This document shows positions 1 to 64,000 of a stretch of 64,000 bases of DNA, piece by piece. A program made the translations under genes and the position numbers. Each line of letters opens with the position of its first letter. The first letter of the stretch is position 1. Source of the stretch: Symbiodinium sp. CCMP2592 (Eukaryota > Sar > Dinophyceae > Suessiales > Symbiodiniaceae); contig CAJNDT010005880.1 in the NCBI GenBank assembly GCA_905221615.1, positions 792,501 to 856,500 of the forward strand, given 5' to 3'. The notes under the pieces are model-generated. The model was not told where the DNA came from, ran no database searches, and saw only the letters and a list, made by a program, of their open reading frames with translations.

Positions 1-100
1 CTAAACCCTAAACCGTACCCCAAGGGCCAGGGTTGGGGACGGGGGCCTTAAGGTCCCAGCATTTCGGATCCCTCAGGCTCCGTGCTACCAGATGGTATCT

Positions 101-240
101 GGGAGGTTCCCGAAAATTGGGGGGGTTATAATATTATTTTGGGATCCTTATAATATTATTTTGGGATCCTTATAATATTATTTTGGGATCCTTATAATAT
201 AATAAGGATCTTACTGTTTGGATACTGTATTAGGGTCTCA
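101..240. repeat. hairpin family E, truncated, with internal tandem repeat
   Basis: The left end matches the family E terminus (GGAGGTTCCCGAAAAT). The centre holds three tandem copies of a 22-bp unit built on GGATCCTTATAATATTATTT, followed by the family's right-centre block (AATAAGGATC...), and the right terminus is missing. A decayed copy whose core was expanded by replication slippage is the simplest reading. Confidence 0.6.
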
Positions 241-305
241 TGTCGTGATGAGCTTTCTATCCTGGCCCGCCCAAAATCCGGGGTCCTGGGGCGAAGCTTC
301 GGGTT

Positions 306-429
306 CCCAGACCCCCGGAAGGATCTAGAAAGTAGATCCCCTAATTTGTGGCCCTATACTACTAAGGGTACTTTATAGGAGCCCCCCCATTAAAGGGATC
401 TACTTTTTGGATCCTCCCGCGGGTCTGGG
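306..429. repeat. hairpin family Q
   Basis: The inverted ends CCCAGACC...GGATC..AAGTAGATCCC and GGGATCTACTTTTTGGATCC...GGGTCTGGG face each other across a short AT-rich centre. A second copy lies at 10995-11102. Confidence 0.7.
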
Positions 430-464
430 TTTCGGATTGCGAGCTTGGGGTCGAAGTTTTGCAG

Positions 465-523
465 CACATCCGAGGTCGCCAAGGAAAGCGCCCCCGAAGG
501 CGGCGTGGAGACTGCCACGGCCT
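465..523 (+). CDS. possible short exon, unknown protein
   Basis: A GC-rich island follows a TTTTGCAG acceptor-like site. One frame reads TSEVAKESAPEGGVETATA before a stop. The composition contrasts sharply with the AT-rich, telomere-like flanks. No family is recognised and the donor is not clear. It could instead be a chance GC-rich patch. Confidence 0.3.
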
Positions 524-560
524 GAGAAATTTGGGGTTTTGCTTGGGGCCTTCGACAGGT

Positions 561-661
561 GGGTGGTTGTCAAAATTATGGTCCCTTTTTGGGTCCTTGT
601 TATAATACGGCACCTAATATTTAGGGTATCCAAAAAGGGGCCATAATTTTGACAACTACCC
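561..661. mobile_element. hairpin family F, 4-bp TSD AGGT
   Basis: Ends GGGTGGTTGTCAAAATTATG and the complementary CATAATTTTGACAACTACCC make a 101-bp hairpin. It is flanked by AGGT at 557-560 and 662-665, which is a 4-bp target-site duplication. Other copies are at 8366, 11125 and 42380. Confidence 0.85.
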
Positions 662-1290
662 AGGTGGAGTTCAGGTGTTGGATCATGTTGGATCGTTACT
701 ATCATCCACCAATAGTCCCCGAAGATTTCATTCCTATGTTGCAAACTGACCCAAATCTCTCTTCGACTTAACTGAGGGGCCCAACTCAAAAGCTCCTACA
801 GGACCGGAGCCTCCAAAGCCCCTTTGCCACCAAAGCACGCAACTCTTGCACCCTGGGCCATCCCTACGATCTCCTTTTTGGGGTTTCGGGTGTGTTGGGT
901 TTAGGGTAGGATTCGAGTTGCAATGCCTATAGGGGCCCTAAGCCCTGAACCCAAAACCCTAGTGGAGTCATGCAGGCGGTGGTAGTATTGACGAAATGGA
1001 CAGTCAGAACGCTCAGGCTTCAAGAAGCTACGGCTGCTGATCCTGCTGCTACTATCTGGTGTGATGATGATGATGATGATGGAAGAAGATTGTGCTGCTT
1101 ATAGTGATAATGACCATGGCGAAGAAGAAGAAGGCTATTCAATATTTTCGACTACTTAATGGCTGAGTAGGTAGCCTCTAACCTTTTGGGGGTTGGGGCT
1201 TAGGCTTAACTGAAAAGTTAACCTTTTGGGGCTAGGGTTCTCAGCCCTAAGACTAATTCTTGTCTTGCTGTGGTTATGCTCAATTCGCAG

Positions 1291-1360
1291 GAGCTGCCAA
1301 CTGACAAGCGTGTCCTGGATTTCGAATCAGCCTGGGCGCCAAGAGCATGGGCCAAACGAT
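1291..1360 (+). CDS. possible exon, unknown protein
   Basis: An acceptor-like ...CAATTCGCAG precedes a frame reading ELPTDKRVLDFESAWAPRAW and further basic residues. The patch is free of telomere-like motifs. The donor was not fixed and no family is recognised. A second frame is also open, so the reading frame itself is uncertain. Confidence 0.35.
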
Positions 1361-1399
1361 CACATAGAAGGAAGGCGTCGGGTTCAGGTTCCAGGGCTG

Positions 1400-3630
1400 C
1401 ATACCTTTCATTTAAGTTCAAGTTGAGGGTCTGTTTGAGAGAGGAGCAGGAAGTGACAAGCTAGTCCCAGTTGCTATTTTGTGTTTAGGCTTCAGAGATT
1501 GGGGAAGCAATAGCTGGTAGTACTGTACATGGTAGCTGGGCAGCTATTTCAACCGTTTGTGCTTTTGGGCCTGCAGATCTCCCCCGAAGACTGGCCGCTT
1601 GAGCTTGGCTTTAGCTATGGACTGGGCATTGATCGTAGGCTGAGAGCAGGCGTGAGATCTTCGGCACTGATCTTAAGCTACAGAAACCCTAAACCGCTAA
1701 GCTACAGAAAGCCTAAACCCTAAATCCTAACAACCTAGATCCGAAGCCTTAAGCAGGGTTCAGGTCTCTATCTCCCCAAAGGCTGAGCCATGGCCCGATC
1801 GTACCAAGATGATCTGCTGCTTCCCCACCGTCTTGTTTGAATAGGCAACCTTTAAAAAGGGTATCATAATCCCAATAATCCTAGTTGACATTGCGTTCCC
1901 CCAGCATACGGGACAACTAAGTGGTACTGCCGAACCGAGCTTGACGATTGTGCTGCGTGACAACTAAGGGTGCCGACCAGGTCTAATATTTGCTCATGTC
2001 TTCTTCGTGCACATAGCCTAATAGGCTAACACCAAAAGCAAACGCATAGTGCAGACAGCAAACAGCTCGAGCAAACGCCTAAACGAAATCCAAACCCTGA
2101 GCCCCAATTAGTGGTTGTCGGACTTCTCTGAGAGAGTGTGCAGCAACAGAGAAGCTATTTCGCGGCATTTGTGTACAACTTGGAGCGCACAAGGGTCTGG
2201 GCAATTGGGTAATTTAAGGGTTCAGGATTCTATAAGTTGTGCTTGTCGGACTTTACGTTTTCGGGTTTGGGGTGTTGCGGGCTCAGGACTTAGAGTTCGA
2301 CAGGGTCGCTATGCTGTAAATTGGAAGCCTTCGATCTAGCTGTTGAGCCCGGGAAACGCAACCATCCCGAAACCTAAACTCGAGACCGTTGGAATCGCGT
2401 CTAGATCTAGTATTGCGGAGGGCATTCCCTAATCGTCAGAGGCGTCTTCGAAAGTGAAGCTGATGATCTCGGGTTCAAGCTTTAACAAGTTCAGTGCAGT
2501 CTATATTTCCATGCCTACTCACAGGACCTGAGGACTTGGCTTAGTAAGCACCTTAGCTGGGCTTATAGGCATATAGGGGCAGAGTTACCTAACCTATAAG
2601 CCTACTTACCATCGCTAATTCCATGTTCCTTCAAGTAACCCCCCCAAAAAAAAACCCGCTCAAAGCCTTCATCTCGGCACCTTGTTGAGTCTATATAACC
2701 TGTACGAAACCTACGGACCCTAAATCCCATGCGATGCTTGCGATTAACCCATATAGCAACCTAAGCCCCGACTCGACACCCTTTATCCCAAAGCCCTAAA
2801 CTTTAAATCCAATCCCTCAAACCCTAAGCCCCAACCCCAAACAAGTTTAAACCCAACGCTCCAAACCCCAAAATCCTAAACCCTAAACCCTGTCCGCTCA
2901 GTCCCTGAAGCGATGTCCTGGGCTCAGATGGGGAAAGCTTTGGGGTTTGGTTAAGGGTTGAGGGTTGAGGGCGTGTGGACAGTATGCGCGCGGTGGGTGT
3001 GCCTCTTTAGAAATGGCTGTGCGCCCACTTGTCGTGCGCTTGCGTCAGCATGTAGTCCCGCCCCGACCACCCTAACTATTCTCAATTAGGGTTTAGGGTT
3101 CACCTCCCAAACCCCCCCTCAAGGGGGGCTTTCTTGCTCTCTGCTTCCTTTCGCAGTTCGATACATAAACGACCACATTTCACGGCAAACCACAACTGAG
3201 ATGGATTGGTGTCGGGTTGTGGGTCCTCGCGGCCTGTGCCGGCCGCTCGACGAAAAGCAAGGGTTTCCAACAAACAACCTGCCACTCGCGCCGTGTAAGG
3301 GCTGCTCGAAGCGTAAACCAGTTGCTGCAGTTTTGGGGTGGCAGAACAGAGCAGGGCAGGGGGATTTGGTGTTTTTTTTGCCTGACGGCAAACAAGTCAT
3401 TAGCTTGTGCCCTCACCGTTCTGACGGGACGCTCGGTCGGGGACCTCGGTCAGAGCCTCGATCGCCCATGCAAATGGTCAGCGGCGCACTCGGCAGTGTC
3501 GGGTTTGGGTTTTTGGGTTTGGCTACTATAGAGGCCTAAATGACTACCGTGTCCTAGGCTTCCTTTAAAAAAGGGGTTCCTTTTAAGGGGTCTATCATAT
3601 CAGGATAACTATAAGGGGTATTATGAGGGT
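1400..3630. other. non-coding stretch, telomere-like motifs and mixed sequence
   Basis: CCCTAAA/TTTAGGG variants occur at 1685-1725, 2760-2890 and 2940-2970. Short open frames exist, for example around 2115-2340 and 3200-3540, but none has convincing exon borders or composition. No hairpin with clear ends was seen. Confidence 0.5.
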
Positions 3631-3634
3631 TTAC

Positions 3635-3726
3635 TGTAGGGGCCTAAATATTTACCTATACTATTTTGGGGGTTCCTTACTATATGGGCCCCAAAGCCCA
3701 ATTCTAATTATTATAAGGCCTCTACA
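3635..3726. repeat. hairpin family G
   Basis: The ends TGTAGGGGCCTAAATA and TATTATAAGGCCTCTACA are inverted. The centre carries the family hallmark ACCTATACTATTTTGGGG / GGGCCCCAA. Related copies lie at 7459, 21538, 22633, 38334, 50350 and 59975. Confidence 0.65.
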
Positions 3727-4080
3727 TTATGGGTAAAGAGTTTAAGGGTGGAGGACTGGAAGGGGCTGAGGGTTGACGATCTTCGGGTTCCATGGTTCCT
3801 TGTTTTGCCTAGGTTTGCACAGTGGCTTTGTTTCGAGCTGTACGAGTCATCCTGTTAAGGGGCAGCCTTGTCATACCTCCCCCAATCCTAAAAGCTAAAT
3901 CCTCAAACCCTAAGCACAACAGCCCTAAACTCCCTATATAATTAAGCCCCCCAAACCCCGAAACCGCAAACCCTCAACGGCGCAGTCGGCCCTATGTTCA
4001 AAGCCCCGACGCTGTTTCTGAAGTGCAACGCAGCCATTAATCATCGCAACCTTTTCCGCCAACACAACGACAGCGATAAT

Positions 4081-4383
4081 CTAATGACCACTATCATAAG
4101 AGTGAGAGTGAGCAAATTGGAATATTGAGTAATCATGAAAAGTGTCATTATCGGAGCACCATACCAATCGAAACTGTATGGAAATCATAGCAGTGCTGCC
4201 GCCGCTCATAGTGCACGTCTGCAGTTTGGCAGTTTCAGGCAAGATAGTGCCGAGAGACCCCGAACATAGACACTTAGGAGCAGTAGCACCCTCGTGTGTC
4301 TCCTGAATCTCCTGATCAAAATTGAACAAGGGATAGAAGGTCACCTTGTTGTTAAAGGGCACTGCTGTACCGGGCATAAACAC
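4081..4383 (-). other. 100-codon open frame, unknown, Cys-containing
   Basis: A stretch of about 300 bp with balanced composition and no telomere-like motif. The minus frame reads MFMPGTAVPFNNKVTFYPLF and later contains APKCLCSGSLG and LQTCTMSGGS. It may be a real exon or a decayed gene fragment. Similar telomere-free, Cys-bearing patches occur near 6502, 39411 and 57130. No function can be assigned. Confidence 0.25.
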
Positions 4384-4651
4384 TACAAAACTCTTCTACA
4401 AACAAGTGAAAGCCTAATCCAGCTACCCTAAACGTTAAAACCTGTAGAAACCGATTAAAGCCCTAGTCCCTAAACCTTAAATGCCTCTAGAAACCTATTA
4501 AAGCCCTATTCCTTAATTCTCAAAACCAGCGGAAACCTACTAAATAATGAACCCTGAACCCCAAACTCTTAACCCGTAATTCCTTAAACCCCTAGACCCC
4601 TAAACCCTAAACCCGTGAAGCCCTAATGACCCTAAAGAGTCTTAGCGACTC

Positions 4652-4731
4652 AGCCCTGGCCCAGGTGCGGCGGGCTCGAACCCCGACCGAAGCAAATCTC
4701 CGAAGAAGAAGAAAAAGACCGCGGCTTGGGG
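4652..4731 (+). CDS. exon of Lys-rich protein (dispersed gene 1)
   Basis: A GC-rich island bounded by ...CTTAGCGACTCAG and a possible GTTCAT donor after GCTTGGG. The best frame reads PGPGAAGSNPDRSKSPKKKK followed by KTAAWG. It is the first of a series of small + strand islands encoding Lys/Glu-rich peptides (9486, 12327, 13484, 16333, 19202, 20655, 39307). They read naturally as one protein, but joining them is inference. A second frame (Arg-rich) is also open here. Confidence 0.45.
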
Positions 4732-4973
4732 TTCATGTGATCCTCGATCCTGCTTGGAGGGTCGGGTGACTTCGTAACTAGTTACTTTATAGACTTGTAA
4801 GTATCATGACCGCAAGTAGGATCCTCTTTAGGGTACTTCTAACTCTACTTATTACCTTCGTCCTGGTTTGTATTAGGGAGCCCCCTTTAGAAGGGACCGT
4901 TTTCAACCCTGCCTCTGGCCCTCTCAAGAGTGGGTCTATATTCCCAGGGGTCCCTCTAATCCCAAATCATTTT

Positions 4974-5089
4974 CCTGGTGCTTAGTAGGGAGTGGGGAAG
5001 GGATCCTTATGATGTTCCCTCAAGGGTTTCTTATAGTAGTCCCTATAATCCATTCCCTCATTCCCTACTAAGCGCCAGGGTGTCCCACC
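4974..5089. repeat. hairpin, single copy seen
   Basis: CCTGGTGCTTAGTAGGGA... at the left faces ...TCCCTACTAAGCGCCAGGG at the right, with imperfect arms of about 30 bp. No second copy was noticed in the window. Confidence 0.55.
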
Positions 5090-5127
5090 TACTGTACTTA
5101 CTCAGTCCCCTGACCCTCCCAAGCACG

Positions 5128-5248
5128 TAAAGGCTCATGGGACTGAGTAAGTAAGGTTACAAGTAGGTTTTAATTAAGATAACCCTACTTAAGGGACTTA
5201 TAACCCTAATTATAACCTACTTACCTATGTCCCATGATCCTCTAAGTA
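5128..5248. repeat. hairpin family D
   Basis: Arms GGCTCATGGGACTGAGTAAG and CTATGTCCCATGATCCTCTA surround the family core of TATAACC/GGTTATA and AGGGGACTTATAACC blocks. Confidence 0.75.
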
Positions 5249-5967
5249 CCCCAAACTCCCCGTTATAGAACCCTTATAGAGATCTTTCAAAGGATCCCTT
5301 GAAGGAACCCCTAGATACTTACCCCTAACCCTCTAAGTAAGCCCCTGACCCTGAACCCGATGCAGCCAACTGTAGGCCTGAAAGCACCAGGCCCAGAAAG
5401 AAGGGCTTAGGGTTTAGGGCTTAGGGTTTAGGGCTTAGGATTTAAGGGGTTAGGGCTTAGGGTTTAGGGTTTAGGTGTTTAGGAAACCTTAAACCCCAAA
5501 TCCTAAGTCACGGCCCTCCAACCGTACGCTTTTCAGGGTCCTGGTGGTGTTCTGGGCTGCTTTGAAGGCTTTGGAGGGCTTTGGCTCTCGATATTTGGGA
5601 ATTTGGTCTTCAGAGCTTTGGGGATTCCGGGGTCTGCCTTAATGCCAAATATCCTATCTTGTTACAGACGTCAACTGATCATGAGGTGTGGTAGGGTTTT
5701 GGGTGTCAGCAGGCTCCGTCTTCCTGCTGTTAATATGAGGGTGGGGTAGGATGGGGTGATTTACATATGAGGGTGCTTTATACTGTTTGCTTTGACTAGA
5801 GTAACCCTGAAACCTTCAAAACCTTCAAAGCCCCCAAACCTTAAGCCCTGAAGCCTAAGACTCTAAACCTCTGGCCCCAAAGCCAGCTTTCAGCTTCCTT
5901 TAGCAGCCTTCGTGAAGTAGAGAGCGGTCGGCATTCCTGTGATTGTCATGATGATGATGATGATGCT

Positions 5968-6118
5968 AGATGGGTCGGGGGACGTAGTAGATAGTTATTT
6001 TATAGACTTATAGGTATGCCTCACTTAGGGTCCCTAGGTATGCCCCACTTAGGGTCCTTTTTTGGGGTACTTACAAGTCTACTTACTACCTACTTACTTA
6101 GTCCCTCCGACCCTACAA
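5968..6118. repeat. hairpin, divergent family D
   Basis: The ends GATGGGTCGGGGGACGTAGT and CTTAGTCCCTCCGACCC are complementary. The core holds a short internal duplication of GGTATGCC(T/C)CACTTAGGGTCC. Confidence 0.55.
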
Positions 6119-6130
6119 GTGATTCTTAAG

Positions 6131-6353
6131 GGCTCAGGGTATTTAGTAAGTATTTAAGGTTATTGGGGTTGTACGTACTCTAACTAAACTTTGTCATTGT
6201 TGGGTAACATTTTACATTTTTATGGGTACTTAAACCCAATAAGGAATAAAAATGTACATTTTTAATCCTTTCTCAACAATGAACTAGACTAGGGTTATCC
6301 CAATTATAACCTTACTTATCACCTTACTAACTAAGTCACATCAGCATTTAAGT
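6131..6353. repeat. hairpin family D interrupted by family L
   Basis: The outer arms are a family D hairpin: TTAAGGGCTCAGGGTATTTA at the left and CTAAGTCACATCAGCATTTA at the right. The inner 6191-6289 block is a different hairpin, TTGTCATTGTTGGGTAACAT facing TTTCTCAACAATGAAC. It looks like a nested insertion. Another family L copy lies at 25921-26046. Confidence 0.6.
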
Positions 6354-6501
6354 ATGACGAGGATGAAGATGAGACTGGGGATCAGGATGGCCATGGTGAT
6401 GACAACAGACTCCGCTTCCCTTAAACCCTAAACCCTAAACGCTGCACACAGAAAAGGCCGATGCACTTAAAAAAACCCTAACTGTCGTCTTTGTCATAAT
6501 T

Positions 6502-6726
6502 AGTGCCAGCAGCGACTGTTTACTCCGCGATTGTTAACCGAAACTATGAACGATTCCATGATGAATTTGCACGTCCCACATTCATCGACATTCAGAGTGG
6601 GAGGAAGGCCGAAACCAAAGCAATTGCAAATGCTGCTGCTGGTGCTTCTGCCGTTGCTTGAGGTAGTTTCGATGCACATTGTACCCCCAAACTTGAAACA
6701 GACGGAACCTCCTGTCCCACTCCTTT
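6502..6726 (-). other. Cys-rich open frame, unknown
   Basis: A telomere-free patch. On the minus strand it reads GGSVCFKFGGTMCIETTSSN and then CNCFGFGLPPTLNVDECGTC, a dense cysteine pattern suggestive of a secreted or extracellular module. The plus strand is also open with a Leu-rich reading, so the direction is undecided. No family is recognised. Confidence 0.25.
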
Positions 6727-7014
6727 GCCACAGATGGTCCCGCAGGTAGAAACACAGCCCCCAAACCCCAAAATTAAGCCTAAACCCTAAACCCCAAACA
6801 AAGTTAAGCCTCAACCCTAAACCCCAAAATTAAGCCCAAAACCCTAAACCAAAAATTACCCCTAAACCCTAAACCCCAAAATTAGCGCTAAAACCCTCAA
6901 CCCCCAAGCCCCTAAGCCGTGCAACTGCTGCCTTGGCCGTTGGTGAATCAAGCTGCGCAGTCGTTGATTACTGGTTATAGGACTTTACGCAGGCCGGCCA
7001 GGGTTCGGGCTTTA

Positions 7015-7115
7015 GGGTTTAGGGTTGAGGGTTTAGGTTGAGGGGTTTAGGGTTTTAGGGTTTTAGGGTTTTAGGGTTTTAGGGTTTAGGGTTTAGGGTT
7101 TAGGGCTGAGGGTTT
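7015..7115. repeat. interstitial TTTAGGG-type repeat
   Basis: About a dozen copies of TTTAGGG and the variant TTTTAGGG in tandem. It is far from any end of the window and embedded among hairpin elements. Confidence 0.9.
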
Positions 7116-7275
7116 AGGTTGAGGGTTTAGGGTTTGGGGCTGAGAGTAGGATTGCCTGAGGTTTAGGGCTTTCAGGTGGTTCAGTTTGGTTTCGAGCTTC
7201 ATTGATGCGCATTTAGCGTGTCGGCTTGTTTTGCACAACGTCGGAAGAGGATTAGTTATCATTCTTGGCGTAGCC

Positions 7276-7381
7276 AGAGAGCCCAATATCCCTTAATTAA
7301 GGAATATCAAAAATGACTGAATAAGCTTATAATAAGCTATATTCCTTAATGAATGGGTATTGGGCTCGCTGCCACTCTGCA
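7276..7381. repeat. hairpin family B
   Basis: CCAGAGAGCCCAATATCCCT at the left is complementary to GGGTATTGGGCTCGCTG at the right, with TTAATTAAGGAATAT-type inner arms. Confidence 0.7.
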
Positions 7382-7458
7382 CTACACATCCAGACACTTG
7401 GCTTCCTGCAAGGATTTGGGGCCAGCTTAGAGCTAATGGGGTTCCTCCTCCCTCCAAT

Positions 7459-7563
7459 ATAGGGGCCTAAAGATATTTACCTAGACTATTTTGGGTGGGG
7501 CTCCTTAGTATAATTATAGTAGAATGGGCCCCAACACCCTATGCAGATTATTGCGGAGCCTAT
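7459..7563. repeat. hairpin family G
   Basis: TATAGGGGCCTAAAG at the left and GGAGCCTATGG at the right, with the ACCTAGACTATTTTGGG and ATGGGCCCCAACACCCTAT core shared with the other G copies. Confidence 0.6.
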
Positions 7564-7668
7564 GGTAAGCCCCAAACCCTAAACCTTAACCCTGAACTAT
7601 TGATCCCCTAAACCCTCTCGGAGGGAAATCGTGAACATCGTAATTAGTTCGTTGTATGTAATACTGTT

Positions 7669-7855
7669 GATGGACAAAATCCTGCATGACCCTAAGGACT
7701 CTAAACTATGGGAACTATGGTATATTCTTTATAATGGGTAATGCAGGATTTACAAATCCTAAACCCTAAACCCCCTATAGATCCCTTAAAGGCAGCCCCT
7801 TAAAGGTACCCATGGTAGATCCCTTCAAAGGAAGGTCAGGATTTTGTCCATCAGC
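7669..7855. repeat. hairpin family I with insertion in its right arm
   Basis: The left arm TTGATGGACAAAATCCTGCA matches the right arm CAGGATTTTGTCCATCA. The right arm is split: CAGGATT occurs at about 7744-7750 and again at about 7837-7843, with roughly 90 bp of telomere-like sequence between. A clean copy sits at 38541-38635. Confidence 0.65.
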
Positions 7856-7856
7856 C

Positions 7857-7909
7857 GTACGGAGCCTCTCTGTGAAGCACCACTCCATGGCAAGCTTGAC
7901 ATGAATCGG
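7857..7909 (+). CDS. possible short exon
   Basis: Immediately after the family I hairpin, one frame reads TEPLCEAPLHGKLDMNR before the telomere-like sequence resumes. There is no clear acceptor and no recognised family. Confidence 0.28.
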
Positions 7910-8365
7910 TTTAGGGTTAAGGGCTTGGGGTTTAGGGTTTAGGGTTTGGGGTTTAGGGTTTGGGGTTTAGGGTTTAGGGTATGTTCTCTAAATTAGGGTC
8001 CCTTTTGGGATCCTGTTTCCAAGCTTGCCGTGATGTTTTTGGGACCTAAAACCGGACCCTGCTTCAGAGAGCTACCTGTGTGGGATGCAGCAGGTTGATG
8101 TGATCTGAAGCGTGAAGCGTCGGGTTTGTATTTAGTTCGGGGCTGCACCTGTGGTCCTGCAGGATGCGTTGGTTCCAAACCCAAGCTCCAATTTCTAGCA
8201 TTCCTCGTCCCTGAAACGCCCCTTCAAAAATTTGACAAAAGTTGTTAAACTCCAAACCTAACCCAACGAATTCACGGACCTAAATAACTACGAGCCGTTT
8301 TCATGAGGGCCCCTTCTATACTACACCATACCCCAACACCCTGTTCTAATTAGTCTGGCTCCTAT

Positions 8366-8466
8366 GGGCAGTTGTCAAAATTATGGTCCTTTTTTGGGTG
8401 CCCTCAATTTTAGGTGCCGAATTATAATAGGGACCCAAAAAGAGACCATAATTTTGACAACCACCC
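8366..8466. mobile_element. hairpin family F, 4-bp TSD CTAT
   Basis: A 101-bp hairpin with ends GGGCAGTTGTCAAAATTATG and CATAATTTTGACAACCACCC. CTAT flanks it at 8362-8365 and 8467-8470. Confidence 0.85.
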
Positions 8467-8559
8467 CTATGTCAGTGTAGGGTTTAGGGTTTAGGTTACC
8501 TAAACCCTAAACCCTAAACCCGGTTGCCCTTTCCGGAGCCCAATCTCCTCCTCTTGCAG

Positions 8560-8610
8560 GAACATCCCTCATGGCGGACGTGGGGCCTCCAAGTGTTTTC
8601 ATGTTGATTG
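8560..8610 (+). CDS. 51-bp exon, unknown protein
   Basis: A pyrimidine-rich acceptor (AATCTCCTCCTCTTGCAG) and a GTAGGG donor bound exactly 51 bp, which makes this one of the best-defined exons by border signals. Two frames are open: GTSLMADVGPPSVFMLI and NIPHGGRGASKCFHVD. The rest of the gene is not identified. The match to consensus at both ends supports a real exon, but the product is unknown. Confidence 0.5.
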
Positions 8611-8931
8611 GTAGGGTTGAAGGTTTAGGGTTTAGATAAACTTATATAGGGGTTTAGGGTTTAGGGTTGAAGGTTAAGGGCTTCGATAAATGTTTATAGT
8701 GGCTTTGTTTTGGGCTTTAGGGTTTAGGGTTGAAGGTTTAGGGCTTAGATACATTCCTTTAGGCTGTATTTTAGGGTTCAGGGTTGTAGGTTTAGGGTTT
8801 ATAGAGGGGCCTTGAAGGTCTTCAGGCCGTGAGACGTTCGTACAGGTTCCGTATATCTGGAGTGAGTCAGGTGGTGTCGAGCGTGTGAGGGGTTTGTGGG
8901 TAAATGTGGCCTTCGATGATGCCAGTACTAG

Positions 8932-9327
8932 TCATACTAACTGCACACTGTACTGGTAGGAGAAATAGCAAGAAGTTATGGTGGTATAACTGTTGCGTCT
9001 AGCACAGATGGCCGGTAGCTGTACTAGTTGTAATCCGTGTTTTGGCATTTGAACCCTCCATCTCAAAAGCCACAACCTGTCTATGTTTCTGGGTATGAGC
9101 AGGAAGCGTCGTTTGTCTGTAGTGGTTTCCGCTGCCCTGGACATTGGTTTAACCGTAGGTTGCAACGAAGCATAATCAGTATTGGTATTCCCCAGATTCT
9201 GCAATGTGACTACGTTTGTATCACCTGCTCCGAAACCCAGTTCTATAATTGCTAAGAAAATAAAGCGATGGGCTCTTAAAACCACATAAGACCCTTTACA
9301 GCCCCATAACCCACCATAACATTTCAA
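8932..9327. other. telomere-free patch, open on both strands, unknown
   Basis: About 400 bp of balanced composition. The minus strand is open for 131 codons (includes AGDTNVVTLQNLGNTNTDYA) and the plus strand for 72 codons (includes CSGFRCPGHW and CDYVCITCSE). It may be a gene fragment. Neither direction has clear splice borders. Confidence 0.25.
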
Positions 9328-9485
9328 CAGCTTATCGGTGATTCAGACCCCGTAAACTCAAGGCTGTGGCTTGGGAAGGCTTTCGCCATTCCATAGAGGC
9401 CAAACCGTAACCCCGCTCTAAGCCCTAAACCGCAAACCCCAAACCCAAACCCCTAAACCCCTACTCACCGAAACCCCAAACCAAG

Positions 9486-9536
9486 GCGCCGTCGCTAAAT
9501 GACTTCTTCAAGAAGGACAAGAAGAAGAAGATCAAG
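9486..9536 (+). CDS. 51-bp exon of Lys-rich protein (dispersed gene 1)
   Basis: An AAG acceptor-like end and a GTGCCC donor bound 17 in-frame codons reading APSLNDFFKKDKKKKIK. The Lys-rich tail and codon content leave little doubt that it is coding. The next island (12327) begins GTNLNNATNEKPAVPR and would follow naturally. The flanks are telomere-like intron sequence. No function can be named from so short a peptide, though basic tails of this kind are common in nucleic-acid-binding proteins. Confidence 0.55.
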
Positions 9537-9539
9537 GTG

Positions 9540-9900
9540 CCCATCCATGTGGGTTCCCTTAAGGATCCTATTCTAGCGTTCCATATAAGGGATACTGTAA
9601 TCGGGGATCCGCCATAAAGGGTTTCCTATTCAGGGATCCTACAGGGGATCGTTTTTCAAGGGCTCTAGAATTTTCTTTGTAGGGGTTCCTTTTCAGGAAT
9701 CTTACAGGGGTTCCTTTATAGGCGTTTATAAGGTTTCCAGAGGTTCTTTTTTAAGCGGTTCTTCCCTTCTAAGGGATTCTATAGGTTCCTTTATACGGGT
9801 TCCTTTTTCTAGTGTTCTACAGGCTAGGGGTTTCACTAGGTTCGTTTTAAGGTGCCCCGCTTCGGGATCCGTTATGTGCACCCCCTTACGGCTTTAGGAC
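9540..9900. other. non-coding, repeated TTCCTTTT/GGGTTCC motifs
   Basis: A run of short degenerate repeats of the form GGGGTTCCTTTnnAGG, alternating with GGGATCCT blocks. No open frame or clean hairpin is apparent. Confidence 0.5.
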
Positions 9901-10046
9901 TTTATGGTGCGGCAGTTTGGGGCTTCAGGGAGGTTGTGCTATTTCGGGGTTTCGGGCCGTAGCCGTAGGAAGATCAGCGCCCTTTTGGGTTGGACCTCGG
10001 GGTACTGGCTGCCGCCTCGTAGATCGAACGGGTTTCATAGGGTTCA

Positions 10047-10131
10047 CTACCTGGACCCTACGGAACCTACCTTTTTAGGGCCCCCCTATTATGATTTCCT
10101 TTTATAAGTCCCTAAAAAGGGGTTAAGGTAA
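10047..10131. repeat. hairpin family P
   Basis: CTACCTGGACCCTACGGAAC with CTACCTTTTTAGGG at the left faces CCCTAAAAAGGGGTTAAGGTA at the right. Related copies are at 44128-44218 and 61270-61468. Confidence 0.55.
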
Positions 10132-10364
10132 GATTTCACAACCTGTTTACAGGGCTTTAGCAGGGGTTCAGTTAAAGGTTTCTCTCAGGGCTGATTTCGG
10201 CTCTGAGCTGTTGGTCTTTCAGTTTGTTTGAGGTTTGGGGTTTTAGGGCCCTAAACCTTAAACCCTAAACCCTAAACCGATGTTAGTGTATTTTCGGGTT
10301 CAGGGCCCTGCAACCCCTTTTGAGGGATTCAGGGCGTCCTGTCTTTCGGGTTCATGGGGGATAT

Positions 10365-10466
10365 GAGAGTTTCCGAAAATAGGGGACCCTAATATTGTAC
10401 CCTAAATGGCAGGAATTCTATTGAAAGGACCCCAAAATAGGGTGACCCCTCATTTTCGGAATCTCT
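10365..10466. repeat. hairpin family E
   Basis: The termini GAGAGTTTCCGAAAATAGG and CTCATTTTCGGAATCTCT give 102 bp. Unlike the four other full copies it lacks a matching 4-bp flank (ATAT against AGAC). Confidence 0.75.
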
Positions 10467-10761
10467 AGACCCTTCTAGTCATCCTTCCAAGGAACCCTTA
10501 TAGTATCCTTCTGGTAGCCCACTAAAAGAACCCTTATAGTACCCATGGGGTTTCAGGGTTTAGGGCTTCAGGGTTAAGGCTAAACCCTAAACCCTACACC
10601 CCTAAACCCTAACGGTTAAGGGATTCACAGCTTCACCGGTATCGGGTTTTGGGCTGATCTCCCAAAGTGGTTGAACCGAACAGGGGCTTTTTTCAGGTTC
10701 GAGGTAAGTAGGGTTCCTTCAAGGGATCCATTAAGGGTTCTATAAGGGGGAGTTTAGGGTA

Positions 10762-10882
10762 CTTAGAGGATCATGGAACTTAGTAAGAAGGGTATATTTT
10801 GGGGTTATAAGTCCCCTTAGTGCGGTTATCCACATTATAACCTACTTGTAACCCTACTTACTAAGTCCCATGAGCCTTTAAG
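10762..10882. mobile_element. hairpin family D, TA flanks
   Basis: CTTAGAGGATCATGGAACTT at the left and AAGTCCCATGAGCCTTTAAG at the right, directly flanked by TA on both sides. Confidence 0.8.
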
Positions 10883-10994
10883 TAATGCCCTAAACCCTGA
10901 CCTTAGGTTCAGAGTTTAGGTCCTTGGTTGAAAAGGTTTTATGTAGGGGGCCGGTGGAATGATTAGCACAGCAAGGTCATCCCAAAGGCCCTAA

Positions 10995-11102
10995 CCCAGA
11001 CCTCCGGGAGGATCCAAAAAGTAGATCCCTTCATGGGGGGTCCTATAAAGTACCCTAGTAGTATAGGGCCCCAAATTAGGGGATCTACTTTTCGGGTCTG
11101 GG
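10995..11102. repeat. hairpin family Q
   Basis: CCCAGACCTCCGGGAGGATC with AAGTAGATCCC faces GGGGATCTACTTTTCGGGTC; it ends TGGG. It is homologous to 306-429. Confidence 0.7.
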
Positions 11103-11124
11103 AAGGGATCCTTTATTGTTATAT

Positions 11125-11220
11125 GGGTGGTTGTCAAAAAGGGGGGTCCTTAGTATATGTAGTACGGCACCTAATATTTAGGGTACCCCAAAAAAGGGAC
11201 CATGATTTTGATAACCACCC
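11125..11220. mobile_element. hairpin family F, 4-bp TSD ATAT
   Basis: Ends GGGTGGTTGTCAAAA and CATGATTTTGATAACCACCC, 96 bp, flanked by ATAT at 11121-11124 and 11221-11224. It lies only 22 bp from the family Q element, so hairpins cluster here. Confidence 0.8.
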
Positions 11221-11411
11221 ATATGTACATGTGAAAGTATGCTACCATCTGCCCCAAAACCCTATTCCGAGGATTTGCGGCCCTGCCTTGGGTCTGGAGT
11301 TTAGGGTTTAGCACTTAGGGCTTGGGGCTTAGGGTTTAGGGCTTCGGGCTTAGGGTTCAGGGTTTCGGATGGCTTCCGGTCTGCAGTTTGGGTTTCGGCT
11401 CTCAAGGAATA

Positions 11412-11525
11412 CAGTAGAAGCCAGAAAGTTGGAACATCGTTAATCCTCATACCCTTAAGGTAAAGTATAGGGAATCCTAGCACTAATCCTCCTAAACCCA
11501 TGTTCCAACTTTCTGGGATCCACTG
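11412..11525. mobile_element. hairpin family C, TA flanks
   Basis: CAGTAGAAGCCAGAAAGTTG at the left and the complementary CCAACTTTCTGG...CACTG at the right, flanked by TA. The CAGT termini and TA target resemble Tc1/mariner-derived MITEs, which is a family-level inference. Confidence 0.8.
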
Positions 11526-12191
11526 TAGGTTCTGAGCCTGAAGACTCCAAGCTTTGAAACCTGGGATTCGGAATGAGGGATCAGGGTTTTTTGGGTTTAA
11601 GGATGAGGGTTTGAGGTTCAGGACTTAGGATGTACGGTGTGGTTTGGGTACAGGGTTCTGGGGTTGAAGGTTTAGGGTTTAGGCGTGGTACAGGGGGCCA
11701 TGCTTCATAGAAACGCATGCAGCATCGTTTTCACTCCTGTTCAAACCGCGGATACTTTTGACTACTGCCCCTGTAAGACCCTCGAATCCTAGAGACACCA
11801 TAAAGAGAACATGGCCACTTCTGTCGGATGAGATGAGTCTGGGGTGACTCAGGTTTTGGATGTCATTTTGGAGCATGGTGAACCGAGCTTTGCGGATAGT
11901 TCGATCCGCAAGGTCCTGGGTTCAAGTCTACATAACCTCAGGTGCATGCCCCCAAATGCTGCAAACCCTAAACCTCCTCAAACCTCAGCACTCCTGGAAC
12001 TATTGAGAAGAAGTAGAGGCCTTTGCAACGCCATGAAGCCGTCAAAACAACCGAAACACAAACAATCAACCTTTCCCTAGATCCTGGAATCGCCCGATCC
12101 CTGAACCGCAGACACCGAACTTGAGACGCCAAGGCAGAAAAGCCCCAGGCAGTAAAGCCTCGAACTAAAATCCGCTGAACAAAGTCCCTAG

Positions 12192-12300
12192 CCCAGAGAC
12201 TCCCGTATCCTTTAATTAAGGAATATTCCTTATATTGTGGTAGGATCCCTAATATGATTTAAGGTATAATCCTTAATCAAAGGACATTGGAGTCGGTGGG
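12192..12300. mobile_element. hairpin family A, 2-bp TSD AG
   Basis: CCCAGAGACTCC at the left, GGAGTCGGTGGG at the right, inner arms TTAATTAAGGAATATTCC-like. It is 109 bp long with AG on both flanks. Confidence 0.75.
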
Positions 12301-12326
12301 AGCCAAAAATCCCATGCCGCGCTCAG

Positions 12327-12380
12327 GGCACGAACCTCAACAATGCCACGAACGAGAAGCCTGCTGTTCCTCGGATTGGT
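12327..12380 (+). CDS. exon of dispersed gene 1
   Basis: It starts after GCGCTCAG, 26 bp beyond a family A hairpin. The frame reads GTNLNNATNEKPAVPR and could run on to RIGFILGDLASCF. The 3' border is uncertain, with GT candidates near 12380-12391. The peptide fits as the continuation of the Lys-rich exon at 9486. This is inference from reading order only. Confidence 0.45.
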
Positions 12381-13226
12381 TTTATTCTCGGTGATTTGGC
12401 TTCTTGCTTTGCTTTTTGCTTATTTCGGTGCCTAGATTGCTGCGTTTTTATTTTCACCATAGGTAAAGGTTAATAACCTTCGACTAAATCTTCAGGTGCT
12501 GAAAGCAATACAATGCTAGTTAAAACTTATAAATAAAAAATCGAACGTTTACAGCGCACCCGTTTTTTCTCGGGGTACGCGGGAACTTAGCTTAAGATCC
12601 TGGAGCCCTGTACACCTGAAACGCTACAATACGTTACAGCCTCGAAAACCTTAAACCCTAACCCCTAAACCCTAAACCCGTCACCCCTAAATCCTAAACC
12701 GACATAGAAAGAGCCCGAACCCAGAGACTCCAATATCCCTGAATTGAGGAATAACCGCTAAACCCTAAATCCCTAAACCCTAAAGCCCCGAAAAGGCCAC
12801 AACAGCCAGAGGCCCTCCAGGCCCTCAGAAGCCGAGTCGAACAATCTTATCCCACGGTTTAGGGTTTAGGGTTTAGAGTTCAGGGTTTAGGGTTTAGGGT
12901 TAAGGGTTTAGAGTTCAGGGTTTAGGGTTTAGGGTAGTAGCTGAGTGGGTAACCTTCAACCTTTTGGGGTTTATACAACAAAGGTTAACCTTTTTTGAGC
13001 TGGGGTACTCGGCCCTTAAGATTAGGGTATACGGCTTAGCCCCGCAAGCCGAGAAAGCTCTATCACATGGCGCCCTTCCGCTCCAAGAGAGGGATTTGTG
13101 CCTTACATTGAACGTTCAGGCAGGAGGGGGGCCCTAACACTAAACCGGTTTATTGTCGTTCTGAGAGTTTTGCGCATGTAGTTTGGGGTTGAGAGCTGAG
13201 GATTGGGGACGCGGACGAAGTGCTTA

Positions 13227-13346
13227 CTTAAAGGATCATGGGACTTAGTAAGTAGGTTATAATTGGGGTTATAAGTCCCCTAAGCGGGGTTATCCTAGTT
13301 ATAACCTACTTATAACCTTACTTACTAAGTCCCATGAGCCTTTAAG
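13227..13346. mobile_element. hairpin family D, TA flanks
   Basis: CTTAAAGGATCATGGGACTT at the left and AAGTCCCATGAGCCTTTAAG at the right, with near-perfect arms and TA on both sides. Confidence 0.85.
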
Positions 13347-13483
13347 TAAGCTTCGGTAGAGGTATGCATCTGCCTCCGAGCTGGAGGAACTGCGCCACCA
13401 GACCCTCAACTCTAAAGAACCTTACGGGTTCAGGGTTTTGGTGTTTTTGGGGCGTAGTTCTGGATTTTGCGGGTAAGACCCAG

Positions 13484-13524
13484 GAAGAGAAGAAGGACAC
13501 CAAGAAGAAGTCGGAAGAGGAGCG
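13484..13524 (+). CDS. 41-bp exon, Lys/Glu-rich (dispersed gene 1)
   Basis: A GACCCAG acceptor and a GTCAGG donor bound codons for EEKKDTKKKSEEER. The charge pattern matches the neighbouring small exons. Phase 0 in, phase 2 out. Confidence 0.5.
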
Positions 13525-13868
13525 GTCAGGTTTGGGTCGTCAACGTCTGTAGGACCAAATGACCCTTAAAAGTAGGGGCCCCGCCTATTGCCATATACTA
13601 TGAATCCCTATACTGTATATGAACCTTGAACCCTTTTCGGCTTCATTGTGTCCATAAGGATGTCTTTAGCTGCAGGTCGTCAGTGTCTTGACGCTGCAGG
13701 TAGGGAATTACCACAGTTCACGGCCGTGCCAAACCATCCTAAGCCTAAGCCTAAACTCTGCGCCTTAAACCATCATAAGCCTGAGCCTACGAGTAGCAGT
13801 AAGAAGTGGATTTCAGACTTCTTTCCTCCTCTTGTGCCCCATAAGCCCTAAACCCTAAACCCCTAAAG

Positions 13869-14277
13869 CCTACCTCGTCTCGTGCCGAACTGACGGCCGG
13901 TTCTGCGAGCGACACGTCCGGCTCTTTCCAAGCACAGACCTATGATCGTGCAGGATGCATGGAGAAGGAGGGCCGCGCGCACTGCGCGTCGTGGGAACCA
14001 GTCCCTGAGAGCGGGAACATCCATGGTGTTCACGTTGCCAAACCGACCGTCGGGAACGCACTGAAAGCGATGCGTGACAGACATTTCAAGATCGGGTCAG
14101 GGGTCGGCAAGATGACTGACTTGGGTAAGAAGCATGTCCAGAGGGCCTGCTCACTGATCAAGACGCAGTTGATGGCATCATGCGTTGACAGTGGGGCTCT
14201 CGCTTTCGCCTTCGATGTCTTGGAGGTGTTGCAGAATGAGTACAAGTCCGGCAAGTGGACTGAGGAGCGATACCAGA
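13869..14277 (+). CDS. exon, unknown protein, 136 codons
   Basis: This is the longest uninterrupted exon outside the repeat genes. After an AAAG acceptor-like end the frame is open throughout, GC-rich and natural in composition. It contains KPTVGNALKAMRDRHFKIGS, DLGKKHVQRACSLIKTQLMA and FDVLEVLQNEYKSGKW, which look helical, and ends ...EERYQ with a GTAGGC donor. That donor is the first part of a divergent family H hairpin (14270-14375), so the hairpin appears to form the 5' end of the intron. An internal Met lies at 13959. No family is recognised. Confidence 0.6.
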
Positions 14278-14375
14278 GTAGGCCCTTATTCCCTTTTTAG
14301 GGTTCAGGTTCCCTTATAACACCCTTTGAACCAAAACGGGCACCCTTTTTTTATTCCTAGGTTATTCTTAGGTCT
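14270..14375. mobile_element. hairpin family S (H-like) overlapping an exon end
   Basis: ATACCAGAGTAGGCCCTTAT at the left faces ATTCCTAGGTTATTCTTAGG at the right. The internal CCCTTATTCCCTTTTT and ACCCTTTTT blocks are shared with family H. The sister copy at 62063-62166 has cleaner arms. It spans the exon border at 14277. Confidence 0.65.
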
Positions 14376-14639
14376 AGGCGGTGAGTATAGAGTACTGTTT
14401 ACTGTTCCTTATGATGGCCAAACTGTCAGATGTCCCGTTATATCCCCACAACCTTGTTATAATTATGAGGCCCCCTATTGCCTATATCAGACTGACTGTG
14501 AAATCCCCCTTGTAAGCCCATAACACCATCCACATCCATATGTGTAGGTGCTTGTTTTGGTCGCCCGCAACCTGCCACGAGCTTCGGTTCATAGTGTAAC
14601 ATACTGCTTGTTGTGCCGGGGGGGGATCAGGATTTCAGG

Positions 14640-15060
14640 TTCCGGGCCTCAGTCAACCAAAGTGTAGATTCAGTGATTCAGAGCACCTTAAAGTTCAACC
14701 TTAAGTACAAATTAAGTTCATGGCACATTTCGGGCTGTTGGGCGCGCTTCTGACAGAAAGCGGGACGAACTAGTTAATGGGAAGTGCCCATTTAGTACAA
14801 GTAGCATGTGGCACTCTGATTCTACACAGTTCCTTCAATCAACATGAAACCCTAAACCCTTAAACCTGAAAAACCCTAAAGTGAAGCTTTGCTGCAGGGT
14901 AGATTTCCTTATTTTATCACGCAATCGTGATTTTGGGGTTCAGGGTGGGGTGGTCATTTTCCACCTCCAGAACCCCTTATAGGATTTGAAAGGGGGGGTG
15001 CGGGGTGCGGGAGGTTTTCTGTGTAGTTAACTGGGGCGCACGGGTAGGGCTTAGAGATCC
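14640..15060. other. non-coding stretch, nothing recognised
   Basis: Mixed sequence with one CCCTAAACCC cluster near 14848 and no clear hairpin or exon. Confidence 0.4.
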
Positions 15061-15068
15061 CGAAGCAG

Positions 15069-15167
15069 GACGACGGTTGGCACGAAGAGGAAGTAGTCCA
15101 AGCCACCATGAAGGTGGAAGTTGCAGGCGCGCCATTCCGCCTTCGTCCTGAGTTGACCCTGCACTGA
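15069..15167 (+). CDS. exon, possibly 3'-terminal, unknown protein
   Basis: After CCCGAAGCAG the frame reads DDGWHEEEVVQATMKVEVAG followed by APFRLRPELTLH and a TGA stop at 15165-15167. The GC-rich composition and acidic start support coding. If the TGA is used this is a last exon; a donor just before it cannot be excluded. The partner exons upstream are unknown. Confidence 0.5.
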   Translation, partial: DDGWHEEEVVQATMKVEVAGAPFRLRPELTLH

Positions 15168-15414
15168 CAGCATAGAAACCTTAGGGTTCAGGGTTAAGGG
15201 TGTAATTTGTGCATTTGGAGAGGCCAAGTGCGATGTGCGATTCCCTTTCGGAGGTTGTGCGCTTCCTGTTAAGTTCGGAAAGGCCGTTTGGGAATCTTGG
15301 GGCATTTCTTGAAATGCAGGGAGGGTACCTGTGCTTTAGGGTCCTTAACTATGGGTATATCCCACCAGTATCTGACGACGTCCTCGCTGCTGGGATCCCA
15401 CTCTTAACAGACTA

Positions 15415-15615
15415 CCCAAGGACTCCAATATCCCTTAATTAAGGAATATTCTATACATCATATTCGGGATCCTACTATAGTTTAAGGTATATTCCCGAAT
15501 TAAGGGGTATTAGACTCCCCTAAACCTTAAACCCTAGAGATCCCTTTAAGGATCCCTTTTAGGAACCCTTAGGGTATATTATATTCCTGAATTACGGGAT
15601 ATTGGAGTCTCTAGG
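15415..15615. mobile_element. hairpin family A, composite, TSD TA
   Basis: Begins CCCAAGGACTCC and ends GGAGTCTCTAGG, flanked by TA. The right half is present twice, separated by CCTTTAAGGATCC-type sequence, so it is longer (201 bp) than the usual 109 bp. Confidence 0.65.
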
Positions 15616-15618
15616 TAG

Positions 15619-15708
15619 AAAGCTTCGACACTTGGGCCCGACAGGACGTGCCACCGGCATTCACATGTTTGGACGGCACCGTGACGAAGTCGAGTCCGTA
15701 TCATTCTG
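15619..15708 (+). CDS. possible exon directly after hairpin A
   Basis: The sequence between AGGTAG and a GTAGGG donor is GC-rich and free of telomere-like motifs. Two frames are open: one includes ESFDTWARQDVPPAFTCLDG, the other LRHLGPTGRATGIHMFGRHR. The product is unknown. Confidence 0.45.
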
Positions 15709-15917
15709 GTAGGGATGAGGGTTTAAGGTTTAGGGGTTGAGGGTTTAGGGTGTAGGGTTGCGCACACTGCCCCCTCGAGTGAACTTTGGATTGGATGCCT
15801 TGGGGAGAGGATGCAGGCGTCCCGTTCAGAAGTTCGGCTCCAGGGGTATCTTCTAGTGGATACTAGACTCAGACGTAGCCCTCCAATAGCCTCCTCTATA
15901 AAAGTGCAACCGTCTGT

Positions 15918-16088
15918 AGTGACTCCAATATCCCTTAATTAAGGAGTATGAGTATTCCTTAAATCATATTCGGATCCCTAGAACAATATCCCTTAATTCA
16001 GGAGTATGGGTATCCCTTAATTCATATTCGGATCCCTAAAATGATTTTAGGACTATTCTTTGAGTAAGGGGTATTGGAGTCTCTCGGT
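15918..16088. repeat. hairpin family A, expanded
   Basis: GACTCCAATATCCCTTAATT at the left and GGGGTATTGGAGTCTCTCGG at the right. The internal block TTAAATCATATTCGGATCCC occurs twice. Confidence 0.6.
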
Positions 16089-16332
16089 GTGGTGGCTCCC
16101 TGTTTCATGTTCCAACCATAAAGTCTACGGCCAAACGCGCCCTGAACCGTAAACCACAAAGGTCCCTAAACCCCAGATACTCAGAGAGTCCGATACTTTT
16201 ACTTAAGGAATACGGCAAAAATGTTAAGGTAGATTCCTTCTGTGAGGGATCTTGGGCTCAGCCCACGGTGCGTCAATTGCGAATGACAGGTATATACGTG
16301 TCCAGCCATTTTGATTGTGCTGATGCCTGCAG

Positions 16333-16380
16333 GCAAGCTCGTGCGAGAAGAGGAGAAGGAGAAGGAGGAGGACGGACAAC
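16333..16380 (+). CDS. exon, Glu/Lys-rich (dispersed gene 1)
   Basis: After GATGCCTGCAG the frame reads KLVREEEKEKEEDGQP. The highly charged, purine-rich codons match the style of the exons at 9486 and 13484. The donor is not fixed, because the sequence runs into CCCTAAACCCC. Frame choice rests on the acidic reading being the only one without a run of Arg. Confidence 0.45.
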
Positions 16381-16488
16381 CCTAAACCCCTAAACCCTAA
16401 ACCCTAAAGCCCTAAACCCTAAACCCTAAACCTACTTTGGGGATGCTTAGGGTCGACCTGTTCCCCCAAAACCCCACCTCCTTAACTG

Positions 16489-16581
16489 CTGATTATATAA
16501 ATCCCGCATTACCTTCAGGACCCTAAACTATGTTAATTATGGTATATTCCTTATTATGGGTAATGCAGGATTTATATCATC
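16489..16581. repeat. hairpin family I variant
   Basis: TGATTATATAAATCCCGCAT at the left and TGCAGGATTTATATCATCA at the right, with the core GGACCCTAAACTATG shared with 38541 and 61334. Confidence 0.7.
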
Positions 16582-16622
16582 AACCGAAGGACTGATAGAA
16601 GAAAGTCACACCCCAAGGTCTT

Positions 16623-16823
16623 CCCAGAGAGCCCAATACCCTTTACTTAAGGAAGATATATAGCTTGAATCATAATATGAAGCCCCTTACTATAAGTCAA
16701 GGTATATGCAAATCATAATATATACTATAATTAAGCCCCTCAAAAAAGTTATATTCAAACCATAATGATATAAGCCCCTGGTAATTTAAGGTATATTCCT
16801 TACTCAAGGGATGTTGGGCTTTT
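16623..16823. repeat. hairpin family B, expanded
   Basis: CCCAGAGAGCCCAATACCC at the left with internal repeats of TCATAATATGAAGCCCC and AAGGTATAT; the right end GGGATGTTGGGCT has lost its terminus. Confidence 0.55.
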
Positions 16824-17145
16824 TTGGTTTCAGGGTTCAGGTAGCCCTAAACCCCCCAAAACATCTCATAGGCAGTCCAAGAGGCTTCAAGCCCAGGCTT
16901 TCTGTCCTTCTGTTTCAGGCTTAGGGTTAAGGGTTCAGGTTTAGGGTTTGGGGTTAAGGGGTTTAGAGGTTCGGAGGTCTGGGTTTAGGGTTTAGGGGTT
17001 TAGGATTCGGGGTCTAGTTTAGGCATTAGGGTTCAGGGTTTTGGGATTAGGATGAGATCATGATGTTCAGCCGGTTTCTCGCCTCATCTCGCATCCTGAA
17101 GAAGCTGTCCTACAGGAGGCTTGCCAATCACAGAACACTAACATA

Positions 17146-17258
17146 CAGTAGAAGCCCAAAAGTTGGAAACCCAATAGCCTCAATCCTTAAGAGTAATATA
17201 TAGGGAATCCCAGCACTATTTGGCCTTAATCCGGTTTCCAACTTTATGGGACTAACTG
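17146..17258. mobile_element. hairpin family C, TA flanks
   Basis: CAGTAGAAGCCCAAAAGTTG at the left and CCAACTTTATGGGACTAACT at the right, flanked by TA at 17144-17145 and 17259-17260. Confidence 0.8.
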
Positions 17259-17592
17259 TACTCTCAAAACAATATAGGAACATGACGACAAATATACCCA
17301 TACAGTAACTTTCACGATGAGAACCCTAAACCCTGAACCAAATCTCCGAAACTTCCATACCCTAGACCCTATACCCGATTTTGGAAACCCCAGCTCCGTT
17401 TGAGCCAGATTTCGGCCTGACCGGCCGAATCCGGTGCTTTTGCTTGGAGGGTTGCCCGATGTCGCAGAATCAAACACTTGGGCACCCACACCTTTTCACA
17501 CCACCCTGCCTGAGCCTCCGATGGCTGTGCAACGGCAGATGTCTTCAGAAAACGGGCAGTGACGGGTGTTTCGCGCTCCTTTCGAGTATAAG

Positions 17593-17898
17593 GCTTGCTG
17601 GCTTTCCGTTGTCCAGCCAGTCAAAGCCTGTAATTACCTGGAGAGCACAGCTGCACTTGCAATCCATTCGTTTAAGGCTTCCTGGCTCCTCCTTGCCCAG
17701 CCAGTCAAAGCCTCAGTAGACGCGCAGCTGCACTGGCAGTCCCTTTGTATCGGGCTTCCTGGCTCCTCGTTGTCAAGCCAGTCAAAGCCTCAGCCCGGAG
17801 ACGCGCAGCCACACTCGTATGAGGCTTGCTGGCTCTTCGGACTCTTCGTTGGCCAGCCAGTCACCTGGAGACGCGCAGCTGCACTCGCAATCCATTCG
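17593..17898. repeat. four tandem repeats of about 70-85 bp
   Basis: Each unit starts CTT(G/C)CTGGCT, carries CAGCCAGTCAAAGCCT or a close form, and ends near CGCAGCTGCACTCGCAATCC. The last unit runs into the exon at 17878. The copied segment contains the CGCAG that may be the acceptor of that exon. Confidence 0.75.
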
Positions 17899-18085
17899 TA
17901 CATCCTACCGGAAGTTGTTTGAACGCCACAATGTGGGCTTGGTGCTGTCCTGCTTCAAGGAGTCGCTTCAGGAGAAGCATGCTTATTCTCACAAAGGGGC
18001 TCTGCACCGCAACGTGGTCATCACACATGCACCCTCGCGGACCCTCGCGGCAAGGGAACTGGGCCGGATCACATCCATAACCTAA
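17878..18085 (+). CDS. exon, unknown protein
   Basis: A GC-rich frame beginning after CGCAG reads LHSQSIRTSYRKLFERHNVG and then LVLSCFKESLQEKHAYSHKG, with NVVITHAP further on; the frame stays open to TAA at 18083. The composition is typical of real coding sequence and there are no telomere-like motifs. It may end at a donor before the stop (for example after AACGTG). No family is recognised. Confidence 0.55.
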
Positions 18086-18249
18086 AATTTGGACCCTACC
18101 AAAAAAGTAGGTGTTGGTAGTTTAGGCTCTGTTAGGCCTCCCTCCACAAGGGCTTCAAATCTTGTCCGAAATGACTTAGGGCTTCGTGGCATCGCAGACT
18201 GGAGACTCGGATTCCTCGAAGATATCGGTTCTTTAGGGGGGAATCTATC

Positions 18250-18422
18250 CCCAGAGAGCCCAATACCACCTTAGTGCAGGAACATAGCTTTAGATCAAAA
18301 TATGTAGCCCCGAAAAAGTTGTGGTATACCCCTTAATAAATGGGAATACAGTCAAATCAGGATCTGTAGCCCCGTATATTGTGTGGCAAAATCCTTAAAA
18401 ACGTGGTATTGGGCTCTCTGGG
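18250..18422. repeat. hairpin family B
   Basis: CCCAGAGAGCCCAATACCAC at the left and GTGGTATTGGGCTCTCTGGG at the right. The inner segment TCAAAATATGTAGCCCCG is duplicated in variant form. Confidence 0.7.
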
Positions 18423-18500
18423 TAAAGCATGCCTACAGTCGACAATGCTGGCCGAATGTAGGAGCTTCTTTGGTCGATCATAATGAGGATCATACTTGTT

Positions 18501-18608
18501 CCCATAGACTCCAATATCCCTTCATAAGGAATATTCCTTACATCACATTGGGGATCCTACCATGGTTCAGGGTATATCCCTGCATTAAGGGACATTGGAG
18601 TCTCTGGG
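18501..18608. mobile_element. hairpin family A, 2-bp TSD TT
   Basis: CCCATAGACTCCAATATCCC at the left, GGGACATTGGAGTCTCTGGG at the right, TT on both flanks, 108 bp. Confidence 0.75.
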
Positions 18609-18845
18609 TTAGGCTTGTTAGAGTTTTCATTCGGGCTGCACAGCTTTTGAACCGCCCAATCGTTCTGAGATCCCTGAACCCAAACTTCGCAGCAGAGTAG
18701 GTAACCTTTAGCCTTTTGGGTGTACCAGAAAACACCCACAACAATCAATCCTAAGCCCCGTAAACACCCAGGAACATCTTGATATTCGAGCTCCAGCAAG
18801 AATGGGGGTGTGCCCTGATAGGTCCCCTAAATAATAGTCGGATCT

Positions 18846-18953
18846 TGGGTACTGCCCCCACCCAGCAACAGTTGGATAATATTCATAGCATAGATATATC
18901 AGGACTGCAATAGTAGCCCTGTTATAGACTGTTACTGCCTGGGGGCAGTACCT
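18846..18953. repeat. hairpin family J
   Basis: TGGGTACTGCCCCCACCCAG at the left and CTGGGGGCAGTACC at the right, with AACAGTT / ACTGTTAC inner arms. Second copy at 47700-47808. Confidence 0.7.
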
Positions 18954-19201
18954 CAGTTAGATCCATTCAGAAAAGGGTACCCCAAGATAGTCAAAAACAT
19001 CTCAACCCCAAAACCTGAGGCTCCAGAGCTCCGACCCCTCCTGTTAGACAAGCCCTTTAAAACCGCATAGGGCTTAGGGTTTAGAGGTTAGGATTTAGGG
19101 TTTAGACGTTAGGGTTTAGGGGTTAGGGTTTAGGGTTAAGGCCCTCTACAACACGCAGCCGAATCCCTCATCCCGCGATCCCTCCGAATGTTACCACGCA
19201 G

Positions 19202-19239
19202 GAGACGACTGCCCCAGCCTGGGGCGTTGTGAAGAACAA
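19202..19239 (+). CDS. exon of dispersed gene 1
   Basis: After TTACCACGCAG the frame reads ETTAPAWGVVKNK, ending AAG before GCGCCC, which could be a GC donor. The PAWG motif echoes the AAWG at the end of the 4652 exon. Assignment to the same gene is inference. Confidence 0.4.
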
Positions 19240-19439
19240 GGCGCCCTTGACATTCTTGTTGTTCAGGGCTTAAAGGTTGTCTTTTCAGGTTGGTTTAGGG
19301 TTCGGAGTTTAGGGTTTAGGCTTTAGGTTGAGGGTGTACTGTCGTTTGGAGCTCTGGGCGGTTTGGGCTCGGGGCACGCTCAAGCGACGACTCGTCTCCT
19401 ACGACGACGTCTGCAGAAGTCTCTGCAGTGGAGGGGCTC

Positions 19440-19866
19440 CATATTATGATTCCAGCTACTGTTCTTATTACGAGTATTCGTATTGTTCATGAGGGTTAGC
19501 ATGATTATGATGATGATGACATTGATGACCATGGTGATGTCGATGATGATGGGCACTGTTATGATTATGATGATGATTGTCAGTACTATGTTGGCTCTAA
19601 AACATTCGTGCTGACGTGGACTGTTATTGTCACTATCAGTATTATTGTCATTGCTATCATTACTACTGTTGTCATCATTATCATTGCTAACATCACTAGT
19701 CCTACTGTGAGCATTAATATTTTCATGATTGAAGTTGATGTTTCTACTACCACTGTTATGGCTGTTGTTTGTTGCTGTTAGTGTTCATTAACAATGTTAC
19801 ACGCGACATCAGCATTATGGTGGTTATCGTTGTTACAGGTATTGTAGTTGTTATGAGTCGTTATGA
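19440..19866. other. low-complexity GATGAT / TTATTGTTATT-rich DNA
   Basis: Degenerate trinucleotide-like sequence leads into the (GTA)n array. No gene is supported. Confidence 0.6.
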
Positions 19867-20012
19867 GTGTTGTTGTTGCTGACAGTAGTAGTGGTGGTGG
19901 TAGCAACAACAGCAGTAGTAGTAGTAGTAGTCGTCGTAGTAGTAGTCGTAGTAGTAGTAGTAGTAGGAGTAGGAGTAGGAGTAGGAGTAGGAAGGAGTAG
20001 GAGTGGGAGTGG

Positions 20013-20066
<54 letters not shown>

Positions 20067-20075
20067 CAGTAGCAG

Positions 20076-20130
<55 letters not shown>

Positions 20131-20300
20131 CGTGGTGGTGGTGGTGGTGATGGTGGTAGTACTGGTAGTAGTGGTAGTAGTGGTAGTAGTGGCAGTAGTG
20201 GCAGTAGTGGCAGTAGTGGCAGCAGTGGCAGTAGTGGCAGTAGTGGCAGTAGTGGCAGTAGCAGTAGCAGTAGCAGTAGCAGTAGCAGTATCAGTGTCAT
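19867..20300. repeat. long trinucleotide microsatellite (GTA/GTG/GCA)n
   Basis: Over 400 bp of GTA repeats with GTGGCA, AGTAGC and GGAGTA variants. Long frames read through it on both strands as poly-Val, poly-Ser or poly-Leu; they are artefacts of the repeat. Confidence 0.95.
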
Positions 20301-20654
20301 GATGATTACCGTGGTCATCATTGTCAGTATTCTACAGGCAGCAATCCTGTTCCATTTCTGACCATGAAAGCTCGTGGATTCTGGTGGGCTATGGGATCGG
20401 AGGTTCGGAGATCAAACGAGTTTGTGCAAAGCGCCTCCGCTTGCATTGTCGCCCCTTCGGCCCCGAACCGCCCAAACCATAAACTCGATTCCCCCAAGAC
20501 CCACAAACAAAAACATCCGCGAGTGCACCCAAACACGAGCAAAAGACTAAACCCCAATCCCGACCGCGCCTCTACAGCACTAGGAAATCCTTGTCCTAAG
20601 CCCTACACCGCAAAGCCTAACCCTGAACCGCCACAGTCCAGGATCCAGCTTCAG

Positions 20655-20690
20655 TGAAGGATGACAAGAAGTATCCTTCCTTGGCCAAGT
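20655..20690 (+). CDS. 36-bp exon of dispersed gene 1
   Basis: After CCAGCTTCAG the frame reads KDDKKYPSLAKS, and a GTGCGC donor follows. The same donor hexamer follows the 39307 exon. If the two are adjacent exons, the intron between them is about 18.6 kb and contains the ubiquitin-like/RCC1-like locus and its LINE. Confidence 0.45.
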
Positions 20691-21118
20691 CTGTGCGCTG
20701 CTGAGAAGATTTAGCGATATAGGCTTAGGGTTTAGGGTTCGGGGCTTCGGGTTTTAGGGTTCCGGGTTTTCGGGTTTGGGGTTGTGGGTTGTCGTATTTA
20801 GGGTTGAGGTTTTGTATAGTTGTGGATTCTGCTTCGGGTGGCGTGACTGGGGAGCAGACACTACAGTGCATACAGCACCCCTCAACTGGACGCCTATCCA
20901 CAACTTCGGGGTGCCTTGTTATGGGGTCCTTATAGTAAGGATCCTAGTATCTAGGGTACTATACTAGGGTCCCTTAGCAATCCCTGCGGAAAACTTCAAC
21001 CGTTTTCGAAATCTGAAAGACAATAACTTGGGTCAGGGCTGGGTTGGGTTTAGGTTAGGTAGCTCTCTTAATTTGGGAATAAACGGTTTAGGGTTTAGGG
21101 TTTAGGAAAAACTTCAAA

Positions 21119-21335
21119 TTTGGGTACGGCCCCCATACAGTAAGAGTCTATAAGAGGGCTACTATTAAGGTCCTACAGGGAACTCCAGCAAGTTGGAATA
21201 TGGTTTCAGGGTAGGATACCCTATAATTTACCATAAAGGGTTTAGGATACTCATATTCCAACTTTCTGGCTTTTACTTGAATAGAAATATATTATGAATA
21301 TTATTCAACTATTCCTGAGTGGGGGCCGTACCCAA
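21119..21335. repeat. hairpin with family C nested inside
   Basis: The outer arms TTGGGTACGGCCCCCA and TGGGGGCCGTACCCAA are a perfect 16-bp match. Inside, about 21176-21279 is a family C hairpin (GGAACTCCAGCAAGTTGG... CCAACTTTCTGGCTTTTAC), so a C element inserted into a different hairpin. Confidence 0.7.
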
Positions 21336-21537
21336 GGTGTAGGCAGGGCTTAGGCTTTAGTTTAGGGATCAGGTTGAGTTGCGAATGGGCCTTGCATCTC
21401 GACATGACGAATCCTTCGGACCCTTTTGGAGGGCTACGGACGCACGCTTGTTGCTATAGGGGCCTCAATAATCACCGGGTTCCTTTTTTTAAAGGGGTCT
21501 ACAAGGAGTACTATAAGGGGTATTGTGGGGGGGTTTA

Positions 21538-21641
21538 GTATAGGGCCCTACTAGATACCTATACTATTTTGGGGATTCCTTCTTCTAACTATTGTATAAT
21601 GGGCACCAAAACCTCTATTCTAATTATTAAGGTCCCTATAT
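21538..21641. repeat. hairpin family G
   Basis: The ends TATAGGGCCCTA and AAGGTCCCTATA, with the ACCTATACTATTTTGGGG core. A partial second G unit lies just upstream (from about 21455). Confidence 0.6.
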
Positions 21642-22018
21642 TATTGCTACTCATGAAGAAGGCTCGAATCGAATCAATACATGTATGGTCATAGTACTGT
21701 ATATCTCGAAATTGCTGTCTAATTATTACAGCCCCTGGTCCATGACTGGGTACATATAGAGTTTACAGTAGGTTACATATTGCGTTTGTTCCCGTGTCGA
21801 CTCGATGTCACGTCTTTTCAGTAAAGTCGTAGTAGTAGGACATATTACGACGATCAGGGTTGCCTCTATCACTGTTATATAAGCTCTTGTCCAGCCTAGA
21901 ACTAGCTGTACAATCCTTTCCCCGAGCCGTAATCCTTAAAGTGGGTTTTCGGGTTTCAGTGTTTGGAGCCTCTGGGCCCTGGCTCAAGCTTTGCAGGTGT
22001 TAAGGCCCTAAATCTGGC

Positions 22019-22130
22019 CTAGGATGCCCAGTAGTACCCTTTTTCCCTTTTTGTAGTCCTAGGTTCCTTATAAAGTTACCCAATACCAAAAAGAGAGGCC
22101 TTTTTATTCTTAGGCTACTGGGTATCCTAG
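22019..22130. mobile_element. hairpin family H, 112 bp
   Basis: CTAGGATGCCCAGTAGTACC at the left and GGCTACTGGGTATCCTAG at the right. The flanks TGGC and TGAC agree at three of four positions. Confidence 0.8.
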
Positions 22131-22195
22131 TGACGTTCTTGTGTGAAGTGATTTGTCGAGTCGGGCTGCTGCAGATGGCTGAGCCGTACGTACTA

Positions 22196-22299
22196 AAGGG
22201 AACTCCAGAAAGTTGGAATATGGATTAATGGTAGGATCCCCTATAATTTGCCTTAAAGGGGGCTACGATAATGATATTCCAACTTCCTGGCTTCTACTC
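22196..22299. mobile_element. hairpin family C, TA flanks
   Basis: AAGGGAACTCCAGAAAGTTG at the left and CCAACTTCCTGGCTTCTACT at the right, TA on each side. The wider flanks both read CGTACGTAC, so the target lay in a short alternating tract or the flank was also duplicated. Confidence 0.75.
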
Positions 22300-22317
22300 T
22301 ACGTACGTACACACAAA

Positions 22318-22429
22318 CTAGGATGCCCAGTAGTACCCTTATTCCCTTTTTGTAGTCCTAGGTTCCTTATAAAGTTACCCAATACCAAAAACAGAGGCCT
22401 GTTTATTCTTAGGTTACTGGGTATCCGAG
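22318..22429. mobile_element. hairpin family H, 112 bp, TSD CAAA
   Basis: The same termini as 22019, exactly 112 bp, flanked by CAAA at 22314-22317 and 22430-22433. It lies 188 bp from the first H copy with a C element between. Confidence 0.9.
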
Positions 22430-22478
22430 CAAACCTCGAGGCCGTAATCTGCTGCAACACCCAAGCCCACCAGCTATA

Positions 22479-22587
22479 CCCAGAGACTCCAATATCCCTT
22501 AATTCAGGAACATACCTTAAATCATACTAGGGATCCTACCATAATTTAAGAAATATTCCTTAATTAAGGGATATTGGAGTCTCTGGG
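22479..22587. mobile_element. hairpin family A, TSD TA
   Basis: CCCAGAGACTCCAATATCCC and GGGATATTGGAGTCTCTGGG, near-perfect arms, 109 bp, TA flanks. Confidence 0.85.
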
Positions 22588-22632
22588 TAGGCCCTAGAAG
22601 CCGTGTGAACGAACGCTAGATCCCACCGCCTA

Positions 22633-22742
22633 ATATAGGAGCCTGAATAATTACCTATACTCCTTTGGTGTTTTTTTATCATCGTTATAGTATAGTATAA
22701 TGGGCCCCAACACCCTATTCTAATTATTAAGGCCCCTATGTT
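22633..22742. repeat. hairpin family G
   Basis: TATAGGAGCCTGAATAATTA at the left and TAATTATTAAGGCCCCTATG at the right around the GGGCCCCAACACCCTATTC block. Confidence 0.65.
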
Positions 22743-22978
22743 AAGAAGCCATAGACCTCACAGACCTAAGCCCCAAAAAACAACGCCCCAGAGCCCTCAA
22801 CGGCTTGGGAGGTAGCTTCTTCGGCGATCAACCTGGAAGACAAGAGTGGGCAGGTGGCCTGACGGTGTGGGATGTAGGGTTTCAGGATCAACTCAAAAGC
22901 TCAGGCTCAAGAAACCCAGTAAGTAGGTTACACTTGGGCTACAAGTCTCCCAAGTGAGATTACCCGAAGTTAGGCTTA

Positions 22979-23121
22979 CCCAGAGGGCCCAGTACATCTT
23001 TATGAAGGACTATAGCTTTAATTAATCATGATATGAAGCCTGGAATGATTTTCGATTTCTTCCGCACGAAAAACGGTTTCACATGTACACTCCCTAGAAT
23101 TATCGGGTATTGGGCTCTGGG
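22979..23121. repeat. hairpin family B
   Basis: CCCAGAGGGCCCAGTAC at the left and GGGTATTGGGCTCTGGG at the right. A broken family D piece precedes it (22918-22970). Confidence 0.55.
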
Positions 23122-23512
23122 ACGAGCTTCAGTTCTTTGTCCCTGCAGTTGAGGCTCCAGCCTGTACCCTATTCACCGGGCCCTGAAGACCCTAAAGACC
23201 GAAACTAAAGCTTAAACCCAAAGTCTGTTTCGTCGACTTAGGTCCAGGGTTTGATGCTACACTCCCACATTGAAAATGTACTGAAGCTTCTAGGAAAACG
23301 TCCTATTGGGGCCTCAATAATTACCTATTATACCATTTTGCGGGGTTCCTTATTCTAGTTATAGTATCAGCAGAAAAGTACATTGTGGAGGCCTGCGTTG
23401 TGCGGGTTTAGTCAAAGTAGACGTTCCATAAAACATGTATGATGAAATACGACGATGACTATCAAGCAGTAACCGCAAAATAACACTGATACTAAAACCG
23501 TGATTGACATAT

Positions 23513-23613
23513 GGGAGTTTCCGAAAATTTGTGGTTCCTTATTTTGGGGCCTTCATAATAAGGATCCTACTCTCTAGAGTACCATATTAGGAGCCCCTAC
23601 TTTCGGAACTCCC
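23513..23613. mobile_element. hairpin family E, 101 bp, TSD ATAT
   Basis: GGGAGTTTCCGAAAATTTG at the left and CTACTTTCGGAACTCCC at the right, with ATAT at 23509-23512 and 23614-23617. Confidence 0.85.
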
Positions 23614-23631
23614 ATATTCATGCAGTGAAAT

Positions 23632-23732
23632 GGGGGTTTCCGAAAATAGGGGACCCTAATATAGTACCCTAAATAGTAGGATCCTTATTATAAGGGCCCC
23701 AAATAAGGTACCCCTAATTTTCGGAAACTCCC
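23632..23732. mobile_element. hairpin family E, 101 bp, TSD AAAT
   Basis: GGGGGTTTCCGAAAATAGGG at the left and TAATTTTCGGAAACTCCC at the right, AAAT on both sides. It lies 18 bp after another E copy, inverted relative to it in the asymmetric core, yet each has its own duplication. Confidence 0.88.
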
Positions 23733-23999
23733 AAATGGACTAGACCACGCAACTGTTTTAAGGGATGCAGCCCTCCAGGCTGAGAGCTCGGCTCCTAAGC
23801 CCTCTCCCAAAAGGCGGATTGGGGGGGGGCAAAACAAAATCCAAGACAAACGACATTTAAAAACCCACAGACATAACTTTTTTCGCTTTTTTTGCGCCTC
23901 CCTCCCCCCCTTCTCCCTCCTGGGAGCCACCGGACCCTCTTCCTCCGCGCGCCACTATCCTGAAGCGGCCTCCTTCGCAGGGTAGGGCAGCCCAGTCCA

Positions 24000-24310
24000 T
24001 GTTCCGTGGTTTGGGTGTAGATGGCACTATTCTTGCATGCACAAAACCCAAACATGTTGCATCGCGCTTACATATGTGTGTGTACTTACATGTTCATATA
24101 TGTGTCACGAAAACATCTGCTTTTAACATGTCTGTATGCATTTCGTATGAGAATATCTTTTTGAAAATGTGTATGTGGATAAATGTAATTTTACGCGAAT
24201 CCATGTATCTGTTTTATGTGCGTATAAGAGTATGTATGCAAGTATGTATGTATGCCTGTAAACAATCAAGATAAATGAGCGACGGCTTTTATTTGCGTTT
24301 ATACTACAGT
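24000..24310. other. TGTATG-rich low-complexity DNA
   Basis: An AT-rich tract dominated by ATGTATG/TGTGTA words, free of telomere-like motifs. Frames through it read as Tyr/Cys/Met-rich strings and are not credible genes. Similar sequence recurs at 24540-24780 and 52740-53110. Confidence 0.6.
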
Positions 24311-24316
24311 ACTTTG

Positions 24317-24488
24317 AAACGAGATACCTCCGTGCAGTATTTTTGTTGTCGGAACTAGCCCTACTAGGGGAACGAGATAGGGGCGCCGCTTCAAACGAGA
24401 TCAAGTATATCTAGCACTATAACGATACTTGAACGAGATCGACTTTTTCTGCCAGTACTTAACATGATGAAACGAGATAGGGGCACCG
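24317..24488. repeat. cluster of AACGAGAT motifs
   Basis: AACGAGAT occurs five times in about 160 bp. Two copies are part of a longer direct repeat, AACGAGATAGGGGC(G/A)CCGC, spaced 100 bp apart. No function is inferred. Confidence 0.5.
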
Positions 24489-24879
24489 CCTCGAGATAGC
24501 GTAATTAGCCCGAGCAATAAATAAACGCAGTGGCTCAAATAGATAAATACATATATATATATATATACACATGCATGTATGTATGAATGTGTATGTATGC
24601 CCGCATATCCGAACGAAAACAGACATGCATGTACGTGTATACAAGGGTACAAATTGGGGCATCAGGGAAGTACATTCATGTATATCTCTATATGCACAGA
24701 TGCATACATGCATACAGACATACATGTATGTGTGTATATATATATACACACACGCACACATTTCGAGAGAGGAAGTGTGACGGTACAGCGGCCGAGAACG
24801 GGAATACGACAGAATGAATGCTGGCACTGCTCTACTGCAGCAATTGTTTGTGGTGTATGATTGGGGGCAACAGATAATC

Positions 24880-25920
24880 AAGATAGACTCAGGGAATGCT
24901 GGTTTAAAGAATCAAACTCCAATACGAATTACTAGATGATGGTAGGGGTTATGCAGCCAATCATAAACAAAGCAACTCTGTTGTTCAGAGACCGGAAGCC
25001 CAAGGAATCATTGTCTCCCGAGCAACTAAAGCAACAACAACTTAACCGGTAATGATGGGTTCATATGGGCGAATGGTGGCATGCACCCGAGACCCCGTAC
25101 TGCAGGTGACATAACAAAACTACAGACCCCATGCGTCGAACGATGACAATGACTGGTTCCCCAAAACACAACATCAAATAGATCAGGATGGTTTCATATC
25201 TGTAAGTGCCACCGAGGCCTCGAGACACCAAAAGGAACCACTGGTTCCTAAATACCCCAGCATGAGACCCCAAGGCCTAGGCGGGATGGAGGGCAACCCC
25301 CAATTCCTGCAAGGCATGGCTCAGTTCCCAAAATCCATAATCTTGAATAGGATATGGTGAAGACACGCAGATGGGGCAAAGTGTCCAACTTCCCCACACA
25401 ACGCATAACCGAACTTAGGGTATTGCTAAAATGACGACTAGACGAGTGGCAACTCTTCAACCTTAGACCTGGCAAAGCCACCGCAATGAAAGAGATTTGT
25501 GCGTCGGAATACCGGTTCCCGAAGGATTATTAGTGCAGGAAAAAATTTGTCTAGTGAGGGGATTGGTGCCCGGAATGCCAACACTCAGCACCAGACCCTA
25601 CAAAGTTGACTGGGCCTCCAAAACCCGACGGAACAGTCGGGTAAGTTGTGTGTCGAACTCGAAGTGATGGGTGGCAAACCGCTGATTCCCAAGAAAGCCC
25701 GATTAGGCAGGAGATGATGGATGATGGATGGCAGAACGATTTAGTAGCCAAGACTTAGTAGGTGTCCCACCTTGGTTATAGGATTTATGAACCTCGAAAG
25801 TAAATGGCAAACTCACGCACTTTCCAAGGCGAACCCTCAGCCCGAAACAGTCTTCACAAGGCCAGTCCAAACAATGAAGGAGAAATTGGCCGCAACTGAA
25901 AAGTTCGTCGGGGAGATGCT
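24880..25920. other. about 1 kb without telomere-like motifs, unassigned
   Basis: Moderate GC and no hairpins. Loosely repeated words such as GGTTCCC(A/G)AAA and GGAATnATTG recur every 60-120 bp. Short minus-strand frames overlap without splice signals. It may be an old, diverged tandem array or a gene relic; nothing firmer can be said. Confidence 0.4.
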
Positions 25921-26046
25921 TTGTCATAGTTGGGTAACACTTTACATTCCTATAGGTACTTAAACACTTTACATTCTTATAGGTACTTAAACCCAGTAAG
26001 GATGAACAATTTAGCTTGTTAATCCTATCCCAACCATGAACTAGAC
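25921..26046. repeat. hairpin family L with internal duplication
   Basis: TTGTCATAGTTGGGTAACAC at the left and CCCAACCATGAACTAGAC at the right. ACTTTACATTC(C/T)TATAGGTA is present twice in tandem. Homologous to 6191-6289. Confidence 0.65.
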
Positions 26047-26060
26047 AAGAACAGAATGAT

Positions 26061-26260
26061 GTGCAAGTATCAGTCCCTCATGCAGCAACGATGACGACGA
26101 TAACAATAGCAATAACTAAACTAACAACAACATCAAGACCAAGAACAACAGCAGCAGCAGCGAGAACGGCAGGAACAGCAGTAATATCTACAGCAACCTC
26201 AACGGCAGCGACAGCAGCAGTAACAACATCAATACCAACAGCTTTAACAAGAGCAAGTAA
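26061..26260. repeat. ACA/GCA-type imperfect trinucleotide tract
   Basis: Irregular ACAACAACAT and CAGCAGCAGC words. Frames read as Thr/Ala strings. Low complexity is the simplest explanation. Confidence 0.6.
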
Positions 26261-26678
26261 CAGGACCAACGAAACGTTGCATAACGAACAATGTGCAAAA
26301 CAAAGCAGTATGTATGGCAGAACCGAGCAATAATAGTGATAATGATTGTAGTTTTCGTTTCGTCGTTGTAACAGTTGTAACAGGGCACAAGTAAAGAACT
26401 TGTAAAATCCACTCGAACATATGCAAAATACTCGAAAAACAGTGCCTCCAGCAACCCTATTCTAACTGTTGAGGATCCTATACTAGAGAACCCTACTGTA
26501 GAGCCCTCATTATAAACCCCTTCAAGGTACCCTTTAAAGGAACACTATTCCAATTATCAAGGCCACTATATTACTCCACCCAGCCCTAAACCCTAAACCC
26601 AACCTTCGATTCATGGCGTGTTCTGCTTACTCTTCCTGGCTCTACAATACGCAGCTGCTGTAGTTGGTCGATAGACCT

Positions 26679-26941
26679 CCCAGAGAGCCCAGTACCCCTG
26701 AATTAATTTGGCAATATACCCTAACATTAGGGCTCCTTTAAAGGAGTTCCTATAAGGGTACTATAAGGCTTATACCGTAAAGTTAGGGTTCCTTTAAGGG
26801 GGCCGTTAAGGGCTTTCTCAGGGTTTTAAGGGGTTTATAGGGTTAAATACCCTTGATTAGGGAATATACCTTAAATCATAAGGGGCTTCATATCGAGATT
26901 TAAGCTACTTTGCTTCATTAAGTGGCATTTCGCTCTCTGGG
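26679..26941. mobile_element. hairpin family B, expanded, TSD CT
   Basis: CCCAGAGAGCCCAGTACCCC at the left and TTCGCTCTCTGGG at the right, CT on both flanks. The centre has been enlarged by AGGG(C/T)TCCTTTAA blocks. Confidence 0.6.
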
Positions 26942-27166
26942 CTTGTGCTTGATAGTCCGATTGTAGTGGAAGTTCAACAGATTGGCCTTTTTCGTCATTT
27001 ACGAACCGAGCAAACCAAATCCAAGTCTGATACGTCTAACATTGGGGTCTAACGAAGTAATGTCTACTAGTCCCTTGTCCCTCTAAAATCGCTGTAGTGT
27101 AAGATTCCAATAAGCCCTATTTCATTATTACGTACCGCCCCTATACTTTTCAATGCAGCTCCGGCC

Positions 27167-27180
27167 TTCGGCATTTTGGC
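27167..27180 (+). promoter_or_regulatory. TTCGGCATTTTGGC, possible spliced-leader relic or 5' element
   Basis: It lies 45 bp before the ATG of the ubiquitin-like/RCC1-like gene. It shares the CATTTTGGC core of the dinoflagellate spliced leader. The second gene copy has TTCGGCATCTTGAC at the similar distance of 53 bp. It is either a decayed spliced-leader relic, as expected if the genes were copied from mRNA, or a shared 5' element. Confidence 0.3.
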
Positions 27181-27686
27181 CATGGACTGATCAGAAGCGT
27201 GAGCCTCCATCATGTCGCTGACGCTTGATGTGAGCCTCATAAGTGGCAAGACGGTGTCACTTCAGACACACGCGGACGATTCTCTGGAATCACTGAGAGG
27301 TCGTGCGCAGAGAGCCCTTGGGGGTTGGGAAAGGCCGACTCTTGGACTCCACTGGAAGCGTCCTCGATGTAGGAGCACCGGTAAAGAAGGCCAGGTTGGC
27401 GCATGCGGAGCCGCTGACGCTGCAGGTTCGAAGAGTGGACATATGCTGTGGAGGGGGTGCTTTCGCTGCGATCCTGGGGGATGGCTCCGTCGTGACATGG
27501 GGCTATGCCCTCTCCGGTGGTGACAGCAACGCTGTGCAATCTCATTTGCAGAATGTGCAACAGATTCAATCAAATCATGGAGCAAAGGCAGCGATCCTGA
27601 GTGATGGCTCCGTGGTTACTGGGGGGCTTGCTAGCATGGGTGGTGATAGCAGTGTTGTGCAAGACCAGTTGAAGAATGTGCAGCAG

Positions 27687-27979
27687 ATTCAAGCAACTGA
27701 TTGTGCCTTTGCTGGGATCCGCCGTGATGGCTCCATCGTGACTTGGGGCAATGCTGATTTCGGCGGTATCAGCCGCGCGATGCGAGATCAGCTGCAGAAT
27801 GTGCAGCAGATTCAAGCAACTTCGTGGGCCTTTGCTGCGATCCTTGCTGACGGCTCCGTCGTCACCTGGGGCGATGCTGTCTGCGGTGGTGACAGCAGTA
27901 GAGTCAGAGATCAGCTGAAGAATGTGCAGCAGATTCAAGCGGCCAAGCATGCCTTCGCTGCGATCCTTGCTGACGGTTC
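27687..27979 (+). repeat. recent two-unit duplication within the RCC1-like gene
   Basis: 27687-27882 (196 bp) is nearly identical to 28113-28308, and its continuation to about 27979 is matched by 36769 onward. The block was therefore duplicated before the LINE landed in the second copy. The first copy serves as an uninterrupted reference for the insertion site. Confidence 0.85.
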
Positions 27980-28294
27980 CGTCGTGGGATGGGGCTGCGG
28001 AGGGAACAGCACTGATGTTCAACATCAGCTGAAGAATGTGCAGCAAATTCAAGCAACCAGGCATGCCTTTGCTGCCATCCTTGGTGATGGCTCCGTAGTA
28101 ACCTGGGTGGAGATTCAAGCAACTGGTTTTGCCTTTGCTGGGATCCGCCGTGATGGCTCCATCGTGACTTGGGGCAATGCTGACTTCGGCGGTAACAGCC
28201 GCGCGTTGCGAGATCAGCTGCAGAATGTGCAGCAGATTCAAGCAACTTCGCGGGCCTTTGCTGTGATCCTTGCTGACGGCTCCGTCGTCACCTG

Positions 28295-28308
28295 GGGCGA
28301 TGCTGTCT
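28295..28308. repeat. LINE target-site duplication, left copy
   Basis: GGGCGATGCTGTCT, 14 bp, identical to 36755-36768. The sequence outside each copy belongs to the RCC1-like gene, and the sequence inside is the LINE. Confidence 0.9.
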
Positions 28309-28376
28309 TTAAAATGTTTGGTGGAGCGACCAGCAGGATGCCCACGAATGGTCCTGCCAGCCGCCGTGGGAGTCCC

Positions 28377-28763
28377 TCAGGTCTCGCACGCATCCCACTC
28401 CTCGGCCACGCGCTCGGCGAGGGCGAGGACTCGCATCTCCCATCTGGCAGCCTCCTCGCGCGCCCGGAGACAGCGTTGGCGGAGGGAGCCAGTGGCACGC
28501 CGCCGGGCCAAAGGACCAGCCGCGCCGTCAGCACGCTCGTTGATGGCACGGAGCCGCTGCAGCGAAAAGAAAGCACTGCCACGCCATCCAGGAGGGGTCG
28601 GCTTGCCATGGCTAGGCACCCAGACGGCATCAACCTCGAGTCCGAGCGACCGCAACTGGGCTCGCAACGACCGCAAGAGTGTCACGTAAAAAGAGAGACA
28701 CCCACAACCATTCCAGGCATCAATCGCCGCCTTGCAATCAATCGCAATGACGCCCCGGCACAC
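28377..28763 (-). pseudogene. C-terminal half of LINE RNase H, out of frame with ORF2
   Basis: This frame continues the RNase H domain that ORF2 leaves unfinished. It reads RGVIAIDCKAAIDAW (an Asp motif), then VDAVWVPSHGK (the His motif region) and RAINERADGAA, and stops at 28377. ORF2 in the adjacent frame ends ...LLRAGVPGRHCD at 28738. One inserted base near 28765-28770 accounts for the break. Because both halves are otherwise intact, this is either a recent inactivating lesion, a programmed shift or a sequencing error. Confidence 0.75.
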
Positions 28764-31700
28764 CAGCTCGCAAAAGGCCTTGAAGACACAGTCTCAAACC
28801 CTCGAGCTCGGCTTTGTAGGGGGATTGATCTTCACCTTGGAGACCAAAAGCAAAGACCCCCCCTCCCTCAACGGCGACAGCGGCAGCAGCGACCAAGTCG
28901 AACGCGGAGCCGTCGGTGCCGAGCAACAGCACCCCATCCGGTGGCCACCGAAGTCGGATGTCGGCAGCGATGTCCTCCAGCACCTCACCAGGGTCGAGGA
29001 CAGGTGGAGCAGGCGGGATCTCAGGCACTGCAACAGCAAGCAGCCGCTCGGCCAATCGCGTAGTAGGCGGCCCGCAGGCGGCCGAGAGCGTGGTGAACTC
29101 CGGGCATCTCCAGAGCAGGTGAGGTCGGCTAGGCTCAGCAAGCCCACATCGGCATTGAGGGATGGCCTCCAAACCATTGCGCTTGGCCTTGTCCCATCCA
29201 CTGCATCCATGGCCTAGGCAAAGCTGTCGGCCAAAGGCGCCACACACAGCGAAATGCTTGCAATGTCCACGAAAAGTGCACAGGGTGCCATTGGCAATCG
29301 GCGGCAGCCATCCACCACGAGCCAGAGCCGGCTCAGTGCGATGGTAATCCCTGTGGACCCGCTGGCACTGAACCAGAGCTTCACGACGGTGCCAGTCCAT
29401 AACCCATTCACGCAAGACCTCAAGGCGGTCCTGGCCGCAGCGGAAACGCCGGATTCGGCCTTGAGCATCGACTCTGGAGATAACTCGGCCGTTCTCCTCG
29501 ACCTGCCACCCGAGCTCCGTGAGGATGTCCATGGCAAAGTGAAGATACAGCGGCCAAGCACGAAGGGCAACATCAAGAGGGGCCGTCTCCTGCCAAGCCG
29601 CCGTGGAGGTAGCCACCCTGGTAACTTCACGAAGCGCGGCCCACCTGCGAGAGAAGACAGGGTCGCAGTCGTAGCCGATGATTTCCAGCGCCAGAGGGCG
29701 AGCCTTGTCTCGGACACTCGTCGACCCCACGCGGCAGAGAATGTCCGCCCGCAGCTCGTTGGCCTCCGCAGCTGCGAGGCCACCAAAAGCGCCAGCCCAA
29801 GTCCACAAAGGTACCGCCAGGGACCGAAAAAGCCGCCGCCTGCACGCCACAGTCTTAGCAACGACCGAGGCAAGTCGGAGTCGCTGCCGCGCCTTTTGCA
29901 CCGAGAACCCGGCCAGCAAAGCGCGGCCTCCAGCATTGAAATCAAGCATCAAGCCCAGCACCTTGAGGACGGAGGTGGACTCGTAGCCAAAAGCTCGCAC
30001 CACACCTGCAGCCCAAGCACAAGAGGAAGGAGCAGCCACCTTGCACTTAGCACTGTCGCAGGAAAAACCCAGAGCACTGTCAAAGTCGCGGCTGGACCGA
30101 CAAGCCATGCCAGCATCCGCCTGCGGTTTCAGAAGCATGTAACGGTCATCCACAAAGGAAGCCGCTCGTACTCCAGGGAGCTGCTCGAGACGCAAAGCCC
30201 AAGCCAACATGACGGTCGAGGCGAGGAGCGGACTCAGCGGGCAACCCTGGCACAGTCCTCGAGCCGTCCTGTGCCAGCAGCCTCCGAGCAGACCTCCCGC
30301 CGAAAAAAGCTTGTAGTGCTCGTCGTAGAAGAGGCTCACCAAATCGCGAAACTGGCGCGGCGCGCCAAGCCGCTCCATCGCCATGTCCAAATCCTGGTGG
30401 TCGATGCCATCGAAAAATTTTGACAAATCCTCAGCGACAGTGACTCCTCCATCCATGCTGGAAACAAGCACTTGACTGACAACATCCTTGAGCGACCTAC
30501 GCGGCACTCCACCACTCGTCTGATGCCCAAGCCATGCCTCCGCCCAAGAAGAAACCTGCGAAAGCACCGCCCTCGCACCAATCCTATAGGCGATGCACAG
30601 CAAAGACAGCGGCCTGCAGTCACCGTTGCCCTTCGGGATGAGAGCAACACGCGAGTGGCGCCAGATGTGTGGCAACTTCTTCAGCCGAACCACCGCCTGC
30701 CAAAGACTCGCCAGGCAGTTCCAGAAATCCAGCGGCAAATGGCACCACAAATCAGCCGTCCAGCCGTCTGGTCCGCCAGCTTTTCCACACATGGTCTTGC
30801 CGATGGCAAACAGCTCAGCACCAGTGAAGGACAGCTCAAGATTCGCACGCGGCAGCTCCGGAAGAGAGCTCAGAGCAGTCGCAACGGCGGCATGGCAACG
30901 TCCTTGCCTGCGCGACCACCGGGGCAGCCACTGCTCCTCCGCCTCAGCAATGACCCGCGTCGGATGGATGGCGACCCGAGAAAGAAGCGGGTCCACCTCG
31001 CCAGCATTCTCAAGCTCCTTTTCGAGGCCGGAGCGACGCTTAACCCAAGCACACTGCGCCTTGTAGTTGAAGTCGATGCCCTGCCTCCAAGCAGCCACTG
31101 CAGACTCCAAAGACTCCTTCTCAAGCGCGGCCACAAGGGAATCCACCAGCCGCACAGCACCGAGCTCACCGCCATGCCGGAACTCCAAGAGCTCAGGGAA
31201 GGTGTGGCCCAGGAGCCCCAGGTCGGCAACAATGTTGCGCCGCAGCTGCGCGTCATGCTGGACACGGCGCAGATGGGCAAGTCGTCGTTGAAGGCGCCGC
31301 ATCCGCGTCAGCAAGAGGGACTCGGCGCCGGCAGCAGCTTTGTGAACATCACGTTCTCGGTGAGGTCGCCACGTAGAGTGCCGAGCACAACCATTGAAGC
31401 GCTGAGCTGGGCCAGCCATCGCCTGTTCAGCAGCACTGGAAAGGATGGTCCAAGCCTCCTCGACGTCCGTGGTGAGAGCCGCCTGGAAAGAAGCAGCTCG
31501 GGTTCGCCACACCTCCTCCCAGCACGAGGGCGAAACATCCGCCGCAGTAAGAGAGGCGCGAGGCGGACCAGAGAAACCCCGTGGGCCAGCGAACCTCATA
31601 TCATAAGCCGTGCCTCGATGATCAGCGATGGTCTCGAAGGTATGGAGAGCCTCCGCCGACAATTGCCGGGAAGCGAGGCCGAAGTCGATCCGCCTCAGCC

Positions 31701-32289
31701 GACTCGGAGAAGTAGCCGGGAGCGGGCCATACTCAAGAAAAGCTTCGTCGAGGCTTCGAACATCAGCACGGGCAGCAAGCTCCCAAGCGGCAGGGGCCTC
31801 GTCCAGGGCAACGTTGTAGTCACCAAGCAGCATCCAGTCAACACGCCGACGACATAGAGCATCAATCACCTGCCCACTATGACGAGAGGCAGCCTCAAGG
31901 CAACTCGCGTGGCCGTAGGTACAACCAACAATCACCTTACGGTAGGAGCCGTTGCGCTGGACCTCGAAGACCATGGCCACCGCCCTCGCTGCCTCCTCGA
32001 CACCCTCAAGCTGCAGCAGCTTGCCGGGAAGCTTGCTAACAATGGCACACCGTCGCATGGAATTGGCATCGGCAACACCAGCAAAGATGTCGAAGCCCTG
32101 AGCCCTGAAGCTAGCGACCACACGGGGCCACGACGGCTCGTTGACATCAATCTCCTGAAGACAGCAAATATCAAGGCCCTGGGACTGCATAACCGCGACC
32201 ACAGCCAGCACTTTACTCGCCAAGCTCTTGCCCACATTCATGGTGCCAACACGTGTCACTCGGCCCTCTAAAGGATGAGCCGCCGTCAT
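28738..32289 (-). CDS. LINE ORF2: APE endonuclease - reverse transcriptase - RNase H (truncated)
   Basis: It makes the target nick and copies the element RNA at the target. Residues ~1-240 are an APE-type endonuclease with GTMNVGKS, LQEID, LLGDYNVAL (~158), RRIDFG (~199) and ADHRG (~222; usually SDH). Residues ~490-760 are the reverse transcriptase: GGPDGW, VALIPKG, RPLSLL, AEDLSKFFDGID (first catalytic Asp), GLCQGCPLSPLLAS and FVDDRYML at ~716, in the position of YADD. RNase H begins at ~1126 (LGTDGSA, then AELEGL) but the frame ends early at 28738; the rest is in the next frame. The start is set by the ATG at 32289, which overlaps the ORF1 stop as ATGA. All visible catalytic motifs are present apart from the frame break. 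Confidence 0.9.
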   Translation of the reverse strand: MTAAHPLEGRVTRVGTMNVGKSLASKVLAVVAVMQSQGLDICCLQEIDVNEPSWPRVVASFRAQGFDIFAGVADANSMRRCAIVSKLPGKLLQLEGVEEAARAVAMVFEVQRNGSYRKVIVGCTYGHASCLEAASRHSGQVIDALCRRRVDWMLLGDYNVALDEAPAAWELAARADVRSLDEAFLEYGPLPATSPSRLRRIDFGLASRQLSAEALHTFETIADHRGTAYDMRFAGPRGFSGPPRASLTAADVSPSCWEEVWRTRAASFQAALTTDVEEAWTILSSAAEQAMAGPAQRFNGCARHSTWRPHRERDVHKAAAGAESLLLTRMRRLQRRLAHLRRVQHDAQLRRNIVADLGLLGHTFPELLEFRHGGELGAVRLVDSLVAALEKESLESAVAAWRQGIDFNYKAQCAWVKRRSGLEKELENAGEVDPLLSRVAIHPTRVIAEAEEQWLPRWSRRQGRCHAAVATALSSLPELPRANLELSFTGAELFAIGKTMCGKAGGPDGWTADLWCHLPLDFWNCLASLWQAVVRLKKLPHIWRHSRVALIPKGNGDCRPLSLLCIAYRIGARAVLSQVSSWAEAWLGHQTSGGVPRRSLKDVVSQVLVSSMDGGVTVAEDLSKFFDGIDHQDLDMAMERLGAPRQFRDLVSLFYDEHYKLFSAGGLLGGCWHRTARGLCQGCPLSPLLASTVMLAWALRLEQLPGVRAASFVDDRYMLLKPQADAGMACRSSRDFDSALGFSCDSAKCKVAAPSSCAWAAGVVRAFGYESTSVLKVLGLMLDFNAGGRALLAGFSVQKARQRLRLASVVAKTVACRRRLFRSLAVPLWTWAGAFGGLAAAEANELRADILCRVGSTSVRDKARPLALEIIGYDCDPVFSRRWAALREVTRVATSTAAWQETAPLDVALRAWPLYLHFAMDILTELGWQVEENGRVISRVDAQGRIRRFRCGQDRLEVLREWVMDWHRREALVQCQRVHRDYHRTEPALARGGWLPPIANGTLCTFRGHCKHFAVCGAFGRQLCLGHGCSGWDKAKRNGLEAIPQCRCGLAEPSRPHLLWRCPEFTTLSAACGPPTTRLAERLLAVAVPEIPPAPPVLDPGEVLEDIAADIRLRWPPDGVLLLGTDGSAFDLVAAAAVAVEGGGVFAFGLQGEDQSPYKAELEGLRLCLQGLLRAGVPGRHCD

Positions 32290-35200
32290 GATGTCACAGA
32301 AGCAGGTCTGCGGCGAGGATCACTGCGATGCAATGCTGCTTCAGCGGCAGCCAGCCTGGCGGTGAGCACCTCCTCAGGAAGACCGTGCGGCCCCCGCCTG
32401 AGGATCTTAGCAACCTTGAAGAAGCGCCTGCGGCGCGCAGCATGGGTGCCCTGTCGGGGCGGCACTTTGCAACACCTGCGAGACCTGATGGACTTCGGCG
32501 ACACATGTGTGAACAGATGGCAGCACTCCTGGCAGCTCCAAGCCTGCCGCCAAAGCACATGGCAAGTGCGACGGTTTTTCGAAGCAAGCACTGGCCACAA
32601 CAACTCATCGAAGCCGGGGAAGTCAGCACCGCTCGCCACTCGCTTCACAGCCCTCTTGTTGGCAGCGCACACCACACGGCTCCGGCGAGCGCTTCGGCGG
32701 CGCATAGCCTGCGTAGCAGCCAGCGCCTGCCACTGACGATCATTGTAAGAAGCATGTCGTTCACGACGATGCTTTGTCTTTTCCCTCTCAAAGACATGTT
32801 TGGAGATGCTGTCCCTCGCCTGAGCAGGAATGCCGAAGCGGCAAGCAGGGCATTTCCAGTCGTAACTGTCGGCTTGGATCTCGGCCACGGTAAGCCTCCG
32901 GAAAGGAGTGTCCACAACCCGCACAGATCCAGGGACCCCGACTCCATCGTGCCAGCGAACCAGGTGTGTCCGCCGGGCCGAGGAAACCACAGTCCTCGAG
33001 GAGTGGGTGTAGGCGTAGTCGCAGTGAGGACACTCAAACCGCGGTGGGCCATCACCAGTCACCAGCACATTTCGGCGGTAGCGCGGCTGAAGCAGCGCTC
33101 GTTGGCTTGAGCTAAGCGTCGGAGGTGGATCAGCGTCGGTCGTGGCTCCCTGAGGCCGTGCCGAAGAGCTCTGAGCACCAGAAGTGTGGCCTCCCAGCGT
33201 AGAGCAAGAAGACCGCGCGTCCATGGGCCTAGCCGACAAGCCCTTGCCACCAACAGTGCAGCCACCAAGTGAAGAGCGAGAGGAGCGCGCCGTGCAACCA
33301 CCGAGCGTGGAGGCGGGCCGAGTACTCACGCTGTCCTTGCCTCCCCCGCGCTCAGCCGGGTCACCGAGAACCGCCTTCACAGCCCCGGTGGAGGCCGTCT
33401 CCAAGGCGCTAGCCTCGCCCACAAGCGCTTGGTAGTGTCGGTCGGAAAACCACAAAGCCAAGGGCGTCTTAGCACTCGGGGCACCAAAGACGCGGATGTC
33501 GAACTCGCCCGGGTTCTCTGGGTGCGGCCTGAAGACGAACACCTGTTGAGCGAGCGTAGCAGCAGCAGCGGCAATTTCTATGCTGCCGCCCCATGCTCCT
33601 GGTTTTCCCAGTTTCATGAGGTAGGCTTCGAATCCTTCATCGAGCATGGGCTCCTGAGCAGCGCTCGGTGCGTCTCCTTTCCAAAATCCGGCATAGGAGT
33701 CTTGATGTCTCCGCAAATGAGTAACCACTACATTGCGGAGCTCTGCCGCGGATCGCTTGGACCTGCCTTGATGATGAAGGGCATCGGCCAGGGCCAAAAA
33801 CAAACACTCGCCACCTCCGGTGTTGTCACACAGCCGGAGCCCACCTGGAAGCAGCCGTGCGGAAGCAGAAGGAGCCTCCGACTTAATGCGCTTGTTGGCG
33901 CTATCGGCAGCAGCAGAGGGAGTCGGTAGAGATTTCCCATCGTCGAGGCGCGGTCGATCATCGCCCCCATCGACGGCCATGTCGGCCTCCGCGGGCTCAG
34001 CATCAGCAGTAACCGTGGCGACACGAGTCCGCGAGGTCTTGTGCTGCTCCTTAGCAGGGTCCTTGCGGGCAGGCTTGAAGACCTGCTTGAACTCCAAAGG
34101 AAGAGCCCGCTCCTTTCGAAAAGTGCGTTCACCACCGAGCCGCATGAACTCCAAAACTCCATCCTCGATCTCAAAGGTCATGAAATCAATCTCAACGCCA
34201 GCAGTGGCACGGAAGCTCCAAGCCGAAGCCCCTCGCCAAGGCGATCTGTCCTCGATCTCGACGTTCTCCAAACCACACTCGGTAGCAAAGCCCTGGACAT
34301 CCTCCAAGTCCCAGTCGCGGGGAACTCCAGTGACGCGCCATCGCCGGCGCACAACCTTAGGCCGTGCCAAGTCCTCTTGGGTGGCAACTTTGCGTACGCC
34401 CAACTGCCGATGGCCACGAGCAAGGCCGAAGTCAGCAGATTGAGCACTGCGGCGGCACCGTGCTATGTAAGCCGGCCAATCTTCGCCATCCTGCCAAGGC
34501 ACCCAATGCACCGTGAGCTGAGGCACAGCAGGAAGAGGCTGCTCGCGATGCATGCTAGAGACGAACCATCGCATGCCTGCACAACGTGAGCCCGACATGC
34601 TCATGGCCTGAGCAGCCTTGCTAGCACTAAGGCGGCAAAGCCCTTCAACAGTAGCGGAAGGGCCGCCCGGGCCCCGAACCAAACTCCATGACCACGAATC
34701 CTTGCAGCCCTGGCATGCTGCTTCGGCCCACTTCCTGAAGTGGGCCCCGGGGGCCTTTGTCATAGCCTGCCAAGCCTGCTCGCTAAGCCCAGCGTAAACC
34801 CAATCGGCGTGGACCCGAAGCACAACGGAATCCTGAGGCTTGGGCACCTGAGGAGCTGAAGCAGCGGGCTTCAGGCGAGGCGCATCGTCGCTCAAGTGAG
34901 CCACAGCAAGCGAGGTAACCCGGACCCGGCCTTGCCAATCTCCAGGAACACGTTGCAGATGCCAGTCCACCTCCGTAAAAGCCTCCCGCTCGTTCGTCAG
35001 AAGATCAGGAGGAACCAGCAGCGTAAGGTCAGGCCCACTGTCAGAGCTTTGCACAACAGTGCGAAAACACTCCAGCTCGTGAGCGTCAGTCACCAATGCT
35101 ACAGCATCCCTGCTCGGATCATGCAAGAAATCTGCAACAGTCTGCACCAGATCCGGAGCAGGAGTCCAGTCCTGCGGCCGCGGTTTCCAATGCTTGAACA

Positions 35201-36662
35201 AAACAGCGGGGTCAGAAGAGGAGTCCTGCTTGTTGCCGTTCCTCCCCTTGCCGCCCGATCCTTTGCCAGCCCCTTTGGAACGAGACTGGTCACGACCTTT
35301 GCCGTTGCCCTTGGCAGGAGAGCCGGCCAACGTGACCGCCCGCGACTTCTCAGCAAGAGAATCAACACGAAGAGCAGGATCAGCATGCGCCTTCTTCTTT
35401 GCCTTCTTTCTTGTAACTTCAGTCCAGCCGTCATCTTCAGCAGGGGCTGGGGCGGCACGCCCAGCATTCCAAGCATCCCATTCGGCTTGGGACCAAACCT
35501 CAGCCGGATCACGCTTGGCCTTGGCCTTGTTCCAGCGAGCAGCAGGCTTCCAGGAGGCAGCAAAGTCAGTCCCGGCGGGCTCGGGGGCCCAAGCCCTCGA
35601 ATAATCAACGGCACCATCATGGCTCCACGACCTCACTATCTTCTGCAAGGCCGTGTAGGGATCCCTGGGTCGATCCCACAGAAGCTGCTCAAGTTGCGCA
35701 TAGAGAAGCTCTGCCCCAGCATCAACCCCAGCATCGTCCTCGTCGGTGCCCCAATCGCTCAAAAGGCCATGCAGGCCCTCCAAGAGGCGCTCAGTGCGCT
35801 TACGGCGCGTGGCGTGGGAGCCACCAGCACCTCCACGGAAAGGGTCTACACCCTCAGCAGGCTTGGCCAAAACGCCTCCGGCCCCGCACTGCTTGTCATC
35901 GACACCACCATGCCTGGCTGATCCACCACCAGCCCCGTCATCGGCATCATTTGCATGCGTAAGCAAGCCCGGCAAAATGCGCGGGACAGCACCATCAGCC
36001 ACACCAAAATTCTGAGCACAAAGGCCTGGAACATCAACCCCAGGAGGGGAAAAACTGAAAGCAGTGACGTCGGCACCACCAAGGGATTGCGTCTGGCGGC
36101 CTCGAAGAGCGCGAGGAGGATAAATCGGGCAACCACGCCTCCGACATCCAAGCCCACGACCTCGAAGCACCCAAACCTGAGCAGGGCAGCGAACACCAAG
36201 TCGCCTCCGCCCGTGCTTGACGGCAAGCCGTCGTCGATCGGCAAAGCGAGCTGACCAAGCAACTGTACACCATACATCGCCAATCTGCTTGGACAGCTCA
36301 GGCTGATGAAGGGACTTTCGCTTCCTGCGGCGTCGCCTCCACCATTTCCTGCGAAACATGCTCCTGCCAACAGCGCGTGGCACTCGAGCCCCCACAGCTT
36401 CCACACCACTCTTGGAGCATGACCCATCAAAGCGTGGGCCACCACGAAAACAAAGCAGCACACCAGCTCCCGCAGCCAGCATGCGACATAAGGCCGAGTC
36501 CCGCCCATGGGCGCGAAGTGCCCTGAGACGAGATCTCGAAAACCATCGAAACTGAAACCACAGCAGGCCGGCTCCCACAACCAGCCCGCCCAGGATCATC
36601 AAATAGTGATCCCATCGAATTGTCATGAAAAGCCCACTGCCAATCATCCACAAGAAGAACAT
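32286..36662 (-). CDS. LINE ORF1: basic/low-complexity region, OTU-type protease, zinc fingers
   Basis: ORF1 of the LINE, up to 1,458 residues if the ATG at 36662 is used. The open frame runs on into the host gene, so the true start is uncertain. Residues ~1-60 are hydrophobic, then a basic stretch (MFRRKWWRRRRRKRK). Residues ~454-480 form a Gly/Lys-rich RNA-binding-like tract (KGAGKGSGGKGRNGNK). At ~945 an OTU cysteine-protease core appears: DNTGGGECLFLALADAL with the catalytic Cys, GGSIEI, and SDRHYQAL with His at ~1075. C2H2-like fingers follow (CPHCDYAYTH ... H at ~1210; CPACRFG). The C terminus is basic with CQECC. ORF1 proteins usually bind element RNA; OTU enzymes cleave ubiquitin chains, so this one may shield the particle from ubiquitin. 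The latter is inference. Confidence 0.8.
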   Translation of the reverse strand: MFFLWMIGSGLFMTIRWDHYLMILGGLVVGAGLLWFQFRWFSRSRLRALRAHGRDSALCRMLAAGAGVLLCFRGGPRFDGSCSKSGVEAVGARVPRAVGRSMFRRKWWRRRRRKRKSLHQPELSKQIGDVWCTVAWSARFADRRRLAVKHGRRRLGVRCPAQVWVLRGRGLGCRRRGCPIYPPRALRGRQTQSLGGADVTAFSFSPPGVDVPGLCAQNFGVADGAVPRILPGLLTHANDADDGAGGGSARHGGVDDKQCGAGGVLAKPAEGVDPFRGGAGGSHATRRKRTERLLEGLHGLLSDWGTDEDDAGVDAGAELLYAQLEQLLWDRPRDPYTALQKIVRSWSHDGAVDYSRAWAPEPAGTDFAASWKPAARWNKAKAKRDPAEVWSQAEWDAWNAGRAAPAPAEDDGWTEVTRKKAKKKAHADPALRVDSLAEKSRAVTLAGSPAKGNGKGRDQSRSKGAGKGSGGKGRNGNKQDSSSDPAVLFKHWKPRPQDWTPAPDLVQTVADFLHDPSRDAVALVTDAHELECFRTVVQSSDSGPDLTLLVPPDLLTNEREAFTEVDWHLQRVPGDWQGRVRVTSLAVAHLSDDAPRLKPAASAPQVPKPQDSVVLRVHADWVYAGLSEQAWQAMTKAPGAHFRKWAEAACQGCKDSWSWSLVRGPGGPSATVEGLCRLSASKAAQAMSMSGSRCAGMRWFVSSMHREQPLPAVPQLTVHWVPWQDGEDWPAYIARCRRSAQSADFGLARGHRQLGVRKVATQEDLARPKVVRRRWRVTGVPRDWDLEDVQGFATECGLENVEIEDRSPWRGASAWSFRATAGVEIDFMTFEIEDGVLEFMRLGGERTFRKERALPLEFKQVFKPARKDPAKEQHKTSRTRVATVTADAEPAEADMAVDGGDDRPRLDDGKSLPTPSAAADSANKRIKSEAPSASARLLPGGLRLCDNTGGGECLFLALADALHHQGRSKRSAAELRNVVVTHLRRHQDSYAGFWKGDAPSAAQEPMLDEGFEAYLMKLGKPGAWGGSIEIAAAAATLAQQVFVFRPHPENPGEFDIRVFGAPSAKTPLALWFSDRHYQALVGEASALETASTGAVKAVLGDPAERGGGKDSVSTRPASTLGGCTARSSRSSLGGCTVGGKGLSARPMDARSSCSTLGGHTSGAQSSSARPQGATTDADPPPTLSSSQRALLQPRYRRNVLVTGDGPPRFECPHCDYAYTHSSRTVVSSARRTHLVRWHDGVGVPGSVRVVDTPFRRLTVAEIQADSYDWKCPACRFGIPAQARDSISKHVFEREKTKHRRERHASYNDRQWQALAATQAMRRRSARRSRVVCAANKRAVKRVASGADFPGFDELLWPVLASKNRRTCHVLWRQAWSCQECCHLFTHVSPKSIRSRRCCKVPPRQGTHAARRRRFFKVAKILRRGPHGLPEEVLTARLAAAEAALHRSDPRRRPASVTS

Positions 36663-36754
36663 AACAAGGCAGTATGGGCTGCGCCTGGGAGAGATTTCGC
36701 ACTCGCCAACCGGCAAGCCCGCGTGCGCCTCGTGGAGGCACTCCCCGTGCACGC

Positions 36755-36768
36755 GGGCGATGCTGTCT
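36755..36768. repeat. LINE target-site duplication, right copy
   Basis: GGGCGATGCTGTCT, identical to 28295-28308. The RCC1-like reading frame continues directly from it. Confidence 0.9.
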
Positions 36769-37109
36769 GCGGTGGTGACAGCAGTAGAGTCAGAGATCAG
36801 CTGAAGAATGTGCAGCAGATTCAAGCGGCCAAGCATGCCTTCGCTGCGATCCTTGCTGACGGCTCCGTCGTGACCTGGGGGGACGCTGACGGCGGTGGTG
36901 ACAGCAGTGCTGTGCGAGATCAGCTGAGGAATGTGCAACAGATTCAGGCAAATAATGAGGCCTTTGCTGCGATCCTGGGGGACGGTTCCGTGGTGACTTG
37001 GGGCCGTCCTAGCACCGGCGGTGACAGCAGTGCTGTGCGACATCAGTTGAGCTACAGCTACAGGTAGACAAGCGTTTCGCCATGCATGACTCCTGTACCC
37101 TAAACCCTA

Positions 37110-37212
37110 AGGTAAAAGCCAGAAAGTTGGAATACGATTATCCTAACCCTTCTATGGTAAATTATAGTGTATCCTACCATGAAACCATATTCCAATTTTC
37201 TGGAGTTGCCTG
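37110..37212. mobile_element. hairpin family C, TA flanks
   Basis: AGGTAAAAGCCAGAAAGTTG at the left and CCAATTTTCTGGAGTTGCCT at the right. It sits 40 bp after the stop of the RCC1-like gene. Confidence 0.75.
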
Positions 37213-37690
37213 TAACCCTCTGCAGGAATCCTGCCGGATGGGTTGCAAGAGGAACCCTAATGCAGCAAGAGGAACCCCAATACAGAATCATCATTAATCG
37301 CCGATATTGTTCCTTAGGGTTCCTGAAATTATGTTATACTGTATATTCAACCTTTCAATCGGCTAGGAGCCTTTGGGAGTCTCGGAAAAACAGGCGACCC
37401 TGCTATAAGCCCAAAATAGTAGGCTTTGAAACTTAGGGTTTACGGGATAGAGTTCAGGGTTTTGGTTTAGGGTTAGGGACCTTGCTAATATAGACCCTCA
37501 GTATCAAGATCCTATTTCGAGAACCCTGGATTCAGGCACGCCCCTAGGTTGCTAAGAGTTCCCGTGTAGCGTAGAATGCCTGATCTCATGTCGATGATGG
37601 ATCCTTGCGGGTTTCCAACGGCTCAGTTGTTGATTGAAACACCCTCCAAGGACTGCAAAAAGTGCACGTTACAGTTATAGTTATAGTTTG

Positions 37691-38200
37691 TGTTTGACGA
37701 GGGGGTTGTCAATCAGGATCCCATGCATGAAGCTACCTGTGCAGACAACCATAGCCCTTACATCCGAAACCTAAACCCCATACCCTAAGCGCGACATCCG
37801 AAAATTATCATAGATCCCAATCGGTCCGACTGTCAGCTCCCTGACCACAGCACCAGAGCATTTTGAGAGCAGCAACAGACAGTGCAGCATAATTGAGGGT
37901 CTGATTCGTTAGGAGGGCGGTTGTCAATCAGGATCTCATGAGTGAAGCTGCGTGTACAGACACCCTTATAACCCCTATATCTACTATTTGCTTAAGAACC
38001 CCCCAAAAAATAAAAAATGATAATCCCTATATTATCCCTACAAGGAATATATTTTTTATTTTTTGGGGGTTCTTAAGCAAATAGTAGATATCCTAAACCT
38101 AAACCTCATACCTTCATCCCTGAACCCTAGACCCTTAACCCGATGTCCTGCACCCGAACCTGAGACCCCAGTCCTTAGATCGTCTGACCGCAGCACCAGA
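37691..38200. repeat. tandem duplication of about 200 bp, one copy interrupted
   Basis: GTTGTCAATCAGGATC(C/T)CATG begins both copies (about 37703 and 37921), and GACC(A/G)CAGCACCAGA closes both. The copies have diverged. Only the second carries the palindromic element at 37981-38087. Confidence 0.65.
37981..38087. mobile_element. palindromic element, TSD ATAT
   Basis: CTACTATTTGCTTAAGAACC at the left and GGTTCTTAAGCAAATAGTAG at the right, with arms close to 40 bp and almost perfect. ATAT flanks both ends, and the uninterrupted duplicate at about 37750 lacks it. Only one copy was seen in the window. Confidence 0.8.
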
Positions 38201-38207
38201 CAGTGTA

Positions 38208-38327
38208 CTTGAAAGATCATGGGACTTGGTACATACGTTATAATTGGGGTTACAAGTCCTCTAAGTGGGGTTATCTGATTTATAACCTACTCATAGCCTT
38301 ACTTACTAGTTCTCATGAGCCTTTAGG
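38208..38327. repeat. hairpin family D
   Basis: CTTGAAAGATCATGGGACTT at the left, TTCTCATGAGCCTTTAGG at the right. TA is present only on the left. Confidence 0.7.
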
Positions 38328-38333
38328 TGGTAT

Positions 38334-38419
38334 AGGGGCTTGATTTGAACAGGGTTTTGGGGCCATTATATCAATAAAGACCCCGCAATATAGTACTGGT
38401 AATTATCCAGGCCCCTATA
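38334..38419. repeat. hairpin family G
   Basis: TATAGGGGCTTGATTTG at the left and AATTATCCAGGCCCCTATA at the right, with the core in reverse order compared with 22633. A half copy follows at 38461-38515. Confidence 0.6.
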
Positions 38420-38540
38420 ACAAGGGTTTTGGGGTTTTGGGTGTGTTTAGGGCTTAAGGTTATAGTATGATATACCCCAAGACCCTATTCTAATTGTTTA
38501 GGCCCCTATATAAGTACATGTAGTTGTCTGAATCATACGG

Positions 38541-38635
38541 CTGATGGACAAAATCCTGCATTACCCGTTATAAGGAATATACCATAGTTCCCATAGTTTA
38601 GGGTCCTTAGGGTCATGCAGGATTTTGTCCATCAG
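38541..38635. repeat. hairpin family I, clean copy
   Basis: CTGATGGACAAAATCCTGCA at the left and TGCAGGATTTTGTCCATCAG at the right, perfect arms, 95 bp. Confidence 0.8.
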
Positions 38636-39136
38636 CAGTAAAGAACACCTTGCCTCAAAAAGTTCCTTAATGAAAGTATCACGTGCTCTGATACCTAGCC
38701 TCCTAACATGTAAACTAAACTACCATAAACCCAAAAACACTCAACCCTAAGCCACTAAACCCTTAACCCCTTAAACCCTAAACCCCTAAAGCCTACACCC
38801 TAAACCCTTTACCCCAAAGAGCCCATGAAAAAAACAACCTTACCCTATCGTCACGAGCGTTGGATCCCCCCAACTCTGAATACATAAGGATGCCATGTCT
38901 GGAGCCATGAAATCCTAATCTGGGTTGTCCTTTGGGATCTTTTTCAATTCCCCTACTATTTTGTAGAGACCCATAATATAAAATAATTTTCAAAGGGCTT
39001 AATAATCGTAGACTTCGGGCTTTGGGGATTTGGGGGCTAGGGTCTAAGGGATGAGGGTTTAGGGCCTAAGAAGTTTAGGGGTTTCAGGGTGTAGGGTTTT
39101 GGGGAGCGGGGTTTGGGGTTTAGGGTTGGAGGCGAT

Positions 39137-39273
39137 GATATCCTCAAAGGGGAAAAGGAGGGACCCTTAATGGGGACCCCTACCCTATGATGGGCTGTAG
39201 TATATAATAGCTATGTTAAGGGTATATAACTAGGGGTCCTTATTAAGGGTCCCTCCTTTTACACTTGGAATAT
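39137..39273. repeat. hairpin family N
   Basis: GGAAAAGGAGGGACCCTTAA with GGGGACCCCTA faces TAGGGGTCCTTATTAAGGGT with CCCTCCTTTT. A related half is at 41083-41165. Confidence 0.65.
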
Positions 39274-39306
39274 CCGAATCCTGCTGCGCCCGCCCTCGCG
39301 ATCGAG

Positions 39307-39345
39307 GTCAATATTTCCACCTCCAAGAACATGTTCGCCAATTTG
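39307..39345 (+). CDS. 39-bp exon of dispersed gene 1
   Basis: A GATCGAG acceptor-like end and a GTGCGC donor bound 13 codons reading VNISTSKNMFANL. The same donor hexamer follows the 20655 exon, and the family N hairpin sits in the intron just upstream. The frame stays open further (VRLRTFMW), so a longer exon is possible. Assignment to dispersed gene 1 is inference. Confidence 0.45.
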
Positions 39346-39410
39346 GTGCGCCTGCGAACCTTCATGTGGCTAAGGGTCCGCCATGAGTCTACTAATCACT
39401 GTTGCTACTG

Positions 39411-39791
39411 CTAGGAATCTTGCGACGAAGCGCTAAATCTGCTGAAAAGCCTCTGCCTCCTCTGATTAAGTCCCACTACTAGCAGTGTCATATATGGCAT
39501 GTTACTACGATTACAGCTGCTTCTGTCAGTTTCATTGTTCAGTGTTCCGTCGTCGGCTGGTGGTGCCGGAAGTGATAAGCACAGCATTTGCTGAACACTG
39601 TGTATTGCAGCACTGTTAGCCGTTGATGCCGAAGTCGTCGTTGTATTGTAGTCGTCACTAGTACAGAGACGCAAACGCTGAGAGTGCCTTCCACCACAGT
39701 TCAATACTGTCGTGCCAATGTTGGTAACAGTCTTGGCGGCTGTCGAAACTGCAAGACGTTGCACTTCTGCGCACATACCCCGAGAGTCCAA
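39411..39791 (-). other. 126-codon open frame, unknown
   Basis: A telomere-free patch reading AKTVTNIGTTVLNCGG and later SVQQMLCLSLPAPPADD on the minus strand. The composition is plausible for coding, but no splice signals or family are visible. It ends where the family A hairpin at 39778 begins. Confidence 0.28.
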
Positions 39792-39886
39792 TATCCCTTA
39801 ATTAAGGAATATACCTTAAAGTATAACAGGATCCCTAATATGATTTAAGGTATATTCCTTAATTAAGCGATATTGGAGTCTCTGGG
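39778..39886. mobile_element. hairpin family A, TSD TA
   Basis: CCCCGAGAGTCCAATATCCC at the left and GATATTGGAGTCTCTGGG at the right, 109 bp, TA flanks. Confidence 0.85.
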
Positions 39887-39902
39887 TAATACCCATCACC
39901 AT

Positions 39903-40014
39903 CTAGGATGCCCAGTATTACCCTTATTCCCTTTTTGTAGTCCTAGGTTCCTTATAAAGTTACCCAGTACCAAAAAGAGATGCCTTTTTATTATTAGGTT
40001 ACTGGGTATCTTAG
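39903..40014. mobile_element. hairpin family H, 112 bp, TSD CCAT
   Basis: CTAGGATGCCCAGTATTACC and GGTTACTGGGTATCTTAG, exactly 112 bp, flanked by CCAT at 39899-39902 and 40015-40018. Confidence 0.92.
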
Positions 40015-40019
40015 CCATC

Positions 40020-40800
40020 TAGTTTGTTCGTTACAAGGTTTGGGAGGGGAGGGCTAAGGTTCAGGGCTTCTGGCGTCAGTTCTAGGAATGAGAGTTTGGA
40101 GGCTTACCTTAGTTAACCTACCAAACCCTACATCACATTTTTGTAGGGTCTCTATAGATCACATGTTAAGACTTGTGATAAGAACCCACGAAAAAGGAGG
40201 TTATAATAGTTTAAGGTAGTGCTTGGTGGCTAAGTGGGGTAGATTCGAAGTTAGATGTTGAGGAGTGGTAGGGCTGCAGGTTCTTGAAAGTGCGCGTTTC
40301 CGGAGGCACCTTGCTAGCTCATGGCTCAAGCCAAACGATTTAAGTTAAAGCGATTGGCTTCCGCCTGAGCGCTTCCCTAAGCCCCAAGCCTGAAGCCCTA
40401 AATCCAGAGTCCCAGCACCTTCAACCCTAGCCTTGAATCGGCAGCTTGCCTTAATTGGCTGGTAGGGTTTCATGATTCTTAAAAGTCTTAGTGCGTGTTC
40501 AAAGCGAGAGCCGTCAAAGACTTCTTTGTGAAGCGTGCAAGCTGGTATTGAATTATTGTCTTTTATGTGATGTCTTACCTAGGCCTAAGCCCTAAACCCA
40601 ATCGAAACCCCGAACTCCTAAGCTCTGCAATCTCAGCTATAGATGGCAACAAAAGCCCAAGTCCAACCAGGCTTCCTAAACCCTGAACCCTAAACCCGTC
40701 TTCAACAGGGAGCCCCAACTAATCCGATCACAGAATCAGAGTGCATCCTTGCAGCAGCCTTCACAAACATCTTCATCCCAACCCCTAAACTCTCCTTCAC
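40020..40800. other. non-coding, mixed sequence
   Basis: It holds scattered CCCTAA motifs and short AT-rich stretches. No hairpin with two clear ends and no convincing exon is seen. Confidence 0.4.
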
Positions 40801-40802
40801 AG

Positions 40803-40872
40803 AGGAACATGAACACCTGTACCTGCACCCCATACGACCGCGAGAAGGAGAGGGTTCGACCCTCAACGGCAG
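40803..40872 (+). CDS. 70-bp exon, unknown protein
   Basis: A CTCTCCTTCACAG acceptor and a GTACAG donor bound a GC-rich block. The frame reading EHEHLYLHPIRPREGEGSTL is the most protein-like; a second frame (NMNTCTCTPYDREKERVRPS) is also open. The same GTACAG donor is used at 44830. Confidence 0.5.
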
Positions 40873-40966
40873 GTACAGGCGCATCCTAAGCCACAAACTC
40901 CTCCAAACCCTGCCCTAAACCCTCTAAGCCATAACCCCTAAACCCTAAACCCTCTAAGCCCCTCAG

Positions 40967-41092
40967 CCCTAAACCCGACATGCCGCTTTCACCCGCGCCA
41001 TGGGCGCCACATCTCCGCCGAGTGGCGCTTGGCGCCCGCGAAGAGCCGCGAACCGTGGTGCCATGGACCCATGGATCCAAGGGTAAAAGGAG
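40967..41092 (+). CDS. possible exon ending at hairpin N
   Basis: After CCCCTCAG one frame reads CRFHPRHGRHISAEWRLAPA and then KSREPWCHGPMDPR. A GTAAAAG donor follows and lies inside the start of a family N hairpin half. The first codons still resemble telomere-like sequence, so the 5' border is doubtful. Confidence 0.38.
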
Positions 41093-41255
41093 GGACCCTT
41101 AATAAGGACCCCTAGGTATATACCCTGAATATAGCTATTATATACCCATTATATAGCCCATTATAGGGTTATAAGTCCCCTAAGTGGGGTTATCCTAATG
41201 ATAGCCTACTTATAAGCTTACTTACTAAGTCCCATGAGCCTTTAAGCAATGGATG
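41083..41255. repeat. half of hairpin N joined to half of hairpin D
   Basis: The left half is family N (GGATCCAAGGGTAAAAGGAG, GGGACCCTTAATAAGG). From about 41169 the sequence is the right half of family D (TTATAAGTCCCCTAAGTGGG to TCCCATGAGCCTTTAAG). It looks like a recombinant of two elements. Confidence 0.55.
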
Positions 41256-41331
41256 CTGAACAAAGGGGTGTCGGGTTTAGGGTGCCGAAATGTGAAGCCG
41301 ATAAAGCAGGTTTAGGGTTTAGGGTTTAGTA

Positions 41332-41526
41332 CTATTCCTTCGGGTTCCTGCTGTGATGATAGCACAACCTTTCTTCAACAACTCTTCCAAGTATCAAGGG
41401 CCCTATGTTGCTAGTATCGGTAGCTTTAGTCACTGAGATGGTAGTACTGAACGGAGGGAGGACGATGGTTGCAGACATGGAGGTAGTACCGATCTCAGTC
41501 AGAGTCACTATATCCCTAAACCCCAA
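41332..41526 (-). other. 64-codon open frame, unknown
   Basis: Reads IGTTSMSATIVLPPFSTTIS on the minus strand in a telomere-free patch. It is short, with no splice or family evidence. Confidence 0.2.
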
Positions 41527-41747
41527 ATACGACTACCTCTTAAACCCTAAACCGGAAACCCTAAAGCCAAAATAGTAAACGCCCTAAGCTCGAACCCAAA
41601 ACCCTTAAATACTAAGCACCTTAACCTCAAACCCTAAACCCTGAATACCAGACCCCTTACGTAAAGCCCAAATACTAAGCCCCTTAAACCCTGAACCCCT
41701 TAAACCCTAAACTAAACCCTACACTTAAAACATAAACCTAAGCCGTA

Positions 41748-41871
41748 CTTAACGGCTCATGGGACTTAGTAAGTAAGGTTATAACTAAGTTAGAATTAGG
41801 ATAACCCCGCTGAGGGGACTTATAACCCCAGTTATAAAATAAGCCACTTGCTAAGTCCCATGATCCTTAAA
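41748..41871. repeat. hairpin family D
   Basis: CTTAACGGCTCATGGGACTT at the left and AAGTCCCATGATCCTTAA at the right around GGGGACTTATAACCCC. Confidence 0.7.
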
Positions 41872-42194
41872 ACGACTCTGAACCCTAAACCCTTTCGGGG
41901 AACCCTATTATAGAACCCCATAGTACCCTAAGCCCCATGATCCTTTAAGTAGTGGTGGGTCAAGTGTGCAGGGCAGGGGCTGGGAGCTTAGGCCCACGCG
42001 ATGCGGTGTTTTGGGTTTATGGTCTGGGGGTTTCGGGGTTTAGCGTTTGAGGGCTTAGGTTTTTTTGAGGTTTTTGGGTGTTTGGGGTTTTGTGTTTAGT
42101 GTTTCAGGGTTCAGGTTTTAGGGTTTAGAGTTTAGGGTGAGAGGGTTTGGGTTTAGGGTTTAGGGGGAAGTCTTTTACTGTTCATGGGACTATA

Positions 42195-42317
42195 CTTAGA
42201 GGATCATGGGACTTAGGAAGAAAGAAAGGTTATAAGTAGGTTGCAGTTAGGATAACCCCTCTTAGGGGACTTATAACCCCAATTATAAGCTACTTACTAA
42301 GTCCATGATCCTCTAAG
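42195..42317. mobile_element. hairpin family D, TA flanks
   Basis: CTTAGAGGATCATGGGACTT at the left and AAGTCCATGATCCTCTAAG at the right, TA on both sides. Confidence 0.82.
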
Positions 42318-42331
42318 TAATTTGGGGGAGC

Positions 42332-42381
42332 CCACGCAAAGTCAGTCCAGTCGAGGAAGGATGCCAAGCACCTGCACCACG
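42332..42381 (+). CDS. possible short exon between hairpins D and F
   Basis: After GGGGGAG the sequence reads AHAKSVQSRKDAKHLHHG, with GTAGTT of the following family F hairpin as donor. It is bracketed by two mobile elements within 20 bp on each side. No family is recognised. Confidence 0.32.
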
Positions 42382-42480
42382 GTAGTTGTCAAAATTACGG
42401 TCCCATTTTGGGTACCCTAAATATTAGGTGCCGTACTACATTAGGGACCTAGAAAGGGATCATCATTTTGACGACCACCC
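42380..42480. mobile_element. hairpin family F, 101 bp
   Basis: CGGTAGTTGTCAAAATTACG at the left and CATCATTTTGACGACCACCC at the right. No matching flank remains. Confidence 0.75.
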
Positions 42481-42831
42481 AATTGACCTGTGCTGCACAG
42501 TTCGATTGTGGGGGAGTCGCTTCGCTCTCGGTTGGCCACAAATACGATAGGGGCGTTAACAATTGGAACAGGGCTTTGTCACACGTTATACTATAGCTGT
42601 AGCAAGCAGCCCACAAACAAAAGAGCCGATTATCCAGGCTTCTACATGACACAGACACAAGATTTAGGATCTCATTCTTGGTGTAATGCATTGGGCTGCT
42701 TGGAGGAGTTGCCCTTCGTTGTGCGATCCCTATGCTTATGTATATAGTCCTTTGGGCCCTGATGCATCCCAACCCCAACAAGCCCTAAAGCCGAACTCTC
42801 AACTCCCCGATCTCTACAGATCCTGAAACTT

Positions 42832-42931
42832 GCAAGAGACTCCAGATTAAGGAATATTCCTCAAATTATGGTGAGATCCCTAATATGATATCAGGTATAT
42901 TCCTTAATTAAGGGATACTGGAGTCTCTAGG
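42832..42931. repeat. hairpin family A
   Basis: AAGAGACTCCAGATTAAGG at the left and GGGATACTGGAGTCTCTAGG at the right. The left arm has lost about 9 bp. Confidence 0.7.
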
Positions 42932-43015
42932 TCTACAACCAAGAATCCTGAACCCCGAGCCCCCAAACACTTCTAGAAACCTCCAAAGCACCCAGGAAGG
43001 AAGCCTCCACCCCTA

Positions 43016-43135
43016 CTTGGAAGGGCAGGGGACTTAGTAAGTAGGCTATAAGTAGGGTTATAATTGGGGTAACTCCATTTAGGGTACTTATAACTCTACT
43101 TATAACCTACTTACTAAGTCCCCTGCCCCTCCAAG
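43016..43135. mobile_element. hairpin family D, TA flanks
   Basis: CTTGGAAGGGCAGGGGACTT at the left and AAGTCCCCTGCCCCTCCAAG at the right, 120 bp, TA on both sides. Its arms are GC-richer than those of other D copies, but left and right changed together. Confidence 0.85.
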
Positions 43136-43351
43136 TACAGCAACCGCTCCTTCGAGCTCTTGCAACCTAAAACCCTCGACCCTAAACCCTGGAACCCACA
43201 GCCACCTCCCAAACCGAAACCAGCGTAAATCGGCCGGTCAAGGGTAAAAGCTTAGACCTAAAGCAGCTTCAACCCTCCAGCAATTAAGAACAACCAGTGC
43301 CCTGCACCAAGCAACCAAGCCAGCCTGGATCCGAAATTTGACCAGCCAAAT

Positions 43352-43452
43352 GGGAGTTTCCGAAAATAGGGGTACCATATTTTTGGGTCCTTATAATAAG
43401 GTTCCTACTATTTAGGGTACCATATTAGGTTCCCCTATTTTCGGAAACTCCC
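43352..43452. mobile_element. hairpin family E, 101 bp, TSD AAAT
   Basis: GGGAGTTTCCGAAAATAGGG and CCTATTTTCGGAAACTCCC, AAAT at 43348-43351 and 43453-43456. Confidence 0.9.
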
Positions 43453-43548
43453 AAATCAGCAGAGTCTTAAGTCTTAGATCCTGCAGTCGAAGCCGACCTA
43501 AACCCGAAGCCCTAAACCTTACACCCCAACCCCCGGAACACCGCCGAG

Positions 43549-43587
43549 TTGCTGATGTCGCGCTTCGCACGGCAGCTGTCGGGCTTA
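43549..43587 (+). CDS. 39-bp exon, unknown protein
   Basis: A CCGCCGAG acceptor-like end and a GTGAAG donor bound 13 codons, LLMSRFARQLSGL. The frame stays open through VKPQAEIGVHMG, so the exon may be longer. The composition contrasts with the telomere-like flanks. Confidence 0.42.
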
Positions 43588-43654
43588 GTGAAGCCACAGG
43601 CAGAGATCGGAGTTCACATGGGGTTCAGCATTTTGTTTTGTGTTTATCTAAACC

Positions 43655-43815
43655 CCAAACTTTAAACCCCTAAACCCCTAAACCCCTAAACCTGAAACCC
43701 CTAAACCTGAAATCCCTAAACCCCTAAACCCTAAACCCCTAAGCCTTAGATCCCTAAACCCCTAAACCCTAAACCCCTAAACCTTCAATCCCTAAACCCC
43801 TAAACCTTAAACCCC
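43655..43815. repeat. interstitial CCCCTAAA/CCCTAAAC array
   Basis: About 20 copies of an eight-base variant (CCCCTAAA) mixed with AACCTGAAA and AACCTTCAAT. The variants recur in order, which suggests local tandem spread rather than telomerase addition. Confidence 0.8.
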
Positions 43816-43847
43816 TAAATTCCGTTTTGGGTTTAGGTCTGAGGTTC

Positions 43848-43957
43848 CTTAAAGGGTCATGGGACTTAGTAAGCAAGGTTTTAAGTAGGATGTAACTAGG
43901 ATAACACGACTTAGTTGGACTTATAGCCCCAATTCTAACCTATTTACTAAGTCCCAT
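43848..43957. repeat. hairpin family D
   Basis: TTAAAGGGTCATGGGACTTA at the left and TAAGTCCCATGATCCTCTAA at the right. Confidence 0.7.
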
Positions 43958-44127
43958 GATCCTCTAAGTCAGGGATGGGATTTGCGTCGGACCTACTGTT
44001 CAGCGGTATGGATTGAGTTTGAGGTTTAGGGCTTCGGGTTTAGGGTTTAGGGGTTTAGGGGTTTAGGGGTTTAGGGGTTCAGGGTTTAGGGGTTTAGGGT
44101 TTGTGGTAGTTTGGGGTTTTGGGGTTT

Positions 44128-44218
44128 ACCTGGGCCCTAAGGAACCTACCTTTTTAGGGTTCCCTAACATGATTTCTTTATATAAATCTTAAAAACGGTA
44201 GGTTACTTGGGGTTAAGG
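44128..44218. repeat. hairpin family P
   Basis: TACCTGGGCCCTAAGGAACC with TACCTTTTTAGGG faces AAAAACGGTAGGTTACTTGG with GGTTAAGG. It is the opposite orientation of 61270. Confidence 0.6.
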
Positions 44219-44300
44219 CAGTGTTTAGGAGGAGATTTTGGAAATTATGGGCTTGTGGTGTGTTCAGCTCCCAGCTCCCCTCCTGACATGCACCTAAATC

Positions 44301-44425
44301 ATAAGGACCCTTAGTGGGGGGGGGGTAGAGGGAGGGGGGGTGGGGCGCCGTGATACCTTTTATAAGGACCTAATGAGGCTTCTTTAAGGAAGTATAGTCC
44401 CCTACCCCGTCCTAAGGGTCCCTAT
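44301..44425. repeat. hairpin, G/C-rich arms
   Basis: ATAAGGACCCTTAGTGGGGG at the left and CCGTCCTAAGGGTCCCTAT at the right, with poly-G/poly-C next to the arms. Confidence 0.5.
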
Positions 44426-44529
44426 GACGAAAGTTATCTCTAATGTCATCCCCCAACGTCTCGTTAGGTATCGATTTTGGATGATGTAGAACCCGCACTA
44501 TACACAATTTGCTTGCGGGTGCTTGAAAG

Positions 44530-44952
44530 CAAGTGATGACAGAGTGCCGTCTGTGCAGAGAGGCGGGGGGCATTTGTGCACCAGGCTTCCGCAAAAACCA
44601 CGTCAGGACCGACCCAGCTTGCAGACTTTACGGGGTGGCGGAAAAGGCAACCGTGAAAGTTACCGCTGTGGCGAAGCCGCGGGGGAAGCCAACGCCGCCG
44701 AGAGGAACGCCTCCCTCTGACACTGCGCCGCAGAGAAAAGAGGTGGGGAACTCCAGTGGAGGCACTTCCTCAGGAACGGGGGGACGGTCGACAGGGCCGC
44801 CCACCACAACGACAGGCTTCGACCATATGGTACAGCATTTGACAAGAGGGGGACTACACTTGCTCTTTTCCTTGCGGTGCAGGGTTCAGAAGTTTACAAG
44901 AGGATGGCCGTTCTTCAAGGCTTCCAAGGGCATGTACTTGGAACTTCAAGCT
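44530..44952 (+). CDS. two exons with a 53-bp intron, Cys-containing unknown protein
   Basis: Exon one, 44530-44829, reads TECRLCREAGGICAPGFRKN and HVRTDPACRLYG, a possible metal-binding start, then a Pro/Thr/Gly-rich linker with TGFDHM at its end. A GTACAG donor at 44830 and the pyrimidine-rich ...CTTTTCCTTGCGGTGCAG acceptor at 44882 remove 53 bp. Both borders are in phase 0, and exon two (44883-44952) reads GSEVYKRMAVLQGFQGHVLG before a GTAAGC donor. The agreement of donor, acceptor and phase makes this the best gene model in the repeat-rich part. The Cys pattern C-x2-C-x7-C is not assigned to a known finger. Confidence 0.62.
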
Positions 44953-45439
44953 GTAAGCCCCTAAGCCCTACACCGCTTCTAAGACCTTAAGCCCAACATC
45001 CCTAAACCCAACATCCCTAAACCACCAGCTCGGAGCCTGTAGCAAACCTTTGGCCCTAAGCCGTCCCAGGCCTAAATTGCCTTAAACCCTGAAACAGAAG
45101 CCGGAATATTTACCACTATTGTTCGTTAGGGTTGCCTTCTCAAAGTCATAGCATAATGTACCCCCAACTCCTTCTTATTAATCTTAAGGCCGAGCCCTAC
45201 ATCAATCTTGGCCTGGCTTTTCAGAGTACCGAAGATCGTTAACCGTAAAGCTTCCGAGACCTTCTCCCAAGCCATAATCTCCCTAGCACCTAGTTAAACC
45301 CAAAACCCAAAACTCGATGCTTTCTTTTGGATGTCTGGAAAAACCCTTTAACTACATACTGTAAGCCTTAAAGCGAAGCCTTACGGAAATCCCATACAAC
45401 ACCGTTACTAAATGCCTTACAGCGTCCCAACTATAGGTC

Positions 45440-45642
45440 CCCAGAGACTCCAATATCCCTGAACTAAGGAACTAGGATGCCCAGTAGTACCCTTATTCCC
45501 TTTTTGTAGTCCCAGGTTCCTTATAAAGTTACCCAATACCAAAAAGAGAGGCCTTTTTATTCTTAGGTTACTGGGTATCCTAGGGAATATGCCTTAAATC
45601 ACAAGGTATATTCCTTACTTAAGGGATGTTGGAGTCGCTGGG
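45440..45642. mobile_element. hairpin family A with nested H, TSD TC
   Basis: CCCAGAGACTCCAATATCCC at the left and GGATGTTGGAGTCGCTGGG at the right, TC on both outer flanks. A complete family H element interrupts it. Confidence 0.85.
45472..45583. mobile_element. hairpin family H nested in A, 112 bp, TSD GGAA
   Basis: CTAGGATGCCCAGTAGTACC to TACTGGGTATCCTAG, exactly 112 bp. GGAA at 45468-45471 is repeated at 45584-45587. Removing the insert and one GGAA restores the AAGGAATAT of the A consensus. Confidence 0.93.
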
Positions 45643-45724
45643 TCTCCTAAGGCCCCTAAAGGCTTTAAGGAAACCTTTCTCGGCCCCAAGCCCTTCTAGA
45701 ACACGTGGTTGCCACTTGCCCTTT

Positions 45725-45860
45725 AGGGTTTAGGGTTCAGGGGTTTAGGGTTTAGGGGTTTAGGGTTTAGGGGTTTAGGGTTTAGGGTTTAAGGGTTTAG
45801 GGTTCAGGGTTTAGGGTTTAGGTTTAGGGGTTTAGGGTTCAAGGGTTTAGGGCTTGGGGC
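45725..45860. repeat. interstitial TTTAGGG array
   Basis: Mostly TTTAGGG and GTTTAGGGG units with occasional TTCAGGG. Confidence 0.85.
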
Positions 45861-46011
45861 TCCTTAACGGTTTCGGGCTTCGGTTTAGGGTCTTAACCCG
45901 AAGCCTTAAGACTCTTCAACCTTTCTAGCCCTAAGCCCCAAAACCCTTAGACCCTGAAGTCTTAAACCCTTAAACCCCCGACACCCGCTAAACAACTCCC
46001 AAAGCCCTGTA

Positions 46012-46122
46012 GTAAACCCCATAAAGTTGGAAACCGGATTAAGGCCATATAGTGCTGGGATTCCCTATACATTACTCTTAAGGATTGAGGAACTTAGGTT
46101 TCCAACTTTTGGGCCTCGACTG
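46012..46122. mobile_element. hairpin family C, TA flanks
   Basis: GTAAACCCCATAAAGTTGGA at the left and TCCAACTTTTGGGCCTCGAC at the right, TA on both sides. Confidence 0.72.
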
Positions 46123-46143
46123 TAATCCCTAAGGGCTCGACAG

Positions 46144-46213
46144 GGCGGCGAGGTCGAAGCGGTGCGGCCGCGTGGCATCCTCCGCGAGAAAGAGCGAGGC
46201 TCGATCTTTCTCA
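46144..46213 (+). CDS. exon, unknown protein
   Basis: It starts after GGGCTCGACAG, 21 bp beyond a C hairpin. The very GC-rich frame reads GGEVEAVRPRGILREKERGS and IFLR. The donor is not clear; a GC-type donor (GGCTTC) is possible. Confidence 0.48.
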
Positions 46214-46380
46214 GGGCTTCCTTTCGGGGTTCTAGAAGAGGGTTGGAGTTTAGAATTTAGTCTTGTTTCGGATTGATAGGGCTTCAGGGTCGTGGGGCTG
46301 TCTGTCAGACACTATAGGGGTTCCAACACATGTACCATCGGGCCATAAGAATACTGTACGGTCTCGGGCTTGCAGTTTAT

Positions 46381-46492
46381 CTAGGATGCCCAGTAGTACC
46401 CTTATTCCCTTTTTGTAGTCCCAGGTTCCTTATAAAGTTACCCAATACCAAAAAGAGAGGCCTTTTTATTCTTAGGTTACTGGGCATCCTAG
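46381..46492. mobile_element. hairpin family H, 112 bp, TSD TTAT
   Basis: CTAGGATGCCCAGTAGTACC and GGTTACTGGGCATCCTAG, exactly 112 bp, flanked by TTAT at 46377-46380 and 46493-46496. Confidence 0.92.
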
Positions 46493-46744
46493 TTATGTTT
46501 TCGAAGTTTGGGTTCGATTCAAGTTCAGGCTTTCTGATTTTTGGGGTCAGGATTCAGGATGTTCGGGTCGAGTTCAGATTTTCAGTTTAATGACTATGGC
46601 ATACTATGGGATTAGGGTCGTATGAGGATCTTCTCCAAGACTGCAAATCCTGTTTATTTAGGAATACCGTAGTTAAATTAGAAAGGGATTGTTAGCATGA
46701 TCTGTAGTATATTCCTAAATGAAAGGTGTTGGATTCTCTGGGTG

Positions 46745-46860
46745 AAGAGCTCCGCCAGGTCCAGAGAAAAATCGCACGCAGCTGGCAAAGGCGCGCGGGG
46801 AGGAGAACCGGTCTTCAAATCTTTGGGAACTGTGGGTAATATAGCGGGTCGGCATGATTA
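46745..46860 (+). CDS. possible exon after a decayed hairpin
   Basis: Directly after ...GGATTCTCTGGGT (a family A/B right end) two frames are open: EELRQVQRKIARSWQRRAG and KSSARSREKSHAAGKGARGG, the latter ending in TAA. It is GC-rich at the start. The product is unknown. Confidence 0.32.
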
Positions 46861-47699
46861 ACTAGTGACAATATTCACTGCAGCTCTCTTTGTAAGTAAT
46901 TATAATGTATTATACAGTTGCCCGAAAACATCATTTAGTACTGATATTTCCTTGTCATCCCCTGTCTGTTCAGCTGCAATACACCCCCAAATCTCTAATC
47001 TGTTTCTCATTGCCCCCCATACCACACAGAGATTCTATTTTCAAGGCCTCATCCTTGAGCAATAGTCTTTAACATCATGTTCAGCATCCGCTGGAATTTC
47101 AGGTAGTTTGCTGGATTGAGGCGTTTTGGAGTCTCTGGATGTGCCTTGATTACGGGCTTCAGAAGGATAGGGGTCCATTCTATAGCGGTCTTGTTGCAAA
47201 TTCGCGATCCGACTTTTGCAAGCCTGCATTGTTGTCTTTCAGGATTCTACAAAATTCCACGTTATGGATTGCTTTGGGGTCCCTTTGCTTTCTGAAGCTT
47301 CCATTTTCTAAGGTTCAGGGTTTCTGATTGGCCGGCTGCTTGATTGTAATCATCTAGACCTCTGACCTTGAACCCAACCTCGATCGCAATCCCTGAAGCT
47401 AAGCCCTAAATCCTAAACCGTGTTCCAAAACCACCCTTCCGCACAATCCCTGCGAGTTTAACCTTAACCGTGATTCCCGATCCCCTAACCCCTAAGCCCT
47501 CAATCACAATCCCAGAAAGATCCAATCCTGAACCCCGGATAACCTACGTTTTGAAGGACTCAGAATACAAGGAAACCATAAAAGGAAACCCTACAGAGGA
47601 AGGTTTCTTAGGGCTTCAGGTGCACCCTCAACCTATCAACCCCACAAGCTCCACAAGAAACCCTTAAACTCTAAACCCCTAAACCCAAATGCCAGACCC

Positions 47700-47808
47700 T
47701 TGGGTACTGCCCCCGCTCCGTAACAGTCAGATGTACTTACTCATATTTCTGTGTAGCCCTTAATATGACCCTGACTATAAACTGTTACAAGCTCGGGGCA
47801 GTACCCAA
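47700..47808. repeat. hairpin family J
   Basis: TTGGGTACTGCCCCC at the left and GGGGCAGTACCCAA at the right, with GTAACAGT / ACTGTTAC inner arms. Confidence 0.75.
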
Positions 47809-47828
47809 CCTAAACCCTCAATCACAAT

Positions 47829-47940
47829 CTAGGATGCCCAGTAGTTCCCTTGTTCCCTTTTTGTAGTCCTAGGTATCTCATTAAGGTACTCAATACCAAA
47901 AAGGGGGCCCTTTTCATTCCCAGGTCACTGTGCATCCTAG
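47829..47940. mobile_element. hairpin family H, 112 bp, diverged
   Basis: CTAGGATGCCCAGTAGTTCC and GGTCACTGTGCATCCTAG. Exactly 112 bp but with more substitutions, and the flanks (CAAT, CCTT) no longer match. It is the oldest-looking H copy. Confidence 0.85.
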
Positions 47941-48087
47941 CCTTTAATCAAGGAATAATCCTTAGGGCCCCACAGGGTTCTTAAAGGGTTCCCTAGAAGG
48001 ATCTATAAAGGGTTCCTAAGGGTCTTAGGGTTCTTTAAAGGGTTCCTTAAAGGGTTCCGTAATGATCGAAAGCCTAAAGTCCTGCAG

Positions 48088-48163
48088 GCCGCGGCTGTCA
48101 CTGGACTCGCCGGGGCCGCGACGGGCTTTGCAGCATTGGCCACGACTCTTCCTGGCACTTCTA
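48088..48163 (+). CDS. exon, small-residue-rich (possible membrane segment)
   Basis: After AAAGTCCTGCAG the frame reads AAAVTGLAGAATGFAALATT and LPGT, an Ala/Gly/Thr-rich hydrophobic stretch that could be a membrane helix. It runs straight into the family C hairpin at 48164. No donor was found before the hairpin. Confidence 0.45.
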
Positions 48164-48266
48164 CAGGGAATTCCAGAAAGTTGGAATATGGATTAATGGT
48201 AGGATCCCCTATAATTTACCTTAAAGGGGTTACGATAATGATATTCCAACTTTCTGGCTTCTACTG
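48164..48266. mobile_element. hairpin family C, TA flanks
   Basis: CAGGGAATTCCAGAAAGTTG and CCAACTTTCTGGCTTCTACT, ends ACTG, 103 bp, TA on both sides. Confidence 0.85.
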
Positions 48267-48770
48267 TAGGGTTGAGGGGGGTCGAGGGTTTAAGGGTCTG
48301 CTGAGTAAAAAGGAAGAAGATGACCCCAATTTAGAGAGCTAGCTTCATCCTTCACATCGTAGCAGGGTTCCACAGGGGCTATTGTGGAGTTGTCCATAAG
48401 GTTTTGTGTGATAGTCGCTCTACAACCACAGTATAGTGTACCCCAAGACCCTGTTAAATTAACGAGTCCCGCACCCTAAGCCCTAAACCCAGAGAGCCCA
48501 ATAGCCCTTAATAAAGGAATATAGCTTAAGTCTTAAGTCATAATATGAAGCCAACTATAATTCAAGGCATATTCCTTAATTAAGGGGAACCTTATACAAC
48601 CCTTATAAAGCCCTTAAAGGCCCCCTGAAAGGAACCTGAGTTTACGGTCTATTCATGAATTCGGGGATGTAGCTTAAATCCTAGTATTAAGCCCCTTATC
48701 ATTTAAGACATATTCCTTATTGGCCCTATAGCACCCTTACAGGAACCCCTTTAAAGGAACCCTGGTGCAG

Positions 48771-49020
48771 GCGATTCTCCGTCACATGTGGTCGGAGGCC
48801 GGGCGCGCTGCCCGACGACCGGCCACTGAAGACATTCCCTGAATGGGGCGACCTCGTCGACCGCTATAACAACGTCAAGTTCGGCGGTCAACCCAGGATC
48901 TTCCCGACAGAGAGGCTGGTCGGCGCCGAGGAGATCCTGGCGCGCATCCACTGGGAGCACACCAAGTCACGGATGCACACGCCGGTCGGCCTCAACGAGT
49001 TGCGCTTTCCGGGAGCAACA
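48771..49020 (+). CDS. 250-bp exon, unknown protein
   Basis: A CCCTGGTGCAG acceptor and a GTTACC donor bound a strongly GC-rich frame of 83 codons: RFSVTCGRRPGALPDDRPLK, then EWGDLVDRYNNVKFGGQPRI, ERLVGAEEILARIHWEHTK and MHTPVGLNELRFPGA. The balanced, charged composition is convincing. A decayed family B hairpin precedes it. I do not recognise the family. It may share a gene with the next exon at 49414. Confidence 0.65.
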
Positions 49021-49413
49021 GTTACCTCGGGGATCGGGCCTCGAGGGAATGTTTTCAGGGTGTGTGGGTTGTTTTAGGGTTTAGGGGTTTGGGGTTTAGG
49101 GTTAAGGATTTCGGTGCTCTGTTGCTTCAGGAATACCTTAAGCTAGAAAGGGCTTGTTAACATGATTTGAAGCATGTTCCTAAATTACTATTGGGGCCTA
49201 CATAAATACCTATACTATTTTGGGTGTTCCTTACTATACTTTTCGTCTATATAATTATAGAAACATATAGCTTGAAACCCTATTCTGGTGCTTCTATGTG
49301 TACCTTTGGGTTTTGGTAGGGACCCTTAGGGGGTAATTAGGGGGAAAAGGGTCTATGAAGTCCTCATTATGGGTGGAAGGCCCGCCGCCCCGCCCTCCCC
49401 CCTACCTTATTAG

Positions 49414-49502
49414 CTCCGGAGGTTGAAATTGAGGGTGTTCTGATCCGCTACATGCGCCCTGCCCTTTCCGAGGCCCTTCAGGGAGTTCTCGGGCATGGCA
49501 GG
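49414..49502 (+). CDS. 89-bp exon, unknown protein
   Basis: The pyrimidine-rich acceptor CCCCTACCTTATTAG and a GTTTGG donor bound a frame reading PEVEIEGVLIRYMRPALSEA and LQGVLGHG. It is probably the exon after 48771, with an intron of 393 bp. Phase was not tested beyond both frames being open. Confidence 0.55.
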
Positions 49503-49559
49503 GTTTGGGGGCTCTGGACATTCAGGGTTGCACTGTCAGGATTCCGGGAGTTTGGCTTC

Positions 49560-49945
49560 GAGGTTCAACAGGAGTTTGAGGCTTCAGGATAAAAGGTTGG
49601 CGGGCCTCGTTTCCCCTTTAGAACCTATACACAAAACGCCCAAGCAGTGCGATCTTGCCTGATTCTATTGTGGATTGAAGCTGTGAGCCTCGCAGGGAGC
49701 AGACATGTCGGGTTCTGGGACGTACTGTCAACATGCTATTCTAGGTACTAAGGCCCTCATCTTAGATCGACAGCTTCAATGAAAGGGTGAAGGGCACAGT
49801 GTAGGAGTCGAAATTATGGGTTGAGGGATTTGGGACTTTAGGCCTCAGGTGGTAGGGCTTAGGATTGAGAGCTCAGAGCGCGCTCAGGGTATACTATAGT
49901 TGCCTCAACTAGACCGCGGCTTGAGGGTCTACCGGTCTATCATAG
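49560..49945. other. non-coding, mixed sequence
   Basis: No hairpin with clear ends, exon or array could be supported. Confidence 0.4.
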
Positions 49946-49950
49946 TACAT

Positions 49951-50081
49951 TAGGGACCCAACAAGCACATAAGCATAAGCATTTTATGGGGATATCCCTA
50001 ACTTATTGGGCTTCATCATAAGGGGGTTTATATGGGATATCCCTATCCTCATGTTTGCTTATGTGCTCTTTTGGAGCCCTA
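49951..50081. repeat. hairpin family M
   Basis: TAGGGACCCAACAAGCACAT with AAGCATAAGCATTTTATGGG faces CATGTTTGCTTATGTGCTCT with TTTGGAGCCCTA. Second copy at 60540-60670. Confidence 0.7.
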
Positions 50082-50349
50082 GTACAGTTGCACAGGGACT
50101 AAATGGTGTCACCAAGAACCAGGTCGCAGATATTGGGGCTGAGAGGGCCTCTCGAAAATGTCAAAAGATCAGTTCATGAGCTGCTTTCTTTAGTGCCTCT
50201 AGGGACAACTTATTGTTGCGGTTACTATAACGAAACTCCATTGGGCTTTTGTGTTCGTTGTTCGAGGGCGTGCTTTGTTTTGGAAGCAGTACATTATGGA
50301 GCCAAGCCAGAAGGTGTTGACTTGTCTCGGGTTTAGGGGCTCAAAAAAT

Positions 50350-50451
50350 TGGAGGACTTAATAATTACCTATACAGTTTTGGGGTTCCCAAATTACAACT
50401 AGAGTCTAATACACCCCCCAAGCCCTATTCTAATTATTAAGGCCAACCTAC
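50350..50451. repeat. hairpin family G
   Basis: GAGGACTTAATAATTACC at the left and TAATTATTAAGGCCAACC at the right around CCCCCAAGCCCTATTC. Confidence 0.55.
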
Positions 50452-50957
50452 ATCGGGTTCTGGGTCTTACAGGAACTAGCTGATTCTACTTGTTAAGACC
50501 CGCATTGATTCAATCGTGTCTCTGGGAAGCAACGACCCAAAACCCCAAGTCCCACCTAAGCCAATAACTCAAACCCAACAAACCAGCGTTTAGGATTTGA
50601 GTGTAGGGATGAGGTCAGGTTTAGGATTAGGTTCAGGTTTGGGTTTATTAAGGTTTCGGGTTTGAGGGTTTCGGGGTTGAGGGTTTAAATTAAATCAGCG
50701 GTTTAGGGTTTCGGGTTCTGATACCCTGAAACCCCATAGACCCTAAACCCTAAACCCTTAAAACGGAAGCCTAAGCCCCTACTTACTGAGTCCCATGAGC
50801 CTGTTTTAGGAATACCTAGGGTTCCTTTCAGGGGTCTATAAGGGATCTATATTCAGGACCCAGAGAGCCCAATACTCCGTAAGGGAGCCCTATTAGAAGG
50901 AACACCAGGCCCCTACTTAAAGTACTGAGTCCCATCAGCCTTGAAGTAAGCAATCTT

Positions 50958-51030
50958 GGAAGCCTAGGGTTGTGCCCGTGCTCGGCCACGTTCTGCTGAG
51001 AACCACCGGTGGCGCCACGGCCGTCTGCTC
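50958..51030 (+). CDS. 73-bp exon, unknown protein
   Basis: An AAGCCTAG acceptor and a GTTTAG donor bound a GC-rich block. One frame reads VVPVLGHVLLRTTGGATAVC with SASP after it. A second frame (Arg-rich) is open too. Confidence 0.42.
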
Positions 51031-51380
51031 AGCGTCTCCGGTTTAGGCTTTAGGGATGTAGGGATTGAGGGTTTAGGGGTTAGGGTTTCCGGGTCTAGGG
51101 GATTTAGGGTTTAGAGTTTAGGGTTGGCATCCTCGACCCTTCACGCTGAACCCGGAACCGTTAAACCTAAAGAAGCATACCTCCTACCCCCGTACCTGAA
51201 CAGGGTAATTAATAATACGCTTCACTTAGCTCCGATGCCACTTTAGGCCCGGAATATGGCACATTCGGAAAGTAGGCAGCAAATACAGATCCCAAAGTTT
51301 CGAGTTTTGGGCTCTAGGGTTTCTGGGTTCAGGGTTGTGGGGGCAAGGCGTCCGGATTGATATGGGAGTTTCATAAACTA

Positions 51381-51484
51381 AAGGGGAACTCCAGAAAGTT
51401 GGAATATGGTTTCAGGGTAGGATACCCTATAATTTACCATAAAGGGTTTAGGATAATCATATTCCAACTTTCTGGCTTTTACCT
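51381..51484. mobile_element. hairpin family C, TA flanks
   Basis: AAGGGGAACTCCAGAAAGTT and AACTTTCTGGCTTTTACC, TA on both sides. The sequence just before it (GATATGGGAGTTTC) is the left tip of a family E element, so C may have inserted into E. Confidence 0.78.
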
Positions 51485-51666
51485 TAGGTGGGTACGCCGT
51501 GCGACGCCGTGAAAGGATTTGAAGGACATCCAACACTCCCGACTCCCGCGGGCGGAAAGTGTCTGGTTCTTAGTACGGAAAGGGGGAATGGGTCATGGAA
51601 ACTATTCTTGGGGATTATATAATATAGGGACTACTATACCAAGAGGGTCCATAAACATTCCTATTA

Positions 51667-51720
51667 TGGAATTAGGGTCCCAAAACCATAGTAAGGATGG
51701 TTTTTTGGGACCTAATTCCA
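51667..51720. repeat. short near-perfect palindrome
   Basis: TGGAATTAGGGTCCCAAAAC faces GGTTTTTTGGGACCTAATTC, ending CA, with an 11-base loop; 54 bp in all. Confidence 0.75.
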
Positions 51721-51981
51721 GCTAGACCTTCCACGGCGTCCTTAGGGACTCACAACCTTGAGTAGTCGGATCTTAAACAGAAAGAGAATGAGTTACGCCT
51801 ACTTTTGAAGCCCCATCAGATATGTCGAAAATTGCCGAAGTTTAGGATCCAAAATAGAAGGGTTAGATAGGGGAAACCAGGTCCTACACAATACCTGACA
51901 TCCTGGGCCTGTAAAAACAACAGCTATAAGAAACATGCCCTTCGAGTACCCCAACTCTCGATTCAGCCCAAGAACAAAGCG

Positions 51982-52089
51982 CCCGGAGGGCCCGATACCC
52001 CTTAATTTAGGATTATACCTTCAACTATCAGGGGCTTGATATTATGATGTTGGTCATATTCCTTACTTACGGGGCTTGGGCTCTCTGGG
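51982..52089. repeat. hairpin family B
   Basis: CCCGGAGGGCCCGATACCCC at the left and GGGGCTTGGGCTCTCTGGG at the right. Confidence 0.65.
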
Positions 52090-52284
52090 TCCTGAATACA
52101 GATCCCTTATAGGCCCCTGAAAGGAACCCTAGGTATTCAACAAAAAGGCTCATGGGACTTAGTAAGTAGGGGCTTGTAGGGCTCCTTTAAAGGGTAATTC
52201 CTATAGGGTTCTATAGTAGGGCTCCCTTTAACGGTTTAGGGTTCAGGGTATTGGGATCTCTGGTAACTAATCCTGTTCTTTCAG

Positions 52285-52368
52285 GCACGGTATCTGGGTG
52301 GCGTGCTGAAGAAAAGATCTGCCCTGCGTGACCAAGCGACAGCAGGCGCCTTTCTCCATGCAGTTTAG
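52285..52368 (+). CDS. exon, possibly 3'-terminal, unknown protein
   Basis: A textbook acceptor (AATCCTGTTCTTTCAG) opens a GC-rich frame reading ARYLGGVLKKRSALRDQATA and GAFLHAV, closed by TAG at 52366. The basic centre (LKKRSALRDQ) could be helical. It may be the last exon of a gene whose upstream exons are among the islands at 48-51 kb. Confidence 0.55.
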   Translation, partial: ARYLGGVLKKRSALRDQATAGAFLHAV

Positions 52369-52545
52369 GGTTTAGGGTTCAGGATTTAGGGTTTAGGTTT
52401 AGGGTTCCTTTAAAGGGCTCTGTAAGGGTACCATAGGGGTTTAGGGTTTAGGGTTCCCTTAAATTGCTCTGTAAGGGTATTATAAGCGTATTATATGGGT
52501 ACTATAGGGTTCGATGGGTTGGGGACTCGGTTAAGCTCGATCAGA

Positions 52546-52640
52546 TAATAGTAATAATAGTAATAATAGTCATAATAGTCATAATAGCAATAATAGTAAT
52601 AATAGTAATAATAGTAATAATACTAATAGTAATCAAAGTC
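52546..52640. repeat. (AATAATAGT)n microsatellite
   Basis: About ten units of AATAATAGT with CATAATAGT variants. Confidence 0.9.
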
Positions 52641-52784
52641 GTAATAGTAAGTTTCTGGTCTTTACGGTTTAGGATGCCGGCTCCAGGGGTGAAGGGTTCT
52701 GACGTTTGTTTGTACCTACTTGCGTGTCACGGTGTAATCAGGTGTATGCATGCCTGCATGCATGAATCTATGTATGCATACAGG

Positions 52785-52832
52785 TAATTATGTATGTATG
52801 TATGTATGTATGTATGTATGTACGTAGGGTTG
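52785..52832. repeat. (GTAT)n microsatellite
   Basis: About ten GTAT units, in a wider tract rich in GTATG and CATGC words (52740-53110). Confidence 0.9.
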
Positions 52833-53134
52833 TATTTGTGTGTCTCGCATGCAAGGATGTAGGTATGTTTGTATTCAGGCATATGCTTTTTATGCATGTA
52901 GGCTTGTGCGTGTGTGTGCATGCATGTATGTACCTTGGCCCATTGTGTTTCGGCTTTGCCTGCTCGGCGCACCTATGAGAAAACCCTTCCGCCGTATGCA
53001 CAGTGTGTGTACACATGCATCGATGTATGTACGTATGGATGTGCATATGTAGGTATAGGTATAGTGCAAGGATATGTGTGCATTCTTGCGTGTATGAAGG
53101 TGAGCCACGCATGCAGGGATGCGAGGATGGGATG

Positions 53135-53181
53135 GAGGTGCAGCTGATTCAAACAACATTTGATTCCTTTGCTGCGATAGT
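53135..53181 (+). pseudogene. relic of one RCC1-like repeat unit
   Basis: The sequence from GAGGTGCAGCTGATTCAAAC reads EVQLIQTTFDSFAAIVW, which aligns with the NVQQIQAT..AFAAIL segment of the intact repeat units at 27 and 62 kb. The DNA also matches, with a few substitutions. No further units follow. Confidence 0.65.
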
Positions 53182-53301
53182 GTGGTGTCCCTCTTTTTCT
53201 AGAGTTTTTCCATTTGGTTCGGGTGTTTTTTTTTCATTTGTTCCCGGTGGTGCGTCTTAGTAGGCAAGCGGGCAAGCAAGCAAGCAAGCAAGGTACACTA
53301 C

Positions 53302-54542
53302 TTGGTGTACATGACACCTCGTGGTTCGCACGCTCCAGGCCATTTTATGGACTGTGTTCCGCTTCTACAGTCCTCCGGCGTGCTGCCGCTGGCTGTCCCT
53401 GCAGAAGAGCTGCAACTGCATGCCAAAGTGTCGCTTCACCTGGAGCTGTGTGCTTGCATTGACGGCAGTATGCATGCTCCGACAACCAGCGAAGCTTTGT
53501 TGCAGAGTTTATTGGCTTCGGGCATGACATGCAGCCTTGGAAGGGGTTCGGCAGCATCCCAGCGATGTGAACCAGGCGGCGAATCATGCGTTGAACCTTT
53601 TTGGCTGAGTCTCCGGACCCTCGTCCACACCCGCGTCCGAAACCGGCAGGCCAGCTTTCGCCCGTATCTGTGAGCAGTTCTCCTGCGGCAAGGGGCGCAT
53701 CACGCACCCCTGAGAATTGGTCTCCGGTGACACCAGCAGATGACATGCAGGAGGCTACACCGTTGGCTCCGATGCGCATCCCTTTGTGGGTCCCTGACTG
53801 CTGGACAGCTTCCAATTCTGCTTCAGCGCAGGCATTCATGTCTCTCCCAGATTTTGTTGCCCCCATTGCTGTTTCGCGTTCCAGCTGGCCTTCGCCACCA
53901 CAGCCCTATAGGCTTCAATCTCTGTCGCCTCGGGTTTCTGCTCCTGATACTGCAAGTGCCGCCAATGTTGCTTCCAGCAGCGCTTCGGCCGACCCCGGTA
54001 TTTGCAACCGTCGACAGGTCTTTGTTCACGGCCCGAGCTATGTTTGCAGCCGATGCGCGGAGTGAATAGTGTATTGGGAACAGCAGCTGGCACAGAATCC
54101 GGGAGATGCCAGCATGTGGCGCAGAATGCCTTCTACAGCACCTGCTTGCAAGAGTGTTCCCTGGTGCCAGAGTTGGCTAAATGCCGGCCCCTGCCTATTG
54201 CAGTTTTGGCACATCATGCATGCGAGAGGATGCGCAAACCCGCCTGCTTCGTTTTGGACCTCTTAACCACGTGCTTGTGGAGCTTGGTCCACAACGACTT
54301 GTTTATCTTGCCTTACCCGGACAGTGACCCGAGCTTTGCTGTTCGCCCCGCGCATCTGGTCTTGTCCCGTCGGCGATCCGAGCGCTGGCAAGTCTCCCAC
54401 CTTCGTGTGGGTCATGAAGGTGTTCCATGCAACGTTGAGGCTGGAGCAAGGGCAGCATTTTCCCTGGATGGCTCAGGGTGTGCACTTCTGCTGCTTTCTT
54501 GGGCATGTGATTGTCCTCCCTGACAACACGTGGTGGCCTTGA
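53302..54542 (+). pseudogene. decayed gene with P-loop (GDPSAGKSP), frameshifts and stops
   Basis: 1.2 kb of coding-like, telomere-free, GC-balanced DNA. Open pieces change frame: ELQLHAKVSLHLELCACIDG (frame of 53302), then AESPDPRPHPRPKPAGQLSP (frame of 53601), then ACERMRKPACFVLDLLTTCL (frame of 54002), then VGDPSAGKSPTFVWVMKVFH (frame of 54324). GDPSAGKSP resembles the Walker A motif of DUF3987-type ATPases of mobile elements, which is a family guess from this motif and its context. At least two shifts and two stops separate the pieces. A broken mobile-element protein is the likeliest origin. Confidence 0.5.
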
Positions 54543-54837
54543 TCCCTGAACTAAGAGCCTGGTGCGGTTGTCTCGGGAGGCCAGGCAGCCAACAAAGCGT
54601 CAAGCCGACAGCAAAATCTGCTCACCACATAACATCGTTGTGCGCCGTAGGACTTCCCTTTTAACGTCCTGTAGACCCCCCCCCAAAAAAAAAGCAAAAA
54701 CAGGTAAAATGCCCAAGACCTGTAAGGCAATTACTCTGCATACTTTTGGGATCCAGGTAGTTATGGTTTACTATGTTATATTATGTAAGAGTGCTAGCGG
54801 AAGAAGAGACAGGAACAGGCAGGGAAGAACGAAAGAC

Positions 54838-55150
54838 CTACCCCCGCGCCTTTTTGAGCCGTGCAAGCTTGCTTCAACGAGTGTTTTCGAAGCCCATCAT
54901 GCTAGCATTGTGTTTGCAAATGGGGGGGCTGCCCCCCCACATAACCCCCGCTTTTTCAAGCCGTGCGAGGTTGCTTTGAAGCATATGGTTCTTTTCGAAA
55001 CGCATCACGCGAGCGAGCATCGTATTTGCAAGTGAGGGGGGGTTGCGCGCCCCTAAACCCCCCGCTGCTTTATGCCGTGCAAGCTTGCTTCAAAGTGCAT
55101 AAGTTTCCTTTTAGAGACCTATCATGCGATCACTGTGTTTGGGACGGGGG
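54838..55150. repeat. tandem repeat, about 105-bp unit, 3 copies
   Basis: Each unit has a GCCGTGCAAGCTTGCTTCAA-like start, a CATCATGC(T/G)A middle, a GTGTTTGCAAATGGGG-like part and a C-rich end (CCCCCC). The copies differ by 15-25%. Confidence 0.75.
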
Positions 55151-55204
55151 CATGTTTTACATAAAAATATATACATAAAAATCTGTATGTATATATATAT
55201 ATAC

Positions 55205-55207
55205 AAC

Positions 55208-55238
<31 letters not shown>

Positions 55239-55252
55239 GATGAATCGGAATC
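55205..55252. repeat. (GAT)n microsatellite
   Basis: GATGATGAT with one GGT interruption, leading into the minisatellite. Confidence 0.9.
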
Positions 55253-55795
55253 GCTATGAGGGGGCGTGTTTAAGATAGGATGAGCCAGAATCGCCAAAAG
55301 AGGGGGCGTGTTTAAGATATATTATGAACAGGAAACGCCAAATGAGAAGGCGTGTTGTAGATATATGAGGGACCGGAATCGCCAAATGGGGGGTCGTGTT
55401 AATTAAGGTTTTTGATGAATCCGGATTCGCCAAACGAAGGAGCACGTTTTGGATATATGATGAACCGGCATCGCCAAATAAGGGTGCGTGTTCAAAATTT
55501 ATGATTTATGATAAACCGGACTCGCCAATGAGGGGGCGTCTTGTAGAGATATGATGAAGTCACTTGGCGTGTTTAATGTATATGATGACCCGGAGTCGCC
55601 AACTGAGGCGGCGTGTTTAAGATATGACGAATCTCAATCGCCGAAAGAGAAGGCTTGTTTAGATTTATGATGATTTCGAAACCTGAGGGGGCATGTTTAG
55701 GACATATGATGAACCGGAGTCGCCAAATGAGGGGGCATGTTTAAGATATATGAGGAACCGGAACCGCCAAATGAGGAGGTGTGTTTAAGACAAGC
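55240..55795. repeat. minisatellite, about 44-bp unit, about 13 copies
   Basis: Unit: GATGAACCGGAATCGCCAAA, then TGAGGGGGCGTGTTTAAGAT and ATAT. Copies vary in length from about 31 to 48 bp. Frames through it on the minus strand are a by-product. Confidence 0.88.
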
Positions 55796-56030
55796 ATGAA
55801 TCCGAGAAGTCAGAACATTTACACTAATAGGCACAAGTCTCTCTCCGATGCTCCTGCCTCCCACCAGCCACGCAAACCAGCAAGTCCATGTACGTGGGAA
55901 TGAGAATAGACACCCCGAAACCCAAAACCCTAGAATTGGCCGAGGCAAATTATCCTAGGAATTGTTGCATTTCCTATGATTTTTGTTTGATGCTTGTTTG
56001 AATTGTTTATTATGATTGGAATTATCTATA

Positions 56031-56056
56031 TTTATATATATATATATATATATTTG
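56031..56056. repeat. (AT)n microsatellite
   Basis: An alternating AT tract; similar ones are at 24549-24568, 55190-55203 and 57805-57826. Confidence 0.9.
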
Positions 56057-56441
56057 ATGCCTTAATTTTTTGATGCCTCACCCACCCCAAACCCTAAGCC
56101 CCATAAGCCCCAAATTCTACGTTCTACCACACGGCCTAAGCCCTAAACCCCAATATAGAAGTCTGAATAATCACGAATCACCAATACTATTCTTTTCAAT
56201 TCCTTATTGTGATACTATACGACAATATACCCCAAAACCCTGTTTTCATCCTTATGCTACATTCTCTATGACCCTAAACCCTAAACCTGTGCTTTCTGGC
56301 TGTACACAACCGGAAAAGAACAAAAAACATTCCTGGAAGGGACCTTCTTGATCGATATGCCGGTGGTCCGAGACACTTACAGTGGCCGCACGGTCTTGGA
56401 GGGCATGTGCCATGGCTGGCAAAAAGGAGTTTACGGCTCAG

Positions 56442-56572
56442 GGTTAGAGAGCGGCAGTCGAGAAGGAGGTTGGTGGCTTTGGAAGGGTTGCCGAAGGATG
56501 TTACGAAGGATGTTTTTCAAAGCCCTCGACTCAAGCGAAAACACCACATCCCGAAACCTATTGTAGGGGCCT
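56442..56572 (+). CDS. possible exon ending at a hairpin G border
   Basis: After TTACGGCTCAG one frame reads VRERQSRRRLVALEGLPKDV and TKDVFQSPRLKRKHHIPKPI, then GTAGGGGCC, the start of a family G element, which would act as donor. Another frame upstream (VLEGMCHGWQKGVYGSGLES) is also open, so the border and frame are uncertain. Confidence 0.38.
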
Positions 56573-57139
56573 TGTTAATTGGATTAGGGTTTTGGGGCCC
56601 ATCTGGGACCATTATACTGTAGTTATGATAAGGAACCCCAAAGTAGTATAGGTACTTATTTAGGCCGCTTTAAAGGTTTTTCAGAGGGAAAACGGTTCAG
56701 GGTTTCGGGTTTGTGGGCTTCGCGGCACCGTTTGGGGGCTGTCGGGTTCCGGGCCGACTTCGGAGTCGCGGTTTAGGGTTTTAGGGTTTAGGGTTTAGGG
56801 GTTTAGGGGTTTAGGGTTTACTTGGGTTTAAGGTTTAGGGTAACCTTGGCTTATAGAGCTCAGGGGTTTACGGTTTCAGGGACTAGAGTTTCATTGTTTC
56901 ACGGTTTAGAGCCGTAGGGTTTCAGGACAGAGCTTTAAACACAGTGGATAGAGTACTTAGGATTAACTAGGCTAAACTTACCAAATTGAAACTTTGAGAC
57001 ATAGGAACCATAACTTGACGAAAACAATAACCGTAAGCCCTCGATCTAACTCTCTCAACCTCTAAACCCGCCCCCTCACTCCTAAACCCGAAACCCAATA
57101 TGACGCATGTAAACGGCTTGAGCTTGAAATTAAGATCGA

Positions 57140-57394
57140 GCGACAGCAGACTCTGCAACAGTGCCCGTGGCATCACCGTTGCACTGTACCACGGGATATC
57201 CGGCAGCGGCCACATTGGGCGATTTCATAAGGTGTTATAGCGGCTCGGATTACCCCATCAACATTCGGGATGATAAGTGCACCCGTGCAGGCACTGCATT
57301 CCCCTGTTCCATTGCACAGGCCCGTTGCGGTGTGGAATTGCTATACAACGCTGGCAAGAGCAGCATGCAGACGGCGCAATGCTTGAATGTGTAA
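57140..57394 (+). CDS. 3'-terminal exon of a Cys-rich protein
   Basis: The frame reads SATVPVASPLHCTTGYPAAA, GDFIRCYSGSDYPINIRDDK, CTRAGTAFPCSIAQARCGVE and LLYNAGKSSMQTAQCLNV, ending in TAA. Six cysteines in about 65 residues suggest a disulphide-rich secreted or surface domain. The 5' border is not fixed; an in-frame stop lies near 57133. The family A hairpin follows 21 bp after the stop. No family is assigned. Confidence 0.5.
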   Translation, partial: ATADSATVPVASPLHCTTGYPAAATLGDFIRCYSGSDYPINIRDDKCTRAGTAFPCSIAQARCGVELLYNAGKSSMQTAQCLNV

Positions 57395-57415
57395 CTGATA
57401 ATGTAAATCCCTATG

Positions 57416-57524
57416 CCCAGAGACTCCAATATCCCTCAATTAAGGAACATACCTTAAATCATACTAGGGATCCTCCCATAATTTAAGAAATATTCCTTAC
57501 TTAAGGGATATTGGAGTCTCTGGG
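57416..57524. mobile_element. hairpin family A, TSD TG
   Basis: CCCAGAGACTCCAATATCCC and GGGATATTGGAGTCTCTGGG, 109 bp, TG on both flanks. Nearly identical to 22479-22587. Confidence 0.88.
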
Positions 57525-57529
57525 TGAAG

Positions 57530-57599
57530 CATCTCGGCGTGCTTCTCGTTTGGTCCACAGACGTCTTGCACCAAATCGCAAAGCCCAGATGGCCCAGAT
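57530..57599 (+). CDS. possible exon between hairpins A and O
   Basis: After GGGTGAAG a GC-rich block runs to GTAGAA, the tip of the next hairpin. One frame reads SRRASRLVHRRLAPNRKAQM, another ISACFSFGPQTSCTKSQSPD. The bracketing by two elements is striking; the product is unknown. Confidence 0.38.
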
Positions 57600-57803
57600 G
57601 TAGAAACCTGATTAAGCTGGGCCTATTTAGAGGCTCATGGGACTTAGTAAGTAAGGTTACAAGTAGCTTATAATTAGGATAACCCCACTTAGGGGACTTG
57701 TAACCCCAATTATAATCCTACTTACTAAGTCCCATGATCCTCTAAGTATAACCCCCCAAATAGTAATTCAGGCCCGAGGTTTCTTAATCAGTTTCCTACA
57801 TCA
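57597..57803. repeat. hairpin family O with nested D
   Basis: ATGTAGAAACCTGATTAAGC at the left and TTCTTAATCAGTTTCCTACA at the right. At 57626-57746 a complete D element (TTTAGAGGCTCATGGGACTT to CCATGATCCTCTAAG) lies between TA and TA. The uninterrupted O copy at 61017 shows the empty site GGGCCTCTAACCCC. Confidence 0.82.
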
Positions 57804-58008
57804 TTATATATATATATATATATATTAAAGTACCCTTAAAAGATCCCTCATAATATAGTAACTTTTGTAGACCCCTTTAAATTGAACCCTAAGAAAATCC
57901 CTAAACCCTAAACCCTAAACCCTAAACCCCTAAACCCCAAAACCCTAAACCCTAGACCCCTAAACCCCAAACCCCTAAGCTCTGAACGGTTTGAGGCTGA
58001 TGCCACAG

Positions 58009-58071
58009 GGACTCGAAGGCGCAGACATGGAACATGTGGCGCTCCTTGGCGCTGGTCTGCTTCTCCTAGGG
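58009..58071 (+). CDS. 63-bp exon, unknown protein
   Basis: A GATGCCACAG acceptor and a GTACTT donor bound exactly 21 codons in phase 0, GLEGADMEHVALLGAGLLLL with G at the end. The Leu-rich tail could be part of a membrane helix. Flanked by telomere-like sequence and a short AT-rich hairpin-like stretch. Confidence 0.52.
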
Positions 58072-58344
58072 GTACTTAGAATTAATTTTTAATATTTGGT
58101 GATTATAACCCCGAAGAAACAGCTAAAATTATAATTTTGCTAGGGTTCTAAGTTCAGTATAGTTTTCTTTCGGGGCTTCAGAGTTTAGGGTTTAGGGTTC
58201 AGGTATAGGGTTTAGGGTTTCTGGTCTGCTTTTCTTTCACACTTGGAGTTTAGGGTTGAAGCCGTCGTGCTCTTGGGAGGGGGCGGTGGATGATTTTTTG
58301 TCTTGGGGTTCGCGTGTGGGTGTTCGACGGTTACCTAGTAGTAG

Positions 58345-58435
58345 AGTAGGTAACCTTTAACCTTTTTGGGGTAGTATAGCCCCTATATAATCCCTATATA
58401 ACCAAAAAGGTTAACCTTTAGTTCCCCATGATACC
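58345..58435. repeat. hairpin family K
   Basis: GGTAACCTTTAACCTTTTTG at the left and CCAAAAAGGTTAACCTTTAG at the right, with CCCTATATAATCCC repeats at the centre. Related diverged copies are at about 1165-1240 and 12945-13010. Confidence 0.55.
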
Positions 58436-58587
58436 CTAAACCCTTAAAAAGCCCTATAAGCTCTATAGATCCCTTTAAAGGAACCCCTTTTTTGCATCAT
58501 CGGGTTTGCATGAAAGCTTAAGCGGCCTTGGCAGATCGGTGGCGTGAGATCGGTTCCTTTGAGGGGCTCCATGGGGTCCTGTGATAT

Positions 58588-58689
58588 GGGAGTTTCCGAA
58601 AATGAGGGCTACCTTATTTTGGGGTCCTTATAATAAGGATCCTACTATTTAGGGTACTAGACTTGGGTCCCCGATTTTCGGAAGCTCTC
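58588..58689. mobile_element. hairpin family E, TSD ATAT
   Basis: GGGAGTTTCCGAAAATGAGG and CCCGATTTTCGGAAGCTCTC, 102 bp, ATAT on both sides. Confidence 0.88.
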
Positions 58690-58736
58690 ATATGTCGTTA
58701 TACCGTAATTACAATAATGGGCCCTCCAAAATAGTA

Positions 58737-58839
58737 CAGGGAACTCCAGAAAGTTGGAATATGGTTTCAGGGTAGGATACCCTATAATTTACCATAGAAG
58801 GGTTAGGATAATCAGATTCCAACTTTCTGGCTTTTACCT
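58737..58839. mobile_element. hairpin family C, TA flanks
   Basis: CAGGGAACTCCAGAAAGTTG and CCAACTTTCTGGCTTTTACC, 103 bp, TA on both sides. It sits inside a broken family G element whose halves are at about 58695 and 58842. Confidence 0.8.
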
Positions 58840-59159
58840 TATAGGTAAATACTCAGGCCCTTGCAATATTAGAAGTGTTGAGGCTCACGCGTCCTAGTGA
58901 TTAGACTAGAAGTAGGGCTACGCTCTGGATTCCTCCACTCAGCACAAGTCCCTAAACCCGAAACCGTGGTTCTTTGGGTGTGGACTTTTGGAGGCGGGGA
59001 TATCAGAGTTCACAGGTTTAGGGTTTAGATTTTGGGGGTTTAGAGTTATGCTAAACCCTGAAGATTATCGCTTTATGGGTAGAGGCGGAAGCTGCTCGCC
59101 GAGCGGAACCCGAAAGAAGAAGGAATACTCCAATCGCGAAACATCGCATCAAAATGATC

Positions 59160-59341
59160 CCAAAGAACCCAATACCCCTTAATCAGTTCAGGAATATTTA
59201 CCTGAAATGAGCAGGGGCTTCATGTTATGTTTTCAGTTAGTTTTATGCTTAATTCCGGAATATACCTGAAATTAGCAGAGCTTCACATTATGATTTAAGC
59301 TGTGTTCGTGATTCGTTAATTGAGGGGTATTGGGCTCTCTA
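59160..59341. repeat. hairpin family B, expanded
   Basis: CCAAAGAACCCAATACCCC at the left and GGGGTATTGGGCTCTCT at the right. The inner unit GGAATAT(A/T)TACCTGAAAT is repeated. Confidence 0.6.
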
Positions 59342-59454
59342 ACCCTAAACCCCAAAACCCTAAACCCTAAACCCTAGGATCCATGCGCATGAGGAGGCAG
59401 CGTCCAGGGCTTCGCAAGAAGCCCCGAGGGCCGAGGAATAGCAGGAAAATAGCA

Positions 59455-59656
59455 CCCAGAGACTCCAATATCCCTTAATTAAGGAATACCTAAGGGACCT
59501 AGGGCTCCTTTAAGGGATCCTTTTAAGGGATCTATAGGGTATAGGGTTTTGGGGAGTCTAATATCCCTTAATTAAGGAATATTCCTTAAATTATGGTAGG
59601 GTCCCTAATATGATTTTAGGTATATTCCTTAATTAAGGGATATTGGAGTCTCTAGG
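59455..59656. mobile_element. hairpin family A, composite, TSD CA
   Basis: CCCAGAGACTCCAATATCCC at the left and GGGATATTGGAGTCTCTAGG at the right, CA flanks. The left arm is present twice (59455 and about 59555), separated by GGGATC(C/T)-type sequence. Confidence 0.72.
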
Positions 59657-59699
59657 CAAGATCCCGGAGGCGGCACCTTGAATATCAGAGTCAGTCCGT

Positions 59700-59702
<3 letters not shown>

Positions 59703-59756
<54 letters not shown>

Positions 59757-59760
59757 CAGA
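59703..59760. repeat. (GA)n microsatellite
   Basis: GAGAGA with two GACAGA interruptions. Confidence 0.92.
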
Positions 59761-59825
59761 AAGAAACAGAGAAAGAGAAAGATAGAGTAAAGAGAAAGCC
59801 AACTTGTGCATGCGTGCGTGTGCGT

Positions 59826-59874
59826 GGGTGAGTGAGTGAGTGAGCGAGTGAGTGAGTGAGTGAGGTAGTGAGTG
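59826..59874. repeat. (GAGT)n microsatellite
   Basis: About eleven GAGT units, close to the (GA)n tract. Confidence 0.9.
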
Positions 59875-59974
59875 TGTTTGTGTGGGTCGGTTGGTGGGGT
59901 TTGGCTTTGCGGGATGCCGGGGTGCATTTGAGGAGTCAGGCCTCAATACTTGGAACGGGGTTCTTGTGCGTACT

Positions 59975-60074
59975 GTAGGGTCCTCAATAATTACCTATAC
60001 TATTTCGGGGGTTCCTATTTTTAGTATACTATAATGGGTCCCAGAATCCTATTCTAATTAAAGGCCCCTACATT
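59975..60074. repeat. hairpin family G
   Basis: TGTAGGGTCCTCAATAATTA at the left and CTAATTAAAGGCCCCTACA at the right. Confidence 0.65.
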
Positions 60075-60463
60075 ATACTATAGTATCGGGTGTATACTGT
60101 AAATAAACCCTCAACCCTAGGCCCTACACCATAAATCCTCAAAACGGCTGTCTGTTTGGATCTTTCGGTGTCCCTGGGGCTTCTGGGGTTTTGTTTGTCG
60201 TAATAATTGTGTAGGCGTTTAGGGTTTAGGGGTCAGGGTTTACGGTTTAGGGTTGTGGGATTGGTGATATTTGCCATGTGGTTCTGTAAAATCGTCCGCA
60301 TATTTCTGAAACCCGCGAAAAAGCCGACAACATCCATGCAACAATCCCTAGACCCAGAACCCCCCAAACCATCTACAAACCCTAAACTATGCAAGCCCTA
60401 AACCATCCTAAACCCTAAACCCTTATGTAATTGAAGCTTAAACCCTGGAGCTTTTTCTTGCAG

Positions 60464-60539
60464 CCTGTCAAGGCTCATGGAGTTTCCAGACGCTTTGTCT
60501 GCCGAGGCCGGCTTGCAATGGGTGGCCGAGGGGTTTACC
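60464..60539 (+). CDS. exon, unknown protein
   Basis: A strong acceptor (GGAGCTTTTTCTTGCAG) opens a frame reading LSRLMEFPDALSAEAGLQWV and AEGFT, up to a TAG formed at the start of the family M hairpin at 60540. A donor GTTTAC lies at about 60533. The peptide looks like an ordinary globular segment. Another frame (PVKAHGVSRRFVCRGRLAMG) is also open. Confidence 0.55.
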
Positions 60540-60670
60540 TAGGGCCCCAAAAAAGCACAAAAGCAAAACTTAGGATAGGGATATCCCATATAAACCCCCT
60601 TAAAAGGAAGCCCAATAAGGTAGGGAGATCCCGGTAAAATGCTTACGCTTATGTGTTTTTTGGGTCCCTA
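60540..60670. repeat. hairpin family M
   Basis: TAGGGCCCCAAAAAAGCACA with AGGATAGGGATATCCC faces GCTTACGCTTATGTGTTTTT with TGGGTCCCTA. TTACC lies just outside both ends (60535-60539 and 60672-60676), which suggests a target duplication. Confidence 0.7.
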
Positions 60671-61016
60671 ATTACCGGGCTTTAGGGTTGCTGTAAGGGT
60701 GCCTTTATGGGTTGCTTTTGAAGTACGGGTTTAGGAGGGTTTGACGGTTTAGGGTTTAGGGTTTGGGGGTACAGGGCGTTTGGTGGCTTCGGTGTTTACT
60801 GGTAGGGTTTCTCAAGGGCTTTGTTGGGGCTTTTGAAGTCTTCTCTGAGGGTAGGGGTTTTATAGAGACGTCATAAGGTTTCCACGAGACTGCGTCTTGT
60901 TTAGGAACCCTAAACCCTAAACCCTTAGGGGAGAGGAGGCTTAGTAAGGCTTCAGTGGTTTAGGGACTGGAGTTTTTGGGAGTTTGGGTCGGTGAGTCCC
61001 AGATTTTTAGTCTAGG

Positions 61017-61120
61017 GTAGGAACCTGATTCAGAAACTCTGGGCCTCTAACCCCAAAATAGTAGGATTCATATAAGGAGCCCTCATAAAAGGCCCAAGGT
61101 TTCTTAATCAGGCTGCTCCA
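61017..61120. repeat. hairpin family O, uninterrupted
   Basis: GGTAGGAACCTGATTCAGAA at the left and GTTTCTTAATCAGGCTGCTC at the right, with GGGCC / GGCCC inner arms. It serves as the empty-site reference for 57597-57803. Confidence 0.7.
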
Positions 61121-61269
61121 TTAGAAAGTAGGTTTTTCAAAAAAAAAGTGCATAGGACATAGGTTTTTTAACAAACCGAAGGACTTCGAATTTAGGGTTT
61201 GCGCGTCAGGAGTCTTCGGGATTTGCGGGCTTGAGCCTGAAAGGGCTTCTATGTCAGCTTGAGATGAAG

Positions 61270-61468
61270 GGATTACCTTAACCCCAAGTAACCGACCCTT
61301 TTAAAGACGTATATAAAGAAATCATACTACGGTTGATGATATAAATCCTGCATGACCCTTAATAAGGAATATACCATAATTCCCATAGTTTAGGGTCCTT
61401 AAGGTCATGCAGGATTTATATCATCATAGTAGGGAACCCTAAAAAGGTAGATTCCTTAGGGTCCAGGT
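61270..61468. repeat. hairpin family P with nested I
   Basis: The outer sequence is the reverse complement of the P copy at 44128 (AACCCCAAGTAACCGACCC ... GGTAGATTCCTTAGGGTCC). Inside, 61334-61426 is a clean I element (TGATGATATAAATCCTGCAT to ATGCAGGATTTATATCATCA). Confidence 0.78.
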
Positions 61469-61539
61469 ACGGACTTAGGGCTTACAACTTAGGGTTGAGG
61501 TTGGCAACCGCCCTTTTACTACGAGCCTAACAGGATAGA

Positions 61540-61670
61540 TATAGATTGTCCCTAAACCCCAAACCCTAAGGGTTTAGGGGTTTAGGGTTTAGGGTTTAGG
61601 GTTTAGGGTTTAGGGTTTAGGGTTTAGGGTTTAGGGTTATATAGATTGTCCCTAAACCCCAAACCCTAAG
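61540..61670. repeat. TTTAGGG array between 31-bp direct repeats
   Basis: TATAGATTGTCCCTAAACCC and the next 11 bases occur at 61540-61570 and again at 61640-61670. Between them is an almost pure run of about nine TTTAGGG units. The strand of the telomere-like motif flips at the left junction. Confidence 0.88.
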
Positions 61671-61745
61671 CCCTATACCGTACGCCCTAAACCTTAAACC
61701 CCAAGCCCTCAACCCCAAACCCCAATGCAGGGTGGGCGGGCCATA

Positions 61746-61980
61746 CCCAGAGACTCCAATATCCCTGAATTAGGGAATATTCTCTAAATTGTGGTACGAT
61801 CCCTACTTGGAGGGTCGGGGAACTTAGTAAGTAGATGGTAAGTAAACTTATAAGTACCCTAATTAAAAGGGACCCTAATTGGGGTTATGATGATACTTAT
61901 ACGTCTACTTGTTAAATACTTACTAAGTCCCATGATCCTGTAAGTAATATGATTTACTAGGTAGGCCCTTGGGACATTTT
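61746..61980. mobile_element. hairpin family A split by a D element
   Basis: The left arm CCCAGAGACTCCAATATCCC is preceded by TA. At 61806-61944 a family D element lies between TA and TA, and the A sequence resumes (ATATGATTTA). Removing D and one TA gives the consensus CCCTAATATGATTT. The right end of A is lost. Confidence 0.82.
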
Positions 61981-62062
61981 CTATTTTCCCTTACTGGGGT
62001 TAAGAGGATCTTGTTTACGAATATTTTTCAGAGGCTTTGAGAAGCCAACCTAGTTTACTAGG

Positions 62063-62166
62063 ACCTAGAGTAGGCCCTTATTCCCTTTTTTAGGGTTCAG
62101 GTTCCCCTATAAGCCCCTATAACCCAAAAAGGGCACCCTTTTTATTCCTAGGTTACTCTTGGGTCC
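62063..62166. mobile_element. hairpin family S (H-like)
   Basis: GGACCTAGAGTAGGCCCTTA at the left and CTAGGTTACTCTTGGGTCC at the right, with CCCTTATTCCCTTTTT in the arm. Sister of 14270-14375. Confidence 0.75.
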
Positions 62167-62279
62167 CCCAAACCCTAATCCCTAAACCCCTCAAACCCTA
62201 TAGATCCCTTAAAGGGACCCTTAAAGGAACCCCTAAAGGAACCGCCATTAATACTTAAATCTCTGGGTACCCAAGGTTT

Positions 62280-62620
62280 GGGGTTTTGTTTTTTTTTGAG
62301 CTTCGCGACCTCTGAGTCTCCCCCCCCCCCCCGGGGCCCTTTAAAAGGCAGCCTATGAAGAACCCTATGAAGAGGTCCATACTACATATTCATAAGTCAT
62401 ACGGGTTTCTATGAGGGTTATGCTGGGGGGGGGGGGGGATTGGCATGATCAATTTCTGCACTTTGAGTGCCGTACTTAAGGACTCCAAGGGAGGTAGTAG
62501 GTAGGTTTATAAGACTGCAACCGATACAACGCTCATCTTCGACAGACAGGCTCATGGAAGGAAAAGATAGAACAAGACATCTGATAACAAACGAAAAGAG
62601 AAAGATATAGTTATGAGAAC
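62280..62620. other. non-coding upstream region with poly-C and poly-G runs
   Basis: It holds a C run at about 62322-62333 and a G run at about 62425-62438. A short minus-strand frame (62418-62672) is not supported by composition. Confidence 0.5.
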
Positions 62621-62628
62621 TTTGCGTA

Positions 62629-62642
62629 TTCGGCATCTTGAC
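62629..62642 (+). promoter_or_regulatory. TTCGGCATCTTGAC, shared 5' motif
   Basis: It lies 53 bp before the ATG at 62682 and matches 27167-27180 at 12 of 14 positions. It is a conserved 5' leader element or the remnant of a spliced leader. Confidence 0.3.
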
Positions 62643-62681
62643 GATAAACTGAACCGAAACAGACGTCTTCATTAGGTCATT

Positions 62682-64000
62682 ATGTCGCTGACCTGTCAGG
62701 TAGGCCTCATAAGTGGCAAGACTGTGTCACTTCAGACAGAGGAGGACGAATCCGTGGAATCGCTGAGGGCGCGTGCACAGAGAGCCCTGGGAGCTGGCAA
62801 AGGTCGACTCTTGGACTCCACTGGAAGAGTTCTTGATGGAGGAGTGCAGCTCAAGCAGGCCAGGCTGCAGTATGTGGAGCCGTTCACATTGCAGGTCCGA
62901 AGGGTCGATATATGTGGCAGGAGCCTGGTCTTTGCTGCGCTCCGGGGGGATGGCTCGGTCGTGACCTGGGGCGATGTCCGTGCCGGTGGTAGCACCAGTG
63001 CCGTGCAACATGAGCTGAAGAATGCGCAGCACATTCAAGCAACTGAGAGGGCCTTTGCTGCGATCCTTGATGATAGCTCCGTGGTGACCTGGGGCGATGG
63101 TAACTGCGGTGGTGACAGCAGCGCTGTTCGAGATCAGCTGCAGAACGTGCAGCAGATTCAAGCAACTTCGCGGGCCTTTGCTGCGATCCTTGCTGACGGC
63201 TCCGTCGTCACCTGGGGCGATGCTGCCTCCGGTGGTGACAGCAGTAGAGTCAGAGATCAGCTGAAGAATGTTCAGCAGATTCAAGCGACCAAGCATGCCT
63301 TTGCTGCGATCCTTGCTGACGGCTCCGTCGTCACCTGGGGCGAGGCTTTCTGTGGTGACAGCAGTAGAGTCAGAGATCAGCTGAAGAATGTTCAGCAGAT
63401 TCAAGCGACGCTGTTTGCCTTTGCTGCGATCCTTGCGGACGGCTCCGTCGTCACCTGGGGCGAGGCTTTCTCCGGTGGTGACAGCAGTAGAGTCAGAGAT
63501 CAGCTGAAGACTGTGCAGCAGATTCAAGCAACTCGTTATGCCTTTGCTGCGATCCTGGGGGATGGCTCCGTGGTGACCTGGGGCGAGGCTGGCTTCGGTG
63601 CTGACAGCAGTGGCGTCCGAGATCAGCTGAAGAATGCGCAGCACATTCAAGCAACGGCGCAAGCCTTCGCTGCGATCCTGGGGGATGGCTCCGTGGTGAC
63701 CTGGGGTAGTGCTGATTTCGGTGGTGACAGCAGTGCTGTGCGAGATCAGCTGAAGAATGTTCAGCAGATTCAAGCGACGTCGTATGCGTTTGCTGCGATC
63801 CTTGGGGATGGCTCCGTGGTGACCTGGGGTTATCCTGCCGGTGCTGACAGCAGCGCTGTGCGACATGAGCTGAAGAATGTGCAGCAGATTCAAGCAACCG
63901 AGTCTGCCTTTGCTGCGATCCTTGGTGATGGCTCCGTCGTCACCTGGGGCTTTGCTGGCTGCGGAGGTGACAGCAGTGGCGTCCGAGATCAGCTGAAGAA
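62682..64000 (+). CDS. ubiquitin-like + RCC1-like repeat protein, 3' end outside window
   Basis: The ATG at 62682 opens a frame that stays open to the window edge, 439 codons. Residues 1-~72 are a ubiquitin-like beta-grasp domain (MSLTCQVGLISGKTVSLQTE, ending EPFTLQV). From ~78 there are nine RCC1-like units of about 41 residues, each with AFAAIL-DGSVVTWG and RDQLKNVQQIQAT. Classical RCC1 units are ~50-60 residues and usually number seven per propeller, so this is a shorter, more uniform variant. There are no introns, unlike the other genes here. It shares its start with the broken locus at 27212 and shows the unshifted reading LGAGKGRLLDSTG. The uniform units suggest recent unit duplication. 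A ubiquitin-related or scaffold role is possible but unproven. Confidence 0.85.
   Translation, partial: MSLTCQVGLISGKTVSLQTEEDESVESLRARAQRALGAGKGRLLDSTGRVLDGGVQLKQARLQYVEPFTLQVRRVDICGRSLVFAALRGDGSVVTWGDVRAGGSTSAVQHELKNAQHIQATERAFAAILDDSSVVTWGDGNCGGDSSAVRDQLQNVQQIQATSRAFAAILADGSVVTWGDAASGGDSSRVRDQLKNVQQIQATKHAFAAILADGSVVTWGEAFCGDSSRVRDQLKNVQQIQATLFAFAAILADGSVVTWGEAFSGGDSSRVRDQLKTVQQIQATRYAFAAILGDGSVVTWGEAGFGADSSGVRDQLKNAQHIQATAQAFAAILGDGSVVTWGSADFGGDSSAVRDQLKNVQQIQATSYAFAAILGDGSVVTWGYPAGADSSAVRHELKNVQQIQATESAFAAILGDGSVVTWGFAGCGGDSSGVRDQLK

Follow-up and report, generated by a model that had tools for sequence, protein, structure and literature searches.

Six hairpins of equal length lie in a stretch of 64,000 nucleotides from Symbiodinium sp. 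CCMP2592 (the window), and they raise the question whether a defined unit, here called family H, was carried to these sites by transposition or multiplied locally, and to which kind of element it belongs. Six copies of exactly 112 bp had been proposed in an earlier note on this DNA, and all six were read at the following positions, together with the target site duplication (TSD) of copy 4:

22019..22130, + strand: H copy 1, 112 bp; flanks TGGC/TGAC (3 of 4 matching); 2 differences from the majority sequence
22318..22429, + strand: H copy 2, 112 bp; TSD CAAA/CAAA; 3 differences from the majority sequence; right end CGAG
39903..40014, + strand: H copy 3, 112 bp; TSD CCAT/CCAT; 5 differences from the majority sequence; right end TTAG
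45468..45471, + strand: GGAA flanking copy 4 on the left (target duplication)
45472..45583, + strand: H copy 4, 112 bp; TSD GGAA/GGAA; 1 difference from the majority sequence; nested in a CCCAGAGACTCC-family hairpin
45584..45587, + strand: GGAA flanking copy 4 on the right (target duplication)
46381..46492, + strand: H copy 5, 112 bp; TSD TTAT/TTAT; 2 differences from the majority sequence and 1 from copy 4
47829..47940, + strand: H copy 6, 112 bp; flanks CAAT/CCTT (2 of 4 matching); 17 differences from the majority sequence

Independent insertion of a 112-bp unit

The six copies, equal in length, were compared gap-free. Pairs among five of them differ at 1-8 of 112 positions, and pairs involving 47829 at 17-22. 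The five copies that depart from the majority sequence at only 1 to 5 positions are comparatively young; 47829, with its 17 differences and non-matching flanks, is older.

Perfect 4-bp flank matches were found in four of the six copies (CAAA, CCAT, GGAA and TTAT), each of a different sequence. In 400,000 random draws of sites 112 bp apart within the window, such matches occurred at a rate of 0.0056 per site, which gives a probability of 1.5e-8 for at least four perfect 4-bp flanks in six. Flanks of 5-8 bp matched in none of the six copies. The earlier description of four exact flanks, one match at three of four positions (22019) and one decayed pair (47829, two of four) was borne out as read; taken alone, the flanks of 47829 are no evidence.

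Compared in register over 100 bp on both sides, the flanks of all 15 pairs of copies were only 18-36% identical. BLAST of the 150-base flanks found similarities out of register, which are due to neighbouring hairpin elements and to the DNA that 22019 and 22318 have in common between them. On both sides, copy 45472 is bordered by sequence of another hairpin family (CCCAGAGACTCCAATATCC...). When its 112 bp and one GGAA were taken out, 23 alignment rows to siblings of the CCCAGAGACTCC family crossed the junction, several of these rows representing the same element on both strands; 12 were gap-free and 11 were gapped, always outside the GGAA. Six of the 11 gapped rows have in common a difference in length of 22 bases on the right side of the junction, which belongs to the host element rather than to H. 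These alignments provide an empty-site proof for the insertion of copy 45472 into a pre-existing hairpin element. For the other five copies no empty-site match was found within the window. Insertion is therefore shown by an empty site for 45472; it is indicated by perfect duplications for three others, by the three-of-four match for 22019, and only by ends and length for 47829.

The close spacing of some of the starts (299, 909 and 1448 bp) and the one common orientation of the copies would be expected of tandem or segmental duplicates of one ancestral hairpin. Yet unrelated in-register flanks, perfect TSDs that differ in every case and the empty site at 45472 make such an origin extremely improbable; segmental duplication was rejected on these grounds, and for the same reasons the claim that the copies reflect real transposition of a defined unit rather than local amplification is upheld.

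Termini, folding and assignment to MITEs

The ends of the unit are mirrored. Of the 15 terminal positions of the majority sequence, 14 are paired with the opposite end, the unit starting with CTAGGATRCCCAGTA and ending with the inverse of CTAGGATRCCCAGTA, and in copy 46381 the 15-bp arms pair at every position. A closing end of the CTAG type, as noted earlier, is exact in four of six copies; it does not hold to the letter for 22318 (CGAG) and 39903 (TTAG). Allowing at most one mismatch, CTAGGATGCC occurs 13 times in the window against 4.56 expected, a count reached in none of 100 shuffles, and 10 of these occurrences are ends of H copies. A generic hairpin scan recovered one of the six copies (46381) and missed the other five because of mismatches in an arm or at the ends.

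We consider it very probable that H is a family of non-autonomous TIR DNA transposons (MITEs) of Symbiodinium. The unit combines TIRs paired at 14 of 15 positions with TSDs of fixed length that differ by copy (perfect in four of six, longer in none); a precise empty site was found for copy 45472 only, and the unit is short and without transposase, its 112 bp holding open frames of 37 codons on the + strand and 36 on the - strand. By the usual cut-and-paste scheme, a transposase encoded elsewhere would bind the 15-bp ends, excise the unit and reinsert it at a 4-bp staggered cut, repair of which would produce the target duplication. A Pfam scan of seven ORFs of the window detected neither a transposase nor an autonomous partner, and the + frame of 37 codons had no relative among the candidates searched, which were about 182-578 residues long.

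Like MITEs in general, H is short, transposase-free and of near-constant length, and it occurs at many sites with inverted termini and TSDs; its variable 4-bp TSDs and CTAG termini, however, were not matched here to a named family. Tc1/mariner elements duplicate TA, and piggyBac and other TTAA inserters duplicate TTAA; both assignments were rejected for H, whose TSDs are CAAA, CCAT, GGAA and TTAT. PIF/Harbinger elements have TSDs of 3 bp and hAT, Mutator and Merlin elements of 8-11 bp, and these were likewise rejected because the matching length in H is 4 bp.

Folding as DNA gave z scores of -3.53, -3.19, -4.50 and -2.55 for the four of six copies tested, the last belonging to 47829, for which 4 of 200 shuffles folded equally well. 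That these copies fold better than most or all shuffles, and that the orientation of H is uniform, could also mean that H is retained as a structured RNA, for instance a small RNA gene or a SINE. This is very improbable: pairing is concentrated at the ends, as transposon termini need, visual inspection of the six copies showed no poly-A tail, and a search of the whole window against Rfam gave no family at threshold, on which ground a known Rfam RNA was rejected.

The search was extended beyond the window by an exact scan for the 15-base terminus, which matched 14 stretches in viral contigs and 46 in genome contigs. For 14 of these 60 matches a right-terminus-like stretch lay within 600 bases at 4 or 5 mismatches, in no case at 112 bp, and for the remaining 46 no right terminus was present within 600 bases at up to 5 mismatches; all 60 are taken as chance. 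Internal H patterns gave 0 matches and 1 match in the viral contigs, and the surroundings of the latter are not H.

H is a well-defined MITE family. It is of interest as a comparatively young one from a coral-symbiont alga, with clean 4-bp TSDs and an empty site inside the window.

Common orientation and a possible relation to Introners

A profile built from the six copies (nhmmer) detected two diverged relatives in the window, designated H-prime:

14269..14377, + strand: H-prime, nhmmer E 7.2e-8; adjoins a coding-like fragment
62058..62170, + strand: H-prime, nhmmer E 3.2e-11; left end CTAGGACCTAGAGTAG

The coding-like stretch adjoining the relative at 14269 first suggested that this element is an intron. 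The idea was dropped, and no intron is claimed there, because relatives of the stretch have a continuation that, by eye, was not seen beyond the element in the window.

All six H copies and both H-prime elements lie on the + strand (two-sided binomial 0.031 for the six alone and 0.008 with the relatives included), and one orientation in six of six, or eight of eight with the relatives, is unexpected for a MITE inserting at random. Among 35 seeds compared, each non-H seed with at least five copies matches both strands (for example 13222, 6+/7-; 22477, 11+/13-; 560, 6+/3-; 43351, 5+/2-; 38536, 2+/3-). Several of the 35 seeds come from one and the same family, and for those that are nearly symmetric the assignment to a strand is weak. 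As H had been singled out before the seeds were compared, the common orientation is a post hoc observation and only suggestive.

Symbiodinium elements with TIRs and 4-bp TSDs are already in print as Introners, for S. microadriaticum (PMC9860276). There they are described as introns within genes that take their 5' splice site from the TSD and have AG at the 3' end, and one example, of Introner family 1, covers 115 positions (LSRX01000224.1:86725-86839). Dinoflagellate Introners are also the subject of a Curr Biol 2023 paper, as cited in PMC11453091. The S. microadriaticum elements resemble H in genus, TIRs, 4-bp TSDs, 3' AG and approximate size (115 positions), a likeness of anatomy. They differ in that the described Introners sit in genes with a TSD-derived 5' splice site, which none of the six H TSDs supplies on the + strand. 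Introner elements described in PMC7789003 for the dinoflagellate Amoebophrya likewise resemble H, with inverted repeats of 8-20 nt and direct repeats of 3-5 nt; however, they are mostly non-canonical introns with variable motifs, while H has a single terminus and a single length.

It is conceivable, though we regard it as unlikely, that H is also an Introner family, a reading compatible with its being a MITE: copies inserted in sense in genes would be spliced out as introns, H carrying the 3' AG as its last two bases and the TSD lending the 5' splice site, and the copies in the window would represent the non-genic pool. Elements with TIRs and 4-bp TSDs are described as Introners in the same genus (PMC9860276, S. 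microadriaticum), the intact H unit terminates in AG, and pyrimidines before this AG amount to 52.5% at the + end versus 35% (40 bases). The eight H and H-prime elements all share the + strand with the RCC1-repeat ORFs, whereas the other seeds with at least five copies match both strands. Exact removal of such an element would, by our own derivation, require a TSD starting with GT, GC or GA. None of the six TSDs starts in this way on the + strand and only one does on the - strand (22019, an imperfect TSD), but the absence of all six weighs little, because random TSDs give 0/6 about 29% of the time. Also against an intron at these sites, copy 45472 is located within another MITE, and the rejoined flanks of the six copies are open for 59, 67, 42, 41, 63 and 55 codons, compared with a median of 68 in a null of 3000 sites outside 26500-37500. 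When the window was scanned with codon usage learned from three of its ORFs, none of the six sites showed a convincing exon, and only weak coding segments lay near the copies (40976-41068, 44586-44825, 46135-46230 and 48762-49073), and Pfam gave nothing in the three ORFs tried from the weak-coding stretch (44527-44961, 47959-48339 and 48691-49074). As there is no splice-type TSD on the + strand and no convincing coding flank, and one copy lies in a MITE, the six copies are not classed as Introners; the family may comprise Introners elsewhere.

A more specific version of this idea, which we hold to be slightly more doubtful still, is that H represents the mobile part of an Introner lineage that lies outside genes. 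This 112-bp unit would become an intron when inserted in sense in a gene at a suitable TSD, and its uniform orientation in the window would be due to insertion in sense, or to selection, along a dinoflagellate transcription unit read in one direction. If true, such a pool would be a countable source of new introns, with unspliceable insertions visible as by-products. Were H tied to Introners, the frequency of non-genic landing and the orientation selection of intron-making transposons would become measurable; if it is not, H is another ordinary MITE in DNA rich in hairpin elements.

Neighbouring elements and host

Other hairpin families of the window, such as TACCCAGAGACTCC, TACTTAGAGG and TATGGGAGTTTCC, are like H in their size of about 100-130 bp, their inverted repeats and their interspersed distribution. 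They differ from H, in which the 4-bp TSDs vary and the orientation is uniform, in that a number of their copies have TA...TA ends and both orientations occur; these families may be of mariner type. A LINE-like ORF at 28741-32319 on the - strand matches a protein of Symbiodinium sp. CCMP2592 with 100% identity along 94% of the query, in agreement with the dinoflagellate host suggested in the earlier note. This strain is placed under S. tridacnidorum in PMC10522408, and one row of PMC10235124 is labelled 'Symbiodinium sp. A5 (formerly S. tridacnidorum)'.

LINE-like frames and RCC1-type repeats

Pfam domains mark a group of LINE-like ORFs on the reverse strand, and RCC1-type repeats with a 123-bp unit form arrays at three places.

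28741-37106, minus strand, LINE-like ORFs
27461-28348, array of 123-bp units
36716-37138, array of 123-bp units
62930-64000, array of 123-bp units

The LINE-like ORFs encode a reverse transcriptase (RVT_1, E 6.1e-17), while an endonuclease match fell slightly under its Pfam cut-off; a 1606-residue frame within the same interval carries an OTU protease domain (E 5.1e-10). RCC1 repeats were detected by Pfam in the plus-strand ORFs 27297-29060 (RCC1_2, E 2.8e-15) and 62676-63998 (RCC1_2, E 3.8e-26). Two of the arrays lie on either side of the LINE-like ORFs, which are placed as though inserted in an RCC1-repeat gene.

Coding-like fragment beside H-prime

A further fragment was recognized by similarity to predicted relatives, several of which bear Symbiodinium protein names.

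13875-14276, plus strand, coding-like fragment

Identity was 62-71% with five of the nine predicted relatives, and the similarity stops at the start of H-prime (14269-14377), a diverged relative of the 112-bp hairpin family H. Going by their motifs, the relatives look like a dinoRNAV-type viral polymerase. A Pfam scan of two of them returned no families. Endogenous dinoRNAV elements have already been published for Symbiodinium (PMC10235124).

Other hairpins and simple-sequence tracts

Besides H, hairpin families of about 100-130 bp occur at many sites in both orientations. Several copies have TA...TA ends, and a member of one such family served as the target of the H copy at 45472. Telomere-like TTTAGGG/CCCTAAA tracts, interstitial, degenerate and in both orientations, are likewise numerous all across the window.

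22477-22589, non-H hairpin
13222-13351, non-H hairpin
43351-43453, non-H hairpin
6993-7149, telomere-like tract
43638-43831, telomere-like tract

Positions 19860-20290 form a long, low-complexity, trinucleotide-rich stretch (GTA/GTG type) in which several frames are open.
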